Shown here piece by piece: positions 1 through 64,000 of a stretch of 64,000 bases of DNA; within the stretch, counting starts at the first letter, position 1, and every line of letters begins with the position of its first letter. The DNA comes from Cohnella cholangitidis. Its GTDB lineage: Bacteria > Bacillota > Bacilli > Paenibacillales > Paenibacillaceae. The position numbers and the translations under genes are program-made. The notes under the pieces are model-generated. The model was not told the origin of the DNA. It saw only the letters and a program-made list of their open reading frames with translations, and did no database searches. The stretch lies in contig NZ_CP041969.1 of assembly GCF_014107495.1 (NCBI RefSeq), positions 930,001-994,000 of the forward strand. Direction: 5' to 3'.

Positions 1-548
1 GTAAACAAATTGTTCTCGCCCGTCAGCTTCACGTCTTCGTTGGGACCGATCCATACGGGAGCTCCGTTTTTCTTAAGAACTTCTTGATAGATAGGGCTGC
101 TCTCAAGATCTTCGCGGGAGAGCGGCATATCCTTCGTGAAATTGACGGTCACTTGTTGGTTATCGTTGCGGTAATGCGTGACGGATTTTATTCCGGGGTA
201 AGTGAGCAGCATCCTTTGACGAAGCTTCTCTTTCTCCAGCAATTGAACATAATCGGGGGCGCGGGACGCATCGCCAGTAACCTCCGGATTTCCTTCGTTC
301 GGGTCGATCGTTTGCTCCGCGGCCTCCACGCTATCCTCCGTCGTTACCCAAAAGTCGGAGAAGTAGTTGGCTTCCTTGATCATGTTGTTGATGTTTCGGC
401 CGATCGCTTTGAGCGTCACTTCCGTCTGCTCCGCGTATTTCTCCTGAGTCACTTTCTGGAACACGAGATAGGAAACGGAACCCAACACGAACAAAGGAAC
501 GATGATAAACGCTAAAAACGCGGCAAAAATCCGTTTGCTCAAACTCAT
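1..548 (-). CDS. Sensor histidine kinase, N-terminal part (gene runs off the left edge)
   Basis: An open frame starts with ATG at 548 on the minus strand and continues past base 1, so about 182 N-terminal residues are visible. The protein opens MSLSKRIFAAFLAF, followed by a hydrophobic segment at about residues 8-30, then a hydrophilic extracytoplasmic stretch containing QVTVNFTKDMPLSRE. This layout fits the sensor half of YesM-type two-component kinases that often accompany sugar ABC importers in Paenibacillaceae. No HAMP or kinase domain is visible because the gene is cut, so a membrane-anchored chemoreceptor is an alternative. It lies downstream of the sugar operon but beyond a terminator, so it is probably a separate unit. 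Confidence 0.6.
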   Translation of the reverse strand, partial: MSLSKRIFAAFLAFIIVPLFVLGSVSYLVFQKVTQEKYAEQTEVTLKAIGRNINNMIKEANYFSDFWVTTEDSVEAAEQTIDPNEGNPEVTGDASRAPDYVQLLEKEKLRQRMLLTYPGIKSVTHYRNDNQQVTVNFTKDMPLSREDLESSPIYQEVLKKNGAPVWIGPNEDVKLTGENNLF

Positions 549-696
549 CTGAAGATGCCCGTCCTCTCGGGTAAAGTAATCTCATTATAGCAGGAGGAGA
601 CCTGATCGGCTTGAGCGAATGAAAGTTCCGCTTCCTTCATTATAAAATCCGAACGCCTCGCCTATTAGTCGCCATTCCCATTATGGGGGGATAAAA

Positions 697-743
697 ATAA
701 ACAAAAAGCAACCCCGGCCCGTTAATTCTCGGGTCGAGGTTGC
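697..743 (-). terminator. Rho-independent terminator of the sugar operon
   Basis: On the minus strand GCAACCTCGACCCG pairs with CGGGCCGGGGTTGC around an 8-nt loop, followed by a T-rich tract. It lies just after the last gene (btpA-like, stop at 775). Confidence 0.8.
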
Positions 744-774
744 CGAACGCTTCGCTATGGTTTGTAAATCCCGA

Positions 775-1596
775 TTATACGACGATCGCGTCTTTGCGGA
801 ACGCCTTCACTTTGTTCATCAGGGCTTTCACGCGCTCGATGTCGACATGGTTCTCGAATACGCCGTCGTATTTGAACGTCGTTCCGACTACGGCGCCGTC
901 GGCCACGGACAGCTGGCGTTCCACGTTCTCCAAGCGGATTCCGGTATTGGCGAGCACGACCGTTCCGTTCGCCGTTTTCTTAACGCGCTGCAGGATTTGA
1001 TCGTCCGTTTCCGCGCCGGCCGTCAATCCCGATACGCAGAGCGCATCCGGACGGTTGTTGAACACCGTTGATTTGACGATGCTCTCGATCTCGCGATCGG
1101 CTACGTATTTGGCAGCCTCGGGCACGATATTGAACAATAGCTTTACGTTGTCCGCGCCGATGCGGTGCTGATGGCGGATCGTCTCTCCTACGTTCGTATT
1201 CCATAAGCCGAAGTCGCTGGCGTAGACGCCCGTGAAAATTTCCCGAACGAATTTCGCTCCGGTAGCTACCGCGAGATCAAGCGATTTTTTGGCGTCCCAC
1301 AGAACGTTAACTCCGAACGGAATTTGGATAAGCGGCATAAGCTCTCCGATAATGCGCGCCATCGAAGCTACGGTTTCGGTTTTGACGTCGGTCAGATAGG
1401 GCAGGCTGAACTCGTTGGAGAACATGACGGCGTCGACGCCGCCTTCTTGAAGCGCGAGGAAATCTTTCTTGGCCATCTCGATGACGTGATCCATTCCCTT
1501 GTCGGCGTCAAAATGCGGATCGCCTGGCAATGGAAGCAAATGGCACATGGCGATAATTGCCTTTTCCGTTCCGATGACTTCTTTTAACCATGTCAT
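775..1596 (-). CDS. BtpA/SgcQ family TIM-barrel protein
   Basis: The 273-residue protein matches the BtpA family: MTWLKEVIGTEKAIIAMCHLLPLPGDP at the start (split here only to show the conserved MxHLxPLPG element), LFNIVPEAAKYV in the middle and ALCVSGLTAG and GTTFKYDG near the end. BtpA was first named for photosystem I accumulation in cyanobacteria. Homologues such as SgcQ in enteric bacteria sit in sugar operons and have no firmly established reaction. Here it is the last gene of a catabolic operon, so an aldolase- or isomerase-like role on a phosphorylated sugar is inferred. An upstream in-frame GTG exists at 1605, but the ATG at 1596 is preferred because AGGAG sits about 7 bases before it. 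Confidence 0.8.
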   Translation of the reverse strand: MTWLKEVIGTEKAIIAMCHLLPLPGDPHFDADKGMDHVIEMAKKDFLALQEGGVDAVMFSNEFSLPYLTDVKTETVASMARIIGELMPLIQIPFGVNVLWDAKKSLDLAVATGAKFVREIFTGVYASDFGLWNTNVGETIRHQHRIGADNVKLLFNIVPEAAKYVADREIESIVKSTVFNNRPDALCVSGLTAGAETDDQILQRVKKTANGTVVLANTGIRLENVERQLSVADGAVVGTTFKYDGVFENHVDIERVKALMNKVKAFRKDAIVV

Positions 1597-1631
1597 TCCA
1601 ATCACTCCTATGATGTAAGATCTGTATATGT

Positions 1632-2507
1632 TTATCTAGGTTGAGGCTTTCCTCTGCTGACTCTTACGAACAAGGTGCTGATTAGCAAAATGACGAGAAG
1701 CAGCAAGTAGGACATAGCCGAGGAGTACCCCGTGTTCAGGAAGGTATAAGCTTGCTTGTAAATGTGATAGCTGATGACTTCCGTCGTAGTTCCCGGTCCG
1801 CCTTTCGTCAGTACGTAGATGAGGTCGTAAGTCTTGATGGCGGTTATGACGCGGAAAAGGACGGCCACGACGATCGTTTCTTTCATCAGCGGCAAAGTAA
1901 CGTGCAGGAAAGTTTGAAATCTGCCGGCCCCATCGATGGTAGCCGCTTCATATGGCTCGCCGGGCAACGATACCAGCCCTGCGAGCAGCAACAAGATCAT
2001 GAACGGCAACTGATGCCAAATGTCCACCAGGACGACGGTCATCATGGCAAGCTTGGCGTCTCCCAGCCATGCCTGCCCTTCTACTCCGATCAAACCGAGC
2101 AGGTAGTTGACGATTCCCAGATCAGGGTGCAGAAGCAGCCTCCAGATAAGACCGACGGCGACGGGGGTGATCAGCATCGGCACAATGATGATCGTAAAGA
2201 AGATCTTTTTGCCCCGCTTGATCCGATTAAGCAGCAACGCGACGGCCAATCCGAAAAGAAACTCCAGCGTGACCACGATAACCGTAAAGACGATCGTATT
2301 CCAACCCGAATCAATGAAATACGTATCCTTGAACGCTTTGATATAGTTATCCAATCCGATGAACTCTCCAAACCCCTGTCTCTTCAAAGACGCGTTCGTA
2401 AAGCTCATGATCAGCGAGTATATCAACGGATAGATGACCGTCACGCCGAGCACGATCAAGGAAGGAACGAAAAAGATCAGAAATTGCTTGCGTTTTACCG
2501 AAAACAT
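1632..2507 (-). CDS. Sugar ABC transporter permease, MalF type
   Basis: This 291-residue membrane protein has about six hydrophobic segments, beginning FLIFFVPSLIVLGVTVIYP. It carries the EAA loop EAATIDGAGRFQTF, which contacts the ATPase in carbohydrate (CUT1) importers. With the MalG-like partner at 3875-4702 and the binding protein at 2553-3860 it should form the translocation pore. No ATPase gene is in the operon, so it probably borrows a shared MsmK-type ATPase encoded elsewhere (family knowledge, not visible here). The binding-protein gene is placed between the two permease genes, an uncommon order. Confidence 0.9.
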   Translation of the reverse strand: MFSVKRKQFLIFFVPSLIVLGVTVIYPLIYSLIMSFTNASLKRQGFGEFIGLDNYIKAFKDTYFIDSGWNTIVFTVIVVTLEFLFGLAVALLLNRIKRGKKIFFTIIIVPMLITPVAVGLIWRLLLHPDLGIVNYLLGLIGVEGQAWLGDAKLAMMTVVLVDIWHQLPFMILLLLAGLVSLPGEPYEAATIDGAGRFQTFLHVTLPLMKETIVVAVLFRVITAIKTYDLIYVLTKGGPGTTTEVISYHIYKQAYTFLNTGYSSAMSYLLLLVILLISTLFVRVSRGKPQPR

Positions 2508-2552
2508 CGGCCAACCACCTCCTTCCCGGGATCAATTTATGATTCCTCGCTC

Positions 2553-3860
2553 TTATTCCAGTTCGGAAATTTCTTTGGCGACGGTATCCAACGCCTTCTG
2601 GGAGGATTTGCCTCCCGACACCGCCTCGGACAGCTCGCGTCCTAGAATCTCGATCAACTGCGGCGCTTGCGGAATAATCGGAATCATATGCGAGTCGTTG
2701 ATGATTTTTTGCACTTTTACGTAATGAGGATATTGTCCCAACACGTCGCTGTCCGCGAACACGTCGTTTCTCGTCGGGGAACCGCCGGCCAAGGCGCGTT
2801 CCTTGGCGATGTCGAACGATTCGACCCAGTTGAGGAATTTCCAAGAAGCTTCCTTATCCTCGGCGTTTTTCGGAATTGCCCAGCCCCAGCCTCCGTTAAG
2901 GGAAACGCCGCCGGGAACTTCCGCTACGTCGACCTTGCCCGCGACCTTCGATTCGTTCTCGTCTTGCAGCTTGTTCAGCATCCAGTTGTAAGTAATGAAC
3001 GAAGCCGCGTTGCCTTGCGCGAAAACGTTAAACGCCTCGTCGAAGCCGAATCCGGCAGCGCCTTTCGGTGCCGCGTTCTTCATGTTGTCGATGTACAAGT
3101 CTAGCGACTTCGCGGCATTCGCGTCGTTGATTCTCGCGGAACCGTCCGCGTTGAAAAATTCGCCGCCGGAGCTGAACAAGTAGTTGAGCCACTCGACGCT
3201 GATCGGATCCGGGCGAAGGCCCATCATGACGGCGCCGTACATGGAATCGCCTTTTTCCTTCGTTATAAACTTGCTGATGTTTACGTACTCTTCCAGATTA
3301 TCCGGAAGTTTCAGTTCGCGACCGAACTCGGCTTGGTACTTGGCTTTCAGATCCGTATCGTTGAAGACGTCCGTACGATAGACCAATGACATGGCGTAAT
3401 TATAGAAAGGAAGCATGTACGTCGTGCCATCTACTTGTCCTACCATATCCCACATCGATTTCGAGTAGACGCTCGTATCGAACTTATCGCGGGTAATGAA
3501 GGAATCGAGCGGCTCAAGCCAGCCCGCGTCCGTGAATTCCCCGACCCAATAGTTGTCGACGACGATGATATCGTAACTGCTGGTCGCATTCAGCAATTGC
3601 GGAACGAGTTTCTCGTGCATGGATGCATAGTTGACGGCTTCGATGTTGACTTTAATGCCCGATTCCGCGGTGAACTTATCGACCACCCGCTTGACGAAAT
3701 CGGTATCCGGCACGGACTCCATCAGAATGTTGAGTTCTTTCTTGCCGCTGCCGGCTGCGCCGGGGCTTTCGGATGTTTCCTTGTTGTTTCCCGATGCGCA
3801 CGCGGAAAGTATCGACAGTACGAGCATAATTGCCATTAGCACTAATCCATGTTTCTTCAT
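2553..3860 (-). CDS. Sugar-binding lipoprotein of an ABC importer
   Basis: A 435-residue family 1 extracellular solute-binding protein. Residues 1-21 are a lipoprotein signal peptide with lipobox LSAC, so the mature protein is anchored at Cys21 on the outer face of the membrane. A short Gly/Ser/Glu linker follows, then KKELNILMESVPDTDF and the usual two-lobe fold with conserved PFYNYAMSLVYR and GWGWAIPKNAEDKEASWKFL. The substrate cannot be read from sequence. The kinase and dehydrogenase in the same operon suggest a sugar alcohol or a related polyol/pentose. Confidence 0.9.
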   Translation of the reverse strand: MKKHGLVLMAIMLVLSILSACASGNNKETSESPGAAGSGKKELNILMESVPDTDFVKRVVDKFTAESGIKVNIEAVNYASMHEKLVPQLLNATSSYDIIVVDNYWVGEFTDAGWLEPLDSFITRDKFDTSVYSKSMWDMVGQVDGTTYMLPFYNYAMSLVYRTDVFNDTDLKAKYQAEFGRELKLPDNLEEYVNISKFITKEKGDSMYGAVMMGLRPDPISVEWLNYLFSSGGEFFNADGSARINDANAAKSLDLYIDNMKNAAPKGAAGFGFDEAFNVFAQGNAASFITYNWMLNKLQDENESKVAGKVDVAEVPGGVSLNGGWGWAIPKNAEDKEASWKFLNWVESFDIAKERALAGGSPTRNDVFADSDVLGQYPHYVKVQKIINDSHMIPIIPQAPQLIEILGRELSEAVSGGKSSQKALDTVAKEISELE

Positions 3861-3874
3861 CTGTTAGATCCTCC

Positions 3875-4702
3875 TTATTTGACAGAGCCCATTGTCATGC
3901 CGTTGACCAGGTATTTCTGTATAAACAAAGACAGGACTACGACGGGAAGAATGATGATTACCGTCGCCGCGCACAGCTGGGCGATCATAACGCCTTGTTG
4001 GGTTTCCATATTGGCGATCGCCACCGGAAGCGTGCGCGCTCCGGTGCCCGTAAGCACCAAAGCAAAAAGAAACTCGTTCCATGCCATGAGGAAGCTGAGA
4101 ATGCCCGCCGCCATGATCCCTGGCGCCGCAAGCGGCAGAACCACTCTCGTGAACGCCTGCATTTTCGTGCAGCCGTCGATTTCGCATGCTTCGTCCAGGT
4201 CTTTCGGTATTCCTTCGAAGAACCCTATCAAAAGCCAGATCATGTAGGGCAAACTAAAGGATAAATAAGTCACGATAAGCGCCAGCCAAGAATCCAGCAA
4301 ATCAAGCTTCTTGATCATCATGAAAATTGGAATGACCATAACGATTGGCGGAAGCATTTGGGTTCCCAGTATGGCAATCCGCAAAAAGTTGCCGCCTTTC
4401 ACTTGCCGCGCGATCCAGTAAGCCGCCATTGCCCCGAGAAACACGGCAATGATCGTCGAAACCAGCGAAACGACCATACTGTTCAAGAAGTAGCTCCCGA
4501 ACGGGTTATCGGAGAAGATCGCGCGATAATTGTCCAACGTCGGCTCTACGAACCATTTCGGGGGAATCTGATACGCAATCGCTTTGGTCGTAAACGAAGT
4601 CCGAACGATCCAAAGAATGGGCAGCAGAAAAATAAGGGCGACTACCGTAAGCGCGGCGTAGGTTAGACCGTTCAGCAGCCTTTCGCTCTGTCTTGCGTTC
4701 AT
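3875..4702 (-). CDS. Sugar ABC transporter permease, MalG type
   Basis: This 275-residue inner-membrane protein has about six hydrophobic segments and the EAA-loop motif EACEIDGCTKMQAF at about residues 171-184, as in MalG-family permeases. It pairs with the MalF-like permease encoded at 1632-2507. Its start lies 18 bases after the stop of the HAD gene, which indicates one transcript. Length and ends are typical of the family. Confidence 0.9.
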   Translation of the reverse strand: MNARQSERLLNGLTYAALTVVALIFLLPILWIVRTSFTTKAIAYQIPPKWFVEPTLDNYRAIFSDNPFGSYFLNSMVVSLVSTIIAVFLGAMAAYWIARQVKGGNFLRIAILGTQMLPPIVMVIPIFMMIKKLDLLDSWLALIVTYLSFSLPYMIWLLIGFFEGIPKDLDEACEIDGCTKMQAFTRVVLPLAAPGIMAAGILSFLMAWNEFLFALVLTGTGARTLPVAIANMETQQGVMIAQLCAATVIIILPVVVLSLFIQKYLVNGMTMGSVK

Positions 4703-4720
4703 TTGATGTCACCTCCCCCG

Positions 4721-5470
4721 CTAAAACTCAATTTCCTCTAATGAAGAGATAATCTTGGACGCATAAGGCGACATCTTCGCCTTCATCCCTTCGTCGTCGG
4801 GAATACCGATTCCGATGCTGCCCGCCTCATATGCCATCTGCACGTCGACATAGGAATCTCCGAGCATAAGCAACTTGCCGGCCGGAACCCCCAGGATGTC
4901 CGAAGCACGATGCAGCATATCAGGACTCGGCTTGCCTTTCTTTACGTCTGCCGGCGTGATTATGAAGGAGAGAGAATCCGCGCGATCATAGGCGTCGACC
5001 GAAATCCGCGTCCGTTCCGCATCGTCGGAGGTGGCGATTCCATACGGAATTCCGGCTTCCCGCAGCCTGCGGAAAATATCGGGAAAGCCGGGTTTCGGGA
5101 GCAGTACTTTGCGCACGTCGAATCTCTCGTCGGAACGCTTAAAAGCTGCCGCCGCCTCATTACGGCACCAACCCCACTCCGAACCGGTGGCGTCGTGCAG
5201 CAACGCCGCCGTAACGGTGGCTTCTTCCTGAGGGGAAGCGATCGCGAAGATCCCGTTCGGATCGATATCCGCGACCTTGCCTTCTTCTAGTCGGACGCCG
5301 AACAAGCGGCACCATTCCTCGACCGGGAACCGATCGATCTCGGCCAAAGTCGCGATACGAACGTCCCCCAGCCCTTTCCAGAAATGCAACGAATCAAAGA
5401 GCAGCCCGTCTTTGTCGAAAACTACGCCATCGATGTCATATTCATCCGTGCCTACTCTTATCTTCGTCAA
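4721..5470 (-). CDS. HAD-superfamily sugar phosphatase
   Basis: The 249-residue protein has HAD motif I as FDKDG (nucleophile Asp19, acid Asp21), the conserved Lys in KKGKPSPDM and motif IV GDSYVDVQMA. The helical cap between motifs I and II places it with phosphoglycolate phosphatase/beta-phosphoglucomutase-like enzymes. It probably removes phosphate from, or moves phosphate on, an intermediate of the operon's sugar pathway. The start is TTG at 5470. It overlaps the end of the SDR gene by 4 bases and has a purine-rich GAGGGGCGG before it, implying translational coupling. Confidence 0.85.
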   Translation of the reverse strand: MTKIRVGTDEYDIDGVVFDKDGLLFDSLHFWKGLGDVRIATLAEIDRFPVEEWCRLFGVRLEEGKVADIDPNGIFAIASPQEEATVTAALLHDATGSEWGWCRNEAAAAFKRSDERFDVRKVLLPKPGFPDIFRRLREAGIPYGIATSDDAERTRISVDAYDRADSLSFIITPADVKKGKPSPDMLHRASDILGVPAGKLLMLGDSYVDVQMAYEAGSIGIGIPDDEGMKAKMSPYASKIISSLEEIEF

Positions 5471-6252
5471 CCCAATCCCGCCCCTCCGGTTACGTCCATC
5501 GCCTCGCCGCTAATGAACTCGGCTTCCGGCGATGCGAGAAATCCGACCGCTCTGGCGACGTCTTCCGCGGTACACAACCTGCCGAGCGGCGTGTTGCGGA
5601 TATACTCGTCCTTGACTTCTTCGGGCGTCATGCCGCGAAGCGAAGCTTCCCACTCCAGCTCGCGTTCTTGCATGCTGGTCTTAACGTATCCCGGGCACAC
5701 GCAGTTGACGGTAATTTTATCGGCGGCCAGTTCCATTGCCGCGCTCTTCGTGAAGCCGATAACCGCCCATTTGGAAGCCGCGTAATGCGCCAGAAGAGGA
5801 ACGCCGCGTTTGCCCGCCATGGAGGCGGTATTCACGATCTTGCCTCCCCCTCTGCTCCTCATGACGGGAATAATCGCCTGGGTGCAGAAGAACATGCCTT
5901 TAATGTTGACGTCGAAGTTGAAGTCCCACTCTTTTTCCGTCAGCTTCTCGATCGTGTTCATCGTGGAAACTCCGGCATTGTTGACGAGAATATCGATCCC
6001 CCCGTATTGGGCCGCCGTTTCCCCGAACACTCGAATGACTTCTTCCTTGTCGGTTACGTCGAGCTTCATAGCCGAGTGAGCCGGCGATCGCGGCTCCAAC
6101 TGCGCCACCGTGCTTTCCGCGGCTTCCGCGCGCATGTCCGTCACGACGACCGTGGCTCCCAAGGAAGCGAGCTTGATCGCGATGCTTTGGCCGATTCCGG
6201 CTCCGCCCCCCGTAACAAGAGCGATTTGGTTCCGCAATGGATAGTAGGTCAT
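5467..6252 (-). CDS. Short-chain dehydrogenase/reductase (polyol or sugar dehydrogenase)
   Basis: The 261-residue classical SDR shows TGGGAGIG (residues 14-21) for dinucleotide binding, NNAG at 91-94, and the catalytic Ser144, Tyr157 and Lys161 (YAASK). VVVTDMR after the second strand, with Asp at the specificity position, favours NAD over NADP. The C-terminal FISGEAMDVTGGAGLG is the usual SDR ending. In this operon it most likely oxidises an imported polyol to a ketose that the FGGY kinase phosphorylates. Substrate identity is inference. Confidence 0.9.
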   Translation of the reverse strand: MTYYPLRNQIALVTGGGAGIGQSIAIKLASLGATVVVTDMRAEAAESTVAQLEPRSPAHSAMKLDVTDKEEVIRVFGETAAQYGGIDILVNNAGVSTMNTIEKLTEKEWDFNFDVNIKGMFFCTQAIIPVMRSRGGGKIVNTASMAGKRGVPLLAHYAASKWAVIGFTKSAAMELAADKITVNCVCPGYVKTSMQERELEWEASLRGMTPEEVKDEYIRNTPLGRLCTAEDVARAVGFLASPEAEFISGEAMDVTGGAGLG

Positions 6253-6267
6253 GCTGTGGTTTCCCCC

Positions 6268-7767
6268 TTAGTAAAGTGACTTCAAGGACTCGAACGACGG
6301 CTTTAACTGCCGATATAAGTCCCGGTAAATCCGATACGATTTATCGTAAACGTCCGAATGGGACGGTATCGGCGAGAAATCCCGATAATCTTGCAGGAAG
6401 CCGTGAATGTCCGACCAATCGTCGAACAACCCGGCGGTCATGCCTGCCACGAACGCGACGCCTAGCGCCGATCCGGGATGGGACGGAAAAGACCGTATAT
6501 CGCATTTCAGCACGTCTGCGGCGATCTGGCACCAGAACTTGCTCTTCGCGCCTCCATTGGTCGCGAACACTTTGTTCGGACGATAACCATGGGATTCAAG
6601 GATTTCGACATGGTGCCTGAAGCCGTATATGACAGCTTCGAGGATGGCCCGGAAAATATGTCCGCGTCCATGGGACAACGTAAGACCGAACATGACGCCT
6701 CTCGCTTCCGGATCGAAGATCGGGGTTTTCTCTCCCAGAAAATAAGGAAGGATTACCAAACCGTCCGCTCCGGGCTTCACCTGGAGCGCGGCCTCGTCCA
6801 GCTCTCTGAAAATATCGTCGTTCTCGGTACGGAGCAAATCTTTGATATACCATTTCACGAGCGAGCCGCTAGCCGCCATGCAGCCGTTCAGCAAGTAACG
6901 TCCCGGCACGACGTGATAGTCGAAAAACAACTCCGGCACCGTCACGATATCATTGGTGCAGTAGAGAATATCTCCGGCGCCTCCGAATTTGATCAACAGA
7001 TCCCCTTCGTCCACGATGCCCGCAGCGAGCGTGGAAGCGACATGGTCGGCCGAACCCGCGATAACCGGAATACCCGCCGGAAGTCCCGTCAGCCCGGCCG
7101 CCTCTTCCGACACGGTCCCGACGATGTCGGCCGAAGCCCGAACGTCCGGGAACAAGTCGGGATCCACATTGAATCCTGTAAGTTGATCTGTCAGCCATAC
7201 GCCTTCGCGAATGTCGTACAAACCGCTTTCGACCGCCCAATTGGCTTCGATGGAATATTGCCCGGTTAATTTATAGGTGACATAGTCGTAGGATCCGAAG
7301 ATCGTCGCCGTCTTGCTCCAGACATCCGGTTCGTTCGCCTTTACCCATAACAACCTTGGCAGTACATGCTGCTGATTCGTATATCCGCCCGTTAAGCGAT
7401 AAAGCGAGTCTTGATCGAGGGTTTTCTTTAACCAATCGATTTCTTTGCCGGAACGCGCGTCGTTCTGTTGAATCGAGCGCCGCAACGGATTCCCTTCCGA
7501 GTCGAGCAATACGATGGCCGGCACCATGCCGCTGACGCCGATCGCTTCGATCCCCGCTGCCGCTTGGGGAACCTCTTGCAACATCCGCTCGATCACAAGC
7601 AACGTGTTGCTCCACCAATCATCCGTGTTCTCCTCCGCCCACCCGATCCGTTCGGAATACAGATCGTGCGGAGAGCTTGTCTCGTAGACGATCCGCCCAT
7701 CGCGCGAGATCAGGATGGCTTTGACGGATGTTGTACCGATGTCGATCCCTAAAGAGTAGCGACTCAC
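6268..7767 (-). CDS. FGGY-family carbohydrate kinase (xylulokinase-like)
   Basis: A 499-residue sugar kinase with the N-terminal phosphate loop GIDIGTTSVKAI, substrate-lobe motif GVSGMVPAIVLLD, the ATP-lobe FGGAGDILYC and the FGGY signature region NGGAKSKFWCQIAADVL. Full length is typical of xylulokinase/ribulokinase relatives. It is the first gene of the operon and is followed 15 bases later by the SDR gene, so it would phosphorylate the ketose the SDR makes. Xylulose is the default guess, but several FGGY subfamilies share these motifs. AAGGAGGATGGATT precedes the ATG. Confidence 0.85.
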   Translation of the reverse strand: MSRYSLGIDIGTTSVKAILISRDGRIVYETSSPHDLYSERIGWAEENTDDWWSNTLLVIERMLQEVPQAAAGIEAIGVSGMVPAIVLLDSEGNPLRRSIQQNDARSGKEIDWLKKTLDQDSLYRLTGGYTNQQHVLPRLLWVKANEPDVWSKTATIFGSYDYVTYKLTGQYSIEANWAVESGLYDIREGVWLTDQLTGFNVDPDLFPDVRASADIVGTVSEEAAGLTGLPAGIPVIAGSADHVASTLAAGIVDEGDLLIKFGGAGDILYCTNDIVTVPELFFDYHVVPGRYLLNGCMAASGSLVKWYIKDLLRTENDDIFRELDEAALQVKPGADGLVILPYFLGEKTPIFDPEARGVMFGLTLSHGRGHIFRAILEAVIYGFRHHVEILESHGYRPNKVFATNGGAKSKFWCQIAADVLKCDIRSFPSHPGSALGVAFVAGMTAGLFDDWSDIHGFLQDYRDFSPIPSHSDVYDKSYRIYRDLYRQLKPSFESLKSLY

Positions 7768-7855
7768 AATCCATCCTCCTTCAATTCGTTGTTATTGAAC
7801 ATGAAATGGAACATGCATGTAAGATAACCTAACTCTAATATCAATCCGTGATCTG

Positions 7856-7884
7856 AATATATCATAAGCTTACATTACGGTCAA
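7856..7884 (-). promoter_or_regulatory. Promoter of the FGGY kinase operon
   Basis: On the minus strand TTGACC (7884-7879) and TATATT (7861-7856) are separated by 17 bases, a good SigA-type promoter 90 bases before the kinase gene. Confidence 0.65.
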
Positions 7885-7899
7885 TAAAAATCTAATTAC

Positions 7900-7936
7900 G
7901 ATCACAATTAATCACCATATGATCATTTACTGATCA
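7900..7936. promoter_or_regulatory. Operator cluster for the DeoR-type regulator
   Basis: TGATCA occurs at 7920-7925 and again at 7931-7936, 11 bases apart start to start. A degenerate copy, TAATCA, lies a further 11 bases away at 7909-7914, and CGATCA is at 7900-7905. The same TGATCA pair with identical spacing lies before the deoR-like gene (8812-8828). The helical-turn spacing and two-site occurrence support a shared regulator binding site. Most of the cluster is upstream of the -35 at 7884, so a second, more upstream promoter (for example near 7941-7969) may be the repressed one. Confidence 0.6.
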
Positions 7937-7962
7937 AAGTGTAGTAAAGAACTCTTTATTTG

Positions 7963-7994
7963 AACGCAAAAAAAAGACGGCTTTCGCCGTCTTT
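7963..7994 (-). terminator. Terminator of the deoR-like gene
   Basis: AAAGACGGC and GCCGTCTTT (7973-7981 and 7986-7994) form a perfect 9-bp stem with a 4-base loop. On the minus strand it is followed by a run of T. Confidence 0.85.
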
Positions 7995-8031
7995 GTCTGG
8001 CCTATCCGGCCAACGCCCTCATTCTATTTCC

Positions 8032-8778
8032 TTATACGAAAGTCCATTTGCCTCGGAACGGAATTTGCTCATGCATAGAATTCGGATCTTCATTCGTTAC
8101 GATTTCGTCAATTTCGTCGAACTCGCAGATCTTAACAAGCGAAGTTACGCCGATCTTCGTCTTGTCGACCAAGGCGACTACGTGCTTGGAGCGTTCGAGG
8201 AACGCCCGTTTGATCTCGGCTTCTTCCAGGTTGAAATCGGTCGGCCCGTTATCTTTGGAAAGTCCGGCCATCCCCATGAAGAAGCGATCGAAATGAAATT
8301 TCATGATCGTGTCGCGAGTAATCGATCCGACGAGCGACATCTCCGTCTTGCGAAGATTGCCGCCTACCAGATACAAATTAACGTTGCTCTGGGAGAGGAT
8401 GTTGGCCGCTTGGAAGGAAAACGTGAACACGGTTACGTTGTTCTTCCGAAGCAGCTCCCTGGCAAGCTCCGTAACCGTCGTTCCGATGTCGAGAGCGATC
8501 ACTTCCCCTTCGCACACTTGGTCCGCGGCATAAGCCGCGATTCTTTGCTTCAAGTCGGAATTTTGCTTCATCCTCTGATTGAATAGAGGCTCGATTCCGA
8601 GGCCGGGGAGAAACGCCCACCCCCGCTTGCGAACGAGCAACCCTTTTTGCTCCATGTCCACGAGATCCCGCCGTACCGTCACTTCGGACATCTTCAAATG
8701 CGTAGCAAGCTGTTGGACTGACGAAGGCGATTGCTTGTGAAGAAGCTCTAGGATGTCTTTTTCACGTGCGTTGTTCAC
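8032..8778 (-). CDS. DeoR-family transcriptional regulator of the sugar operon
   Basis: The 248-residue protein has an N-terminal winged helix-turn-helix (EKDILELLHKQ, then SEVTVRRDLVDMEQKGLL) and a C-terminal sugar-phosphate-sensing domain with ALDIGTTVTELAREL and YLVGGNLRKTEMSLVG. These are the DeoR/GlpR hallmarks. The start chosen is GTG at 8778, because GGAGGG lies 6 bases upstream; an ATG at 8805 has no such site. It is transcribed in the same direction as the kinase operon but ends in its own terminator. Shared TGATCA pairs in both promoters indicate that it represses itself and the operon. Confidence 0.9.
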   Translation of the reverse strand: MNNAREKDILELLHKQSPSSVQQLATHLKMSEVTVRRDLVDMEQKGLLVRKRGWAFLPGLGIEPLFNQRMKQNSDLKQRIAAYAADQVCEGEVIALDIGTTVTELARELLRKNNVTVFTFSFQAANILSQSNVNLYLVGGNLRKTEMSLVGSITRDTIMKFHFDRFFMGMAGLSKDNGPTDFNLEEAEIKRAFLERSKHVVALVDKTKIGVTSLVKICEFDEIDEIVTNEDPNSMHEQIPFRGKWTFV

Positions 8779-8811
8779 ATTCGACCCTCCTTTTATCACA
8801 AACATAACAAA

Positions 8812-8828
8812 TGATCATATTTTGATCA
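8812..8828. promoter_or_regulatory. Autoregulatory operator of the deoR-like gene
   Basis: TGATCA at 8812-8817 and 8823-8828 flank TATTT, with the same 11-base repeat spacing as at 7920-7936. The pair covers the expected transcription start just downstream of the -10 at 8835-8840, as expected for repression. Confidence 0.65.
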
Positions 8829-8834
8829 TTGCCT

Positions 8835-8863
8835 ATTGTATCTAATTCCCTAACTTTAAGCAA
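8835..8863 (-). promoter_or_regulatory. Promoter of the deoR-like gene
   Basis: On the minus strand TTGCTT (8863-8858) and TACAAT (8840-8835) are spaced by 17 bases. Confidence 0.6.
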
Positions 8864-8893
8864 TAGGATACGTCGGAAGCGATCAAAAGACAG

Positions 8894-8922
8894 TTGACAC
8901 AATTCTATCGGAATGGTACCAT
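8894..8922 (+). promoter_or_regulatory. Promoter of the ABC-2 transporter operon
   Basis: TTGACA at 8894-8899 and TACCAT at 8917-8922 are spaced by 17 bases and lie 43 bases before the TTG start at 8965. Confidence 0.5.
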
Positions 8923-8964
8923 CTTCTTCCTTTCGCTTTTTATTCCATGCAGGAGGACAAATCA

Positions 8965-9783
8965 TTGATAACCGTTAGCGGAATTAGCAAGACATTTAAA
9001 GTAGCGAAAAGAACCTCGGGGGTACGGAGCGCGGCTAAAGCGTTGTTCCGCAGGGAGTATACGGAAGTCGCCGCGTTACGCGACATTTCGTTCTCTATCC
9101 GGCAAGGCGAAATCGTCGGTTATATCGGACCGAACGGAGCAGGGAAATCGACGACGATCAAAGTCATGAGCGGCATCCTCGTTCCCGACTCCGGCACGTG
9201 CGATATTATGGGCTACACGCCCTGGCTGGACCGCGTGGCGTACGTGAAAAACATAGGCGTCGTGTTCGGGCAGCGATCCCAACTCTGGTGGGACGTGCCG
9301 GTCATCGACTCCTTCGATCTGTTACGGGATATCTACGATGTGCCGGAAGCGGAATATCGAAGCAATCTCATGCTTCTCACCGAAACGTTGGACCTCGGGG
9401 ACATTCTTCGAACTCCCGTGCGGCAACTGAGTCTCGGTCAACGGATGCGCTGCGAAATCGCGGCTTCGCTCCTGCACGGTCCCAGCATCCTTTTCCTCGA
9501 CGAACCTACGATCGGACTGGACGCCGTCTCCAAGCTCGCGGTCAGGCAGTTCATTACCCGGATCAACCAGGAAAAGGGCGTCACGATCATCTTGACTACC
9601 CACGATATGAACGATATCGAAGCGCTAGCCCAGAGAATTATCCTGATCGGCAAGGGTTCCCTCCTGTACGATGGAGACATTCATGCTTTGCGCGAAAGAT
9701 ACGCCGATCAATCCCCTTCCGAGCCTGCGCCTACCGTGGAAGAGATCCTCGTACGGATGTACAAGGAGTACCAGATCTCATGA
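8965..9783 (+). CDS. ABC-2 type transporter, ATP-binding subunit
   Basis: The ATPase has Walker A GPNGAGKSTT, signature LSLGQRMRCEIAASLLH (LSLGQ in place of LSGGQ, usual in this exporter subfamily), Walker B ILFLDEPTIGLD and the switch His in TTHDMND. The preceding FGQRSQLWWDVPVIDSF is characteristic of the uncharacterised ABC-2 exporter group (COG4586). An in-frame ATG at 8947 exists, but AGGAGG at 8951-8956 is 8 bases before the TTG at 8965, so TTG is preferred (272 aa). The next gene starts inside its stop codon (ATGA), so the three genes form one operon. Confidence 0.9.
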   Translation: MITVSGISKTFKVAKRTSGVRSAAKALFRREYTEVAALRDISFSIRQGEIVGYIGPNGAGKSTTIKVMSGILVPDSGTCDIMGYTPWLDRVAYVKNIGVVFGQRSQLWWDVPVIDSFDLLRDIYDVPEAEYRSNLMLLTETLDLGDILRTPVRQLSLGQRMRCEIAASLLHGPSILFLDEPTIGLDAVSKLAVRQFITRINQEKGVTIILTTHDMNDIEALAQRIILIGKGSLLYDGDIHALRERYADQSPSEPAPTVEEILVRMYKEYQIS

Positions 9784-10583
9784 GGGCATACTTTTCCGTT
9801 TTTCGCCTTCGCCTCGCCAACGGCCTTCAGTATCGCACCGCCGCGCTTGCTGGAATCGCGACGCAGTTTTTCTGGGGTTTCATCATCATCATGGTGTTCG
9901 AGGCTTTCTATAGCCAAGCGTCCGTCGCGCCGCCGATCTCGCTGCCGCAGCTCATTGCTTACGTGTGGCTCCAACAAGCCTTCCTCTCGTTCATAATGCT
10001 TTGGTTCAGGGATAACGAGTTGTTCAAGTTGATTACTTCCGGCAACATCGCCTATGAGTTATGCCGTCCGACCGGCATTTACGGGTTTTGGTACGCCAAG
10101 CTGCTCGCTCAGAGATTATCCAGCGCCGCGCTTCGTTGCTCGCCCATTCTCGTCGTAGCCCTATTCTTGCCTCGCCCCTATCGCTTATCGCTGCCCGTTG
10201 ACGTAACCGCAGCCGGGTTATTCGTCGTTACTCTTCTTCTCGGCCTTCTCATTCTCGTAGCCATCTCGATGCTCATTTACATTTCGACATTCGTCACGAT
10301 GTCCGCGGCCGGTTCATTGCTCATGTTCGGAGTCATCGGCGAATTTCTCGCGGGTATGGTCATTCCGATTCCGCTAATGCCCGATTGGCTGCAAACGATC
10401 GTCAACGTCCTGCCTTTCCGGTTAACGGCGGACTTCCCGTTCCGCGTATACTCGGGGCATATACCGGCCGAAGAAGCGATGGCCTTCATCCCTCTCCAGC
10501 TGATATGGCTTGCAGGACTAGTGATGATCGGCCGCTTCGCGATGGGCAAAGCTTTGCGAAGAGTCGTCATCCAAGGAGGATAG
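9780..10583 (+). CDS. ABC-2 family transporter permease (first subunit)
   Basis: A 267-residue membrane protein starting MRAYFSVFRLRLANGLQYR with about six hydrophobic segments, matching the permeases that pair with COG4586 ATPases. The frame is open far upstream, to 9198, but that part overlaps the ATPase gene. The ATG at 9780 overlaps the ATPase stop as ATGA and is the sensible start. The transported molecule is unknown; family members move lipids, drugs or polymers. Confidence 0.85.
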   Translation: MRAYFSVFRLRLANGLQYRTAALAGIATQFFWGFIIIMVFEAFYSQASVAPPISLPQLIAYVWLQQAFLSFIMLWFRDNELFKLITSGNIAYELCRPTGIYGFWYAKLLAQRLSSAALRCSPILVVALFLPRPYRLSLPVDVTAAGLFVVTLLLGLLILVAISMLIYISTFVTMSAAGSLLMFGVIGEFLAGMVIPIPLMPDWLQTIVNVLPFRLTADFPFRVYSGHIPAEEAMAFIPLQLIWLAGLVMIGRFAMGKALRRVVIQGG

Positions 10584-10590
10584 CGCGCAT

Positions 10591-11373
10591 ATGAAACTAT
10601 TCGGCAAATATTTGCTTATCTTGTTCAAATCGCAGATGCAGTATCGGACTTCGTTCTGGCTGCTCTCGTTCGGCCAATTCTTCATTCCGTTCTCGGTCTT
10701 CGCGGGACTGTACTTTATGTTCGACCGATTCGGCCAACTCAGAGGCTGGGACTTCTACGAAGTCGCTCTCGCCTTCGGGGTCATCCATATGGCTTTCGCG
10801 ATCAGCGAATGCTTCGCGCGCGGCTTTGACATGTTCTCTAGCTTAGTCGTAAACGGTGAATTCGACCGATTGCTCGTTCGCCCGCGAAGCACCGTGCTTC
10901 AGGTGCTTGGCTCCAAGTTCGAATTTACCCGGGTCGGAAGGCTGCTGCAAAGCGCTCTTGTGCTCGCCTGGGCGATCGGTCACATTCAGGTCGAATGGTC
11001 GGTTATGAAGGTTCTCACGTTACTGTTCATGATCGCCAGCGGCGTGTTTATTTTCTCCGGCATCTTCATTCTGACGGCGACGATGTGCTTCTGGACCGTT
11101 CAAGGCTTGGAGCTCGCCAACATCTTCACGGACGGCGGCAGGGAAATGGCTCAATATCCGTTGAACATCTATCAGAAATGGGTGACCCGCTTCTTCACGT
11201 ACGTGATCCCGTTCGGTTGCGTCAATTACTTGCCCTTGTTGTACATCTTGGGCAAGACGTCGGGAAATCCGGTTCCTTATATGCTGGCTCCGTTAGCAGG
11301 CTTGCTCTTCCTCGTTCCGTGTTTGCTCGTTTGGCGGATCGGCGTGCGCCATTACCGTTCGACCGGATCTTAA
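10591..11373 (+). CDS. ABC-2 family transporter permease (second subunit)
   Basis: A 260-residue membrane protein, MKLFGKYLLILFKSQMQYR, with about six membrane segments and the conserved ending motifs QYPLNIYQKWVTRFFTYVIP and PFGCVNYLPLLYIL. It follows the first permease by 7 bases with AAGGAGG just upstream, completing a heteromeric ABC-2 exporter. Its stop codon overlaps, in convergent orientation, the stop of the helicase gene (TTAA shared at 11370-11373), so no terminator lies between the two. Confidence 0.85.
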   Translation: MKLFGKYLLILFKSQMQYRTSFWLLSFGQFFIPFSVFAGLYFMFDRFGQLRGWDFYEVALAFGVIHMAFAISECFARGFDMFSSLVVNGEFDRLLVRPRSTVLQVLGSKFEFTRVGRLLQSALVLAWAIGHIQVEWSVMKVLTLLFMIASGVFIFSGIFILTATMCFWTVQGLELANIFTDGGREMAQYPLNIYQKWVTRFFTYVIPFGCVNYLPLLYILGKTSGNPVPYMLAPLAGLLFLVPCLLVWRIGVRHYRSTGS

Positions 11374-13586
11374 GCATCCGGTTCCAGCAACCCCATCTCG
11401 ATGCAAATGTTAATCGACAACCTCTTAGTCTCAGACGGAAAGCGAATCTCCACGCTATCCCCAAGGATCAGGACGATGTCCCCGCTGCCGAACACGCGAT
11501 GCCGCACTCTTTTGCCGACTGCGAATTGAGCCGGCTCCCTGATCGCATTCTGGTTGTACGGGACGGATGGGAGAGACCGGCGAGCTCGCTTCGCAGCGGA
11601 ATCGCCCGGGCTCTTGCCCGGAATTTCCTTGGGAGGATTCTGAATGAATCGTACGTCCGTCACAAATGGCGAGATCTTCGTTTGTTCTCCGTCCCTGGAC
11701 TTGTAGGACAGCAGCTCCAGCTCTTGTTTGGCACGGGTCATCCCGACATAGAAGAGTCGAACCGCTTCCTCCATTCCGTCCGGCTCATCCTTCTCGAACT
11801 TCTTAATATCGTCATTGGAAGGCAGTATGCCCTCGACCAAGTCCACCATGTAGACCGTATCGAACTCCAATCCTTTGGCGCTATGGAGAGTAGACAAAGT
11901 AACCGCGCTTCCGTTCTTGTTCGATTTGGAATCTTTCATGCTTTGCTCTAGGAATTTCAACCGTTTGGCGAATTCCTCCATCGTCTCCAGAGACTCCGCG
12001 ATTTCCTCCAGCGTATTCAGGATCCCGATCAAGTACTCCTTGCGGAACCCTAGCCGCTCGCACATTTTTTCGATGGCTTTGTCGTATCCGAGCTTGTCCC
12101 GGATCGTTTGAATCGCGGCGAGCGGCTTAGCGCCCTGCATCCTGGCGAACGTTTCTTTTCCCGCTTCCAGCTGCTTGATCTGATACTCCTGCAGAGGAAC
12201 GTGATTAAGCAATCGATCGAAAACCGACTGGTCCGTATCCGCGCTTAGCTCCGCCAACATGACCATTTGCCGTTTCGTAATATAGCCGTTGAACTTCGTA
12301 TGGATTTTCTCCAAAATATCCGGACGCTTATCGTTATAGGTCATTCGCATAAAATTCAAAATATCCTCGACGACCCAATGGGAGAAAAAACGGTTATCCC
12401 CATCCTTCATGTAAAAAGGAATTCCCGCCCGATCCAAAGCGTTCATCAGCATAATGGAAGAGGAATTGTTGCGGTATAGCACGGCCACTTCGTTCAGATC
12501 GTCGTTGTCCGATATTTTCTCCACGACGTACTTCGCTTGATATTTGTAATCGGGAAGCTCCGTGATCGTAATCGGCTTGCTCTCCGGGTTTCGCGTGAAC
12601 ATGTTTTTGTCGTAGCGGTTTTTGTTCCGTTTAATGAACCGGTTTGCTACGTCCACGATATTGCGTGAAGAGCGGTAATTTTGTTCCATTTTCAGAATGG
12701 ACGCCATAGGGTACGCTTGCTTGAAATCGAGCAAATAGCGGGGTTCCGCCGCCCGCCACGTGTAAATCGATTGATCGTCGTCGGCGACGACGTACAGGTT
12801 GCCATGGCTTTTGACTAGTTTCTCCACGATCGCATGCTGGACAAGCGACGTATCCTGGCTTTCGTCCGTCAGCACGTAGTCATAGCGAAGCTGGAACTTC
12901 TTCAGGATATCCGGTTCAAGCGTCAACGTATCGTTCGCGATCGTCAGCATATCGTCGTAATCCACCAGCAATTGAGGCGCACCGGACTGCTTGAACTTCT
13001 CGTACTCCTTGTAAATCGTCTCCGCTTTCGGCACGTCGCATTTGGCTAAAGACAATTGGCTCGGAGAAATAAGCTTGTTCTTAATGAAGCTAATATAACT
13101 CGTCAACTCTTCCATCTGGTCGTCGGTAGGGAAATCCCCGTTTAATCTTTTATAGATGTCCCGTAAAATCTTGGTTTTGTTCCACTGCTCGTTGTCTGCG
13201 TCGGCCGCGCCTTCGATCATGCGGTAGGAAACCCTTTTCGCGTGAAAAAGCTCTCTTACGACCTCGAAGGCCAGGCTATGAATGGTGGAAAAGTCGGGCA
13301 TTTGTCGGCGCAGCCCCGGAAAAAAGCGATCAAACCGCTCCTTCATATCCTTAGCCGATGCCCTGCTGAACGTTATCGCCTTAATGCGAGACGGCCGCAC
13401 TCCTTTCGACTCGATCAAATACCCGATCCGCATGATCAGCGTCGTCGTTTTTCCCGAGCCCGGAGAAGCCAGCAACAATAAAGCGCCATCCGCGTAAGAT
13501 GCGGCTTGCCGCTGCACCTCGTTTAAGACAACCCCCGTTTCGGTTTCTTTGCGCGTAAAATAGTCCATGTCCAGCTGAAGTGTCAT
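11370..13586 (-). CDS. UvrD/Rep-family ATP-dependent DNA helicase
   Basis: A 738-residue superfamily 1A helicase. Walker A is ASPGSGKTTTLIMRIGYL, followed by the DEAD-like box TDESQDTS, QNYRSSRNIV (motif IV region), STLHSAKGLEFDTVYMVDL (motif V) and VGMTRAKQELELL (motif VI). The C-terminus VGKRVRHRVFGSGDIVLI resembles the PcrA C-terminal RNA-polymerase-interacting fold. It should unwind DNA 3' to 5' in repair or replication restart. The frame is open to 13631, but ATG 13586 is preceded by AAAGGAAACGCAAGG and fits family starts. It is a PcrA paralogue rather than clearly PcrA itself. Confidence 0.85.
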   Translation of the reverse strand: MTLQLDMDYFTRKETETGVVLNEVQRQAASYADGALLLLASPGSGKTTTLIMRIGYLIESKGVRPSRIKAITFSRASAKDMKERFDRFFPGLRRQMPDFSTIHSLAFEVVRELFHAKRVSYRMIEGAADADNEQWNKTKILRDIYKRLNGDFPTDDQMEELTSYISFIKNKLISPSQLSLAKCDVPKAETIYKEYEKFKQSGAPQLLVDYDDMLTIANDTLTLEPDILKKFQLRYDYVLTDESQDTSLVQHAIVEKLVKSHGNLYVVADDDQSIYTWRAAEPRYLLDFKQAYPMASILKMEQNYRSSRNIVDVANRFIKRNKNRYDKNMFTRNPESKPITITELPDYKYQAKYVVEKISDNDDLNEVAVLYRNNSSSIMLMNALDRAGIPFYMKDGDNRFFSHWVVEDILNFMRMTYNDKRPDILEKIHTKFNGYITKRQMVMLAELSADTDQSVFDRLLNHVPLQEYQIKQLEAGKETFARMQGAKPLAAIQTIRDKLGYDKAIEKMCERLGFRKEYLIGILNTLEEIAESLETMEEFAKRLKFLEQSMKDSKSNKNGSAVTLSTLHSAKGLEFDTVYMVDLVEGILPSNDDIKKFEKDEPDGMEEAVRLFYVGMTRAKQELELLSYKSRDGEQTKISPFVTDVRFIQNPPKEIPGKSPGDSAAKRARRSLPSVPYNQNAIREPAQFAVGKRVRHRVFGSGDIVLILGDSVEIRFPSETKRLSINICIEMGLLEPDA

Positions 13587-13611
13587 CCTTGCGTTTCCTT
13601 TCGCTTGCCTG

Positions 13612-13644
13612 AAATAAAAAAACACATTCACCGGGACGAATGTG
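13612..13644 (-). terminator. Terminator of the molybdenum cofactor operon
   Basis: CACATTC and GAATGTG pair around an 8-base loop. On the minus strand the stem is followed by seven T, just after the mobB stop. Confidence 0.85.
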
Positions 13645-13656
13645 CGGGAAATGACG

Positions 13657-14184
13657 TCATGTTCGGATAGGATATGATTTCAGAACGTCCAGCGCATACG
13701 CGATAAGCGGCGCAAACGACTGAACGTCCGGTTGGACGAATAACGGTACGACCTGAGCTTCCGCGATATCCGTTACGGCTTGATTAGGCTTTCGAACGAC
13801 TGCGGCTATTACGTTAGGCAGCTCGAAGAGATCAACATCCTCTTCGGTTCGGAGAAGCACGATCTTAGGATAAGGCGCGGTCTTAAAGCCTTCTATAACG
13901 ATAAACTGGGCGAACTTCGCCTCCATGCGGGCGACCAGCTGTTCGACCGGCGTCGATTGCTCGTGAACCCATGCCGTGCGGGACGGGGAAGTAATCGCGG
14001 TGAGAAAAGCGCCCGCTTGGCGATGCTGCCAGGTGTCTTTGCCCGCGAGTTCCGGCTCGAAATCATGCGCGTCATGCTTCAAAGTGCCGACCCGAATCCC
14101 TTGCCCGGCAAGCTCGCGGACGAATTCGCACGATAGCGTCGTTTTCCCCGCGTTTTTGTAACCGACGATCTGTACGATCCGCAT
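13657..14184 (-). CDS. mobB: Molybdopterin-guanine dinucleotide biosynthesis protein B
   Basis: The 175-residue P-loop GTPase starts MRIVQIVGYKNAGKTTLSCEFV, with the Walker A GYKNAGKTT and the conserved HDAHDFE segment of MobB. It assists MobA in attaching GMP to molybdopterin or delivers the cofactor. The frame is open upstream to 14352 inside moeA; ATG 14184 is chosen because the protein then begins at the conserved MobB N-terminus and GAGGGAG precedes it. It is the last gene of mobA-moeA-mobB. Confidence 0.9.
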   Translation of the reverse strand: MRIVQIVGYKNAGKTTLSCEFVRELAGQGIRVGTLKHDAHDFEPELAGKDTWQHRQAGAFLTAITSPSRTAWVHEQSTPVEQLVARMEAKFAQFIVIEGFKTAPYPKIVLLRTEEDVDLFELPNVIAAVVRKPNQAVTDIAEAQVVPLFVQPDVQSFAPLIAYALDVLKSYPIRT

Positions 14185-14216
14185 GATTCGCTCCCTCTTC
14201 TCTATGCCGTTTTCCG

Positions 14217-15476
14217 TTATTTCAACCGCAAAGCCGTTACGAGGCGTCCCTTTTCCAAACCTTCCTTGAGAGGGGGGATGACGATCAGACAGTCGGCGTC
14301 CACGATCGTCGTCATCAGACTCGACTTGTCGTCGCCGGTAGGCGTTACCCAAACGGTCCCGTCGCGCAGCTCCGTTCGCGCTCGGATGTATCGGCGATAC
14401 GCGTTTACTTTAAGGAAGTCCTCGGCTAGATAGGCCGCGAAGCTCGGAGTCGCTTGCACGGGCTCTCGCAGCATAGCTCTTAAAGCCGGAGCGGCGAACA
14501 AGTGGAAACCGACGAAGCAAGCTCCGGGATTGCCCGAAAGCGCAAGAAGCAGCTTGCCGTTCATGATGGCGGCGCTTGTCGGACTGCCGGGCCGCATGGC
14601 GATTTTGTTGAATAGCAGCTCCGCCTCAGGAGAGGCAAGAACGTCGACCATCACGTCGTAATCCCCGACGGATACGCCCCCGGAAGTAAGCAACATGTCG
14701 CACGTTTGCAAGCCATGGCGAACGAGCGCTTGCGCCGCATCCACGTCGTCGGGAACTTTGCCGAGCATGACGGGCTCCGCGCCGAATTCCCTGACCAATG
14801 CCGCGAGCATCGGAGCGTTGCTGTTGCGAATTTTGGCTGGGGCCAGCGGCTCGTCCACTTCGAGCAATTCGCTGCCGGTAGAGAGTATGGCGACCCGCGG
14901 CTTCTTCGACACGAGTACTTCGGCATGCCCGCATGACGCAAGAAGAGCCGTCTCTCCCGCTCCGACGACTTTGCCTTCGGGCAACAGCAGAACGCCTTGT
15001 TCGATTTCGCAGCCGATATCCGCCAGATTCGTACCTTTGGGGATGCTTTTGCCGATTTGAACATAAGACTCCCCATCCCTCGTATGAGCAGAGGTCATCT
15101 CCAGCATGACGACGGCATCCGCGCCTTCCGGCACCATCCCTCCCGTCATGATTCTGGTCGCTTGACCCGGACGAACGGCAACCTGCGGTTCTACCCCGCT
15201 CGGCAACGATTCCATTACCCGGAGTTCCGCAGGATCGGCGACGGTCGCCCGATCCAAATCGGCCACGCGAACGGCATAGCCGTCCATCCCCGACCTGCGA
15301 AACGGGGGAAATGGATGAGGCGCGACAAGGGCTTCGCCTAGTCGTCGCCCCCACGCATCGGCTAGCGGCGTTCGCTCGACCGGAAGCGGCCGAATACGTT
15401 CAAGGATAAGCTTCTGAGCTTCTTCCGGCTGCAAAGCTGTGCGGCGAAATCGGTCGAGACTATCAACGGACTGCAT
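14217..15476 (-). CDS. moeA: Molybdopterin molybdenumtransferase MoeA
   Basis: The 419-residue protein follows MoeA layout: domain with PFPPFRRSGMDGYAVR, GQATRIMTGGMVPEGADAVV, the MoaB/MogA-like core with VAILSTGSELL and MLLTSGGVSVGDYDV, and AMRPGSPTSAAIMNGKLLL followed by LSGNPGACFVGF. It inserts molybdate into adenylated molybdopterin. It lies 16 bases after mobA and 32 bases before mobB, so the three are co-transcribed. Nearby molybdoenzyme genes are not present in the window. Confidence 0.95.
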   Translation of the reverse strand: MQSVDSLDRFRRTALQPEEAQKLILERIRPLPVERTPLADAWGRRLGEALVAPHPFPPFRRSGMDGYAVRVADLDRATVADPAELRVMESLPSGVEPQVAVRPGQATRIMTGGMVPEGADAVVMLEMTSAHTRDGESYVQIGKSIPKGTNLADIGCEIEQGVLLLPEGKVVGAGETALLASCGHAEVLVSKKPRVAILSTGSELLEVDEPLAPAKIRNSNAPMLAALVREFGAEPVMLGKVPDDVDAAQALVRHGLQTCDMLLTSGGVSVGDYDVMVDVLASPEAELLFNKIAMRPGSPTSAAIMNGKLLLALSGNPGACFVGFHLFAAPALRAMLREPVQATPSFAAYLAEDFLKVNAYRRYIRARTELRDGTVWVTPTGDDKSSLMTTIVDADCLIVIPPLKEGLEKGRLVTALRLK

Positions 15477-15492
15477 GAAGGATGTAGCTCCT

Positions 15493-16107
15493 TTATCTCT
15501 CCCCGGAAATCAGGAGGTTCGCTTTCGCATGTTGCTCGGGAGTATCAATATCGTCCGTAAAAGCCAAGGAAAGGCCATTATCGGCAAAACAATGCTCCTC
15601 TACCCTGCACCAATTCAGTTGATCGAGCAAAGCGAGAAATTTGCGTTCTCCGGATGCCAGCAGCTTCTCCGCAACGGCGCCAACCTCCTTGCGGTAGATA
15701 GCGTGCAACGGCTGAGGCCTTCCACCGATGAGCGGCAACGCCGCTTGGCTTGCTTCGCTTGCCATACGTTCCAGCAAAAACTCGGCAGCCGACAGATCGA
15801 GAAAAGGCTGGTCGCAGCCTAGAACCCAGGCGCAAGATCGGGTAGACGCTAGGAGACCGGCATGGAGACCAGCCAACGGGCCCTCCCCCTTGTATGCATC
15901 GGGGACGACGCGGATATCCGAATGTTGCCGCAGATACCCTTCAAGCCGCTCGTCGTCGGATACGACAACGATCTCGTCCGTCCATTGTCTGACCGCCTTA
16001 AGCTGTCGCTCGATAATCGTCTCCCTGCCGACGAGGAGCAACGCTTTGTTCACGCCGCCCATTCGCCGCCCCTGTCCTCCGGCCAAAATAACCGCCGATC
16101 TGTCCAT
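15493..16107 (-). CDS. mobA: Molybdenum cofactor guanylyltransferase
   Basis: The 204-residue nucleotidyltransferase opens SAVILAGGQGRRMGGVNKA (GTP-binding LAGGxxxRMGG) and has the metal-binding GCDQPFLD element and LIGGRPQPLHAIY. MobA transfers GMP from GTP to molybdenum cofactor to form the bis-MGD type. GGGAGG lies about 7 bases before the ATG. It is the first gene of the operon. Confidence 0.95.
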   Translation of the reverse strand: MDRSAVILAGGQGRRMGGVNKALLLVGRETIIERQLKAVRQWTDEIVVVSDDERLEGYLRQHSDIRVVPDAYKGEGPLAGLHAGLLASTRSCAWVLGCDQPFLDLSAAEFLLERMASEASQAALPLIGGRPQPLHAIYRKEVGAVAEKLLASGERKFLALLDQLNWCRVEEHCFADNGLSLAFTDDIDTPEQHAKANLLISGER

Positions 16108-16393
16108 GGCGTTGCCTCCCTCCGTCGATTAGGACTCTGCTGCGACATGTTACCCACCCGCACGACGGAATAGATTTGCTCAACATTGTCACAGCCGTAC
16201 ATCAGAATAAGAGTAACCTTACTTTCGTTAAGACGATGCCATAACGCTATTCTAGGAACTTTCATTCGATGGATGTCACTAGAGTGATGGCGTAACGCTA
16301 TGCGAGATTTCGACAGTTGACGAATCGCTTCCCAAGTATCAATTCCTTTATTTTATCCCCACGTCATGTTCCATGACAACCCTTGCTTCCTCT
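16108..16393. other. Intergenic region before mobA with short repeats
   Basis: No credible gene is seen. Near-identical 16-mers lie at 16235-16250 (GATGCCATAACGCTAT) and 16286-16301 (GATGGCGTAACGCTAT), 51 bases apart. The perfect palindrome TCACTAGAGTGA sits at 16276-16287. These could be regulatory for mobA, but no clear promoter was found. Confidence 0.3.
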
Positions 16394-17875
16394 TTAACAA
16401 CCGAGAATTTCTTCCGCGGCTTGTTTCCCTTGGGCTACGCAGTCCGGCAAGCCGACGCCGCCGAAAGCCGCGCCCGTCGCAAATACGCCGGGGAGCCGTT
16501 CGCTCAACCCTTGGCGGAACGATGCGATTGCGTCCACATGTCCAACCGGATACTGCGGCATGGAATGGCGCAATCTCGTAATTTCAACGAATTCGGGCGT
16601 AGCCGTTAGCCCCATGAGATCCTGCAAATCCCGCTGGACGACTCCCGCCAATACCGCATCGTTCAATTCGACGCCTTTCTCGTCGCCGGCTCGTCCGACG
16701 TAACAGCGAATAAGGCGTTTGCCGTTCGGCGCGGTATGCAGCCACTTGGCCGATGTCCACGTGCTTGCCGTGATCTGCCTATGCTCGCCGCGCGGAATAA
16801 GAAATCCCGAGCCGTCGAGGTTATGTTTAAACCCGGCCTCGTCATAGGCAAGCACGACGTTAGCTACGGAAATATACCGAATGTTCGTCATCGCGGATAC
16901 ATCGACATGCGGACTAAGCAATTCCGCCGTTCCGTATGCCGGCAAAGTAAACAGAACTTCATCCGCTTCAACGAACGAGCCATCGGCCAGTTGAAGGCGA
17001 TAACCTTCTTCTCGCTCAGGCGAAATGCGCTCAAGCGATTCGGCTTGCGCTCCTAATCTAATGATGCAGCCTTCGGCAATGAGACGAGATTCAAGCGCTT
17101 CGATGACGGTAGACAAACCGTTGCGGAACGTCAAAAATACGGATGGCGGCAAGACCGTCTCTCCGGCATTTGCTCCTACGCCCGCTCCCTCTTGCGCATC
17201 CGCCTCCGTCTTCGCCCTTGCTTTAGCGGCGGCAAGCTGAGCTTCCCGAGTACCGGCGATTAAGCTGCCGTGCTCTCCGACCATCTGCTTGAACTGAGGA
17301 AAGGTCGCCTGCAGTCCCAAATGATACAGGTCGCCCGCATGAATGCCGGCGAGCAAAGGCTCGAAAATCCGTTCGACCATCTCTTTGCCCATGCGGCGTT
17401 CAAGGAACCGTCCGACCGTTTCGTCGCCGGCCAAGTCCCCGGCAGGAATGTCCAAATCTTCGAGGGCCCGCATCTTGCCTTCTTCGGATACGAGATCCGT
17501 TCGCATGAATTTTTCCCGATCGGAAGGGATACCGAGCGTTAACCCTTCGGGCATCGGATGAAGCCGGCCGTCCATGGAAATATACGTTTTCTTGGCTTGC
17601 GGGTTCGTCCCCGTCAGATCCCCGTCGATTCCGAGCTCTCTGGCTAGTTCGATCATCGGAAGTTTGCGGGCCAGGAAGGAATCCGGGCCTCGTTCGATAA
17701 CGAAGCCGTCTTTGCGCAGCGTATTCACCATGCCGCCGAGGCGGTCGGAACCTTCGATCACCGTAACTTCAAGCTTCTCCCCGCGCTCTTTAGCAAGCTT
17801 AAGTAAATAAAAGGCGGCGCTAAGGCCGGTCATACCGCCGCCTAGCACCGCCACCCGGCGAACTTGTCGAGCCAT
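16394..17875 (-). CDS. hemY: Coproporphyrinogen III / protoporphyrinogen oxidase
   Basis: The 493-residue FAD enzyme starts with the dinucleotide fold VAVLGGGMTGLSAAFYLL and ends with GVFATGAAFGGVGLPDCVAQGKQAAEEIL, typical of HemY/CgoX. In Firmicutes this enzyme oxidises coproporphyrinogen III to coproporphyrin III, upstream of the ferrochelatase. GGGAGG precedes the ATG at 17875. The start overlaps the hemH stop as TGATG. A repetitive Ala/Glu-rich insertion (AAAKARAKTEADAQEGAGVGANAG) at about residues 212-235 looks like a lineage-specific loop. Confidence 0.93.
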   Translation of the reverse strand: MARQVRRVAVLGGGMTGLSAAFYLLKLAKERGEKLEVTVIEGSDRLGGMVNTLRKDGFVIERGPDSFLARKLPMIELARELGIDGDLTGTNPQAKKTYISMDGRLHPMPEGLTLGIPSDREKFMRTDLVSEEGKMRALEDLDIPAGDLAGDETVGRFLERRMGKEMVERIFEPLLAGIHAGDLYHLGLQATFPQFKQMVGEHGSLIAGTREAQLAAAKARAKTEADAQEGAGVGANAGETVLPPSVFLTFRNGLSTVIEALESRLIAEGCIIRLGAQAESLERISPEREEGYRLQLADGSFVEADEVLFTLPAYGTAELLSPHVDVSAMTNIRYISVANVVLAYDEAGFKHNLDGSGFLIPRGEHRQITASTWTSAKWLHTAPNGKRLIRCYVGRAGDEKGVELNDAVLAGVVQRDLQDLMGLTATPEFVEITRLRHSMPQYPVGHVDAIASFRQGLSERLPGVFATGAAFGGVGLPDCVAQGKQAAEEILGC

Positions 17876-18819
17876 CAATTCGTCCTCCCGTTCGCCAAGC
17901 CGATCACCGTATCCGCCATAGCGGCCAAATATTGAGGGTCATCGTTCAGCATGCGAATTCTCTCTAACCGAATATTGCGTTCTTCCGCGAATTTCCGGGC
18001 TTCGATGTCGATATCGTACAGCACTTCCAGATGGTCCGAAACGAACCCGACGGGCGTCACGAGAACCGACTTCACTCCTTCGGAGCTCAGTCGCTCCAAC
18101 GTCTCGAGAATATCCGGCCCGAGCCACGGCTGTCCGGTCTGTCCGGCGCTCTGCCAAGTAAATTGCCACTTCTCCACGCCTGCCGCTTGCGCGACCGCGG
18201 CCGAAGTCGCCAGCAGTTGATCCGCGTAGGGATCGTTCATTTCCAGGATTTTCGCCGGGAGGCTGTGCGCGCTGAACAAAACCAGCGCGTCCTCGCGCAA
18301 GTCTCCTAACCGTTCTAACCCGTCCTTGACCCGCTTGCTCAAAGCCTCGATGAGCTCCGGATGCAAATGATACTCCTGAACCGCTTTAAAAGCGATTCCG
18401 CGTTTCTCCGCTTCCTCTTGCGCCCGTTTCATGTATCCGCCGACGCTCATAACGGAATATTGAGGCGTAAGCACGATACCTATTGCCTCTGTAATCCCGT
18501 CCGCCGCCATCGCCGCTACGCCGTCCTCGATAAAAGGAGCCGCATGCTTCAAGCCTTGGTAACAAACGTAGGCTCCTTGGCCGGCCAAGCCGTCCAACGT
18601 GCGTTGCAGGGCCGCCACTTGCCCGTTCGTGTTCTCGCGCAACGGAAACACGCCGCCTACGATCGCCTGATAGCGACTCGTAAGATCTTCAAGCTGTTCC
18701 GCGGAAGGAGGATGGCCTCTGCGAATATGCGTGTAATAAGCTTCGATACCTTCCAGGCTCTCCGGCGTTCCGTAGGACATCACAAGAACCCCGATTGCCT
18801 TTTTGACCGTCTCGCTCAT
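17875..18819 (-). CDS. hemH: Coproporphyrin III ferrochelatase
   Basis: The 314-residue protein has the ferrochelatase elements IGVLVMSYGTPESLE at the start, LFSAHSLPAKILEMNDPY (metal-site His), and VLVTPVGFVSDHLEVLYDIDIEA. It inserts Fe(II) into coproporphyrin III in the Gram-positive heme route. It is coupled by overlapping start/stop codons to both hemE upstream (ATGA at 18816-18819) and hemY downstream. Confidence 0.95.
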   Translation of the reverse strand: MSETVKKAIGVLVMSYGTPESLEGIEAYYTHIRRGHPPSAEQLEDLTSRYQAIVGGVFPLRENTNGQVAALQRTLDGLAGQGAYVCYQGLKHAAPFIEDGVAAMAADGITEAIGIVLTPQYSVMSVGGYMKRAQEEAEKRGIAFKAVQEYHLHPELIEALSKRVKDGLERLGDLREDALVLFSAHSLPAKILEMNDPYADQLLATSAAVAQAAGVEKWQFTWQSAGQTGQPWLGPDILETLERLSSEGVKSVLVTPVGFVSDHLEVLYDIDIEARKFAEERNIRLERIRMLNDDPQYLAAMADTVIGLANGRTN

Positions 18820-19868
18820 GAGCTCACTCCTGCCGCAAGCTGCCGCTCGCTATATAGATGAATGAAATCCGTTAAATCCCGCAGTTTATCCAATGAAGCT
18901 TCGGGGAACAATCCATGTCCAAGGTTAAAAATAAAGCCAGGCTCCTTCATGCCTTCGTCAAGCAATCTGCGGGCATGCTCGTGAATGACTTCGGACGGAG
19001 CGGTCAGCACGTACGGATCGAGATTTCCTTGAATCGCGAATTTGTTGCCGATGCGTCTTCTTCCCTCGGATAGAGGAACCCGCCAATCCAAACCGATGAC
19101 GTTTGCCTTTAAGCCGGCAAGGTGCGGAAGCAACTCTCCCGAGCTGACGCCGGGGAAGTAAATTTTCGGAACGTCGAGATCGGACAGACTCGCGAAAATG
19201 CCTTCCACGTGCGGAAGCACGAACTCCTTGAAGTCGTGAGGAGCAAGAGAGCCTACCCAGCTATCGAATAACTGTATCGCTTTCGCTCCCGACGAAATAT
19301 GCGCGCGCAAATAAATCGCCGCCATGTCCGCCAGCTTGCCCATCAATCGGTGCCAGACTTTCGGCTCGCTGTACATAAGCGCCTTCGTCCGGATATAAGA
19401 TTTGCTTGGACGCCCCTCGATGATATAGCTGGCTAGCGTAAACGGCGCGCCGGCAAACGAGATAAGCGGAACTTTCAGCTCGCGGTCCAAAATCTTAATC
19501 GTTTCCAGCACATGAGATAGATCGCGCTCCACGTCGATCGGGGTCAGACGGTCAATGTCGCTCTCGCTGCGCACGGGATTATGAATGACCGGCCCGACGT
19601 CCTTGACGATGTCGAAGTCGATTCCGATGGAAGCTACCGGATTCATAATGTCGGAATACAGGATTGCCGCGTCGACTCCGAGCTTCCGAATAGGCATTAA
19701 AGTCACTTCCGCCGCCAGCTCCGGCTGCTTGCAAATTTCCAGCAAGGAGTATTTTTCTTTTATTTTACGATAATCGGGATCGTATCGTCCGGCTTGGCGC
19801 ATGTACCATACCGGCACGCGTTCAACCGCTTCGCCGCGGCAAGCTCGTAAAAATAGATCGTTCGTCAT
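18816..19868 (-). CDS. hemE: Uroporphyrinogen decarboxylase
   Basis: The 350-residue enzyme begins with the conserved RVPVWYMRQAGRYDPDYR and contains ILYSDIMNPVASIGIDFDI, FAGAPFTLASYIIEGRPSK, LFDSWVGSLAP and FNLGHGLFPEA. It converts uroporphyrinogen III to coproporphyrinogen III and is the first gene of hemE-hemH-hemY. Confidence 0.97.
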   Translation of the reverse strand: MTNDLFLRACRGEAVERVPVWYMRQAGRYDPDYRKIKEKYSLLEICKQPELAAEVTLMPIRKLGVDAAILYSDIMNPVASIGIDFDIVKDVGPVIHNPVRSESDIDRLTPIDVERDLSHVLETIKILDRELKVPLISFAGAPFTLASYIIEGRPSKSYIRTKALMYSEPKVWHRLMGKLADMAAIYLRAHISSGAKAIQLFDSWVGSLAPHDFKEFVLPHVEGIFASLSDLDVPKIYFPGVSSGELLPHLAGLKANVIGLDWRVPLSEGRRRIGNKFAIQGNLDPYVLTAPSEVIHEHARRLLDEGMKEPGFIFNLGHGLFPEASLDKLRDLTDFIHLYSERQLAAGVSS

Positions 19869-19913
19869 TTAGGTTTGCCTCTTTTATGTAACAGATTGGC
19901 TTTCAATGCTTTC

Positions 19914-19942
19914 ATTATGCCCCTTTTGCACCGCCCGAACAA
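19914..19942 (-). promoter_or_regulatory. Promoter of the hemEHY operon
   Basis: On the minus strand TTGTTC (19942-19937) and CATAAT (19919-19914) are spaced 17 bases, about 46 bases before the hemE ATG. Confidence 0.5.
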
Positions 19943-20054
19943 CCTCGCAGGCCTCGTCGAGTATGACAATAGTTTGACAATGCTGTTATTAGGCACCCGA
20001 TTAGCCTATGATATACTAGCCATACATAAGCAAGTTAGAGGAAAGGAGCAGCCG

Positions 20055-21257
20055 ATGCAACGTTGGAAAATTAATCTGATCGTACTTATGTGCGGAAACT
20101 TTCTCGTTATGGCGGGGATGACGATGATCATGCCCTTCCTTTCGTTATATTTGCAGCAAGATCTTGGATTAACCGACAAGCATGAGATCGGGGTATGGGC
20201 GGGCGTTATTTTCGCGGCCAACTTTATTACCTCTTTTATATTTCAACCCTTGTGGGGCAAGCTGTCGGACAAATACGGACGTAAAATGATGCTTCTGCGT
20301 TCGGGATTCGGAATGTCGATCGTCATGGTTCTGATGGGATTTGCGACCGCCCCCTGGCATTTGCTGGCGCTAAGAATGCTGAACGGAGTAATCTCCGGTT
20401 TTACGCCGGCCGCGGTGTCCCTCGTATCGGCCACGACGCCCAAAGATCGAATGGGTTTCGCGATGGGCACTTTGCAATCGGGAGGAACCGCAGGAACGAT
20501 TCTCGGTCCGTTCATCGGGGGATTGTTGGCAGACAATTTCGGTTTTCGCCCTATCTTCTATATTACGGGTACCCTGTTGTTTCTTGCCTCCGCCATCTCT
20601 TGGCTGCTCGTTCAGGAAAACTTCGATCGGACCGCGGCGGCGCTCAAAAAGCAAATGAGCGTAATCAAAGGATTTCGCGATCTCATGGTCATCCGGCAAC
20701 TGCCGGTATTGCTAACGGTAACTTTCCTGATCCAATTCGCGATGCTTAGCCCGATGCCGCTTATCCCGCTTTACGTGCAGGATCTGCACGGCACGACCGA
20801 GAACCTTGCCTTCTACGCCGGGTTCGTAGGGTCGGTAACCGGAATTTCCAATATGATCTGCGCTCCGCTGCTCGGACGGTTAAGCGACAGGATCGGAGCT
20901 TCGCGAATTCTGCTAATTTCGCTGGCGGGAGCTGCGGTCATGCTTATTCCTCAAGCTTTCGTGGGCTCCGTAGGGCAGCTTCTCGTATGCCGGTTTCTGC
21001 TCGGCTGCTTTATGGGCGGACTCATTCCGACCGTGAACTCCCTAGTGCGACGCTATACGCCCGACGGCATGGAAAGCCGCGCGTTCGGCTTCAATAGCAG
21101 CGCTCTCAGCCTCGGCAATATGATGGGGCCGGTCATGGGCGGAGCATTATCGGGATTCATCGGAATCGAAGGATTGTTTATCCTGTCCGGCGCTTTGCTG
21201 TTTATGACTTGCATATGGGCTACGCGCGCTTTGCGAATCAGGCAAAAGTCCGCATAA
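20055..21257 (+). CDS. Major facilitator superfamily efflux transporter
   Basis: The 400-residue protein has about 12 hydrophobic segments. The MFS loop 2-3 motif appears as GKLSDKYGRKMMLLRSG, with a second-half repeat GRLSDRIGASRILLIS and the antiporter motif C region GGTAGTILGPFIGGLL. It groups with multidrug/tetracycline-type H+ antiporters such as MdtG or YitG relatives. The frame is open to 19875, but GAAAGGAGCAGCCG precedes the ATG at 20055, which gives a normal MFS N-terminus. Substrate unknown. Confidence 0.88.
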   Translation: MQRWKINLIVLMCGNFLVMAGMTMIMPFLSLYLQQDLGLTDKHEIGVWAGVIFAANFITSFIFQPLWGKLSDKYGRKMMLLRSGFGMSIVMVLMGFATAPWHLLALRMLNGVISGFTPAAVSLVSATTPKDRMGFAMGTLQSGGTAGTILGPFIGGLLADNFGFRPIFYITGTLLFLASAISWLLVQENFDRTAAALKKQMSVIKGFRDLMVIRQLPVLLTVTFLIQFAMLSPMPLIPLYVQDLHGTTENLAFYAGFVGSVTGISNMICAPLLGRLSDRIGASRILLISLAGAAVMLIPQAFVGSVGQLLVCRFLLGCFMGGLIPTVNSLVRRYTPDGMESRAFGFNSSALSLGNMMGPVMGGALSGFIGIEGLFILSGALLFMTCIWATRALRIRQKSA

Positions 21258-21259
21258 CG

Positions 21260-21310
21260 AAGGGAGCGGCCAATAACCGGATTTACTTCCGGTTGATGGC
21301 CGCTCCCTTT
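21260..21310. terminator. Bidirectional terminator between the MFS gene and tyrS
   Basis: AAGGGAGCGGCCA...CCGG pairs with CCGG...TGGCCGCTCCCTTT, a long stem between convergent genes. Confidence 0.8.
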
Positions 21311-21318
21311 GCCTTTGC

Positions 21319-22608
21319 CTATTCGAATCTAACTAGGTAGTAATTTTTTTTGCCACGGCGCAATACCGTGTACTTGCCGTGCAACCGTTGCTCCTTCGTC
21401 ACGAAGAATTCGACGTTTTGCTGACGCTGTCCGTTCACGTACACCGCGCCACTCTCGATATCTTGTCTTCCTTGGCGTTTCGAAGGGGCTGCTTTTGCCT
21501 CGATCAACAGATCCAGCAGCGCAATCTCCTCTTGACCCGAGATGACCGTAGTCGGCATGTCTTGCAGCGCTTCGACGAGCTCCGCTTCGCTAAGCTGCGT
21601 CACGTCTCCCGAGAACAACGCCTGAGTAATTTTCTCCGCGCTCGCGACGGCTTCTTCGCCATGCACTAGGCCGGTCACTTGACGCGCCAGCTCGCGCTGC
21701 GCTTCGCGTTTCTCCGGACGTTCGGCAAGCTCGGCTTCGAGCTCCGCGATTCTCGTTTTGTCCAAGAACGTGAAATACTTCAGGAACTTAATGACGTCGT
21801 TATCGTCCGTGTTGATCCAGAACTGGTAGAAGGCATATACCGACGTTTTGTTGCGATCCAGCCAGACCGCGCCCGATTCGGACTTGCCGAACTTCTTCCC
21901 GTCGCTCTTCGTGACCAGAGGTACCGTCATCCCGTAGGCGTCGCCTCCGCCCATTTTTCCGATCAAATCAAGTCCCGCGGTAATGTTGCCCCATTGATCG
22001 CTTCCGCCTACTTGCAGCGTACAGCCGTGATCCGTCAGCAGCTTGTAGAAGTCGTAGGATTGCAGGATCATGTAGCTGAATTCGGTAAAAGAAATGCCGT
22101 TCGCCAATCGGGAATCGACCGAATCTTTGGCCAGCATGTAATTGACGGTAAAGTTTTTGCCGATGTCTCTCAAGAAAGTGATGACGTCCAGCGAGCCTAA
22201 CCAATCATAGTTGCTGACAAGCTTCGCGGAGTTGACTTCGGGATTGAAGTCGAGAAACCGGGAAAGCTGATCCTTCAGTCTGTTCGTCCATCCCGCGACC
22301 GTATCCGCCGTGTTGAGTGAACGCTCCGTGGAACGGCCGCTCGGGTCTCCGATCATGCCCGTACCGCCGCCGACTAGCGCGATCGGGTTATGTCCGGCTC
22401 TCTGGAAATGGCGAAGAATCAGAATCGGAAGCAAATGTCCGATGTGCAAGCTGTCCGCCGTCGGGTCGAAACCGCAATACAACACGACGCGCTCCTTGTT
22501 CAGCTTTTCTTGCAGGCCTTCGCGGTTGGTCATTTGGTGAATCAAGCCTCTGTATTCCAGTTCATCCAACAAACCCGTGTCGAGATTAGGCGTAATCGAA
22601 TTGGTCAT
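21319..22608 (-). CDS. tyrS: Tyrosyl-tRNA synthetase
   Basis: The 429-residue class I enzyme has YCGFDPTADSLHIGHLLPIL (HIGH motif), the tyrosine pocket QVGGSDQWGNI, the KMSKS-equivalent KFGKSESG and a C-terminal S4 RNA-binding domain with APSKRQGRQDIESGAVYVNG. It charges tRNA-Tyr. Expression is controlled by the T-box leader immediately upstream on the same strand. Confidence 0.98.
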   Translation of the reverse strand: MTNSITPNLDTGLLDELEYRGLIHQMTNREGLQEKLNKERVVLYCGFDPTADSLHIGHLLPILILRHFQRAGHNPIALVGGGTGMIGDPSGRSTERSLNTADTVAGWTNRLKDQLSRFLDFNPEVNSAKLVSNYDWLGSLDVITFLRDIGKNFTVNYMLAKDSVDSRLANGISFTEFSYMILQSYDFYKLLTDHGCTLQVGGSDQWGNITAGLDLIGKMGGGDAYGMTVPLVTKSDGKKFGKSESGAVWLDRNKTSVYAFYQFWINTDDNDVIKFLKYFTFLDKTRIAELEAELAERPEKREAQRELARQVTGLVHGEEAVASAEKITQALFSGDVTQLSEAELVEALQDMPTTVISGQEEIALLDLLIEAKAAPSKRQGRQDIESGAVYVNGQRQQNVEFFVTKEQRLHGKYTVLRRGKKNYYLVRFE

Positions 22609-22637
22609 TGTTCAATCGCTCTCCTTGTTCTGAAATT

Positions 22638-22903
22638 AAAAAAGACCCGTCCTGTCTGTAGACAGGGACGAGTCATCGCGGTACCACCCTAATTGAAAAC
22701 GCGCGCTTGCGCATTCTCCACTCCGATCGGATAACGGCCGACTTCCGTCTTGTCCTTCCGCACCGGTACGGTTTCGGATCAAGATGCTCCGGGACGTAAT
22801 TCGCGCTTGCTCGCGTACCGGCTCACATCGGCCGCCGGCTCTCTGGAACGCGTAATGCGAACGCTACTGATTCCCTTCAATGCGATTGCTTATAGTATTC
22901 GTT
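22638..22903 (-). promoter_or_regulatory. T-box riboswitch leader of tyrS
   Basis: Read on the minus strand, the leader contains AGTAG, an AGAGAGCCGG...GTGAGCCGG stem I distal loop, the antiterminator T-box AATTAGGGTGGTACCGCG (22694-22677) and the competing terminator GACTCGTCCCTGTC...GACAGGACGGGTC with six T (22674-22638). A TAC at 22798-22796 in stem I is a candidate tyrosine specifier codon. Uncharged tRNA-Tyr binding should favour the antiterminator and allow tyrS transcription. Confidence 0.9.
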
Positions 22904-22909
22904 TGAACC

Positions 22910-22938
22910 ACTTTAAACGATGCGGCCCGAGATGTCAA
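22910..22938 (-). promoter_or_regulatory. Promoter of tyrS
   Basis: On the minus strand TTGACA (22938-22933) and TAAAGT (22915-22910), 17-base spacing, just before the T-box leader. Confidence 0.6.
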
Positions 22939-22979
22939 TCGGACTTTGCGCAAATTGACGGATGCCCGTTTTTTGCCTC

Positions 22980-23008
22980 TTGTTCGGGCTTAGCGGATAC
23001 GATATACT
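22980..23008 (+). promoter_or_regulatory. Promoter of serS
   Basis: TTGTTC at 22980-22985 and TATACT at 23003-23008, 17-base spacing, at the start of the serS leader and head-to-head with the tyrS promoter. Confidence 0.6.
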
Positions 23009-23014
23009 ACAACA

Positions 23015-23236
23015 AACTTCATGATCGTAATCATGCCTGTGAAGAGCATCCAACTCGGAGGCGTTCCCGTCAAGGAAATCGCGATCGCGGTCCAACCGTC
23101 GATTTCCCTAAGTCAACCGTAGCCGCGCGTTACAGCGGAACTAAAGCGGATCGGACAGTTCGGCTGTTCGGTCAATTTGGGTGGCACCGCGAGAATTAAA
23201 CGCTCCTCGTCCCATAGAGACGAGAGCGTTTTTTTG
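23015..23236 (+). promoter_or_regulatory. T-box riboswitch leader of serS
   Basis: The 3' half is clear: T-box GGGTGGCACCGCG at 23179-23191, then a terminator CGCTCCTCGTC/GACGAGAGCG with seven T at 23201-23236, 29 bases before serS. The 5' half does not show the textbook AGAGAG/GNTGNGA stem I loop, and I could not assign a serine specifier codon. It may be a divergent stem I. Confidence 0.8.
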
Positions 23237-23264
23237 CATTTTATCCTAAAAGGAGCGCGGTAAC

Positions 23265-24554
23265 ATGTTGGACATCAAATGGATCAGGCAACACCCGGAC
23301 ACGGTTCAGGAGGCGGCTGACGCGAAAGGAATCGACGTATCGATTCGGGAACTGCTGGAATGGGACGGCAAGAGACGTTCGTTGATCTCCGAGACGGAAG
23401 GACTAAGGGAATCGAGGAACAAGCTGTCGCAACGGATTGCGCAATTGTCCCGCGAAGCGAATGCGCGCGAAGCGGAAAATAAGAAGTCGGAGGCCAAGCT
23501 GATTAACGAAAGCTTGCGTTCGGCGGAGACGGCGTTAGCCGATGCGGAACGGCACTACAACGAATTAATGATGCTCGTGCCGAATGTCGTCTCGCCGGAC
23601 ACTCCCGCCGGACGATCGGACGCGGACAACGTGGAGCTCCGTCTGGTCGGCGAGCCGAGGATAACGGAGTCGTGGATGAAGGATCACGTCGCGCTCGGAG
23701 AGCTTCACCGGATGATCGACGTTCCCCGGGGAGTCAAAGCCGCGGGCACGCGCAATTATTATTTGACGGCCGACGGCGCCCTCCTGCACCGGGCCGTCCA
23801 ACAGCTCGCGATCGATCTGGTCCTCGCCCAAGGCTTCACTTTGCTGGAAGTTCCTTTAATGGTGCGTCCCGACGCCTTGTACAACACCGGATTTTTCCCG
23901 CTGGGCGAAGATCAAGTATACCGGATCGAGGAAGAAAACAAACATCTGATCGGGACCTCGGAGGTTCCGTTAGTCACGTATCATGCCAACGAAATCGTCG
24001 ATGCGTCCGAACCGATCAAATTGGCTGCCGCCTCCGTTTGTTTTCGGAGCGAAGTCGGCTCGACGGGAAAAGACGTCCAAGGGCTGTATCGCGTCCACCA
24101 ATTCGCCAAAGTGGAACAAGTCGTCTTGTGCGAAGCCGATCCCGCATTATCTGACAGCCTGCTAAACGAAATTACCGCTAACGCGGAAAAGCTTCTGCGA
24201 CTGTTGGAGCTTCCCTATCGGGTAGTGGCCGTATGTACCGGCGACATGTCGCAAAAAACGTACAAACAGTACGATATCGAAACTTGGATGCCCTGTCGCG
24301 GATCGTACGGCGAAACCCATTCTTCATCGAACTTGCACGACTTCCAAGCGCGACGCTCCAACATTCGCTATCGCGACGCGGACGGTAACCTGCGTTACTG
24401 CCATACGCTCAACAATACGGCCGTGGCCAGTCCGCGCATCCTGATCCCTCTTCTCGAGAATCATCAAGCCGAAGACGGATCGATTCATCTTCCGGCAGCT
24501 TTACGCCCTTATATGGGCGGTCGGGATCGCCTGTATCCGATTCGACTCGATTAA
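23265..24554 (+). CDS. serS: Seryl-tRNA synthetase
   Basis: The 429-residue class II enzyme starts MLDIKWIRQHPDTVQEA and has the N-terminal tRNA-binding coiled coil at about residues 28-100. Motif 2 is FRSEVGSTGKDVQGLYRVHQ (serine/ATP site) and motif 3 is NNTAVASPRILIPLLENHQ. It charges tRNA-Ser and also supplies Ser-tRNA for selenocysteine where present. AAAGGAGCGCGGTAAC precedes the ATG. A T-box leader controls it. Confidence 0.98.
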   Translation: MLDIKWIRQHPDTVQEAADAKGIDVSIRELLEWDGKRRSLISETEGLRESRNKLSQRIAQLSREANAREAENKKSEAKLINESLRSAETALADAERHYNELMMLVPNVVSPDTPAGRSDADNVELRLVGEPRITESWMKDHVALGELHRMIDVPRGVKAAGTRNYYLTADGALLHRAVQQLAIDLVLAQGFTLLEVPLMVRPDALYNTGFFPLGEDQVYRIEEENKHLIGTSEVPLVTYHANEIVDASEPIKLAAASVCFRSEVGSTGKDVQGLYRVHQFAKVEQVVLCEADPALSDSLLNEITANAEKLLRLLELPYRVVAVCTGDMSQKTYKQYDIETWMPCRGSYGETHSSSNLHDFQARRSNIRYRDADGNLRYCHTLNNTAVASPRILIPLLENHQAEDGSIHLPAALRPYMGGRDRLYPIRLD

Positions 24555-24602
24555 CCTTGGGTTCGGCTCGGTCCGGGAGTGCTATTGTGAGGGTTAGGGC
24601 GA

Positions 24603-24846
24603 GCCTATTTGAAAATAGCGGCACCGCGTGCCGTTATTGGACGCTCCGGCGGCGGTTTCGGCGAAATAGCGGCACCGCGTGCCGTTATTGGACGCTCCGG
24701 TGACGGTTCCGTCAGAATAGCGGCACCCCGTGCCGTTATTGGACGCTCCGGCGACGGTTCTGGAGGAATAACGGCACCCCGGGCCGTTATTGGACGCTTC
24801 GGCAACGGTTTCGGCTCAATAGCGGCACCCCGTGCCGCTATTGAGC
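24603..24846. repeat. Five-copy 51-bp tandem repeat with internal palindromes
   Basis: Each unit starts AATAGCGGCACCGCGTGCCG and continues TTATTGGACGCTCCGGC before a variable tail. The first 25 bases are an inverted repeat (AATAGCGGCAC/GTGCCGTTATT), so each unit can form a hairpin or cruciform. Copies start near 24615, 24666, 24717, 24768 and 24819, the last being truncated. Substitutions such as CGCG to CCCG keep most pairing. It fills the gap between the convergent serS and oppF-like genes. The open frames that cross it on both strands encode only 17-residue repeats and are not considered genes. Confidence 0.9.
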
Positions 24847-24856
24847 ACACGCCAAA

Positions 24857-24884
24857 AAGCCCCAAGTCAACAGACTTGGGGCTT
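24857..24884. terminator. Terminator after the oligopeptide transporter operon
   Basis: AAGCCCCAAGTC and GACTTGGGGCTT form a perfect 12-bp stem with a 4-base loop. The minus strand continues with TTTTGG. It lies 11 bases after the oppF-like stop and may serve both strands. Confidence 0.85.
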
Positions 24885-24894
24885 GCTATATAGA

Positions 24895-25851
24895 TTAGAG
24901 CAAATGGCAAGCCGCGAAGTGGCCCGGCTCGACTTCCTTGAAAGGAGGCATCGTCGCCGCGCATTCCGGCATCGCATGCGGACAGCGCGTGCGGAACGGG
25001 CATCCGCTCGGCGGATTGAGAGGGCTCGGAATCTCGCCCTGAAGAATGATCCGCTTGCGCTGCTTCTGCAGGTCCGGATCCGGAATCGGTATCGCGGACA
25101 AAAGCGATTGCGTGTAAGGGTGCAGCGGCTTCGCGTTTAATTTATCGGACGTCGCCACCTCGACCAACTTGCCCAAGTACATAACGCCGATACGATCGGA
25201 GATGTGCTTGACCATAGCCAAGTCATGCGCGATGAACAAATACGTCAGTCCGCGTTCCTTCTGCAACTTCTTGAACAGATTAACGACCTGCGCTTGAACC
25301 GATACGTCGAGCGCGGAGATCGGCTCGTCCGCGATGATGAATTGCGGCTCGATCGCGAGCGCGCGGGCGATCCCGATCCGTTGGCGTTGGCCGCCGGAAA
25401 ACTCGTGCGGGAAACGTCCGGCGTGCTCTTCGCTCAAACCGACGTCCCTGAGCAACTGGTTGACGCGTTCCTTCTTCTCCTTGCCGGAATACAATCCGTG
25501 AATCTCGATTCCCTCGGCAATGATTTTACCGACGGTCATACGCGGGTTCAATGAAGCATAGGGATCCTGGAACACCATCTGCATATCGCGATGGAATTGG
25601 TTCCGGTCCGCTCCCTTCATCTTCTGAACGTCTTTGCCGTTAAACAAGATTTGCCCGCCGGTGGCTTCATAGAGGCGGATAATCGTTCGGCCCGTCGTCG
25701 ATTTGCCGCAGCCCGACTCTCCGACCAAACCGAACGTTTCTCCCCGGTTGATCGAGAAGTTCAAGCCGTCAACCGCCTTGAGGACGCGGTTGCCGCTCAG
25801 CTGAAAATGTTTCTGCAAATCTTTCACTTCTAGAATTTTATCTTCAGCCAT
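24895..25851 (-). CDS. oppF: Oligopeptide ABC transporter ATPase, OppF/DppF type
   Basis: The 318-residue ATPase has Walker [14 protein letters not shown], signature [16 protein letters not shown], Walker [13 protein letters not shown], switch IAHDLAM, and the OppF/DppF C-terminal tail [15 protein letters not shown], the conserved peptide-transporter cysteine region. With OppD it drives peptide uptake. It overlaps the oppD-like gene by 8 bases. Confidence 0.93.
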
Positions 25852-26875
25852 GTGATCCCCTCCCTATTCCAACGGGCATCTCTACCTCGGGAGCGTCCGG
25901 ATGATTAAGCCAGCATGCCGCGCTGTGATCCGCCGACACTTCGAAGTGTTCCGGATCGATCTCTTTGCACACTTTCATCGCATAAGGGCAACGGGCCGCG
26001 AATGCGCAGCCGACGGGCGGCGAATACAAGTCGGGCGGCGTACCCGGAATCGAGGCAAGCTCGTTGTTCTTATCGCTGTCAAGCCGAGGAACAGAACGAA
26101 GCAACCCCCACGTATACGGATGTTTTGGATTGTAGAAAATATCGTTCAGCGTGCCTCTCTCCACTACTTTTCCCGCATACATAACGATAACCTTGTGGGC
26201 CATCTCCGCTACGACGCCCAAGTCGTGCGTAATCAAGATGATCGAAGTTTCGGTTTTCTCTTGGATGTCGCGCAGCAAATCGATGATTTGCGCTTGAATC
26301 GTCACGTCGAGAGCCGTCGTCGGCTCATCCGCGATCAACAGCTTCGGATTGCAAGCCAGAGACAAGGCGATCATGACGCGCTGGCGCATCCCGCCGGACA
26401 GCTCATGCGGGTACTGATGGATGCGCTCCTCCGCGTTAGACATTCCGACAAGCGTAAGCAACTCGGCGGAACGCCGCAGCGCATCTGCTTTCGTCACCTT
26501 CTGGTGCTTGCGGATTCCTTCGGAAATTTGCGCGCCGACGGTCATCGTCGGATTAAGGGAAGTCATCGGATCTTGGAAAATCATCCCCATCTCTTCCCCG
26601 CGAATCTGTTGCATTTGGGATTCCGTCATCTTGGCGATCTCATGCTTGCCGTCGAACAAGATGGACGATCCTTCTTTAATATAACTAGGCGGAGTGGGGA
26701 TCAATCTCATGATCGTCTGGGCCGTTACAGATTTCCCGCAGCCGGACTCGCCGACGATCGCCAATACTTCCCCTTTATTTACGGTGAAGGAGACGCCTCG
26801 TACCGCCTGAACTTCTCCGGCATACATTTTGAAGGATACGCGAAGATTGTTGACCTCAAGTATGGGTTTACCCAT
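25844..26875 (-). CDS. oppD: Oligopeptide ABC transporter ATPase, OppD/DppD type
   Basis: The 343-residue ATPase has Walker [14 protein letters not shown], signature [16 protein letters not shown], Walker [13 protein letters not shown], the switch [11 protein letters not shown] and the C-terminal [14 protein letters not shown] cysteine element. It forms the ATPase heterodimer with the downstream OppF-like protein. The gene is 14 bases after oppC. Confidence 0.93.
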
Positions 26876-26888
26876 TCGGCAGGCCTCC

Positions 26889-27803
26889 TTATTTCCTCAT
26901 TTTCGGATCGAGAGCGTCTCGCAATCCGTCGCCAAGCACGTTAAAGCTAAGCAAGATCAAACTGAATACGATCGTCGGGAAAATAATCCGGTGCGGCTGG
27001 TATCTCATGTAATGGGCACCGTCGTTGATCAGATTACCGAGCGACGCCATAGGCGGACGAATCCCGACCCCGATGAAGCTCAGGAACGATTCGAAGAAAA
27101 TGGCCGTCGGCACGATAAACGTAATTTGCACGATAACCAACCCGATGACGTTAGGAATCAAATGCTGCAGGATGATCCGTTTCGGCTTCGCGCCTAACGT
27201 ACGCGCGGCTAGCACGAATTCCTGCTCTTTCACGAGCAGCAGCTGGCCCCTGACAAGACGCGCCATTCCTACCCATCCCGTTAAGGCATAGGCGATAATA
27301 ATGGAGCTAATGCCCGGCCCTAGGAAAACAATCAGAATAATGGCGAGCAGCAATAACGGAATGGAGTAAATAACCTCGATAATCCGCTGCATGACGTTAT
27401 CCACTTTTCCGCCGAAGTAAGCCGAAATTCCGCCGTAGAGCACGCCGATGACCAAATCGATCAAAGCCGCGATTACCCCGATGAGCAAGGATATGCGGGT
27501 TCCCCACCATACCCGGGTCCACAAATCCCTTCCGAAGTCATCCGTTCCGAAAAAGTGCCCCCAAGACGGCTTAAGATCGATATCTTGCAAATATTGCGTT
27601 TCGTAATCGTACTTGCTGAACATTGGAGCAAAGATGGCCAGAATCGTCATCAGGATTAGAATAATCAATCCTGCCATAGCCATTTTATTAGATCTCAAAC
27701 GCCTCCACGCATCCTGCCAATAAGTTAGGGAAGGTCGCACAATGGACTCCGCGTTTGTCGTTTTCTCAGCCGGTTGAAACTTGTCTTTAGATAGGCTTTC
27801 CAT
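26889..27803 (-). CDS. oppC: Oligopeptide ABC transporter permease, OppC/DppC type
   Basis: A 304-residue permease: an N-terminal cytoplasmic arm with WQDAWRRLRSNKMAMAG, a first membrane segment at about residues 42-62, the periplasm-side HFFGTDDFGRDLWTR hallmark and the EAA loop LAARTLGAKPKRIILQHLIPN. It pairs with the OppB-like permease, encoded 3 bases upstream. Confidence 0.93.
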   Translation of the reverse strand: MESLSKDKFQPAEKTTNAESIVRPSLTYWQDAWRRLRSNKMAMAGLIILILMTILAIFAPMFSKYDYETQYLQDIDLKPSWGHFFGTDDFGRDLWTRVWWGTRISLLIGVIAALIDLVIGVLYGGISAYFGGKVDNVMQRIIEVIYSIPLLLLAIILIVFLGPGISSIIIAYALTGWVGMARLVRGQLLLVKEQEFVLAARTLGAKPKRIILQHLIPNVIGLVIVQITFIVPTAIFFESFLSFIGVGIRPPMASLGNLINDGAHYMRYQPHRIIFPTIVFSLILLSFNVLGDGLRDALDPKMRK

Positions 27804-27806
27804 CGT

Positions 27807-28736
27807 TTACCTCCTCCCCGACATACGAATCCTTGGATCGATAAAGCCGTAGGCGATATCGGTTAGGAACATCACAACGATGAGAATCGCCGCATAGAAG
27901 ATGGTAAGTCCCGTAATCATGGTATAATCCAAAGTCGTGATGGAGCTGACGAATTGATATCCCAAGCCCGGGATAACGAATACATTCTCGACGACGAGCG
28001 TTCCGGTAATGACGCCGACCGCGATAGGGCCGAGAATCGTCACGACTGGCAAAATAGCATTGCGTAACATGTGGCCCGTCACGATTTTACGCGTCGAAAG
28101 GCCTTTTGATTTAGCGGTTTTGATATAATCCAAGCTCGCTACTTCCAGCATGGAAGCGCGCATCATCCGCGCGAGCGTGGCAATCGTGCCTAATGCCAGA
28201 GCGAAAGCCGGCAAGATGCGATTCTCGGGGCCTTCCCACAGACCGGGCGGAAGAATTCCCCATTTGTTGCCTACATAAAGAGAAAGCAATGGCGCAAGAA
28301 CGAAGGACGGAATCGAAATGCCGACGAGGGCAATGATCATGGCGGAGTAGTCCTGCCATTTGTTATGCCGAAGAGCAGCGATGATCCCTAAGGTCAAACC
28401 GATAATAATCGCGATGACAAGCGATTCTACCCCAAGCTCTAACGAGGCCGGGAAAGATTGCTTAATGACGCTTACTACCGAACGGGTCGGAAATTGGTAA
28501 GAAACGCCCAAGTCGCCTTGTACGACGTTACCCAGATATTGCAAATATTGTTGCCATTCCGGCTTATCCAAACCGTATTGCGCTTTCAGGATAGCCAAGT
28601 TCTCCGGAGGCAGCTTCGCTGCGACTTCTCCGAAAGGATTTCCCGGCAGCAGCTTCATGAGAAAAAAAGTGGCCGTAATAATAACCCATAACGTAATGAT
28701 CATATAGACCAAACGACGCAGCACGTATTTCAGCAC
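27807..28736 (-). CDS. oppB: Oligopeptide ABC transporter permease, OppB/DppB type
   Basis: The 309-residue permease has the N-terminal YVLRRLVYMIITLWVIITA, LPGNPFGE and ARYGLDKP-like QYGLDKPEWQQYLQYL elements, and the EAA loop YIKTAKSKGLSTRKIVTGHMLRN (quoted in two overlapping parts by family convention). The frame is open to 28865 through a hairpin. GTG at 28736 is chosen because AGGAGG (28744-28749) lies 7 bases upstream and the protein then begins at the usual OppB N-terminus. Confidence 0.92.
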   Translation of the reverse strand: MLKYVLRRLVYMIITLWVIITATFFLMKLLPGNPFGEVAAKLPPENLAILKAQYGLDKPEWQQYLQYLGNVVQGDLGVSYQFPTRSVVSVIKQSFPASLELGVESLVIAIIIGLTLGIIAALRHNKWQDYSAMIIALVGISIPSFVLAPLLSLYVGNKWGILPPGLWEGPENRILPAFALALGTIATLARMMRASMLEVASLDYIKTAKSKGLSTRKIVTGHMLRNAILPVVTILGPIAVGVITGTLVVENVFVIPGLGYQFVSSITTLDYTMITGLTIFYAAILIVVMFLTDIAYGFIDPRIRMSGRR

Positions 28737-28787
28737 GATGAAATCCTCCTTTCCGGGAATGAATAATTTTCCTATGCCTGCAATCAA

Positions 28788-28824
28788 CATGAAAGAAGCC
28801 GTTCTAGCAACGGCCTCTTTCATG
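28788..28824 (-). other. Intercistronic hairpin between oppA and oppB
   Basis: CATGAAAGAAGCCGTT and CAACGGCCTCTTTCATG pair around CTAG with one mismatch region. No T tract follows on the minus strand, so this is more likely an mRNA-stabilising or partial read-through element that raises oppA over the permease genes. Confidence 0.6.
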
Positions 28825-28878
28825 GATTGTTCTTGTACTGAATGTACGGCATGTATCGTTCTCAAAGATTGAAGCTTC

Positions 28879-30549
28879 CTATTTAACGGAAGCCCATTTC
28901 AATTCGAAGTCAGGACCGTAAGGAGGCAAGATCAAACCTTGTACTTTATCTTTGATCAAGAACGGAGAAGAGCGGAAGTAAAGCGGGAATACGGCTGCTT
29001 CTTCAAGCAGGATTTTTTCCGCTTCGTGCATTTTCTCCGCGCGGACTTTCGTGTCAAGTTCCTTTTGCGCGGCTTTGATCAATTCGTCGTATTTCGCGTT
29101 TTTCCAATCTTGCGTGTTGAAAGGACCGCCGGAAACGTACATGTCCAGCCATGTCATCGGATCGTTGTAATCAGCGCCCCACAGCGTGGACACGATCGAG
29201 TAGTTTTTGCTAAGTTCTCTTTCAAGACGGGTAGCATGCGGCAATGGCTCCGCCAGAACCGTAATGCCGAGGTTCGTTTTCCATTGGGAAACGAGGAACT
29301 CAAGCATTTTCTTGCCTGTCTCGGTATCATCGCCAATGATGGACACTTGCGGCAGGGAAGCCACGCCCGCTTCGGCCAAACCCTCGGCCAGCAGCGTTTT
29401 TGCTTTAGCGGCATCGAATGCCACTTCCGTGTCGCCTACGACCTTACGGAATTCCTGGCCGTTGCCGTCGCTGTTTCCGTTCGGCACATAACCCGTGGAG
29501 GCTACGGAACCGTTTTTCAGAACGACGTCGACAAGACCTTGACGGTCAATCGCCATGCTCAGAGCTTGACGAACTTTAGCGTTAGCGAAAGCGGGAACTT
29601 TCGATTGTTGGAAATTCAAGTAACCGGTAACGAGCTCGCTCTTGCGGTGAAGCTCCGTTTTACCTTCATAAGGCTTCATTTGGTCGCCTTTGATATCTGC
29701 ATAATCCGTTTTGTTAGATTCGTACAAGTTCAAGCCGGTTGCCGTATCTTTGACGATGTTCAAAGTAACCTTGTCCAGCTTGACGTTGGCAGCATCCCAG
29801 TATTTCGGATTTTTCTCGAGAACGAGCTGTTGCTCGTGATCCCATTTCGTCAGGACGAAAGGTCCTGCGCCGAGCACTTTGTCCGCATCCGCGCCGCTCT
29901 TGTCGCCTTGAGCTTCTACGAACTCTTGTTTTTGCGGATAGTAGTTCAAGAAAGCAAGCTGAGCCGTGAAATATGCCCGCGGAATATCCAAAGTAATTTC
30001 AAGCGTTTTGTCGTCGAGCGCTTTAACGCCCAGATTCTCTTGAGCTTTTTTCAACTCTTCAGGCGTTTTGGCATCTTGTACGGCTTGACCGCCTTTAAGC
30101 CATGTAAGAATGAAAGCGTAAGAAGCTTTAGTAGCCGGATCAAGCGTTCTTTGGTAGGAATATACGAAGTCTTTAGCAGTCAATGGGGATCCATCCGCCC
30201 ACACCAGACCGTCGCGCAGCTTAATGGTATAAGTCAAACCGTCTTCGGAGATCGTCGGCAATTCCGCCGCAAGAGCCGGTTGTGGATTCATGTCTTTGTC
30301 CAAACGATACAAACCTTCGCTAATAGCTCCGAGAATCGTGAACGATGCCGCGCTTTCCGCGATGGATACGTCCAATGCCGGAGGATCGGCGCGATAGTTC
30401 ATCACCATCTCCTGCTTGCTGCCCGTTCCGGAGCCCGTAGAAGCGGTACCTGACGGTTCGGAGTTCGTGTTGTTGTTGCCGCAAGCCGCAAGCAGCGTAC
30501 CGGCTAACGTGACTGCCATGGCAGCCGAGAAAATTTTCTTGAATTTCAT
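28879..30549 (-). CDS. oppA: Oligopeptide-binding lipoprotein, OppA/DppA type
   Basis: A 556-residue family 5 solute-binding protein. A signal peptide ends at the lipobox LLAAC (Cys22), then a Thr/Ser/Gly-rich linker, VMNYRADPPALDVS, and the family signature SEDGLTYTIKLRDGLVWADG followed by LTAKDFVYSYQR. It captures peptides outside the membrane for the OppBCDF complex. First gene of the operon; GGGGAGGCAACAGA precedes the ATG. Confidence 0.93.
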   Translation of the reverse strand: MKFKKIFSAAMAVTLAGTLLAACGNNNTNSEPSGTASTGSGTGSKQEMVMNYRADPPALDVSIAESAASFTILGAISEGLYRLDKDMNPQPALAAELPTISEDGLTYTIKLRDGLVWADGSPLTAKDFVYSYQRTLDPATKASYAFILTWLKGGQAVQDAKTPEELKKAQENLGVKALDDKTLEITLDIPRAYFTAQLAFLNYYPQKQEFVEAQGDKSGADADKVLGAGPFVLTKWDHEQQLVLEKNPKYWDAANVKLDKVTLNIVKDTATGLNLYESNKTDYADIKGDQMKPYEGKTELHRKSELVTGYLNFQQSKVPAFANAKVRQALSMAIDRQGLVDVVLKNGSVASTGYVPNGNSDGNGQEFRKVVGDTEVAFDAAKAKTLLAEGLAEAGVASLPQVSIIGDDTETGKKMLEFLVSQWKTNLGITVLAEPLPHATRLERELSKNYSIVSTLWGADYNDPMTWLDMYVSGGPFNTQDWKNAKYDELIKAAQKELDTKVRAEKMHEAEKILLEEAAVFPLYFRSSPFLIKDKVQGLILPPYGPDFELKWASVK

Positions 30550-31074
30550 TCTGTTGCCTCCCCGTTTTTTTTACTGACTATCATTACTTTTTTGCATAGT
30601 TTCTATGCATCTATCTACGCATGTCCCCTATACACTTGACTGATAATTGCCAATATTTCCAATATTGAAAAAATGACAACTCCACTCCCCCGCAAGCTTT
30701 CATCTCATGAAATGAATACCCTCCAAATTAAGGGTTTAATCACTTGTCCGATTTGAATTTTGACGGAACAGAAGTCATCCTACTATATAACGTTCGGATT
30801 TAGCAATGAGAGTTTCTGGCAAAGGTACGATTCATACCTCCGCATGTAATATATATTTACATTAAAGATTGATTAAAAAATGTTTTCCGTTTATTCATTA
30901 ATAAAAATGCATATTCATTCACGCTCATCCTTTGAATTTGTAAGACGACATCGCCCGAGGATGAAATTCCGTTCACCCTAGCCCCATTAATTAGGAATTG
31001 CGTAATTTTACTGGGCACAAACTTAGTACATTATTAACTAAATATTAGTACTGCATTAAAAAAGCGTAATGTAT
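30550..31074. other. Gene-free region upstream of oppA
   Basis: No supported gene on either strand in this AT-rich stretch. A perfect inverted repeat TGCATAG-TTT-CTATGCA at 30593-30609 lies about 45 bases before the oppA start and could be an operator or leader hairpin. TTGTCA with AT-rich sequence near 30660-30690 could hold the promoter, but I could not fix one with confidence. Confidence 0.35.
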
Positions 31075-31119
31075 AAGAAAAAACCTCTAGAATAGGCTTA
31101 AATAGCCAGTTCTAGAGGT
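31075..31119 (-). terminator. Terminator of the O-methyltransferase gene
   Basis: ACCTCTAGAA and TTCTAGAGGT pair around a loop with an inner GGCT/AGCC stem. The minus strand continues with six T. Confidence 0.8.
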
Positions 31120-31141
31120 GCTTCTTTTATCCATGCGTTCC

Positions 31142-31780
31142 TTATTTTGTTCTGACTCTCGCTAATGCAAGCCCGTCATATGCCGGTAAATGGACACCGG
31201 ACAGCCTCGGATCTTGAGCGATCGTCCGATTGAAATTTCGTATTGCCAGCACCGACGGCCCTTGCCTCGACTCGTCGATCGTTTTTCCGCGGAGCAGCGT
31301 GTTATCCGCGGCAATAATCGCTTCGTCATTGGCAAGGCTGATACAGGTTTCTAAATAATGAGGGTAATTTTCCTTGTCCGCGTCAATGAAGAAGAAATCG
31401 AAGCGGGCACCCTCCTCCCGCAATTTCTCCAAGCTGGCCGACGCGTCGCCTACGCGATATTCCGCCAATCCGCCTAACCCGGCCGCTGCCATGTTCGCCA
31501 TGGCGATATCCGCGTATTCCTGCCGCAGTTCCAAGGATACCAGCCTCCCATCCGCGGGTAATCCTCTCGCCAAACATATTCCGCTATATCCCCCCAACGC
31601 TCCGATCTCTAGAATAGAGCGCGAATGGGATAGCGACACAAGAAACGTAAGCAAACGGCCATATCCCGGCGCAACCGAGATCGCCGGCATTCCGGCATTC
31701 TGAATGCTTTCGCCAACCCGCTCAAGATCGGGATCCTTCAGATACAGCTCGTCAAAGTATTGATCAGGCGACATGCCCAT
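31142..31780 (-). CDS. SAM-dependent O-methyltransferase (family 3)
   Basis: The 212-residue protein has the class I methyltransferase fold: ILEIGALGGYSGICLARGL (SAM loop), LVSLELRQEYADIA with the acidic ribose-binding residue, FDFFFIDADKENYPHYLE (metal-binding Asp as in catechol/caffeoyl-CoA O-methyltransferases) and IIAADNTLLRGK (metal-binding Asp-Asn). It probably methylates a catechol-like or small hydroxylated substrate, identity unknown. It is a single-gene unit ended by its own hairpin. Confidence 0.85.
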   Translation of the reverse strand: MGMSPDQYFDELYLKDPDLERVGESIQNAGMPAISVAPGYGRLLTFLVSLSHSRSILEIGALGGYSGICLARGLPADGRLVSLELRQEYADIAMANMAAAGLGGLAEYRVGDASASLEKLREEGARFDFFFIDADKENYPHYLETCISLANDEAIIAADNTLLRGKTIDESRQGPSVLAIRNFNRTIAQDPRLSGVHLPAYDGLALARVRTK

Positions 31781-31856
31781 CCCGTTCGTTCCTCCTCGTT
31801 GTCCGCCACACCGTTAAATCTGCAGATGGTTACAATCCAACATTGTACCACAATAT

Positions 31857-31886
31857 TTGTAATTTCCCCTTCATTAGAGCTATACT
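31857..31886 (+). promoter_or_regulatory. Possible promoter of the LTA-synthase-like gene
   Basis: TTGTAA at 31857-31862 and TATACT at 31881-31886, 18-base spacing, about 100 bases before the chosen start. Confidence 0.35.
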
Positions 31887-31989
31887 GATTTTTGTTCAGC
31901 ATTTTACATTACGTTGATCAAACGTACGGCGAATTTACTTTCTATTAATGGAAGCGACATTCGCTACGCTTAGGAAAGGAAGTTATGTC

Positions 31990-33972
31990 ATGTTAGCGCA
32001 GTTGCGAACTGCTGCACGGAAAGGACTTGATTGGTCCGCGAGAGGGCTCCGGCTCTGGCCCTTATGGGGAATAACCCTGCTCGTCGCTTCCATGTTGTTC
32101 AAATTAAACGAGCTCGATCATCAATTTAACGTCGGCGGCATGAATTACTGGAAATGGGCCGTTAATTTAGGCGCGGTACTTCTCGCTTCTTTCTGGACGA
32201 TCTTCTTGGGCCCGCGCGCCAAAGCCGTATCTCTAGCCTTACTGGATCTTGCGCTATCCATCCTTCTGTTCGCGGATCTTATCTATTTCCGTTACTTCAA
32301 AGATTTCATTTCCGTTCCCGTGCTTCTTCAAGCCGGCCAGGTAGGAGAATTGCAAGCCAGTATCTGGAGCCTCATGGAATCCGGAGATTGGCTTTATTTC
32401 GCCGACATCCCCGTCGCCTTCGCGCTTGCCGGTTGGGTGCTGTGGAGGCACTCCGCTAAGCGCCAGTCTCTTAGGTCCGGTTCCGAGTTTGCCTCGCGGA
32501 AACCGTTATGGCGCAAATTCATTCCGGCTACGTTGGTATTCGCAATCGGTTGGGCGCTCATTTATTACCCGGTTGAAGAGCAGAAAAACGGATGGGCCCG
32601 CGGTTTATTCGTCGGCAACTGGTGGAACGTCCCAATCTATAACGTCACCGGTTTGCTCGGATTCCATGGCTACGACACCTATCGTTATGCCAAAGAGCAT
32701 TGGTTCGGCGACAATCTGTCCAAAGAGCAAATCCAGGAAGCGAAATCATGGTTCACGGAGCGGCAAAAGCTGCAGAAGCAAATGGAATCGGAGCCTCTAT
32801 TCGGGCAGTACAAGGGCAAAAACGTACTTGTGGTCCAAGCGGAAGCGTTCCAACAATTCGTCATCGGTCAGACGATCGGAGGAGAAGAGATTACTCCTAT
32901 CCTGAACGAACTGATAGGACGAAGCCTGTATTTTCCCAACTTCTATCACCAGACCGCTCAAGGGCGGACTTCCGACGCCGATTTTCTCACGAGCTGTTCC
33001 ATGCATCCGTTGCCGACCGGCTCCGCGTTCATCCGCTTCGCCGGCAACCAATTCGATTGCGCTCCTTCCGTCATGAAAAGCGAAGGGTACGACGCGACCG
33101 TCCATCACGCGTACGACGGCAGCTTCTGGAACCGGAACAATATGTACCATAATATGAAGTACGATCAATTTTATAATATCAAGGATTATACGATAGACCA
33201 ACCGATCGGCTGGTCGCTGGGCGATCAATCCTTCTTCCGCCAAACGGTCGAACAATTGAAAGAGCGTCAGAAATCGCCTTTCTATGCGCTATCCATTACG
33301 TTATCCAGCCATCATCCTTTCAAACTGCCCTACGCCAACCAAGAGCTGGACGTAGGCGATCTGCAAGGCACGATACTGGGAGATTACGTTCAAGCGATGC
33401 ATTACGTCGACTCTGCCGTCGGCTCGTTAGTCGAAGATCTAAAGGATGAAGGCATGTGGGATGACACGATTCTCGTATTCTACGGCGATCACGATAACTC
33501 CGTGTACGATTGGAAGCTGTACGAAAAGTACTTCGGCAATCCGGTGTCGGACATCGACAAGGACCGAATCGTACGCAAGGTCCCCTTCTTCATCCACTTG
33601 CCTAACGACGAGAATGCGAGAGTGGTAGACAAAGCGGTCGGCCAGATCGACACGACGCCTACCCTCATGCACCTGCTCGGTATTCCGGCCGACGATCGGT
33701 ATTTAATGGGGATCAGCATGTTATCCGAGGCGCCGAAGTCGGTCGTATTCCGCAATGGCGGATTTACGGACGGCAACGTCTACTTCGTGCCTAGCGCGGA
33801 CGGGATCGCGGCTAACGGAACCTGCTACGACGTCTCGGGCGGTGACGGCGAGAAGACGGATGCGGCGGCATGCGCGGCCGGAGCGGAATCCGCCAAGCAT
33901 GACCTCAGCGTATCCGACACCGTCATCGAGCACGATCTGATCGCCGCGTTTCATGAGGAAGACGAAGAATAG
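31990..33972 (+). CDS. LTA synthase family membrane sulfatase
   Basis: The 660-residue protein has about five N-terminal membrane segments (to about residue 200) and an extracellular sulfatase-fold domain. Visible active-site elements are VLVVQAEAFQQFVIG (metal Glu), YHQTAQGRTSDADFLTSCS (nucleophile Thr in GRTSD) and VFYGDHDNSVYDW (metal Asp-His). LtaS-type enzymes polymerise glycerophosphate from phosphatidylglycerol. Others in the group are primases or transfer phosphoglycerol to different acceptors. The ATG at 31990 has AGGAAAGGAAG upstream; an in-frame ATG at 31948 lacks one. The C-terminus is unusually Ala/Glu/Asp-rich. Confidence 0.88.
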   Translation: MLAQLRTAARKGLDWSARGLRLWPLWGITLLVASMLFKLNELDHQFNVGGMNYWKWAVNLGAVLLASFWTIFLGPRAKAVSLALLDLALSILLFADLIYFRYFKDFISVPVLLQAGQVGELQASIWSLMESGDWLYFADIPVAFALAGWVLWRHSAKRQSLRSGSEFASRKPLWRKFIPATLVFAIGWALIYYPVEEQKNGWARGLFVGNWWNVPIYNVTGLLGFHGYDTYRYAKEHWFGDNLSKEQIQEAKSWFTERQKLQKQMESEPLFGQYKGKNVLVVQAEAFQQFVIGQTIGGEEITPILNELIGRSLYFPNFYHQTAQGRTSDADFLTSCSMHPLPTGSAFIRFAGNQFDCAPSVMKSEGYDATVHHAYDGSFWNRNNMYHNMKYDQFYNIKDYTIDQPIGWSLGDQSFFRQTVEQLKERQKSPFYALSITLSSHHPFKLPYANQELDVGDLQGTILGDYVQAMHYVDSAVGSLVEDLKDEGMWDDTILVFYGDHDNSVYDWKLYEKYFGNPVSDIDKDRIVRKVPFFIHLPNDENARVVDKAVGQIDTTPTLMHLLGIPADDRYLMGISMLSEAPKSVVFRNGGFTDGNVYFVPSADGIAANGTCYDVSGGDGEKTDAAACAAGAESAKHDLSVSDTVIEHDLIAAFHEEDEE

Positions 33973-33981
33973 CGCGAACAC

Positions 33982-34018
33982 AAAGGCTCCGCCGTCCCTA
34001 AGGGACGGCGGAGCCTTT
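33982..34018. terminator. Terminator of the LTA-synthase-like gene
   Basis: AAAGGCTCCGCCGTCCC and GGGACGGCGGAGCCTTT form a 17-bp perfect stem with a 3-base loop. It can also serve the gene converging from the right. Confidence 0.85.
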
Positions 34019-34049
34019 GGCTTAACGATTCAGAAAGTGCGAAAGCCGT

Positions 34050-34307
34050 TTATACTTGCGACTTCACGTATTTGCGAGCTTTCTCGATCACTTCGTCTTC
34101 CGTAGGCGCCGTGACGTAACGCCCGTTAATAAAGATGAATGCGTAACGGGAACAAGGTCCGCAATACGATTTGCAAGCGACCTTGATCTCGGTTCCTGGC
34201 ACCAGCTTCTGCAGCTTCGGGAGCATCGTCTTGACCCGTACATGCTTGCACTTATCGCAAATCCGTATATCGTTAAGCGGGGTAAGCTCGTTATCAGTGG
34301 TCTCCAT
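34050..34307 (-). CDS. DUF1450 family small protein (YuzB-like)
   Basis: An 85-residue protein with ICDKCKHVRVKTMLPKL and CKSYCGPCSRYAFIFINGRYV. The Cys pairs at about residues 18/21 and 45/49/52 match DUF1450/YuzB and suggest a thioredoxin-like or metal-binding fold. The function of the family is not established. Its start overlaps the end of the HesB-like gene by 14 bases, so the two are coupled and may share an Fe-S or metal context. Confidence 0.8.
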   Translation of the reverse strand: METTDNELTPLNDIRICDKCKHVRVKTMLPKLQKLVPGTEIKVACKSYCGPCSRYAFIFINGRYVTAPTEDEVIEKARKYVKSQV

Positions 34308-34596
34308 GGTTGCCCTTGCTTGGATTCGTAATCACGAATCCTTCCTTCGGAAAATAGAGATAGTCGATCTTCACGCCGTCTAGCAAGGACTCCCCTTTGG
34401 CTAGGATGACATCGATCCCTTTATCCGTCGATACGACTTCTTCCTTGTCGGTCGGCTTAGCCAGATCCATTCCATAGTGCGCATGGTCTCCGTGGCTATG
34501 CGTAATAAAGACTTTCAACTTCAAGTCCGCGTTCTCGGGCTTGTCCAATTCACGACGCAGCACGTTAGCCGCGTTCCGAGTAATTTTGCAGTTCAT
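34294..34596 (-). CDS. HesB/IscA-like protein with a His-rich motif in place of Cys ligands
   Basis: The 100-residue protein aligns by pattern with A-type Fe-S carriers: CKITRNAANVLRREL at the start, GIDVILAKGESLLDGVKIDYL in the middle and GFVITNPSKGNHGDH at the end. IscA proteins carry Cys in the first strand loop and a C-terminal CxC, but these are replaced by THSHGDHAHYG and NHGDH. The histidines could bind a metal, but a standard Fe-S carrier role is doubtful. ATG 34596 is preferred over GTG 34608 because GGGAG lies upstream of it. It overlaps the DUF1450 gene. Confidence 0.7.
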   Translation of the reverse strand: MNCKITRNAANVLRRELDKPENADLKLKVFITHSHGDHAHYGMDLAKPTDKEEVVSTDKGIDVILAKGESLLDGVKIDYLYFPKEGFVITNPSKGNHGDH

Positions 34597-34697
34597 ATGG
34601 CCATTCACTCCCGTCAGGTTCTCCGTTCTATTGTAAGTATTTTAAAGTAGGAACACAAGAGACGGTTCAATCGACCGCCTCCTAATTCCTGGCCAAA

Positions 34698-35321
34698 CTA
34701 TTCTTGCCGCTGGGTTGATCGATACTGCCGCTGCTGATCCGGCTGCCGGTATCGTAGGTTGGCCGTAGATCCGATCCCTTGCGCTTGCTGACAATCCTTA
34801 GGCGAGCCGATGTACGCGGTAGACGTAATGGGAGCAAACGTATCCTCGACTTTTGCTTCGTTCAAGCAGTAGGAGTGCGCCCACACGCTCGCGGGAGTCA
34901 ATCGCAAAATATCCGAACCGAAAATCGCTTCGGGAGCCGGGGCATCGAAGATAGCAAGCAGGCGAGTATTGTCGACGGTCGCGATCTCGTAGTGCCACCA
35001 TCCTTGCGGGACGTTGGCGACTTGACCCGGTTGAATCGGAAAATGGAGCAACCGGGTCGTAAAAGGATTAATCAACGAGACGACAGCCGCCCCCGAAATA
35101 CAATAAACGAGCTCGGAAGCGTTCTGATGGATATGCGGTTCCACCACGTTCCCCGCGCTCATATAAATGTCCAGCAGCGAGTTGTTCCCCAGCGTGTTCA
35201 AATCCTTGATGGACAGCCGGTTAATATAATTGCTCGCGTCTTTCCTGAAAAACAAGTCGTTCTTCAAATCAAAGGTGAACTGAACCGTTGGTGATGTAAA
35301 ATCCGCGTTCGAATTCGCCAA
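34698..35321 (-). CDS. Cupin-domain protein
   Basis: The 207-residue protein has a single cupin barrel at about residues 45-140. Motif 1 is PHIHQNASELVYCISGAAVV (metal-binding His, His, Glu) and motif 2 is GQVANVPQGWWHYEI (His). Homologues resemble one half of oxalate decarboxylase or sporulation-associated cupins. The last 30 residues are Gln/Arg-rich and low complexity. Catalytic role unknown. Confidence 0.75.
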   Translation of the reverse strand: MANSNADFTSPTVQFTFDLKNDLFFRKDASNYINRLSIKDLNTLGNNSLLDIYMSAGNVVEPHIHQNASELVYCISGAAVVSLINPFTTRLLHFPIQPGQVANVPQGWWHYEIATVDNTRLLAIFDAPAPEAIFGSDILRLTPASVWAHSYCLNEAKVEDTFAPITSTAYIGSPKDCQQAQGIGSTANLRYRQPDQQRQYRSTQRQE

Positions 35322-35391
35322 GCTTATTCCACGCCTCTCTCTTCGTTGATCGCAATCTTAGAGAAGTATATGCGAATGCCTAGAAAGAGGT

Positions 35392-35621
35392 TCAAAGCGT
35401 GTATTTGCGTTCCATCGCCCGCGCGTACCAGCCGGCGACAAGAGCCGTAAAGGCCGCATCGTCAATCGGCATGAACGGCATGAAGTCCGGAAGCAGCCAA
35501 TACAGGCTACCGGAACGATGAAGATCAGCTTGTCGCTTAGAGACACGCGCTCCGAACGAAGAATCCGCCATACTCTGCTCGGAAGATGTTTCCATACGGT
35601 TGTCCAAGATCTGCGAGCCAT
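35392..35621 (-). pseudogene. DUF1232/YkvA-like small membrane protein, frameshifted
   Basis: Two frames on the minus strand join into one small protein. The first gives MARRSWTTVWKHLPSRVW then SLSDKLIFIVPVA. The second continues LYWLLPDFMPFMPIDDAAFT then ALVAGWYARAMERKY. The PDFxPFxPIDD signature is that of DUF1232 membrane proteins. One base is missing near 35503-35509; adding one after GTAGC restores a frame of about 76 codons. AAAGGGG precedes the ATG at 35621. Either a recent inactivation or a sequencing deletion. Confidence 0.7.
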
Positions 35622-35684
35622 GCGCGGGGCCCCTTTCTGTACATGCAACTTGTATCCAGTGTACCCCGCTCTCCGCCGGACGAA

Positions 35685-36578
35685 TCATTCCGGCGCGCAA
35701 TCCAGCGCTTCCGCCAAAAGCCTCGCGATATCGTCATAGGTGTCCTCGAAGCCCTCCATGGGGAGCGGATTGCGTCCCCAGCCGGCTTCCACCGTAAATC
35801 CCGGACGACGGAACTTGGAGATGAACCAGTCTTTGTACCCCGCATCGCTTCCTTCCAGATAGACGGCGCGATACCCGGCCGAAGCCGCCAATCGCCCCGC
35901 CCAAGCTCGCGATTCCTCCGGCTCGTCGTTCCGGTAATTCCAGTAAATCTCCTCGCCCTGGGTATGCAGCGAGATAACCGCATGGAAATCATTCCGCTCC
36001 GTAAATTCAGCCAACGCGGCGGCTTCCGGTTCGGACAAGGGTTTCTCGCCGCCGTAATCGCGCGGCGCCGGCGACAAAATCCCTCTGCGCAGCCGTTCCT
36101 CCTCCCAATGGGCAGGAAATTGATCGTTCAAATCTACGCCTCGCGCATTCGCTTTCCATCTATGAAAACGAGAGGAACCCCGGTTCCACTGCAGCAGCTC
36201 CTTGTAATAAGGATGTTTTGGCGTCATTCCTCGTTGGACAAGCTCGACGCCATCCGGATTCACCATCGGGACGATCCACAAACTGCAACGCGAAAATAAC
36301 TGTTTGGCTGATTTTCCCCAGAACGAGAGCCTCTTCGTGCAAGCATGGGCGTATTGTTCCGCGAACTTCATCAGCAAGAGGGAGGTGATCCACTCGTTCG
36401 CATGGCAAGAACCGTTAAAATGCCAGTTAAACGGACCGGCGCCTAGTTTCAAGTACGGGATCGGTTTGCCAAGCGCGCTTCTGCCAATCGACCCTACGCT
36501 AATAAAGGGATACTTGCGCGCTAATCTTCTTACGTCTTTCGTTAACTGTTCCGGACTATACTCGTCTTTGCCAGCCAT
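35685..36578 (-). CDS. M14-family zinc carboxypeptidase (gamma-D-glutamyl-diamino acid endopeptidase type)
   Basis: The 297-residue peptidase shows the zinc motif HxxE in NGSCHANEW (His59, Glu62), the third zinc His in ISLHTQGEEIYW, the substrate-binding MVNPDGVELV and the catalytic Glu in GFTVEAGWGRNPLP. This set matches Bacillus endopeptidase I/YqgT-type enzymes that cut peptidoglycan stem peptides. No signal peptide or LysM is seen, so it may act in the cytoplasm or spore on recycled muropeptides. GGAGGGTGTTCCC precedes the ATG. Confidence 0.88.
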   Translation of the reverse strand: MAGKDEYSPEQLTKDVRRLARKYPFISVGSIGRSALGKPIPYLKLGAGPFNWHFNGSCHANEWITSLLLMKFAEQYAHACTKRLSFWGKSAKQLFSRCSLWIVPMVNPDGVELVQRGMTPKHPYYKELLQWNRGSSRFHRWKANARGVDLNDQFPAHWEEERLRRGILSPAPRDYGGEKPLSEPEAAALAEFTERNDFHAVISLHTQGEEIYWNYRNDEPEESRAWAGRLAASAGYRAVYLEGSDAGYKDWFISKFRRPGFTVEAGWGRNPLPMEGFEDTYDDIARLLAEALDCAPE

Positions 36579-36654
36579 GGGAACACCCTCCTATACCTCG
36601 GCGGTTCTTATGGTCTATGTGCGTAAGTCCGCTCTTATAACCTCTCTCCGCACA

Positions 36655-36718
36655 AAAAAAAGCCCGGCGAGCCGGACGCCGTCTGAAACGTCGTCGAACT
36701 CTCCCGGGTCCGATCGTC
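36655..36718 (-). terminator. Terminator of the glutamate racemase gene
   Basis: A long stem on the minus strand: CCCGG...CCGGG outer arms, with an inner GACGACGT/ACGGCGTC stem, followed by about seven T. It begins 3 bases after the frame-corrected racemase stop, supporting that stop. Confidence 0.75.
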
Positions 36719-36720
36719 AA

Positions 36721-37532
36721 TCATACCCTGATATGCGGAACCTGCCACACGACAGGTGTTAGTCGGATCTGCTCTCCTAACCAAGCTTGAGCGATATCCT
36801 GAAATTTTCTCGGTTCTCCGCTGCAAAAAACTGATGAACGGGAACTTCGCTCTGATCCGCCAGTTCGTTATTCTCGTATAGAATCGAACGAATCTCCCTT
36901 GCGGTCTCTTCGGCCGAATTGATCAAGACGACCTCCGGACCCATCACTGCGGAAATGCTATCCGTAAGGAAAGGGTAATGTGTGCATCCGAGAATCAAAC
37001 AATCCATCGTGGATTTCCGCAGGCTTAGGAGAGACTCGGATACTGTTCTGAACGTTTCCGCGGAACGGAAATTGCCATCCTCCACAAGCGGCACGAACGT
37101 TGGACATGCGCGGCTTACGACCTGTACAAGAGGAGACAGCTTCTTAAGCTCGATATCGTAAGCACCGCTTCTAATCGTCCCTTCCGTGCCGATCACGCCG
37201 ACGACTCCGGATTTCGATCGCCCGACTGCCGCGCGAGCTCCGGGACTTATTACGCCGACCACCGGCAGGTTGATCCGTTGCCGGATGTCCTCCAAAGCTA
37301 AGGCCGTTGCCGTATTGCAGGCAATGACGATCATTTTGGGATCGTAATGAGTGAGATATTCTACGATTTCGCGGGTAAATGCGACGACCTCTTCCGCAGG
37401 TCTGGAACCATAAGGCGTTCGTGCGGTATCGCCGAAATACACTATTTTTTCATGGGGAAGCTGACGCATCACTTCCTTGACGACGGTCAGTCCCCCTACG
37501 CCGGAATCAAGGACTGCGATCGCTTGCTGCAC
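36721..37532 (-). CDS. racE: Glutamate racemase (apparent one-base frameshift near the 3' end)
   Basis: MQQAIAVLDSGVGGLTVVKE opens the protein. Catalytic cysteines lie in ACNTATA and GCTHYP, as in MurI/RacE, which makes D-glutamate for peptidoglycan. As read, the frame stops at 36777 after ENFRISLKLG (251 aa). One extra A in the AAAA run at 36805-36808 restores KFQDIAQAWLG, then EQIRLTPVVWQVPHIRV, and a stop at 36721. That is the expected family C-terminus and ends right at the terminator. The coordinates given are for the corrected gene. The enzyme is essential in most Firmicutes, so a sequencing deletion is likely. Confidence 0.88.
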
Positions 37533-37640
37533 GAGAACACCGCTTTCTTCACAGTTGATGAAGTCATTTCATCATACTTTATGAGCCCCAAGCGCAAAAG
37601 GTACCTAGATCTTAGCTGATATTTGGACAAGGATGAGCCC

Positions 37641-37682
37641 CAAAAACGCGCCCTGCGGGAGAGGGCGGCGTTTCGGCGCGTT
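37641..37682 (-). terminator. Terminator of the YtxH gene
   Basis: AACGCGCC and GGCGCGTT form the outer stem with an inner GC-rich hairpin. The minus strand continues with TTTTTGG. Confidence 0.7.
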
Positions 37683-37692
37683 ATGGATAGGA

Positions 37693-38010
37693 TTATTGTA
37701 CCGACGGCTTGTCGTCCTCGTAGGATTCTTCCGTAGCGGCGACTTCCTCCGTGTCGATGGATGCGTTCAGCTTGCGGGTACGGATATCGGTTACTAAATT
37801 CGATGTTTTCTTAGCCAGCGATTGCACGGCCGAACCGGCTTGGCGGCTAAGATCCGCCGTTTTCTCCCCGACCTTCTGAGCCGTTTGCGCGATGTCTCCG
37901 CGAAGCTCGCGGCCGGTTTTCGGAGCGAACAACAGCGCCGTGACCGCTCCCGTAATCGCGCCCGTCAACGTTCCCCACAAAAACGATTTTACTGCTTTCT
38001 TATTAGACAT
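37693..38010 (-). CDS. YtxH-domain stress protein
   Basis: A 105-residue protein with one N-terminal membrane segment (FLWGTLTGAITGAVTALLFA) followed directly by PKTGRELRGDI, the YtxH signature, then an amphipathic coiled coil with QKVGEKTADLSRQAGSAVQS and an acidic tail. Family members are general-stress membrane proteins of unknown mechanism. It follows the DUF948 gene, the usual pairing in Bacillales. Confidence 0.9.
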   Translation of the reverse strand: MSNKKAVKSFLWGTLTGAITGAVTALLFAPKTGRELRGDIAQTAQKVGEKTADLSRQAGSAVQSLAKKTSNLVTDIRTRKLNASIDTEEVAATEESYEDDKPSVQ

Positions 38011-38070
38011 GCTTTCACACTCCTCTGATGAATCCGCACCCAGTCCCGGTCTCTGACCGTTGCCGGAGGA

Positions 38071-38508
38071 TTACCCTTGGCCGGTGCGCTGCTTCCACAT
38101 AGACCACATTCTACGGCCAATGTCCATGAGATCGGGCGTCTCTCCCGCCTTCTCATCGCACTTGTCGGCGCAGGATTGGAGCGGCGCGGTTAACTTTTCT
38201 CGGTATAGCTCCGTTACCCGAACCGCCGTTTGCGCTGTCGTCTGCACGGCCTCGCCCAAAGCTCGCGCCCCCTCCGCAAGCGTAGCGAAGCCTTGCAGGC
38301 TTTGACGCGAAACGGAGATCGCCTCGCTCGCTTCCTCTGCCAGACGGCTGCATTGCCGCAGCGAAGCCTCAGCTTCCTTGCTAAGGTTCATCGCGGCATG
38401 ATCCAACCGCCGAAGCGAACGAGCAACGTTCGCGATTCCGTAGAGAACGGATAAGGCAACGATCAACACGGCCGCCGCAACGCTATACCCCGCTAATTCC
38501 CACGCCAC
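38071..38508 (-). CDS. DUF948 membrane-anchored coiled-coil protein
   Basis: A 145-residue protein with an N-terminal membrane segment (AGYSVAAAVLIVALSVLYGI) and a long heptad-rich helix at about residues 30-110. This is the DUF948 layout, and the gene typically precedes ytxH, as here. Probably part of a cell-envelope stress module; no enzymatic motif. Confidence 0.85.
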   Translation of the reverse strand: MAWELAGYSVAAAVLIVALSVLYGIANVARSLRRLDHAAMNLSKEAEASLRQCSRLAEEASEAISVSRQSLQGFATLAEGARALGEAVQTTAQTAVRVTELYREKLTAPLQSCADKCDEKAGETPDLMDIGRRMWSMWKQRTGQG

Positions 38509-38661
38509 TCGTCATCCCTCCAGCAGGTTCTTAACCCGGGCGAATGCCCATGCGGTTAAGACATTATAAGTAGCTGCGGCTCGTCTTGACACAGGAGACG
38601 GGCTAAAATCAAAAAGGAGTGCGAGATTACCGGCAACAACACGATTCCTGAATTCTCTCGC

Positions 38662-39882
38662 CTAATATTTCTTTCTCTCGAGCTCGATTCGCGAAATATC
38701 TATGACTTCATTCACGCTATATACGATTTCCAATGGCGATTCTCTGCTTAAAAAGCCCAATAAACTCGATGTTAACCCATAGGCCCCTACATTGGGGATA
38801 ACGATATGATCGTTTATGTCAAGCTTCGGTATTTCGCCGGGTCGTCTAATAAAGTCTAATGGAGTGCACAGCGGACCGACTAACGATGCAATGTCATTCT
38901 CTTCCGATGAGGCTTCGTCGGATACGGCAAAATCCACGTCCAATTTCTGCATGCGTCCCAATCCCGACATCCCGCCAAGATGATTAATCCCTCCGTTAAG
39001 GATCACATAGCGACTGCCTTTGCTTTCTTTGATATCTTCGATTGAACAAATATACTGTCCGCAGCTCCCCGCAATAAACCTTCCGGATTCAAAAGCGACC
39101 TGCGTTTCGTTGTTTCTCCATTCGGGAATCTCGGAGTCCAAGAGGGCCGTTAGTTCTGATTTTAGGATAGAGAAATTCGGAGAATCGCCGAATTTGGCAT
39201 AGGGGTGGCCGAAACCTCCTCCAAGATTGAGGTAGCGGAGATTGATATTTAACTCTTCGGCCAACCTTTTGGCCATCTGGATGGAATAAGCAAAAGAATC
39301 GATAAGACTGCCGACGTCCGTCGAGTTTGTTCCGTTGAATACGTGGAAACCGATAACTTCCATGGATGGATGCGCAAGAAAATCCAAAGATCCGTTCATG
39401 ATTTTGTCTTCATCGATTCCGAACTGGGAAGAAACCCCCGTCATCGCTAAACTGGATCGCAAGTTTTTGGAGTTCGGATTCACTCGTAATACGACAGCTA
39501 GTTTCGTTGCGTGTTCTTCTGCGACGGAATTCAATTTATCGAACTCATTCCATGATTCGCAAGAAAATAATCTAACTCCCCGAATGACGGCGGTCTCGAT
39601 TTCGTTTCTCGTTTTGGCGGGACCGGTGTATTGTACCCGATCCGCTCTCGCGCCGGCTTGCAGCGCGACCGCGAGTTCGTTGACGGAAGACACCTCGCAT
39701 CTGCATCCCAAGCGAACGAGCTGGCCGACCAATACGGGGTGCGGATTTGCTTTAAGCGAATAATAAAGGATGGAATCGTCCGGTAAATAAGAACGCAACT
39801 TATGATAGGAGTCTGCCAGAGCGTCAATATTATAAACATACAAAGGACTGCCGTATTTTCTGACCAGATCGGAATAGTTCAT
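38662..39882 (-). CDS. BtrK-like PLP decarboxylase of the biosynthetic cluster
   Basis: A 406-residue fold-type III decarboxylase. The PLP lysine is in YYSLKANPHP (about Lys44), the phosphate-binding loop is LNLGGGFGHPY, and the dimer-interface Cys is in LVGPLCTP. The pattern HVFNGTNSTD, LNGGINHLGGMSGLGR and VGAYGLTSSLLGFL resembles BtrK of butirosin synthesis, which decarboxylates glutamate held on a carrier protein, more than LysA (HIGSQ). So a carrier-bound amino acid is the probable substrate; a free diamino acid remains possible. The start ATG at 39882 overlaps the ligase stop as ATGA and has AAGGA 8 bases before it. Confidence 0.8.
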   Translation of the reverse strand: MNYSDLVRKYGSPLYVYNIDALADSYHKLRSYLPDDSILYYSLKANPHPVLVGQLVRLGCRCEVSSVNELAVALQAGARADRVQYTGPAKTRNEIETAVIRGVRLFSCESWNEFDKLNSVAEEHATKLAVVLRVNPNSKNLRSSLAMTGVSSQFGIDEDKIMNGSLDFLAHPSMEVIGFHVFNGTNSTDVGSLIDSFAYSIQMAKRLAEELNINLRYLNLGGGFGHPYAKFGDSPNFSILKSELTALLDSEIPEWRNNETQVAFESGRFIAGSCGQYICSIEDIKESKGSRYVILNGGINHLGGMSGLGRMQKLDVDFAVSDEASSEENDIASLVGPLCTPLDFIRRPGEIPKLDINDHIVIPNVGAYGLTSSLLGFLSRESPLEIVYSVNEVIDISRIELERKKY

Positions 39883-41372
39883 GCCCACGTTCCTTCGCTC
39901 AGCGTTTTTTTAAGCGATAGTTTATCGATTTTTCCATGCGGGGTTAAAGGGAGATCCATCACCTTCACAATGTGATGGGGCATCTTATAACTTTCCAGCT
40001 TTAGCGCCAGCTCTTCTCGAATGTTATCAATCGTGTTTGGCGAAACGACCAGCAAATAGGAAGGCTCGTCCTCCCCAAGGGGGATGAAAACCGCTTGGGT
40101 AACTCCCTTTACTTCAAGCGCTGCCCCTTCAATCTCCAGAGTGCTCAATCGATATCCATTATGCTTGAAGATATCGTCCTTTCGCCCGTAGAAGTACAAA
40201 TACCCTTCTTCGTCCATGCTGCAATAATCACCCGTGAATAGAACGCGTTCATCGTTCAAGCGCCTATAAAATTGGTTCGTTACCGGTTCGTTGTTCCAGT
40301 AGCCTTGCATCACGTGAGGGCCTTTGACCACTAGCTCTCCGATTTCATTGGGAGGCAATTCGTTCCCCGTTTGGTCCACGATGCAGCATTGCGTACCGGG
40401 CAGCGGCTTGCCTATCGAATTGATCTTCCTATGCACATCGGCGCAAGGCAGTATAGAAACTCTTTTACATTCGGTAAGCCCGTACATGGCGTAGATATCG
40501 CATTGTCCAAAAATTCGAATTAAATCTAATATGTTGGAATAGGCAAAAGAGGAGCCCGTGCTTGTAATAAACCGCAGCCCTTCGATTTTATTCGTCTCCC
40601 GCTTAGCCAAAGCCACTAATGTATTGACCATGGAAGGAACGATTGGCAATCCGGTAATTTTCCATTTGAGAATATCCTTCATGATCGTAGACCCGACGTT
40701 TTTCTTGTTTCCTATGAACAGAGTCGCTCCCGCATGGCACGACAAGAAAATTTGATAAAGTCCGTAATCGAATGAGAACGGGATATACGTAGCTATAATG
40801 TCACTGGCTCTAATCTCGAGGCATTTCTGAATCGCATCGGTCACGAACGTAACATTGGAATGGGAGGATATAACCGCTTTAGGTTTCCCCGTACTGCCCG
40901 ATGTGTAGATCAAACACGCGATATCCTCTTCGTCGATTGAAACTTCGCGATCCGCCGCAAGCGGATCGCCGGACTTATCGGCGTGCAACGCGTCCAGATT
41001 AAGAATGTTTAAGCCTTCTTTATTCAACTCGAACTTGTCGATGAAACGGTCATTCGTAATGATGATTTTGGGACCGCAATCCTCGATGATATACTTCAAA
41101 TTTGCCGATACGATTTCAACGTTTAAATGGACGAATACTGCGCCGATCTTGGAAATCGCGAAAATCGAAAAGACGGATTCGACGCTGTCGGCAAGAAGGG
41201 CGACTACCCTGTCCCCTTTTCGAACGCCCCTAACGGCTAACTCATTCGCCAAACCGTCCACTTCATCCAACAGTTCTCTATAAGTATAGGATGAAAATTC
41301 CGAAAGCAGGGCCGTCTTATCCTCATCCTTGCAAGCTCCCGTTTGCAATAGACCGTAAACAAGCTTATTCAT
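39879..41372 (-). CDS. Adenylate-forming amino-acid/acyl ligase A of the cluster
   Basis: A 497-residue ANL-superfamily enzyme with the P-loop IACLIYTSGSTGKPKAV, YAMYGLTECKRVS (A5), FTGDYCSMDEEGYLYFYGRKDD (A7/A8, quoted as the D-to-GR element) and the catalytic lysine in LTPHGKIDKLSL. Full length with complete N- and C-domains, as in stand-alone A domains or DltA. It lies directly after the carrier protein at 41399-41644 and is coupled by ATGA to the BtrK-like gene. It probably loads an amino acid onto that carrier for decarboxylation. Confidence 0.85.
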   Translation of the reverse strand: MNKLVYGLLQTGACKDEDKTALLSEFSSYTYRELLDEVDGLANELAVRGVRKGDRVVALLADSVESVFSIFAISKIGAVFVHLNVEIVSANLKYIIEDCGPKIIITNDRFIDKFELNKEGLNILNLDALHADKSGDPLAADREVSIDEEDIACLIYTSGSTGKPKAVISSHSNVTFVTDAIQKCLEIRASDIIATYIPFSFDYGLYQIFLSCHAGATLFIGNKKNVGSTIMKDILKWKITGLPIVPSMVNTLVALAKRETNKIEGLRFITSTGSSFAYSNILDLIRIFGQCDIYAMYGLTECKRVSILPCADVHRKINSIGKPLPGTQCCIVDQTGNELPPNEIGELVVKGPHVMQGYWNNEPVTNQFYRRLNDERVLFTGDYCSMDEEGYLYFYGRKDDIFKHNGYRLSTLEIEGAALEVKGVTQAVFIPLGEDEPSYLLVVSPNTIDNIREELALKLESYKMPHHIVKVMDLPLTPHGKIDKLSLKKTLSEGTWA

Positions 41373-41398
41373 ATCGGATCCCCTCGTTCGATGAAAGA

Positions 41399-41644
41399 CT
41401 ATACCGCTTGTTTGTTCTTCATAATCTCCATGATCTTCTCGATGCTGTCGAAATTATCGAATATAAGTTCGTCGTCATCGATGATAATATCGAATTCTTC
41501 TTCCAGTCTAACGATGAGTTGGATGGCATTTAAGGAATCCAACCCGATATCGAACAAGTTTTGGTCCGCCGTCAGGTTAACGTTACCGTGAACCTTTAGC
41601 ATTTCGCGTACGATTTCGCTTATTTTCAGTTCAATAGAATCCAT
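41399..41644 (-). CDS. Carrier protein 1 of the cluster
   Basis: An 81-residue acyl/peptidyl carrier protein. The phosphopantetheine site is LFDIGLDSLNAIQLIV with Ser37. Its helix II is acidic (LEEEFDIIIDDDEL). GGGGAGG lies 7 bases before the second in-frame ATG at 41644, which is preferred to 41650. It overlaps the 3' end of the AsbF-like gene by 14 bases and precedes ligase A. No phosphopantetheinyl transferase gene is visible in the window. Confidence 0.9.
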   Translation of the reverse strand: MDSIELKISEIVREMLKVHGNVNLTADQNLFDIGLDSLNAIQLIVRLEEEFDIIIDDDELIFDNFDSIEKIMEIMKNKQAV

Positions 41645-42506
41645 TTGCATGCCTCCCCGTATTTAATCCCGTCAGCCAAGCGAGCTCCGTTCTCAGATGC
41701 GTTAAAGGTTGATCCCCGAACCACTCGATCGCAAGCGGTTCAGAGGTCTCGTCCCGCTCCAATCGCTCCATAATTTCCGAATAATCGATCGCCCCCTTGG
41801 ATAATCCCACCATGCCCGCTCTGCCGCCCATCGGAGAATAGACGTTTCTCGGCTCGAATACATCCAGCCTGTTCCGATCGGATATATTCTTAAGATGGTA
41901 ATTTACCGTCCAATCTCTTAGCTGTTCGTAGGCAACTATCGGATTGCACCCCGATTCCCATAGATGCAGGAAATCAAGATTGATGCGGACATGGTCGTGT
42001 CCCACGTTCGTCAGCAGACGTAACGTAGACTCCAATGTATCGGCTAAAGTATTTGGATGCGTTTCTATGACTACGTACATGCCGAATTCCGAAGCAAGCT
42101 CGGCCGTTTGCCTAAGATTTGCGATGCAGCGCTGCCATTCCGACGCGCTCGCCGAGGCGCTAGGCTTGTTTCCAGCGAAGATACGAATTTTGCGCGTGCG
42201 AAATAAGCGCGCCATCGAGAGGAGGAGACCGCCTTGCTCCAATACGTTGGATGATCGGCCGCTCTCGGTCATTAAGTCGATATAATCGCTGATCATGGAG
42301 ATGTTCAGACCCTTGGAGTGCATCCTATCGATGCTCCGGGTAACTTCGAGCGGGTCATAGCGCATTAAAGCCTTAGCATGAGCCCCCCATAGTTCAATAC
42401 CGGAAAAACCGATTTCATGCGCGAAGTGGACAAGTTTATCGAATGAAACAAGCTCGTGTCGGAAAGATATGGAGCATAAATAATAGTTCAAGCTGAACAC
42501 ACCCAT
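41631..42506 (-). CDS. asbF: AsbF-like 3-dehydroshikimate dehydratase (makes 3,4-dihydroxybenzoate)
   Basis: A 291-residue TIM-barrel protein of the xylose-isomerase-like superfamily. Blocks CSISFRHELVSFDKL, GFSGIELWGAHAKAL, MISDYIDLM, IETHPNTLADTLESTL, INLDFLHLWESGCNP, HLKNIS, VFEPRNVY and IEWFG closely follow what I recall of Bacillus AsbF, including metal ligands Glu (IETHPN), Asp (NLDFLH), His (HLKN) and Glu (IEWFG). AsbF dehydrates 3-dehydroshikimate to 3,4-dihydroxybenzoate for petrobactin. A generic sugar isomerase is the alternative. A catechol starter is the strongest clue to the product. Confidence 0.82.
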   Translation of the reverse strand: MGVFSLNYYLCSISFRHELVSFDKLVHFAHEIGFSGIELWGAHAKALMRYDPLEVTRSIDRMHSKGLNISMISDYIDLMTESGRSSNVLEQGGLLLSMARLFRTRKIRIFAGNKPSASASASEWQRCIANLRQTAELASEFGMYVVIETHPNTLADTLESTLRLLTNVGHDHVRINLDFLHLWESGCNPIVAYEQLRDWTVNYHLKNISDRNRLDVFEPRNVYSPMGGRAGMVGLSKGAIDYSEIMERLERDETSEPLAIEWFGDQPLTHLRTELAWLTGLNTGRHANGFY

Positions 42507-42540
42507 CCCATTGGTAGCTTCCTGACTTCATCGCCAAGCT

Positions 42541-43878
42541 TTATTTTCGCACCTTCTTGAACCGATTCGAAAAAAGACGACCGCTCTCGACGTAGACTTT
42601 TACCGGAATTTGAAACGGTTCGAGACGGTCTCGGCAAAATTCCCTTATTCTCGTTTTGATGTCTTTGGCGCTCGCCGGAGTTCCTACATTGACAATGGCG
42701 GTCACGATATTGCCCATGATCGGATTCGGTTCGCCTTTGACGATAACATCGTTTAATTCCGGCATTTGGAGCAGAACGTCCTCTACCTCGATCGGATATA
42801 CCTTTCTTCCGCCGACGTTGATGATTTCCGTCCTGCGTCCGAGTATGCGAACGTACTCTCGATCGACGACGACCTGGTCCTCCGTATTGAACCACCCCTC
42901 ATCGTCGAACGGGTTAGGAGCATTCAAATATCCCAGCATCGCCCATCGGGATCGGATATAGAGCGTTTCGTCCCGGACTTCCGTTTCCACGCCCTCGCCT
43001 CCGATTTTGAGCCAAGATGAACCGGAGCTTTGGGATTTCGCGCGAAGGATTCCGAGTTCCGACAAACCGTAGGTTTGTTTGAATTGGACATCGGGAAATC
43101 TGCGGTGAAGCTGGCTAAGCGTATATTCCGGCATGACTTCCGTACCGTAAGTGATGATCTTGAGCGAAGACAAATCATATTGCCTATCCGATTCCGTCAT
43201 TAACAGCAAGTTCAGGAAGCTGGGGGAAGCAGGCAGTAACTCCACATGGTGTTTGTCGATTAAGGCGCAAATCTCCGCAGGCGAACGATTGGAAGGAGAG
43301 ATGATCGCTCCGCCGTTGGAAAGAGTATGGAATAGAGTGTTGATTCCTCCGATGTGATCGAATAACAAAAATGACAGGGTACGATAAGTCTCTCTCGGGG
43401 TTTTGTATCTTTCGACAAAAAGCTTGAAATCATGCAAGATCGCCTTGGGAGCTCCGGAAGTCCCGGACGTAAAAAGAATCAAGCCCGCATGTCCCGTTTC
43501 CTGAAAGTCCTTCAACAAACCCGTTCGCGGGCCTGCCGAATGGTTCTCAATATGGAAAAGACCGTCCGCGAAAGAAATAGACTTCTGAACTTGGGCGATT
43601 TCCATGAACTCCCGGCGTTTGTGGCGCGCGCCGGCGGACATCGGAACGACGATATTCCCATTCTCGATCAATGCCAACAAAGCTCCGCAAGCCGCGGACG
43701 AATAATCGCCCTCCAATAATATAACCTCTCCCGCTTGAAAGTTATGGTTTCTAACGATCGCGGCCCATTCCCGATAATGCTCCAACAGCATTGCGTAACC
43801 GACTGCCGCATGGTCCGCGATGATCGCATCGCGGTTATCGTAAGCGGACATTTTATCGAGCAGCCATTTGATCGCCAA
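42541..43878 (-). CDS. Adenylate-forming ligase B (probable AsbC-like aryl-carrier ligase)
   Basis: A 445-residue ANL enzyme with GLILFTSGTSGAPKAILHDF (P-loop), KQTYGLSELGIL (A5), WFNTEDQVV and VRILGRRTEIINVGG (A7/A8), and a basic C-terminus GRLFSNRFKKVRK. It lies between the carrier protein 2 gene and asbF-like, so activation of 3,4-dihydroxybenzoate for that carrier is inferred. Ligase C (418 aa) is closer to AsbC in length and is a rival candidate. Start is TTG at 43878, with AGGAGG (43888-43893) 9 bases before it; a further in-frame TTG at 43905 has no such site. Confidence 0.78.
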   Translation of the reverse strand: MAIKWLLDKMSAYDNRDAIIADHAAVGYAMLLEHYREWAAIVRNHNFQAGEVILLEGDYSSAACGALLALIENGNIVVPMSAGARHKRREFMEIAQVQKSISFADGLFHIENHSAGPRTGLLKDFQETGHAGLILFTSGTSGAPKAILHDFKLFVERYKTPRETYRTLSFLLFDHIGGINTLFHTLSNGGAIISPSNRSPAEICALIDKHHVELLPASPSFLNLLLMTESDRQYDLSSLKIITYGTEVMPEYTLSQLHRRFPDVQFKQTYGLSELGILRAKSQSSGSSWLKIGGEGVETEVRDETLYIRSRWAMLGYLNAPNPFDDEGWFNTEDQVVVDREYVRILGRRTEIINVGGRKVYPIEVEDVLLQMPELNDVIVKGEPNPIMGNIVTAIVNVGTPASAKDIKTRIREFCRDRLEPFQIPVKVYVESGRLFSNRFKKVRK

Positions 43879-43901
43879 TCTCTCCATCCTCCTTGAATCG
43901 A

Positions 43902-44153
43902 TCAAGCCGTCATCCCGGCAACGTAGGTTTTCAGAAGTTCGTACTTGCTGAGAATCGGCGTTGTAATGTCTTGGATATGAATACGGATGTCGAATTCCTC
44001 TTCCAAATCCGCGAATAAATTGACGATCAAGATGGAATCCAAAGCCAGATCGTTAATCAAATCGGTCTCGGGACGGATATCTTCCGAATTGATTTGCGTT
44101 CTTGCATTCCGCAAAAGCACTTCCTTCAATCGCGCATCTATCATAGGCTGCAC
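43902..44153 (-). CDS. Carrier protein 2 of the cluster (probable aryl carrier, AsbD-like)
   Basis: An 83-residue carrier protein with the phosphopantetheine Ser40 in LINDLALDSILIVNLF and the helix LEEEFDIRIHIQDI. It sits between the AsbE-like gene (stop 44155) and ligase B, mirroring the asbC-asbD-asbE neighbourhood of petrobactin clusters in reversed order. Inferred to hold the 3,4-dihydroxybenzoyl group. Confidence 0.88.
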   Translation of the reverse strand: MQPMIDARLKEVLLRNARTQINSEDIRPETDLINDLALDSILIVNLFADLEEEFDIRIHIQDITTPILSKYELLKTYVAGMTA

Positions 44154-44154
44154 A

Positions 44155-45210
44155 TTAATCTCCCTCTTCCGCGACTAGGATTAACCACTCCATAAATCGA
44201 ATTTCGGCCTGTTTGAGTTTAGCGATGAGCGGTGAAAGGGCTTGATCGGATAGAGCAGTATCTTGCTCCTTCAAGGCTTTAAGCAGCTTAAAGCTGATCG
44301 TGTTCCACAAGCCGCTTATCGAATCGATCTGCTCTTTACCTTCGCGCAGCCGGTTCTCTCCTATACAACCGGTTTCAATGTAAGCTTGCCAGACGGCGGA
44401 ACGGATTCGCCTAATCGAAGCGATCGTAATGGCATTCCTTTTCATCCAAGCGACTCTGGCTTCAGGCGCCCAAACCGCCGACTGTACGAAGTCCGCTTCG
44501 AACGCTTCCAATGCTTTCGCGCCGCTCTTGCGGTTGCTGAACCATTGCTGCCATTCTCTCCTTCTCCGTTCCTCCGGAGTCGTTTCATTCGCGAGGGGAA
44601 CCGCCTCGCCGTCCGAATTGCCGTAATAGTACAGATTGCGTTGCGCGCTCTTGCGGATACATGACTTTATGTCCGGCGGCGAATATGGGATAGAGGGTTT
44701 CGTTAATACGAAATAATGCAATTCGTCGCGTCCCTTTTTTACGGCTCCCGCTTTCAGGACTTCGTCCGGATTCATTTGAACGATAGCGCTCACGGTTGGA
44801 TCGCCTACAACGTACTTCTCCCCCGATTGATCCCAACCGTAGATCAAGATGGAATGCTGAAATCCGCTCGATTCCATTCCTAGATTCTCGCGAGGAAAAT
44901 AGTCGAGCTTGGAAGCCTGGCAGAAGCAGATCGCGGCACTGCCCCCGCGAACGCTTTGATTCAGCGTCTTTGAATCGCCTTTGATGAATTTCATCTCGAT
45001 TCCGTAGAATAAATCGAGAGGAATTTGCCGCGCGTCCTTACTGGATAGCAACGTTCTGAATTGATAATTTAAATTCCAATAGTCCAACAGAACCTTTCTG
45101 TAATCGTCCCCATTGAAGTTGAGATAGGTAAGCACGCAGGAAGCAAAACACTCCATATAAGCCAAATTGATCATTCGATTGTCCTTCTCAACAATGTCCC
45201 GGCGCGCCAT
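44155..45210 (-). CDS. AsbE/BtrH-like acyltransferase 1
   Basis: A 351-residue protein with an N-terminal papain-like pattern: Cys21/Cys25 in MECFASCVLTYL, His119 in GFQHSILIYGW and Asp137 in VVGDPTV. This Cys-His-Asp order matches the BtrH N-terminal domain, which transfers a carrier-bound acyl group to an amine. The adjacency to an aryl carrier, ligase and AsbF-like enzyme suggests an AsbE role, joining 3,4-dihydroxybenzoate to an amine. The C-terminal half is helical and of unknown role. AAGGA precedes ATG 45210; ATG 45174 with AGAAGGA is a second option. Confidence 0.68.
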   Translation of the reverse strand: MARRDIVEKDNRMINLAYMECFASCVLTYLNFNGDDYRKVLLDYWNLNYQFRTLLSSKDARQIPLDLFYGIEMKFIKGDSKTLNQSVRGGSAAICFCQASKLDYFPRENLGMESSGFQHSILIYGWDQSGEKYVVGDPTVSAIVQMNPDEVLKAGAVKKGRDELHYFVLTKPSIPYSPPDIKSCIRKSAQRNLYYYGNSDGEAVPLANETTPEERRRREWQQWFSNRKSGAKALEAFEADFVQSAVWAPEARVAWMKRNAITIASIRRIRSAVWQAYIETGCIGENRLREGKEQIDSISGLWNTISFKLLKALKEQDTALSDQALSPLIAKLKQAEIRFMEWLILVAEEGD

Positions 45211-45245
45211 CGATCGCCCTCGTTCCTTATTCGAATTGATTCGGG

Positions 45246-47027
45246 TTAACCTATCCGCATCGTTTGGTGCTGAAGCTCTTGAGCGTTAACGAGCTTCGAA
45301 TATTCTCCGCAACGGTTCATTAATTCGTGATGAGTACCGAAATCAACGACGACCCCGTTATCCATCACGTAAATCACGTCGGCGTAAATAATCGTTTCCA
45401 GCCTGTGCGTCGCGATAAGCGTCGTCTTGTTGTTCATCGTCCGCTCGATGATCGAGAGAACTTGCTCCTCCGTATTGCGGTCGAGCGCGGATGTCGGCTC
45501 ATCCAATATTAAAATTTCAGGTTTTCTGATAATCGCCCTGGCAATGGCCACTCGTTGCCTCTGTCCCCCGGAAAGTTGAAACCCTTGATTATCCAATTGG
45601 GTATGAATGCCGTCCGGCAAAGAATCCACATAGGCTTTCAGATCCACATCGCAAAGCACTTCGTAAACCTCTTGTTCCGTAACCTCCGGTTTACCGAGCG
45701 CGATATTGTCGAACAGCGTTCCCTTGAATAAAAAGGTTTCTTGGGACACGTAGCAGATCATTCGGGATAATTCCCTTCTGGACCATCTCTCCAAAGATAG
45801 GCCGGCTAGCGAGACATTTCCGGTTTCAATGGGCATAAACCCTTGCAGCGTCTTAAACAGCGTCGACTTTCCGGAACCGCTTGTTCCAACGAAAGCGGCG
45901 ATCCTGCCTCGGCCAATCTCGATATTAACCCCTTTAAGAATGCGGGTCCCTTCATATGCAACATTCAGATCCTTGCATACCACGACCGGAATCTTATCCT
46001 TAGGCAACCTCGGATACTCGTTCTCCGTTCCCTTCCCTCCGGCGTTCTCTTCTTGCATAACCGTCTCTATCGGACTTCGAAGGAAATCTTCAATCCGCGA
46101 CATGGCTACTTCGCTGCCCAACAAATCGCTTATGAGATAATTCATGTTCTGGACGGGACTGAGCACGGAGTGTAAATATTGCGCGGAGGCCACCATCATG
46201 CCAACGGTAAAAACCCCATTCAGAACTTGCCCGCTGCCGAATCCGTACAGAAAAACAATCGTAATCGCAATAACGAGAGAGGCCGTTTCTCCCGAAAGCC
46301 TGCGGAACAATCCCTCCTTGATGCTGACTTTCACAAGATCCTTATACATGGCTTCGTTCCGCTGTTCTTCCCACGATTCAAGGTGATAAGCTCTAATTTC
46401 TCGCGATCCTTGAATGCTCTCGACGAGATATGAACCGATTTCTTCATTATGCGTACGGAGAAGATTAACCGCGTCTTTGACAGGTTTGTTATAGAGGCGG
46501 GGAATGCTTAGAAGCAGCGGAATGCCGATAAGCGCGATGAGCCCTAAGCGCCAATCGATCGCTAATATTATGACGAGCGAAATAAACATTTGAAGCCATT
46601 GCCTGGTCAACTCCACGGCAATGACATTGATAAACACGGCGACTTTCGAAGTATCCATCCCCATTAGCGCTATGTATTTCCCCGGACCGTTCTTTTCTAT
46701 CTCGGTCAATGGGATTTTGCGAATGTGGCTAAGAACCTTGCTTCGTAGATCAAGCGTGGTTCTAGCCTCCAAATAACGGAATATGCTGAATCCCGATACG
46801 TTCAATAGGGCTGATATAAGCGTAAGGGCCAGGGATAATCCCAGCAGCGGAATGGCTGCGTTCGTCTCTCTATCGATTAACACCCGATCGATAAACATGG
46901 AAATCAAATAAGGCTGGAACAAACCGAATATTAAGCAAAGCAAGGTCAATAGAAACGCTAATCCCGTTAATCGCCAACGAGGATTGATATATTTCATTAA
47001 ACGAATATACATTTTCACGCTATTCAT
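45246..47027 (-). CDS. ABC exporter (fused membrane and ATPase domains)
   Basis: A 593-residue half-transporter with six membrane segments in residues 1-320 and a C-terminal ATPase: Walker A GTSGSGKSTLF, signature LSGGQRQRVAIARAII, Walker B ILILDEPTSALD and switch IATHRLE. MsbA/LmrA-type exporters of this layout act as homodimers. Located in the middle of the cluster, it probably exports the product, either for self-protection or siderophore release. GAGGGGATAAGTAA precedes the ATG. Confidence 0.92.
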   Translation of the reverse strand: MNSVKMYIRLMKYINPRWRLTGLAFLLTLLCLIFGLFQPYLISMFIDRVLIDRETNAAIPLLGLSLALTLISALLNVSGFSIFRYLEARTTLDLRSKVLSHIRKIPLTEIEKNGPGKYIALMGMDTSKVAVFINVIAVELTRQWLQMFISLVIILAIDWRLGLIALIGIPLLLSIPRLYNKPVKDAVNLLRTHNEEIGSYLVESIQGSREIRAYHLESWEEQRNEAMYKDLVKVSIKEGLFRRLSGETASLVIAITIVFLYGFGSGQVLNGVFTVGMMVASAQYLHSVLSPVQNMNYLISDLLGSEVAMSRIEDFLRSPIETVMQEENAGGKGTENEYPRLPKDKIPVVVCKDLNVAYEGTRILKGVNIEIGRGRIAAFVGTSGSGKSTLFKTLQGFMPIETGNVSLAGLSLERWSRRELSRMICYVSQETFLFKGTLFDNIALGKPEVTEQEVYEVLCDVDLKAYVDSLPDGIHTQLDNQGFQLSGGQRQRVAIARAIIRKPEILILDEPTSALDRNTEEQVLSIIERTMNNKTTLIATHRLETIIYADVIYVMDNGVVVDFGTHHELMNRCGEYSKLVNAQELQHQTMRIG

Positions 47028-47092
47028 TTACTTATCCCCTCTTTAGTCGGCATGAGTCACTTTGTATTTATTCCAATGGCCATAACCCTCGA

Positions 47093-48001
47093 TCAGTTCG
47101 CTCTTCGCGCAAGCTCAAGCTTGCGCAGATAATCCACCTTCGCCGAGAAAGCTTGCAGATCCACTTTCTTGTCTTGGACTTGATACCTTAATACGGCTAA
47201 AATGAGATTCTCCCAGCCCTTTAACAAATCCGCTATTATCGCGCTTCCCGCTGCGGCACAATAATCGCTCGTTGCTTCGAAATACTCGAACGCATGAACA
47301 TAACCGACAAACCGTTTGGAAATAACTCCTGCCAGTTTAATCGATTCGAATAGGGTTTTTGGAGCGTAACCCTCGTTGCTCTCTATGGAGCGACACACGA
47401 ATTTCTCGAATTCAACGAGCAAGCGGCTAGGACGAAGATGCATTTCCTGTTCGAATAAACGGCTTATTACGCTTGTTGCCGGGGAATGCAGAGCTTGAGC
47501 GTTTATTTCAAAGCCCATACCGAAGTTCATAAAATAAAAGGCGTTCCACATATCGATATTCGAAACGTATCCTTCCCAGGAGAAGAATGGGTCTTTCAGA
47601 TGCCACTGCGTATCTTTTCTATGCTTTACGATCACGTAATGAGGAGTATGATTGGAACGATACTGGTTCGAGTAGGGAAGATAATACAAGTCCGCCATAA
47701 CGACGGAAACGCTAGAAGCTCGACCGTCGGCCATTCTATTCTTGAGAACGGCATAATTCTCGTATTTATTTTTGTCCCTATCGAACCAATGCTTGACGGC
47801 ATTCCCGTAAAGCGTCTCAAACCTGTCTTGCCAATCGTAGGGATCCGCTGTATCGCTGTAGTAGTAAATCCCTTTCTCGTTCGCGTCGAAATAAGCGTTC
47901 CACGCTCCGACATACAAAGGCCTATAGTCGAATCGGGCGTCTTCTTTCAGCACGGAAGCATAGCAGTCGAGCAAGCAATGGATAGGACTATTCATTTTCA
48001 C
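47093..48001 (-). CDS. BtrH-like acyltransferase 2
   Basis: A 302-residue protein with the same N-terminal Cys-His-Asp order as the 44155-45210 product: Cys9/Cys13 in HCLLDCYASVL, His121 in NHTPHYVIVKH and Asp137 in WHLKDPFFSW. The rest is helical. It may move the acyl group from one of the other two carriers to an amine. No ortholog with a known reaction could be named. The start (GTG 48001, or ATG 47995) lacks a clear ribosome site, consistent with coupling to the upstream aminotransferase gene. Confidence 0.62.
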   Translation of the reverse strand: MKMNSPIHCLLDCYASVLKEDARFDYRPLYVGAWNAYFDANEKGIYYYSDTADPYDWQDRFETLYGNAVKHWFDRDKNKYENYAVLKNRMADGRASSVSVVMADLYYLPYSNQYRSNHTPHYVIVKHRKDTQWHLKDPFFSWEGYVSNIDMWNAFYFMNFGMGFEINAQALHSPATSVISRLFEQEMHLRPSRLLVEFEKFVCRSIESNEGYAPKTLFESIKLAGVISKRFVGYVHAFEYFEATSDYCAAAGSAIIADLLKGWENLILAVLRYQVQDKKVDLQAFSAKVDYLRKLELARRAN

Positions 48002-48044
48002 GGAAGACCCAACGCTCCCAACTTCATTGGCTTAAGTGATTCGA

Positions 48045-49159
48045 TTATCCGTTGCTTAAGAAAGATCTGATTTCATAAGCGACTTTGGCGACTTCGTCTT
48101 CCGTAAGCGAAATATGCATGGGAAGAGAGAGAATGCTTCGCGCGAACAGTTCCGAGTTCGGGAATGCCCCTTCTTGGTATTCAAGCGACGAGTAAGCAGG
48201 CGTTAGATGAACGGGCACCGGGTATTGCACCGCCGTTAGAATCCCTTTTTTCTGTAAATGTTTTTTGAGTTCGTCACGGCGGCTCGATTTCACCTTTATC
48301 ACGTACAAGTGGTAAACATGGCTTTCATCCTGCGGATCGTTCGGCAATTCAATAGAAGCTTCATCCGCTAAATACGCGCCGTACCAACTTGCTATTTCGC
48401 GCCTTCGGCGCGTCCATCTCTCCAAATATCGAAGTTTAATTTGCAGAGCGCTGGCTTGGATGGGATCAAGGCGCGAATTAAAACCGGGGATGTCATGCTG
48501 GTACCGGACTTCTCCTCCATGGTTTCTTAATTTACGCAGCCTGCCGAGCAACTCGCTCGAGGAGGAAATGACGGCTCCCCCATCGCCCAACGCTCCTAAA
48601 TTTTTGTCCGGATAGAAGCTGTAGCACCCCATGACGCCCCAACTGCCCGCCGGTTTGCCGAATAACTTGGCCCCCGCGGCCTGCGCGCAATCCTCGACGA
48701 TGAAAATGCCGTTTGCATGCGCCCAAGGAACGAGAGACGTCAAATCCACCATTCGTCCGTAAAGATGAACCGGGACAATAGCTTTTGTCCTCGGCGTAGC
48801 GCACGCCTTTACCTGTTCGATATCCATTAAAAAATCGGTCCGAACGCAATCTACCAAAACCGGTTTGCCCCCGTTTGATAGATTGCGTTAACGGTCGCGA
48901 TAAAAGTATTGGCAACGGTAATCACTTCGTCGCCAGGTCCGATTCCCAGCGCCTTCAAAGCCAGGAAGAGAGCATCCGTTCCGTTGCCGACTCCGACGGC
49001 GCCCGTAACGTTGGTATAGGAGGCGAATGCCGATTCGAAACCGGATATGACGGAACCCCCGACAAAAACGCCTTGTTTGGCGATTTGCAGCACCGATTGC
49101 ATCCATTCCTCGCGGATCTCTTCAAACTCTGACTGCGGGGCGGCAAATAAGATTCCCAT
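48045..49159 (-). CDS. DegT/DnrJ/EryC1-family sugar aminotransferase (one-base frameshift)
   Basis: The first frame runs 49159-48851 (MGILFAAPQSEFEEIREEW to YQTGANRFW). The second runs on to 48045 from VDCVRTDFLMDIEQVK. A missing base near 48866-48872 (GGGGGC/AAA) restores GAKPVLVDC and a normal enzyme of about 371 residues. The PLP lysine is in YSFYPDKNLGALGDGG; GNGTDALFLALKAL and VEDCAQAAGA are conserved. It should transfer an amino group to a keto sugar or keto cyclitol made by the adjacent dehydrogenase. AGGAGATGGAAA precedes the ATG, inside the end of the dehydrogenase gene. Confidence 0.82.
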
Positions 49160-50156
49160 TTTCCATCTCCTGACGGTTTAGCGAAGATAAACGAATCCAT
49201 TCCACGATTTTCATGGCCTCGATGGCCTCCTCTAGCGTGACTTCCGGCTTTGCTCCATATCGTACGGAGTCCGCGAACGAGGAATAAATACGAATGGCGC
49301 CTTTGTTGAGCGAAGGTTCCAGCATGATCGGTTGGGTCGGCTTTCCCTTCACGTGCACGCTTGCTTCCCGTTCCGAAACGATCTGAAGCGTAGCTTTGTC
49401 TCCTCCGACTACCCATAAGGGAGCGGGGACGTTCGAAGCAAAATTAATATCCATCGACATGACGACGTTACGTTCCGTCGTAAACGTGGCTCGCACGTAA
49501 TCGTCGACTTCGCCTTGCTCCCAGCTTAAGGTTTTCATGCTGGCATTGATATCCACGCATCGACCGAAATCCAACTGCAGCAGTTGGTCGATCAGATGGA
49601 TCCCCCAATCCAGCAATGCCCCGCCGCCGTAAGCCTTCTCATTGCGCCATTCTTGATGAAACGACTTCACCCCGAACGATGCTCCCGAGCCGAACATATG
49701 ATGGCGCCTCTCTACGAACAAAATCGATCCCAAGGCCTCCTCGTTAATCATTTGCTTAACCAGCAAAAAATCGCTGTCGAAGCGTCTGTTGTGAAAGACG
49801 GATACGATCTTGCCTTCTTGCTCGGCAATGGTTTGCAATCGAACGGCTTCCTCCGAAGATAAGGTTACCGGTTTCTCGATTAATACATGTTTTCCGCTGC
49901 GCAACGCTTGTTCGGCTAATCGAAAGTGGCTATTGGGCGGCGTTGCGATTAACACGGCTTCTGCCGGGGACGACAGCAAATCTTCAAGCCGCTCGAAGAT
50001 ATCAAATCCTCTTTTGGCCGCCAGCGCCAAACGTTGAGGAGTTACGTCGAATACTCCGGCAACTTCGATCCGGGGTAACTGTTTGAGCAAGGGGAGATGA
50101 ATGAGTTCGACAATTCTACCGAAACCGACGATCCCTAATGGTATGGTTTCGCTCAT
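49122..50156 (-). CDS. Gfo/Idh/MocA-family dehydrogenase of the cluster
   Basis: A 344-residue NAD(P)-dependent oxidoreductase. The nucleotide fold is LGIVGFGRIVELIHLPLL, the catalytic region has HVLIEKPVT (Lys) and GGGALLDWGIHLIDQLL (His). Relatives oxidise glucose-6-phosphate at C3 (NtdC, with aminotransferase NtdA making kanosamine phosphate) or myo-inositol. Pairing with the overlapping aminotransferase points to an amino sugar or aminocyclitol. It overlaps that gene by 38 bases and follows carrier protein 3 by 3 bases. Confidence 0.85.
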   Translation of the reverse strand: MSETIPLGIVGFGRIVELIHLPLLKQLPRIEVAGVFDVTPQRLALAAKRGFDIFERLEDLLSSPAEAVLIATPPNSHFRLAEQALRSGKHVLIEKPVTLSSEEAVRLQTIAEQEGKIVSVFHNRRFDSDFLLVKQMINEEALGSILFVERRHHMFGSGASFGVKSFHQEWRNEKAYGGGALLDWGIHLIDQLLQLDFGRCVDINASMKTLSWEQGEVDDYVRATFTTERNVVMSMDINFASNVPAPLWVVGGDKATLQIVSEREASVHVKGKPTQPIMLEPSLNKGAIRIYSSFADSVRYGAKPEVTLEEAIEAMKIVEWIRLSSLNRQEMENGNLICRPAVRV

Positions 50157-50159
50157 CGG

Positions 50160-50420
50160 TTACACGGTTGCCTTCTGAAGAGATTCAATAAAATCGGCCA
50201 AAGAACCCGCCGTCGAAAAGACGTTAAGATCGATTTCCTCTTCTGGTATCGATACTTGAAACACCTCTTCTATGTACACGATTAATTGCAGCATCATAAT
50301 GGAATCGATATTCAAGTCATCATAAAGTTTGTCCGTTTCCCGAAGGATTTCCGGCGCTTCCAGCTCCAAGTTTTCTACGATTACGTTTCTTAACTCATTC
50401 ATGATCTCGTTTCTGTTCAT
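50160..50420 (-). CDS. Carrier protein 3 of the cluster
   Basis: An 86-residue carrier protein with Ser40 in LYDDLNIDSIMMLQLIVYIEE as the phosphopantetheine site (motif quoted as DSIMMLQ). It lies 3 bases after ligase C and is its probable partner. The alternative function, fatty-acid ACP, is unlikely given the context. Confidence 0.9.
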   Translation of the reverse strand: MNRNEIMNELRNVIVENLELEAPEILRETDKLYDDLNIDSIMMLQLIVYIEEVFQVSIPEEEIDLNVFSTAGSLADFIESLQKATV

Positions 50421-50423
50421 TCA

Positions 50424-51680
50424 TTATTCATCTCCAGTCGCGGAATAGGTTTTGCGATTGATTTTACCGGACGGCATCCTCTGTATTTCATCCGTCATTT
50501 CGATGACGCTGGGCACCTTGTAGCTTGGCAAACGCGCGATGCACCACGATTTTACGTCTTGTTCGCTAATATGGGGATCGGCAACGACCACGGCCTTGAC
50601 TGCATCCCCCCATACCCGGTGCCGGGTCTTCAACACGATCGATTCTTGAACGCCGGGCAACCGTCCTATAACCGATTCGACTTCGTAAGGAATGACCTTT
50701 AACCCGGAAACGTTAATTAAATCGTCTAATCTGCCCAAAATATTCAAGCGGTTGGACACGGGGTCCATAAACCCCAGATCCCTAGTCGCGACTATATTCT
50801 TGCCATCCGTCACCATCACTTCTCCGCGCGAATCATCGTATGCTTGTTCGTCGCGTCCAATCGATAACCGCAAATGCCCTAAGGGAAAACCCACGTCCGT
50901 ACTAGAGAAAGGATGTTTGGCGACGGATATGCATCCCGCTTCGGTACAGCCGTATTGCTGCCATACTTCGTCCGTATTGAGCTTCGTATTCAGGAGAAGT
51001 TCATCGGACAGCGGAGAGCCCGAAAAAACAACTTTGTGGCCATGAAGTTGGCTATTGTCTAGTGCGTTTAATATGCCGTAATGAAAGGGGACCGTATATA
51101 CGATAGGCGCTTGGGCGGATTTGATCGCGTGCAGGGCGAATTTGGGATTTTTCTCCTGCACGACAACCGGGACGACTTTTCTCGCTAGCGCAGTCAATAC
51201 GCCCGCGATGAGCCCGTAGGAATGAGAAACCGGCACAAGTATGATCGGCGTTTCCTTCGGAGCGTCGCCGAATAATACATTGTAATGGTCTATTTCTATC
51301 CCGATTTGGGTCCATGTACGGGCAATTAGTTTGGGCTTGCCCGTCGTTCCCGATGTGTACTGAAGCATCGACGCGATAGATTCGGTTCGGGAACCGTTCA
51401 TAGATAGGATCGTATTCCAACAAGAATAAATAAGATAACGACAATCCGCATCCGCGGCCATTTCCCTCGCCGACTCTGCGGGCGTATTGCCGTGAATAAG
51501 AAGAACCGATCCTCCTCTATCTCTGAGATACATGACGATCGTCAGCAGATCAAACGCGTGATGTACGCAAACCGCGTATCTTTTCCCTTCCGGATTACGA
51601 TATTCCCCCATTCTTTTCATCTCTTCATACCTTGCCGACAAGTCGGAACTCTCGTACGTTTGGCTGTCGATTTTGAGCAT
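50424..51680 (-). CDS. Adenylate-forming ligase C of the cluster
   Basis: A 418-residue ANL enzyme, short at the N-terminus. SMLQYTSGTTGKPKLIART is the P-loop, WQQYGCTEAGC is A5, TRDLGFMD and LNILGRLDDLINVSG are A7/A8, and the C-terminal catalytic lysine is in MPSGKINRKTY. Its length is close to aryl-acid ligases of the AsbC type, so it may load an aryl or hydroxy acid on carrier protein 3. First gene of the minus-strand cluster; AAGGGG precedes the ATG, with a promoter about 57 bases upstream. Confidence 0.82.
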   Translation of the reverse strand: MLKIDSQTYESSDLSARYEEMKRMGEYRNPEGKRYAVCVHHAFDLLTIVMYLRDRGGSVLLIHGNTPAESAREMAADADCRYLIYSCWNTILSMNGSRTESIASMLQYTSGTTGKPKLIARTWTQIGIEIDHYNVLFGDAPKETPIILVPVSHSYGLIAGVLTALARKVVPVVVQEKNPKFALHAIKSAQAPIVYTVPFHYGILNALDNSQLHGHKVVFSGSPLSDELLLNTKLNTDEVWQQYGCTEAGCISVAKHPFSSTDVGFPLGHLRLSIGRDEQAYDDSRGEVMVTDGKNIVATRDLGFMDPVSNRLNILGRLDDLINVSGLKVIPYEVESVIGRLPGVQESIVLKTRHRVWGDAVKAVVVADPHISEQDVKSWCIARLPSYKVPSVIEMTDEIQRMPSGKINRKTYSATGDE

Positions 51681-51718
51681 CCAGCACCCCTTAACAATCG
51701 AATAGTCAAATGGTATAG

Positions 51719-51737
51719 TATGGTTTGAACAACCATA
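51719..51737. promoter_or_regulatory. Palindromic operator candidate in the divergent promoter region
   Basis: TATGGTT-TGAAC-AACCATA is a perfect 7-bp inverted repeat. It lies just downstream of the -10 of the biosynthetic operon and between that operon and the divergent AraC gene. Confidence 0.5.
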
Positions 51738-51766
51738 TTTTACCTAGTCTTCCTGAATGCGAACAA
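51737..51766 (-). promoter_or_regulatory. Promoter of the minus-strand biosynthetic operon
   Basis: On the minus strand TTGTTC (51766-51761) and TAAAAT (51742-51737) are spaced by 18 bases. Confidence 0.5.
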
Positions 51767-51842
51767 TATTATATTTTTCAGATGTTGGTACATTGTTAAG
51801 AATTTACCTGCTTGCGGTAAACTTTTCTTAAGGAGGGACGGC

Positions 51843-52634
51843 ATGCCGTTACCATTCGAGGAGGCGCTTCCTGCCCAGTTCGTAGCTTTTCACCACCCCG
51901 AATCACCGGAATGGGACTGTCCCTATTTCGTTCTCCTATGGCCCAAAATGGACAATCCCTCACAACGTTTAACGCCGATTACATTCGCCCCGCCTCATAC
52001 GCCTCTTCATACCAACGTACATCTGCATCAATATTATTGCGTTTTATTTCAAAGCTCTTTTCTCGATTCCGCGGACATCATCGCGAACGGCAAAGAACCC
52101 GTAATCATACCCGCTACTTTATATACAAGGCATCTGCAGGAGCTTATTTCTTATTTGTATCTCAATCCCGACCAGAACCAAGCTAGACTGTCATGTTTAA
52201 TATCAGCGTTAATCAACGAAATGATCGGGAACGTTACGGCGGTTCGAAAGCCGCTTCCGCCTATGGCGAACGACCGTAAAGCCGATGCCTTGAAAGAGGG
52301 AAAAGCCATTATCTACGCAACGAGATACATGAGAAAAAACATGAGCAATCCGCATTTGTCGTTGAATCATATCGCAAACGCCATCGGTTACCATCCGAAC
52401 TACTTCTGTTATGAGTTCAGCAAGGTTTTTTCCGTGTCGCCTATTCGGTTTTTGAACAATCTCAGACTGAAGCGCACCTTGCAGTTACTCGAGAATTCCG
52501 ATTTAAACGTGAAAACCATATGCGAGATCGTCGGGTTTCCTAATGCAGGAAGGCTAATCAGCATGGTGAGAGCCACTTCGGGAATGAGTCCGGTGTTATT
52601 CAGGCGTTCAAAGAGACTCCAACATATCAAATAA
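51843..52634 (+). CDS. AraC-family transcriptional regulator of the cluster
   Basis: A 263-residue regulator. The N-terminal half (about 1-150) has a cupin-like ligand-binding region with HTPLHTNVHLHQYYCVLF. The C-terminal two helix-turn-helix units are NPHLSLNHIANAIGYHPNYF and LNVKTICEIVGFPNAGRLI, followed by TSGMSPVLFRR. It is divergent from the biosynthetic operon and followed 12 bases later by the glycosyltransferase gene. The clean AAGGAGG 6 bases before the ATG supports the start. It probably controls both arms. Confidence 0.88.
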   Translation: MPLPFEEALPAQFVAFHHPESPEWDCPYFVLLWPKMDNPSQRLTPITFAPPHTPLHTNVHLHQYYCVLFQSSFLDSADIIANGKEPVIIPATLYTRHLQELISYLYLNPDQNQARLSCLISALINEMIGNVTAVRKPLPPMANDRKADALKEGKAIIYATRYMRKNMSNPHLSLNHIANAIGYHPNYFCYEFSKVFSVSPIRFLNNLRLKRTLQLLENSDLNVKTICEIVGFPNAGRLISMVRATSGMSPVLFRRSKRLQHIK

Positions 52635-52646
52635 AGGAGCATACGT

Positions 52647-53843
52647 ATGTCGACGATCTTATTTATCAACGGTCCGGCTAGCGGCCATGTTTATCCGACA
52701 TTGGGAATCGTGGAGGAGCTCGTTGCCGAGGGGGAACGGGTGATCTACGTTTCAAGCGAGGAGTTTCGCAAACCCTTGGAAAGACTGGGGGCTACCTATA
52801 TCGCATACGAGAACTTTCTTGATCGGGAAGATCCCTTCAATACGCAGAGTTATTTGTCATTGGTGATTAAAATCTTATCCTCCTATGAGATTATTCTTCC
52901 ATGCATTCTTGATTTAACCCGGCGATTTTCTTTCGACTACGTCATTCATGATTCCATGTACGGTTGCGGGGAGATCGTCTCCGAATGGTTAGACGTTCCT
53001 TCCGTATCTACCTGTACTTCCTTTATCCACGCGGAACGATTAATGATAGAGAACAACCGGAGCAAGGAGAAATTCAAGGAGAATATGGGCTTGGTTAAAC
53101 AGTTCGCCTCGTTATCGCAAAAAATTCGCGCCAAATATAACATTCGGCGCAAGTTGGACATGAATCGCGTATTCTTCAACGAAGGCGACATTAATCTTGT
53201 ATTTACTTCCCGCAGCTTTCAACCTCGCGGCGAAACGATCGGTGACGCATACAAATTTATCGGTCCGAGCCTCTCGGACCGATTTCAACCCGCCGAACTC
53301 TCCATCGATTGGATTCCTGGAAGCAAAGTCGTCTATATCTCTATGGGGACGGTTTTTAATAACGTCATGGATTTCTATCAAACGTGCTTCGAAGCCCTAG
53401 CTTCATTTAACGGACAGGTAATATTGTCGGTTGGCCACCGAATCGATATCCGCTCTATCCGGGGGATACCGGATAACTTTACCGTGCTTTCGTTTGTTCC
53501 GCAGCTGCAAATCCTACAGCGCGCTCATCTATTTATTACCCATGGAGGTATGAATAGCGTGAACGAAGCCCTCTACCACGAAGTACCGTTAATCGTTATT
53601 CCGATGGCGGCGGACCAACCCATCGTCGGAGACAGGGTAGCCGAGCTCGGCGCGGGAATCAAGCTGGATAGAGACTCCCTAACCCCGGAATTGTTGCTTC
53701 GAAGCGTAAATGAAGTGCTGCATGACGAACGATACCGAAATAACTGTTCCATAATCGGGGAAAGCCTGCGTATCTGCGGAGGCCAGAAAAAAGCCATCGA
53801 GGAAATTCGGCATTTCAAACAGACGCATAAGATTACTAGTTGA
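52647..53843 (+). CDS. MGT-type (macrolide-family) glycosyltransferase
   Basis: A 398-residue GT-B enzyme of family GT1. FINGPASGHVYPTLGIVEEL carries the N-terminal catalytic His region. SKVVYISMGTVFNN and the C-terminal donor motif LFITHGGMNSVNEALYHEVP, followed by PMAADQ, match YjiC/MGT enzymes that glycosylate small acceptors with UDP-sugars. It is co-directional with the AraC gene. It may attach a sugar to the cluster product or inactivate it for self-resistance. AAAGGAG precedes the ATG. Confidence 0.85.
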   Translation: MSTILFINGPASGHVYPTLGIVEELVAEGERVIYVSSEEFRKPLERLGATYIAYENFLDREDPFNTQSYLSLVIKILSSYEIILPCILDLTRRFSFDYVIHDSMYGCGEIVSEWLDVPSVSTCTSFIHAERLMIENNRSKEKFKENMGLVKQFASLSQKIRAKYNIRRKLDMNRVFFNEGDINLVFTSRSFQPRGETIGDAYKFIGPSLSDRFQPAELSIDWIPGSKVVYISMGTVFNNVMDFYQTCFEALASFNGQVILSVGHRIDIRSIRGIPDNFTVLSFVPQLQILQRAHLFITHGGMNSVNEALYHEVPLIVIPMAADQPIVGDRVAELGAGIKLDRDSLTPELLLRSVNEVLHDERYRNNCSIIGESLRICGGQKKAIEEIRHFKQTHKITS

Positions 53844-54891
53844 TCGCTCCTATGCGATCTACCGGACGCTTCGCCTCCGGCAAATGTTCGATTAAACTCG
53901 TTAAAAGATCTATTTCTTTACTAATAAACGTGTCCATCCCGTCTATTACTTTCAGCAAAATGCTTTTTTGTTTCGTAGCGTTATATTTTAAAAGCAAATT
54001 GCAAAGCATAACCGATAATTTGTGGACTTCCGCGTAGTTCATGGAAAAGTTCAACGACTTATTCAAAAACCGGTTATTCTCCATGTACTCCAATCTGAGC
54101 AGCATTGCCTTCTTGTGGGTAACGAGAAAATAAAAACCGCGAACGTCTGCATCCGTTTGTAGGAGCGCGATTCGTTGTAAATAGGCTTTAAGTTTCTCAT
54201 AGACTTCCATGCCGAAAGAGAAATCCGAATCCGCTTGCGAGCAGCCGGAAATAAAGTCTTTGTACGGATCGGTGGAGTTTAAGTAGTGCTTTAATTGCAC
54301 AATGACATGATCAAGATTGAAATCGTATACGGCATCGGGCTGGTATTTCATCAGCAGAATATACTTGCTTGTATATAAATTCGAACCGACGTCGCGCTTT
54401 TCCTTATAGGCTTGTTCAAACTCCGAATAACCGATTTTTTCAAAACTGTATTTCCGATCCTTGAAATTATCCGCTGCATAAAGCGTATTTTCGCTGTCGT
54501 TATAACCGTATATCAAGGAATCGTGGACGAAATTATGATTTTTCCCGGACAAAGGAATGTATAAATGATTTAAGTGTACTCGGACATAGTGACCCAGCCG
54601 GATAGAATCTTTAATGAACTCCAATATATTTCCATTCCACTTCTCGTTAAGATTAATGATATCGGTAGATATGGCTTGCGTTTGAATCCAAGGGCAGTCC
54701 CAATACAAATGAGGTCTATAAAAATTAACGTAAGTTTCCATGTTGCCTGAGTATTGATTGCTGATTTGGATTAAATTGCTCATAAACCAAGGAATCGCGT
54801 TTTCGTAATTGGACAGAATCGAGAACTCATGGGCGATAGCCGAATAGGCGTTCAAGACGGGAATTTTCATCGGTAAAATCATTTCTTTCAT
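53836..54891 (-). CDS. BtrH-like protein 3, lacking the expected catalytic Cys
   Basis: A 351-residue protein with the same block order as the other two BtrH-like proteins: His123 in NHNFVHDSLIYGY and Asp141 in LYAADNF. At the N-terminus, where they have LLDCYASVL or CFASCVLTY, this one has VLNAYSAIA, with Ala15 in the Cys position. It may be a non-catalytic partner or use a different mechanism. The gene is visibly AT-richer than its neighbours, hinting at a separate origin. It overlaps the glycosyltransferase stop by 8 bases, converging. ATG 54891 with GGGGTGG upstream is preferred to 54906. Confidence 0.6.
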   Translation of the reverse strand: MKEMILPMKIPVLNAYSAIAHEFSILSNYENAIPWFMSNLIQISNQYSGNMETYVNFYRPHLYWDCPWIQTQAISTDIINLNEKWNGNILEFIKDSIRLGHYVRVHLNHLYIPLSGKNHNFVHDSLIYGYNDSENTLYAADNFKDRKYSFEKIGYSEFEQAYKEKRDVGSNLYTSKYILLMKYQPDAVYDFNLDHVIVQLKHYLNSTDPYKDFISGCSQADSDFSFGMEVYEKLKAYLQRIALLQTDADVRGFYFLVTHKKAMLLRLEYMENNRFLNKSLNFSMNYAEVHKLSVMLCNLLLKYNATKQKSILLKVIDGMDTFISKEIDLLTSLIEHLPEAKRPVDRIGAIN

Positions 54892-54982
54892 TATTGACCA
54901 CCCCACTTTAATATTTGTAAATAAAGACTATACGGAACTATTTTACTCTATCTTGGTAAAATTTTCATTTTAAGAATAGTTA

Positions 54983-55024
54983 AAGAGCCACCCCTTAAGC
55001 CTAAGCTTAGCGGGATGGCTCTTT
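54983..55024. terminator. Terminator of the YutE-like gene
   Basis: AGAGCCA(C/T)CCC arms pair across a loop containing TAAGCTTA; T runs are seen on both sides (TTTT on plus, TTTAA on minus). Confidence 0.75.
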
Positions 55025-55042
55025 TGGAAACGGATTAAACGG

Positions 55043-55465
55043 CTAGATCAATTCTTTTTGCAAGTACGCTTCTACCTGATCGGAGAATCCCATTAACACC
55101 CTAGGAAGCTCGGCGGTCAGCGGATGCAATTCGCTTCGCTGCCAACGTTCGTATTCTTGAACGAGCGTCTTGCGCAATAAGACGAGCCGGCGCAACGGTT
55201 CGGCTATCTCAGTCGTAATGACGCCTTCTCCGGCTATTATTTCGATGATATCCTCATAGCTGCTCGCATCCCGCATAATGAATCCGTCAATCAACGCGTG
55301 CCCGACATCGGTCACGATTTCAGCGGCCAGATGAAGCGCGCGCTCTTGCGCCAACCCTTCGATCAGGCCTCCTTGCCAGGACACCGTCGAAGCGGATAAC
55401 GCTTGAGCGAGCTCCGGCAAACACGCCAGACGGCTGCGGATGCTTCCGACGTTCACGTCATACAT
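55043..55465 (-). CDS. DUF86/HepT-like protein (YutE-like)
   Basis: A 140-residue all-helical protein with EIVTDVGHALIDGF and LRRLVLLRKTLVQEY. HepT toxins carry R-x4-H-x-Y; here the stretch reads RKTLVQEY, with Gln in the His position. No MntA-like nucleotidyltransferase antitoxin gene is adjacent. It is therefore probably a domesticated YutE-type protein rather than an active toxin. AAGGGGG precedes the ATG. Confidence 0.75.
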   Translation of the reverse strand: MYDVNVGSIRSRLACLPELAQALSASTVSWQGGLIEGLAQERALHLAAEIVTDVGHALIDGFIMRDASSYEDIIEIIAGEGVITTEIAEPLRRLVLLRKTLVQEYERWQRSELHPLTAELPRVLMGFSDQVEAYLQKELI

Positions 55466-55483
55466 TGGTGAACGGCCCCCTTG

Positions 55484-55621
55484 TCATTTCTTCTTGCTTC
55501 TGCCTCTGCGCTTCAGCCACACGACCATCACGACGGCACTGATCAAGATGAGGATCGTGTAGGTCGCCATCTGATACACGTCCCCCATATTGGAAGGATC
55601 TTTCTCCACTAACATTCTCAT
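55484..55621 (-). CDS. Small membrane protein, 45 aa
   Basis: A short open frame MRMLVEKDPSNMGDVYQMAT, then a hydrophobic segment (about residues 20-35, YTILILISAVVMVV) and a strongly basic tail KRRGRSKKK. It fits snugly between the Dabb gene (stop 55623) and the YutE-like gene (start 55465), all on the minus strand. Single-pass topology with the basic tail inside is expected. Function unknown; the ribosome site (GAGAG) is weak. Confidence 0.55.
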   Translation of the reverse strand: MRMLVEKDPSNMGDVYQMATYTILILISAVVMVVWLKRRGRSKKK

Positions 55622-55622
55622 C

Positions 55623-55910
55623 TTAGCTCTCGTAATCAAGGCTTACTGATGCTTCGCGATAGATCATCATGTGCTCGATAACTTTCTTGTGCACGGGGTG
55701 CACTTGATAGGCTTGCAAATCTTCCATGGAATCGAACTTCGTGTATAAGGCGATATCGTAAGAACGGTCGGAGTGAAGCACGTCCGTTCCGACTTCCAGA
55801 TGGCGGAGAACGTCGATCTTGCCTTCCATGTCGCGAAGAACTTGCGCCGTGCGTTCAACGCTTTCCGGACTGCGGTCTTTCATTTTGAAAAGGACGATAT
55901 GAGTAATCAT
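55623..55910 (-). CDS. Dabb-family (stress-responsive alpha/beta barrel) protein
   Basis: A 95-residue protein MITHIVLFKMKDRSPESVER with the Dabb pattern YDIALYTKFDSMEDLQAYQ and VHPVHKKVIEHM. These dimeric ferredoxin-like proteins are often stress-induced; their reaction is mostly unknown. The frame is open to 56009, but ATG 55910 begins the conserved fold and has GGAATGGG upstream. Confidence 0.85.
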   Translation of the reverse strand: MITHIVLFKMKDRSPESVERTAQVLRDMEGKIDVLRHLEVGTDVLHSDRSYDIALYTKFDSMEDLQAYQVHPVHKKVIEHMMIYREASVSLDYES

Positions 55911-55998
55911 TTTTTCCCATTCCTTTCTTATCATGAGGATTTGGAGCGTCGTGCATACTACCCGTAACGTAATAAAGAAGGGAGTCACATGAACCATT

Positions 55999-56250
55999 AT
56001 GCGTCGCACTTTAACGATAGCATGTACTCTGATCGGCGTTGCACTATGCCTTTTTAATGTGACCGGCTACGACCCCCACAATTTATTCCTGATGATGTTT
56101 AGCGTCCCGATGTGGTTCGTCGAAGTGTTTACCGATCTCCATAGGGTAAATATATGGTTTATGTACGCATTGACGGTGTTGAGCTGGGCGCTCATCGGAT
56201 ATTTAGGCGACCTAGGGATCGCGAGAATCCGGACCTGGAAACATCTCTGA
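55999..56250 (+). CDS. Small conserved membrane protein, 83 aa
   Basis: Two to three hydrophobic segments (TIACTLIGVALCLFNVTG, FLMMFSVPMWFVEVF and YALTVLSWALIGYLGDL). No recognised domain. It is divergent from the Dabb gene and ends before a hairpin at 56285-56307. The coding frame shows no competing longer frame, but there is no clear ribosome binding site. Confidence 0.55.
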   Translation: MRRTLTIACTLIGVALCLFNVTGYDPHNLFLMMFSVPMWFVEVFTDLHRVNIWFMYALTVLSWALIGYLGDLGIARIRTWKHL

Positions 56251-56284
56251 GGCGAATGCCGCGCACGGAACGGAATAACGGGAA

Positions 56285-56307
56285 AAAGGAGCCCTTACGG
56301 CTCCTTT
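56285..56307. terminator. Bidirectional terminator between converging genes
   Basis: AAAGGAGCC and GGCTCCTTT pair around CTTAC. The minus strand continues with TTTTT. Confidence 0.75.
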
Positions 56308-56338
56308 CCTATCCCAAATGGCGAGGCCGTCCGAAACG

Positions 56339-56719
56339 TTACTCGACGATTAATTTCGAGACCATATCTCCGTGGCCTTGACCGCACATGATGCTGCAAT
56401 GCATCTCGTAAGTGCCCGGTTTGTCGAATGTCACTTCGGTCTCCGGCGCGTCTTTGCTAAGCTCGATATCAAGTCCGACGATTTCGACGCCGTGGTTACC
56501 AAGCGTATTGGAGAATTTCACTTTGTAGTTCGTTCCCGCTTTAACATGATATTCGGCTTCGTCGAAACTAAAGTTAGTCGCTTTGATTTTAAGCAACTCT
56601 TGGCCTTCTTTTAGTTCGGATGCCTCATCCTTCGGTTTCTCGGGCAATCCGGTCGCCAACAAGTATACCCCCATTGCGCACGCGATCGTGATCAAAGTGG
56701 ACAAAACCCATTTATGCAT
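56339..56719 (-). CDS. Membrane-anchored CuA-type cupredoxin (cytochrome oxidase subunit II-like domain)
   Basis: A 126-residue protein: one N-terminal membrane segment (about residues 6-24), then a cupredoxin barrel with LGNHGVEIVGLDI (His ligand) and MHCSIMCGQGHGDM (Cys, Cys, His, Met). This Cys-x3-Cys-x3-His-x2-Met set is the binuclear CuA site of COX subunit II. Without the two-helix subunit II N-terminus or other oxidase genes nearby, it is a stand-alone copper electron carrier or copper chaperone. Confidence 0.8.
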   Translation of the reverse strand: MHKWVLSTLITIACAMGVYLLATGLPEKPKDEASELKEGQELLKIKATNFSFDEAEYHVKAGTNYKVKFSNTLGNHGVEIVGLDIELSKDAPETEVTFDKPGTYEMHCSIMCGQGHGDMVSKLIVE

Positions 56720-56876
56720 CGTCTGCTCCCCTGCTTCCTACAAATTGTCTACCTCATATTTTACCTAATACAAGCATTTGAACTCAAGCACTAGTCTGAA
56801 GAGATTCGTTAACTTTTTATACTTTTGACAAATTGATGAACTTCTTAAGCGATCCCTTAATGATTTTACACTATTT

Positions 56877-58301
56877 TTAGTCTAAATTCCGAAAATCGCT
56901 AGGAATCTTGCGCGCGACCCCGCTGCGTATCGCTTCCTGCACGACCGCCCTGCGGACGGCGGGTACGACTTTGTCGTTGAAAACGCTCGGGATGATGTAC
57001 TCTTCGTTTAATTCCTCGTCCGTCACGATAGACGCGATGGCATGCGCGGCGGCAAGCTTCATCGATTCGCTGATCGTGCTTGCCCGGGCATCGAGAGCCC
57101 CGCGGAATATACCGGGGAACACCAGCACGTTGTTCAGCTGATTCGGATAATCGGAACGCCCGGTCGCGTATACGCGCACGTACGGTCCGGCTTCTTCGGG
57201 AGTAATTTCCGGGTCCGGGTTCGCCATGGCGAAAACGATAGGATCCGGCCTCATTTTCCGGACGTCCGCGTTACTCAGTAGTCTTGGCCTAGACAGCCCA
57301 ATGAATACGTCGGCTCCTTCGATGACGTCGGATAATCGTCCTTTTTCATTGCGAGGATTCGTAACGGCGGCAAATTCGTTCCAAGCTTGATTCTCGTAAT
57401 GAGTATCTCGATGAATCGCGCCGTCTTTGTCAACGCCTACGAGATGGGTCACGCCGGCTGCCAAGAGCATACGGGAACAAGCGACTCCCGCCGCGCCGAT
57501 GCCGCAAACGACGACTTTTATGTCTCCGATCGCCTTTCCGACGATTTTTAACGCGTTAATCAGCCCCGCTAACAGCACGACGGCCGTGCCGTGCTGGTCA
57601 TCGTGGAATACGGGAATATCGAGCTGTTCTTTTAGTCGGCGTTCGATGTCGAAGCATCTCGGCGACGAGATGTCTTCCAGATTAATACCGCCGAACGTCG
57701 GGGCAAGCGCTTTGACGATGGCGATTATTTCTTCCGGGTCTTTCGTATCCAGACAGATCGGGAAAGCGTCTACGTCGGCGAGTTCTTTGAATAACATCGC
57801 TTTCCCTTCCATGACGGGCATCGCCGCGTGCGGTCCGATGTCCCCCAGACCGAGAACCGCAGTTCCGTCGGATACGACCGCAACCGTATTGCGGCGAATC
57901 GTCAACGAATGGGCTTTGTTGATATCGTCCCGGATCGCCAAACATACTTTCGCTACGCCGGGCGTATAGACTCGGGATAAGTCGTCGCGGTTTTTGATCG
58001 GCACCTTCGATTTCACTTGAATTTTCCCGCCTAAATGCAGCAAGAAAGTCCGATCGGATACGTTCACGAGGTGGATGCCCTTCATGGCGCTTACGGCCCC
58101 GCTTAAAGTTTCGACGACCGATGGCTCGACTACGCTTACCGTAAGATCGCGAATTTCCGTCTTGCGGCCGGGCTGGATGACGTCAATCGCTACGATGTCT
58201 CCGCCTTGTTGTCCGATTAAAGATACAAGCTCACCGAAAGTAACCGCCTGCTTGTCCATTTCAACGCGAAGTATGACGCTCGTTCCGCCTTCCAATCTCA
58301 T
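56877..58301 (-). CDS. NAD-dependent malic enzyme with N-terminal ACT domain
   Basis: The 474-residue protein has an ACT-like regulatory domain at about residues 10-85 (VILRVEMDKQAVTFGELVSL), then the malic enzyme core: VYTPGVAKVCLAI (Tyr), VVSDGTAVLGLGDIGPHAAM, FGGINLEDISSPRCFDIE (metal-binding Glu-Asp), PVFHDDQHGTAVV and the NAD fold VVCGIGAAGVACSRML. It decarboxylates malate to pyruvate. The ACT domain suggests control by an amino acid or similar ligand. Confidence 0.94.
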   Translation of the reverse strand: MRLEGGTSVILRVEMDKQAVTFGELVSLIGQQGGDIVAIDVIQPGRKTEIRDLTVSVVEPSVVETLSGAVSAMKGIHLVNVSDRTFLLHLGGKIQVKSKVPIKNRDDLSRVYTPGVAKVCLAIRDDINKAHSLTIRRNTVAVVSDGTAVLGLGDIGPHAAMPVMEGKAMLFKELADVDAFPICLDTKDPEEIIAIVKALAPTFGGINLEDISSPRCFDIERRLKEQLDIPVFHDDQHGTAVVLLAGLINALKIVGKAIGDIKVVVCGIGAAGVACSRMLLAAGVTHLVGVDKDGAIHRDTHYENQAWNEFAAVTNPRNEKGRLSDVIEGADVFIGLSRPRLLSNADVRKMRPDPIVFAMANPDPEITPEEAGPYVRVYATGRSDYPNQLNNVLVFPGIFRGALDARASTISESMKLAAAHAIASIVTDEELNEEYIIPSVFNDKVVPAVRRAVVQEAIRSGVARKIPSDFRNLD

Positions 58302-58368
58302 GAATCCCTCATCCTCCCTAACCCGAAGGTATCTGATAAGTATGATTATATCCTGAGTTGCGCCAAAA

Positions 58369-58415
58369 CAAAAAAACCGGACCTCATCGCCACTATAGAG
58401 CGTGATAGTCGGTTT
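58369..58415 (-). terminator. Terminator of the holin-like gene
   Basis: AAACCG(A)C and GTCCGGTTT form the outer stem, with a CTATC/GATAG-like inner pairing. The minus strand continues with seven T. Confidence 0.6.
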
Positions 58416-58428
58416 GGCAAGCTTAAGA

Positions 58429-58863
58429 TTACGTTGTCGGGGGATCAGGCTTGTCCTCGCCTTTCTCCTTGGATTCTCCCGCTCGGTCTCTAAGCACGAG
58501 CACGATCTTCTTCAATCGGTCGGGCAACGGAAGGCCCAACCTCCCGTAATTCTCGATGATGGAGAGCAACTCGTTCATGATATAGAAGAAAACGGCGCTT
58601 CCCATAACGACATCTACGCTAAGCAGCAGATCCAACCGGTGCGCGATAATGAGAACAAGCAATATAAGAGCCTTCTTGAACAAACCCCAAAAGCCGATGT
58701 TGCTGTTTAATCCGCTGCCGTCCTTGATCGCGGCCGTCACGCCCGTAATATAGTCTATCGCCATCAAGACGAGCAGAAAAGTTAGCGTTTCGCTCCAAAT
58801 GCCGAAAGAGAAGGAAATCGCCGCTCCTAGTAACGCGCATACGGCACCGAGTTGTATTTGCAA
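58429..58863 (-). CDS. Phage holin family 4 (toxin secretion/phage lysis) protein
   Basis: A 144-residue membrane protein with three to four hydrophobic segments and the family signature LVLMAIDYITGVTAAIKDGS followed by LNSNIGFWGLFKKAL. The C-terminus is charged (GESKEKGEDKPDPP). Related proteins are TcdE/BhlA-like. No endolysin, portal or integrase is adjacent, so it is a solitary chromosomal homologue, possibly linked to cell lysis or protein release. Confidence 0.82.
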   Translation of the reverse strand: MQIQLGAVCALLGAAISFSFGIWSETLTFLLVLMAIDYITGVTAAIKDGSGLNSNIGFWGLFKKALILLVLIIAHRLDLLLSVDVVMGSAVFFYIMNELLSIIENYGRLGLPLPDRLKKIVLVLRDRAGESKEKGEDKPDPPTT

Positions 58864-58973
58864 TTGTTGTTCCTCCTCGGTTAATCAGATTTATTCAATA
58901 GCTTATTCCGAAGTGGACAAGACGGGAACGGTGTATTGCCGATCGGCACGCAACTAATAAATCGCGCGCAAGC

Positions 58974-59003
58974 AGAAGAGCCCCGGTCTCTCGGGGCTCT
59001 TCT
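58974..59003. other. Perfect hairpin downstream of the GH13 gene
   Basis: AGAAGAGCCCC and GGGGCTCTTCT form an 11-bp stem with an 8-base loop. Neither strand has a T tract, so it may stabilise mRNA or terminate inefficiently. The rest of 58864-59144 shows nothing else. Confidence 0.55.
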
Positions 59004-59144
59004 ACGAAAATGATGAATAGTGTCGACGACAGGGGGTGCCGCCTACTTTATGATGCAATCCTTCAAACTTCATTGTACACGAGCCTATAATGAAGAACCC
59101 GTGTCGGGGGGGAATGACGTTCGAGGCTTACTTCTTGACATAGG

Positions 59145-60935
59145 TTAAACGAGGGAAAATAACACAATGGACGCACCGTAAGGCGGCAACGTGCACGATC
59201 CTATCCCATTGCTCCACTCCCAATCGCGGGAGCCGAACAACGGTACGAGTTTCTGCGCTCCAATCCCTTTGGGAGCATCCAATCTCAACTTCCGCTCGTT
59301 CGGGCTGTTGTTCAGCACGATCCCTATCATTTGATCCGCGAGGTAGCGAATAAATCCTAACGTATTGTCGGCTTCTTCAACGAACCACATTTGAAACTCG
59401 CCTTCGCGCAACGCCGGATATTCCTTTCTCAGGGCGATCAACTGCTTGTAATGCGCATGGATCGTCGCGTTCTGGTTTGCCTCGTCCCATATCATCGGTT
59501 TGCGGCACACCGGATCTTCGCCGCCTGTCATGCCTACCTCATCGCCGTAATAGATCATCGGCATTCCCGTATAAGTCAATTGGAACATAGCCGCGAGCTT
59601 AAGCCGAGCGATCTCTTGTTTCTCGTGCCATCCCCAGACGCTCTTGGTGCAAGCCGTAAGGAATCGTTCGGTATCGTGGCTGCCGATTAGGTTGAACATG
59701 GCCGAATTAGCCGAATCCGTGTATTGCATGCGGATCGATTCGATTTGGCCGGCGAAAGCGCGTGCCGTTGTTCTCTGCTCCGCGAAAAAACCGATCACCG
59801 CGTCCCGAAACAGATAATTCATGACGCCGTCGAATTGATCGCCTCTGAGCCAAGCTCCGGATTGATGCATGATTTCGCCTACCAACAGCAGCTCACGGTC
59901 GATCCCTTTGATCTCTTGTCGCAGACGCCGCCAAAAGCTATGGTCGATCTCATTGGCAACGTCGAGTCTCCACCCGTCGATTCCAATCTCTCTGATCCAG
60001 TATTTGGCTACGTCCAGCATATATTGAACGACTTCCGGATTGCTCGTATTCAGCTTCGGCATGGACGGGGAAAGAATGCCGAATGACTCATAGCTTGGCT
60101 CCGGGCTTTGGACGACTGGGAAGCGGTCGATAAAAAACCAGTCCTTATATTTCGAATCCGCGCCGTTCTTCACGACGTCCTGGAAAGCAAAGAACCGATC
60201 GCCGGAATGGTTGAACACCGCATCGAGCACGACCTTCATATTCAGCGCATGCGCCTCGTCTACTACTCTTCTAATATCCTCGAGTTGCCCGAAATGAGAA
60301 TCGATAGAATAGTAGTCCGAAGTATCATATTTGTGATGGGACGGCGATTCGAAGACGGGGGTTAAATACAGAACGTTAACGCCTAAATCGTGAAGGTAAG
60401 GCAGTTTCTCGAATAATCCTTGAAGATCTCCCCCATAGAAGCTGGTGCTCTCCGGATCTTCAGATGAAGTCCAGCTTCTGACGCCCGCAGGGTCGATAGC
60501 CGGATTTCCGTTCGCGAATCTCTCCGGGAAGATCTGATAGACAACCGCATCCCGAACCCATGTCGGTGGACCGCCTTCGTACGCCGCCAAGACGGAAGCG
60601 CAATGAAAATACCCGGCCGCTTGGCGATTGTCCGACACGCCGTATTCTCCGCACCACGCTTGAGATCCGTCAAATCCCGTCAAGAGGAATTGGTATCGGA
60701 TTCTTTTAGTCGGCGAGTAGACGACGCCTTCGAAATAATCGTGGAGTTCGGTCGTGGCGACCAGGTCTAGCTTAACGGCGTCGCCGGCACCCGGAGGTTT
60801 GTACCGATCCGAATGAAGCAGCGCGCAATGACAGACGTCGCCTCGTTTGGCGCGAATACGTATCTTCACTTCGTGTTTGCCGATCGTGAAGAGATAAGGA
60901 ATATCGTTAATATGATAGATAGCTTCCTTTTGCAT
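59145..60935 (-). CDS. GH13 alpha-glycosidase (neopullulanase/cyclomaltodextrinase type)
   Basis: The 596-residue enzyme has an N-terminal beta domain (about 1-120) typical of GH13 subfamily 20, then the barrel with VVLDAVFNHSG (region I), GWRLDVANEID (nucleophile Asp, region II), LLVGEIMH (acid/base Glu, region III) and LIGSHDTERF (region IV). No signal peptide, so it works in the cytoplasm on maltodextrins or cyclodextrins imported by the adjacent transporter. It ends the maltodextrin operon. Confidence 0.93.
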   Translation of the reverse strand: MQKEAIYHINDIPYLFTIGKHEVKIRIRAKRGDVCHCALLHSDRYKPPGAGDAVKLDLVATTELHDYFEGVVYSPTKRIRYQFLLTGFDGSQAWCGEYGVSDNRQAAGYFHCASVLAAYEGGPPTWVRDAVVYQIFPERFANGNPAIDPAGVRSWTSSEDPESTSFYGGDLQGLFEKLPYLHDLGVNVLYLTPVFESPSHHKYDTSDYYSIDSHFGQLEDIRRVVDEAHALNMKVVLDAVFNHSGDRFFAFQDVVKNGADSKYKDWFFIDRFPVVQSPEPSYESFGILSPSMPKLNTSNPEVVQYMLDVAKYWIREIGIDGWRLDVANEIDHSFWRRLRQEIKGIDRELLLVGEIMHQSGAWLRGDQFDGVMNYLFRDAVIGFFAEQRTTARAFAGQIESIRMQYTDSANSAMFNLIGSHDTERFLTACTKSVWGWHEKQEIARLKLAAMFQLTYTGMPMIYYGDEVGMTGGEDPVCRKPMIWDEANQNATIHAHYKQLIALRKEYPALREGEFQMWFVEEADNTLGFIRYLADQMIGIVLNNSPNERKLRLDAPKGIGAQKLVPLFGSRDWEWSNGIGSCTLPPYGASIVLFSLV

Positions 60936-60965
60936 AATGCGGTAGCTCCTTGAGGCGAAATGGAT

Positions 60966-61790
60966 TTATCCTTTGGACGCTCCCGAGGTTAAGCCTTCAA
61001 CCAGGAAGCGCTGCAGCCAGATAAACAAGACGAGGACTGGAACGGCCAGCAACACCGCGCCTGCTGCGAAAAAAGTAAAATCGGTCGATGTCTGTTGATT
61101 GACGATATTGTACAGTCCGACGGCAAGCGTCGATTTGTCTTCCGTCCTCAAGATCAGTCTTGCGAAAATAAAGTCTATCCACGCGCCGTTGAATATGACG
61201 AGACTAACGTAGGTCAGCATCGGTTTGGACAGCGGAACCATGACGCTCGTAAATACTTTCCAGTTCGAGGCGCCGTCAATGCGAGCGGCCTCCTCCAAAC
61301 TTCTAGGAATCGTATCGTAGAATCCTTTCGCGACGAATACGTTGCTGATGAACGCGCCGGAGCTATAGACGAGGATCAACGCCCAATGCGAATTCAGCAA
61401 ATTGAACTGAAGCATCAAAATATAGATGGCCACGAGCGACATGAAGCTCGGGAACATATTCAAGACGAGCATTCCCGTCAATCCGAACTTCCGGCCAACG
61501 AAACGAAACCTAGCCATCGCATACGAACCTAACAGGGTCATCAGCGTCCCGAGAATCGCCGAGATCACCGCAACCTTGATCGTGTTCAAGTACCACTGGA
61601 CATATTGATACCGGGTGCTCGTAAACAGTTCTTTGTAATGATCCAGCGTGAATTTCTTCGGAATCAACGTCTCGCTGTACAGGCTATTTCCTTCCTTTAA
61701 GGAAGACATAACGATCCAGAGGGCCGGATACACAATGGATACGGTCAACAGAACGAGAATGATATACGTGATGAGATGACGAGTCTTCAT
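60966..61790 (-). CDS. mdxG: Maltodextrin ABC transporter permease, MalG/MdxG type
   Basis: A 274-residue permease with about six membrane segments and the EAA loop EAARIDGASNWKVF, matching MalG/MdxG. It overlaps the MalF-like gene by 4 bases (ATGA type) and precedes the GH13 gene by 30 bases, indicating one operon. Confidence 0.92.
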   Translation of the reverse strand: MKTRHLITYIILVLLTVSIVYPALWIVMSSLKEGNSLYSETLIPKKFTLDHYKELFTSTRYQYVQWYLNTIKVAVISAILGTLMTLLGSYAMARFRFVGRKFGLTGMLVLNMFPSFMSLVAIYILMLQFNLLNSHWALILVYSSGAFISNVFVAKGFYDTIPRSLEEAARIDGASNWKVFTSVMVPLSKPMLTYVSLVIFNGAWIDFIFARLILRTEDKSTLAVGLYNIVNQQTSTDFTFFAAGAVLLAVPVLVLFIWLQRFLVEGLTSGASKG

Positions 61791-63097
61791 TGGATCAAAT
61801 CCTCCTCTTTGAAGGATCGGGTTTTACGGAAGTTAAGGATCGAGATCGATGCAATGAATATAAAGACGAGTATGCTGAGCACCGATGCGAAGTTATATTG
61901 GTTGTTCGTCAATGTCAACTTGTACAGCCAAGTCACGAGCAAATCGGTCCCGCCGGCGTAAATATAGTCGGGCATGACGGGATTTCCGTTCGTTAACAAG
62001 AAAATAACGTTGAAGTTATTGAAGTTGCTGGCGAACTGCGTGATTAAGATCGGAGCCGTCGAGAACAGCACCAACGGGAACGTAATCACTCTGAAAGTGA
62101 AGAAGCGCGAGGCTCCGTCGACTTCCGCAGCCTCGTATAGATCTTTGGAAATCGTCGTCAGAATGCCCGATACAAGGATCATGATCAATGGAAAACCTAA
62201 CCATAGATTAACGGCGATGACCGTGATTCTCGCCCATGTCGGATCGTTAAGCCAAGGAATCCCGCCTAGTCCGAGCATCTCCAAGTATTGGTTGATCGGA
62301 CCGAATTCTTCATTTAATAAGTTTCTGAATACGAGCAGCGAAACCAAATTCGGCACGGCGAAAGGAATGACCAGCATCGTCCGCCAGAACGTTTTCAGCC
62401 TGATTCCTTTTTGATGAATGAGAACCGCGACGACCGTCCCTAGCATATACGTCGTTAGAGTGGCGGCGATAGACCAGAACACGGTCCATGCGGCTACCCC
62501 GATTAACGTATTGCTCCACGAACCTAGATTCAATAGATTCTTGAAAGTATCGAAGCCGATCCAATTGACCAGTTTCGCGGGAGGCAGATTGGGGGCCGCG
62601 AAATCGGTAAACGCGACCAGCACCGTAAAGATGATCGGCATGACCGTAAACAGCACGGCTGCCGTAATCGGTATAGCGAGGATGAAGTAAGGAAAATTGC
62701 GGTTCGCCATGTTGTTCCAGCTGACTCCGAAAGATGGGGGTTCGATTCCTTTCTCCCGATTCAACGCCGTTATCCTGGCATCGCGAACGCATAGAAAATA
62801 TACGAATAAGAACAGCAATACGAAGATTAAGGCGATCAGCCCTTCTACCATCATGAAGATGGAATGGTCGCCGGCCACCGGCTTGAATTCCCTGCCTATC
62901 TTAACCATTCCTCTGGGCGTGTCTCCCAAAGTAATCAAACCTCTGACCGATGTCGCCAATCGCGTTGCGATCCAGTAAATTCCGGCGATTTCGACTAATG
63001 CGAACAGCAAGCCTTTTACGAACTGGCGATTGTACCATTGCCCTAATCCCATAAACAAAACGGACAGCAGCGTCGCTTGAGGGGTATGTTTGGTCAT
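61787..63097 (-). CDS. mdxF: Maltodextrin ABC transporter permease, MalF/MdxF type
   Basis: A 436-residue permease longer than typical MalF-like CUT1 permeases. The N-terminal part, with FMGLGQWYNRQFVKGLLFAL, resembles the extended MdxF/MalF group. It then has the main permease domain with the EAA loop EAAEVDGASRFFTF. ATG 63097 is preferred over an in-frame start at 63127, because GAGAGGAGC lies upstream. As in the first sugar operon, no ATPase gene is present. Confidence 0.92.
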   Translation of the reverse strand: MTKHTPQATLLSVLFMGLGQWYNRQFVKGLLFALVEIAGIYWIATRLATSVRGLITLGDTPRGMVKIGREFKPVAGDHSIFMMVEGLIALIFVLLFLFVYFLCVRDARITALNREKGIEPPSFGVSWNNMANRNFPYFILAIPITAAVLFTVMPIIFTVLVAFTDFAAPNLPPAKLVNWIGFDTFKNLLNLGSWSNTLIGVAAWTVFWSIAATLTTYMLGTVVAVLIHQKGIRLKTFWRTMLVIPFAVPNLVSLLVFRNLLNEEFGPINQYLEMLGLGGIPWLNDPTWARITVIAVNLWLGFPLIMILVSGILTTISKDLYEAAEVDGASRFFTFRVITFPLVLFSTAPILITQFASNFNNFNVIFLLTNGNPVMPDYIYAGGTDLLVTWLYKLTLTNNQYNFASVLSILVFIFIASISILNFRKTRSFKEEDLIQ

Positions 63098-63163
63098 ATG
63101 ATCCGAAGCTCCTCTCTCCGAGGACACCCGGCATGCGCCGGATGCCTTCGGACATTAGCATAT

Positions 63164-64000
63164 TTATTGCGCTGCAGTCGAATTGATTAGATCTTTAACC
63201 GTTTGAACGGCTTTATCCATAGTCTCTTTAACATCCGCGTTCGAATCCCAGATCGATGCCCAAGCTGCATCCGTAGGAGCATAGAGGCTATTCATTTCCG
63301 GAATCGAAGGCATCGGCTTGGAATTTTTGAATTGTTCCACGATGCCGCTCAGAATCGGATCGTTCTTGATCAATGGATCTTCATTCGCTTCTTTATTCGC
63401 GGGAATGATATTGGCCAATTGGAAATCTTTAAGCGCGTTTTCTTTGGAAGTCAGGAAATTCGCGAAAAGTTTGGCCGCGTTCGGATATTGCGTGTAGGAG
63501 TTAACGTAGAACGATCTTACGCCGGACAGGGACAATGCAGGCGTACCGTCCGGGAACGAAGGCAACGGAGCGATACCGAAATCTACTTTTCCTTTGTACG
63601 AGCCAATGGACCACGGACCGTCGATCGACATCGCGACCTTGCCCGTCGAGAACAATTCGCCTTGAATATCAAAGGTCAAATCCGTCGTTTTGAGCGGAAG
63701 AATCTTTTTCAGACTTTGGTAGTACTTGATGCCTTCGATCGCGGCATCGCTGTTGAGACCGATGTCCGAACCGTCCGTATCGTCCTTACCGAAAATATAG
63801 CCGCCCTTCCACTTAACGAACATGCTGTTGAAATACAGGTTGTGCAGCCAAGTGATCGCGTATTTCTTGTTCGCCGGATCGTTGTACGATTCTGCGAATT
63901 TGATGACGTCGTCCCAAGTTTTAGGAACTTCTTTGACGAGCGCTTTGTTATAGAATAAGGCGTAAGTTTCGATCGTCTGAGGATAGCCGTACAAAATTCC
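63164..64000 (-). CDS. mdxE: Maltodextrin-binding lipoprotein, C-terminal part (cut at the right edge)
   Basis: A C-terminal fragment of a family 1 solute-binding protein, with ETYALFYNKALVKEVPKTWD, YIFGKDDTDGSDIG and VAMSIDGPWSIGSYKGKVDFG, as in maltose/maltodextrin-binding proteins. The N-terminus and lipobox lie beyond base 64000. It is the first visible gene of the mdxE-F-G-GH13 operon, 66 bases before mdxF. Confidence 0.88.
   Translation of the reverse strand, partial: GILYGYPQTIETYALFYNKALVKEVPKTWDDVIKFAESYNDPANKKYAITWLHNLYFNSMFVKWKGGYIFGKDDTDGSDIGLNSDAAIEGIKYYQSLKKILPLKTTDLTFDIQGELFSTGKVAMSIDGPWSIGSYKGKVDFGIAPLPSFPDGTPALSLSGVRSFYVNSYTQYPNAAKLFANFLTSKENALKDFQLANIIPANKEANEDPLIKNDPILSGIVEQFKNSKPMPSIPEMNSLYAPTDAAWASIWDSNADVKETMDKAVQTVKDLINSTAAQ

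Follow-up and report, generated by a model that had tools for sequence, protein, structure and literature searches.

A candidate NRPS-free carrier-protein pathway combining petrobactin-type and butirosin-type genes in Cohnella cholangitidis

Introduction

Thiotemplated, NRPS-independent amide assembly is, in general terms, a known kind of chemistry, and several described systems resemble, each in some part, a locus found in a 64,000-nucleotide stretch of the Cohnella cholangitidis genome (hereafter, the window), although its combination of genes appears to be new. Petrobactin (asbABCDEF) and its rhodopetrobactin and methylolanthanin kin have AsbF, AsbC, AsbD and AsbE homologues in common with this locus. 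Unlike them, none of the 28 loci of the cluster family to which it belongs (window included) has an AsbA/AsbB-type (IucA/IucC) synthetase, and the cluster adds carriers, papain-fold enzymes, sugar genes and a glycosyltransferase. The butirosin side-chain pathway (BtrH/I/J/K) shares a BtrK-like decarboxylase, a free carrier and a papain-fold transferase; BtrJ is an ATP-grasp ligase, whereas the window has a VinN-type ligase in its place, plus a catechol module. The VinN/VinO/VinL and AfcQ/AfcP/AfcK cassettes show the same ligase residue pattern and a PLP decarboxylase that adjoins a free carrier, but the cassette of the window has no adjoining PKS or fatty acyl-AMP ligase and sits inside an asbCDEF cluster. 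Lastly, the papain-fold transferases CtaG (closthioamide), CcbD (celesticetin) and AziU2/U3 (azinomycin), which use carrier-bound donors (for closthioamide, according to the pathway description), have the same fold with 10-14% sequence identity, and neither thioamide-forming (adenine nucleotide alpha-hydrolase) nor lincosamide families appeared among the matches of the 17 scanned ORFs. No description of such a cluster was found among the top matches in the open-licence PubMed Central literature; within that scope, the statement of the initial annotation that it could match the combination to no described pathway holds.

Results

The region (38662-54906) comprises a compact 13-gene operon on the minus strand, whose first gene encodes the AsbC-like ligase and whose last encodes the BtrK-like decarboxylase, together with an AraC regulator, a glycosyltransferase and a third papain-fold gene. 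All genes below lie on the minus strand except where the plus strand is given. No ORF in the region is longer than the exporter (593 aa), so the region holds no megasynthase, and tblastn gave no IucA/IucC match anywhere in the window. Both absences, of an NRPS/PKS megasynthase and of an AsbA/AsbB synthetase, had been stated in the initial annotation and are borne out, as are the three ligase/carrier-protein pairs, with a DS attachment serine in each of the three carriers. The same applies to its view of petrobactin-type (asbCDEF) and butirosin-type (BtrK, papain-fold transferase) genes as one mixture, since they form a coherent operon with related loci in 26 genomes. Two unrelated operons were considered and rejected because the AraC gene, the glycosyltransferase gene and the operon stand in the same order in three relatives (L014, L058 and L059).

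The catechol module includes an AsbF-like protein (41631..42506), predicted to be a 3-dehydroshikimate dehydratase, which matches AsbF itself (PDB 3dx5, E 6.8e-77), in agreement with its first assignment, and whose E148, D178, H204 and E261 are invariant across 28 rows, five of them petrobactin-type. The AsbC-like adenylating ligase (50424..51680), the predicted 3,4-dihydroxybenzoate loader, shows 37-41% identity to the ligases of six out of eight petrobactin-type control loci, which were chosen as such and are all positive for IucA/IucC (8/8). It reaches 443 bits with PRK08308 (cut-off 513), and the AsbD-like acyl carrier protein (50160..50420) reaches 89.7 bits (cut-off 100) with PRK07639, the NCBIfam model 'petrobactin biosynthesis protein AsbD'; that both fall below the NCBIfam cut-offs counts against the reading preferred here. 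The AsbE-like protein (47093..48001), a predicted papain-fold acyl transferase, belongs to DUF6005 (PF19468, 168 bits, cut-off 25). PF19468 serves as the asbE model in PMC11317620, and DUF6005 is classed as papain-like in PMC10318531. Its Cys9 and Asp137 are found in 22 of 23 aligned rows, the remaining row being a gap, and His121 likewise in 22 of 23, the exceptions being fragments of a split ORF in locus L060.

The second module is formed by adenylating ligase 2 (42541..43905; PF00501, 98 bits), whose best subfamily is, under its cut-off, that of the long-chain fatty-acid ligases, acyl carrier protein 2 (43902..44153; PF00550, 31 bits) and papain-fold protein 2 (44155..45210), a predicted acyl transferase or amide synthase. 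Neither this protein nor papain-fold protein 3 (53836..54906) has a Pfam match, and their fold was assigned from AlphaFold2 models with Foldseek/VIA, whose VIA rows leave other families possible. For protein 2 (pLDDT 85) the best structural matches are AziU2/U3, CtaG and CcbD, while its sequence gave nothing better than E 0.24 against the PDB, and Cys21-His119-Asp137 is invariant in all 28 aligned sequences. A Cys-His-Asp triad on a papain-like fold is thus present both in protein 2, by its model, and in the AsbE-like protein, by PF19468 and PMC10318531. Three papain-fold proteins had been annotated initially and the fold stands for all of them, but the third lacks the catalytic cysteine: Ala20 occupies the aligned site, residues 1-60 contain no Cys at all, and 7 of 15 aligned members of its family have Cys at that site. 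Its matches are CcbD and CtaG, and the weak model (pLDDT 68) and the absent nucleophile also count against the preferred reading.

The third slot consists of a VinN-type ligase (39879..41372; best match 3wvn, E 1.5e-90), acyl carrier protein 3 (41399..41650; PF00550, 52 bits) and a BtrK-like protein (38662..39888), a predicted PLP enzyme that would decarboxylate an amino acid bound to its carrier. The latter was correctly recognised beforehand: BtrK (PDB 2j66) is the best of its 49 matches (E 3e-56), and K46 lies in the motif YSLKANP. Ligase residues Asp202, Thr272, Lys303 and Arg304 align with VinN Asp230, Ser299, Lys330 and Arg331, so that Asp202 and Arg304 are identical at the signature positions and Thr272 replaces Ser299 (the roles of Asp230, Ser299 and Arg331 are given in PMC7756342). 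Aspartate loading via the side-chain carboxylate is predicted from this, and beta-alanine derived from aspartate is the predicted acyl group of the slot. The loader is interchangeable among loci: besides the VinN-type ligase and BtrK-type decarboxylase of the window, there are loci in which a BtrK-type decarboxylase is partnered by an ATP-grasp ligase, and others with a carrier ligase that resembles aminoacyl-tRNA synthetases. The ATP-grasp protein, a butirosin-like trait, occurs in 9 of 28 loci, and tblastn with that of locus L065 found no BtrJ-type carrier ligase in the window. No recognised loader was found in seven of the 28 loci.

The exporter, glycosyltransferase, AraC regulator and dehydrogenase named in the initial annotation are all supported by family models: an MsbA-type ABC exporter (45246..47027; PF00664 and PF00005), an MGT-family glycosyltransferase (52647..53843, plus strand; TIGR01426, 357 bits, cut-off 260), an AraC-family regulator (51843..52634, plus strand; PF12833, 57 bits) and a Gfo/Idh/MocA dehydrogenase (49122..50156; PF01408/PF22725), whose predicted role is the oxidation of a hydroxyl on a sugar or cyclitol. 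The DegT/DnrJ sugar aminotransferase is also present (PF01041) but split into two ORFs, an N-terminal piece (48851..49159, positions 2-87 of the model) and a C-terminal one (48045..48857, positions 90-359). The gene is one intact ORF in L014 (379 aa) and L015 (368 aa), and the frame split is probably a sequencing error; were it real, the amino-sugar step may be broken. PDB relatives of the C-terminal piece include QdtB and WbpE, whose substrates are 3-keto-sugars. The dehydrogenase and the aminotransferase co-occur in all 17 loci that have either, and neither was found in the other 11 of 28. The amino sugar acceptor suggested at the outset is therefore still plausible but not general, and the scheme is not uniform across loci, given the missing pair and the missing recognised loaders.

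The 28 loci, the window's own included, belong to 26 genomes, all within the taxonomic order of Cohnella. A wide spread across the phylum was rejected, as a sample of 398 genomes yielded nothing beyond this genome itself and a single match that was short and weak. Against the named genomes, the AsbE-like protein as query gave no match and alignment A4 gave 10 named loci. A phage or plasmid origin was likewise rejected: neither the 50,697 phage records nor the 72,556 plasmid records contain a match to papain-fold protein 2. For the AsbF-like protein, 90 plasmid records gave matches, all below 60% identity, and nine of the best 10 listed overlap a gene annotated DUF6005.

Discussion

From the genes, their synteny, the predicted folds and the conserved residues, we infer, with a probability of about 0.6, an NRPS-free carrier-protein line in which 3,4-dihydroxybenzoate and two other acids would be held on three carriers and joined by papain-fold enzymes, likely as amides of an amino sugar; the product, the order of the acyl groups and the acceptor are part of this interpretation. 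By homology to petrobactin biosynthesis, the AsbF-like enzyme would supply 3,4-dihydroxybenzoate for loading onto the AsbD-like carrier by the AsbC-like ligase, and the AsbE-like enzyme would pass the 3,4-dihydroxybenzoyl group to an amine. Ligase 2 would charge carrier 2 with a second acid, to be transferred by papain-fold enzyme 2, and the VinN-type ligase would put L-aspartate (or 3-methylaspartate) on carrier 3 via the side-chain carboxylate, after which the BtrK-like enzyme may decarboxylate it to a beta-alanyl (or methyl-beta-alanyl) thioester. The dehydrogenase and the aminotransferase could supply the amino sugar (or an aminocyclitol), with addition of a sugar by the glycosyltransferase and export through the MsbA-type protein as further predicted steps. 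The cysteine-less papain-fold protein 3 might act by His-assisted aminolysis or as the partner of another transferase.

Would such a product be a siderophore? The initial annotation proposed a new catechol siderophore or antibiotic, and the catechol genes are indeed there. An iron-scavenging 3,4-dihydroxybenzoyl conjugate, under iron control through AraC or another regulator instead of Fur, would fit the asbCDEF homologues, the exporter within the operon and the link of DUF6005 to siderophore synthesis by genome context (PMC10318531). However, no Fur-box-like site with three or fewer mismatches lies inside the region, and the best score upstream of the operon is 9/14 (shuffle mean 8.7, P 0.585), whereas, of nine regions that precede iron-uptake or IucA genes elsewhere in this genome, six reach 12-13 of 14. 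Among 20 upstream regions of clusters, that of the window being one, 19 score no higher than 10; the one relative with a Fur-box-like site (L076, 12/14) speaks for a siderophore and against our reading. This test is not absolute, because only 3 of the 8 petrobactin-type controls have a strong box, leaving five without it, as is the own-genome IucA gene. Furthermore, no FecCD or PF01497-type uptake gene was detected in the 28 loci, and the closest PF01497 gene is about 87 kb away. As the box is present before uptake genes of this genome and was not found before the operon, a role as a classical siderophore becomes less probable than first proposed, the product probably does not serve as a classical iron scavenger, and the siderophore explanation as a whole seems to us rather doubtful.

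The exporter and the glycosyltransferase would also suit decoration of a cell-envelope glycolipid or polysaccharide, with ligase 2 loading a fatty acid, as its nearest subfamily might suggest, and the MsbA-type protein moving a catechol-bearing glycolipid; the VinN- and BtrK-type proteins even resemble, below cut-off, the exosortase-associated TIGR03098/TIGR03099. Polymerase, flippase and exosortase families are, nevertheless, absent from the matches of the 17 scanned ORFs, and a carrier-to-amine logic would better suit a small molecule, which makes this an unlikely account. Far less probable still is a degraded petrobactin locus, in which asbA and asbB were lost and the remainder became mixed with adjoining genes. 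The common asbCDEF set and the aminotransferase frame split are compatible with it, and two loci (L075 and L076) adjoin petrobactin-type rows in both trees, which again counts against our reading. Nonetheless, the clusters of the 26 genomes lie mostly on branches separate from petrobactin-type rows in the two trees, four genomes hold both kinds of locus, and active-site residues are kept in the AsbF-like, AsbE-like and papain-fold 2 proteins; as a general account, degradation is rejected by this conservation across genomes.

Going beyond the NRPS-free line itself, we tentatively consider, as a possibility clearly short of even odds, that these loci represent an undescribed NRPS-free class in the Paenibacillus/Cohnella order. 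Here, asbCDEF would have been released from its tie to citrate condensation and coupled with a slot open to three unrelated loaders (VinN-type, ATP-grasp and aminoacyl-tRNA-synthetase-like) and with dedicated enzymes of papain fold, of which one lacks the cysteine, giving glycosylated catechol amides that would be antibiotics or signals, not iron-regulated siderophores. If this were true, asbCDEF without asbAB, together with papain-fold transferases and a glycosyltransferase, would be a signature for a product family that detection based on NRPS/PKS or IucA genes may be expected to overlook or to call petrobactin. Its small stand-alone enzymes would be fit for in vitro reconstitution, and the related operons, with three unrelated ligase folds at one slot, would amount to a natural module-exchange experiment.

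Gene content and layout

In the 6,408,853-base genome that carries the window, 13 consecutive minus-strand genes run from 51680 to 38662, with spacings of -38 to +65 bases. In order, they encode an AsbC-like ligase, an AsbD-like carrier, a Gfo/Idh dehydrogenase, a split sugar aminotransferase, an AsbE-like protein, an ABC exporter, papain-fold protein 2 (44155-45210), carrier 2, ligase 2, an AsbF-like dehydratase, carrier 3, a VinN-type ligase and a BtrK-like decarboxylase. An AraC regulator, an MGT-family glycosyltransferase and papain-fold protein 3 (53836-54906) lie on the other side of the operon, and the gene set named in the initial annotation (AsbF- and BtrK-like proteins, papain-fold proteins, ligase/carrier pairs, sugar aminotransferase and dehydrogenase, exporter, AraC regulator and glycosyltransferase) is indeed present. 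A HepT-like ribonuclease gene adjoins the cluster (55043-55465), and a minus-strand T-box leader lies at 22661-22889 (RF00230, 124 bits).

The AsbF-like protein has PDB 3dx5 as its best match (E 6.8e-77; runner-up E 6.1e-06), and its residues E148, D178, H204 and E261, which we take to be the metal ligands, are invariant in an alignment of 28 rows that includes 5 petrobactin-type ones. For the BtrK-like decarboxylase, PDB 2j66 and 7ru7 outrank diaminopimelate decarboxylases. The AsbC-like and AsbD-like proteins were assigned by NCBIfam, both under the curated cut-offs (513 and 100 bits, respectively), and the AsbE-like protein by PF19468, the AsbE model in PMC11317620.

The sugar aminotransferase frame is broken near 48853, while relatives have single intact ORFs. 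In this genome, three FecCD transporter genes (G000:C1 2004612-2005543, 3197248-3198181 and 3815073-3816001) are likewise split into adjacent frames, which suggests indel errors in this assembly; because of them, an error-prone assembly would be the likelier cause of the aminotransferase split.

Distribution of the cluster family

Searches with an alignment of papain-fold protein 2 covered 392 genomes of the order, of which 34 gave a match (E <1e-60 in 26 of these), and 37 of the genus, of which 6 did. Among 398 genomes drawn from the phylum, only the own genome matched, apart from one short weak match. The window and 27 fetched loci formed the compared set (28 loci, 26 genomes), which leaves out the strong matches in G139, G158, G192 and G237, all of genus g18. 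Papain-fold protein 2, the query family used to find the loci, occurs in all 28, a glycosyltransferase in 27 (GT4 type 20, MGT type 7), asbD and asbF in 25 each, the exporter in 24, asbC and asbE in 23 each, and Gfo/Idh and the aminotransferase in the same 17, as scored by tblastn with bit thresholds set by us; absences may stem from 20-kb cuts, contig ends or the chosen thresholds. Papain-fold protein 3, whose window member lacks the catalytic Cys, scored in 10/28 loci by tblastn and, with profile searches, in 15 loci other than the window, one of these matches being partial. At the same kind of threshold, IucA/IucC, FecCD and PBP2 were found in 0/28 loci, which bears out, for the window too, the earlier observation that an AsbA/AsbB-type synthetase is absent.

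The own genome holds a second cluster of the family (L017, C1:5311001-5331000), which encodes GT4, a PaaK-like protein, a methyltransferase and a fusion of a BtrH_N protein with a DUF7402 domain. GH2, GH31 and GH130 glycoside hydrolase genes flank the clusters of L015, L016 and L017, and in locus L063 (12923-15853) a carbamoyltransferase gene, possibly an extra tailoring step, adjoins the BtrK-like decarboxylase.

Alternative proteins in the second and third slots

The third loader is of three types, no two of which share any of the 28 loci: an aminoacyl-tRNA-synthetase-like carrier ligase (9/28), an ATP-grasp protein with a BtrK-like decarboxylase (9/28; ATP-grasp_3 in L065) and a VinN-type ligase with a BtrK-like decarboxylase (3/28; window, L075, L076); no loader was recognised in the other seven (L016, L017, L018, L060, L061, L064, L073). 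The synthetase-like protein of L014 matches PF00587 (37.8 bits), PRK07080 of NCBIfam (132 bits, cut-off 357) and PDB 3mey, an amino acid--[acyl-carrier-protein] ligase (E 5.6e-24). In 15/28 loci asbF is directly followed by the loader or its decarboxylase/carrier, be it synthetase-like (L014, L058, L059, L062), ATP-grasp (L063, L065-L069, L072, L077) or VinN-type (window, L075, L076); the remaining loci that have one carry it at another position. Ligase 2 and the PaaK-like protein likewise exclude each other in the second slot, the former occurring in 9 loci and the latter in 16, with neither in 3.

The best PDB match of the window's VinN-type ligase is 3wvn, a record titled 'Non-ribosomal peptide synthetase' and nothing more. 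We take it to be VinN, which fits because an offset of 16 places Asp230/Ser299/Lys330/Arg331 on the chain's D/S/K/R. The window ligase has Asp202, Thr272, Lys303 and Arg304 there, a pattern shared by the L075 and L076 ligases, which are 40-41% identical to it and the only proteins of the fetched loci reaching at least 30%; its Asp and Lys are absent from both second-slot ligases checked (L061, L076). VinN and VinO are described in PMC11284099 and, in PMC12186527, a VinN-type relative is reported to load L-Asp, which a PLP enzyme then decarboxylates on the carrier.

Relation to petrobactin-type loci and iron control

All eight loci selected as petrobactin-type, which come from the same taxonomic order, carry IucA/IucC homologues. 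DUF6005 passed its cut-off in 52/392 genomes, and 29 of the 30 matches of at least 365 bits have one of the listed IucA/IucC matches no more than about 3.3 kb away, the other being that of G399, for which no place is listed. Four genomes (G155, G190, G295, G410) hold both kinds of cluster. Two petrobactin-type loci with IucA/IucC also have a GT4-like glycosyltransferase, between asbE and asbF in L080 and within an 895-aa ORF in L079, and are possibly glycosylated petrobactin relatives. In trees limited to loci yielding a row of suitable length, one supported branch gathers 21 cluster rows for AsbF (27 rows: 23 cluster, 4 petrobactin-type) and 18 for AsbC (26 rows: 20 and 6). L075 and L076 adjoin the petrobactin-type rows in both trees, although a branch nonetheless separates the petrobactin-type rows from all others (support 93/85 for AsbF, 62/51 for AsbC).

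The initial annotation had proposed a new catechol siderophore or antibiotic. Its mixture of petrobactin-type and butirosin-type parts in one cluster stands; the siderophore part fares worse, since upstream of the AsbC-like gene the best match to what we assume to be the Fur-box consensus (TGATAATNATTATCA) is 9 of 14, with a shuffle mean of 8.7. Cluster upstream regions score at most 10 in 19 of 20 cases (12 in L076), and the whole window has one weak Fur-box-like site, at 58334, where chance would give more. Scores of 12-13 are reached by 3/8 petrobactin-type loci and, in the own genome, by 6 of 9 regions preceding uptake or IucA genes (two pairs share one intergenic region each); the own-genome IucA gene scores 9. 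Together these scores argue against Fur control of the cluster, while Fur control elsewhere or iron binding would be compatible with them.

By gene content the cluster belongs to none of the butirosin, closthioamide and petrobactin pathways, although it would work like these thiotemplated, NRPS-independent amide pathways (for petrobactin, its side chain). We infer that its product would be a 3,4-dihydroxybenzoyl amide that is glycosylated and also contains a beta-alanine-type unit and one more acid.
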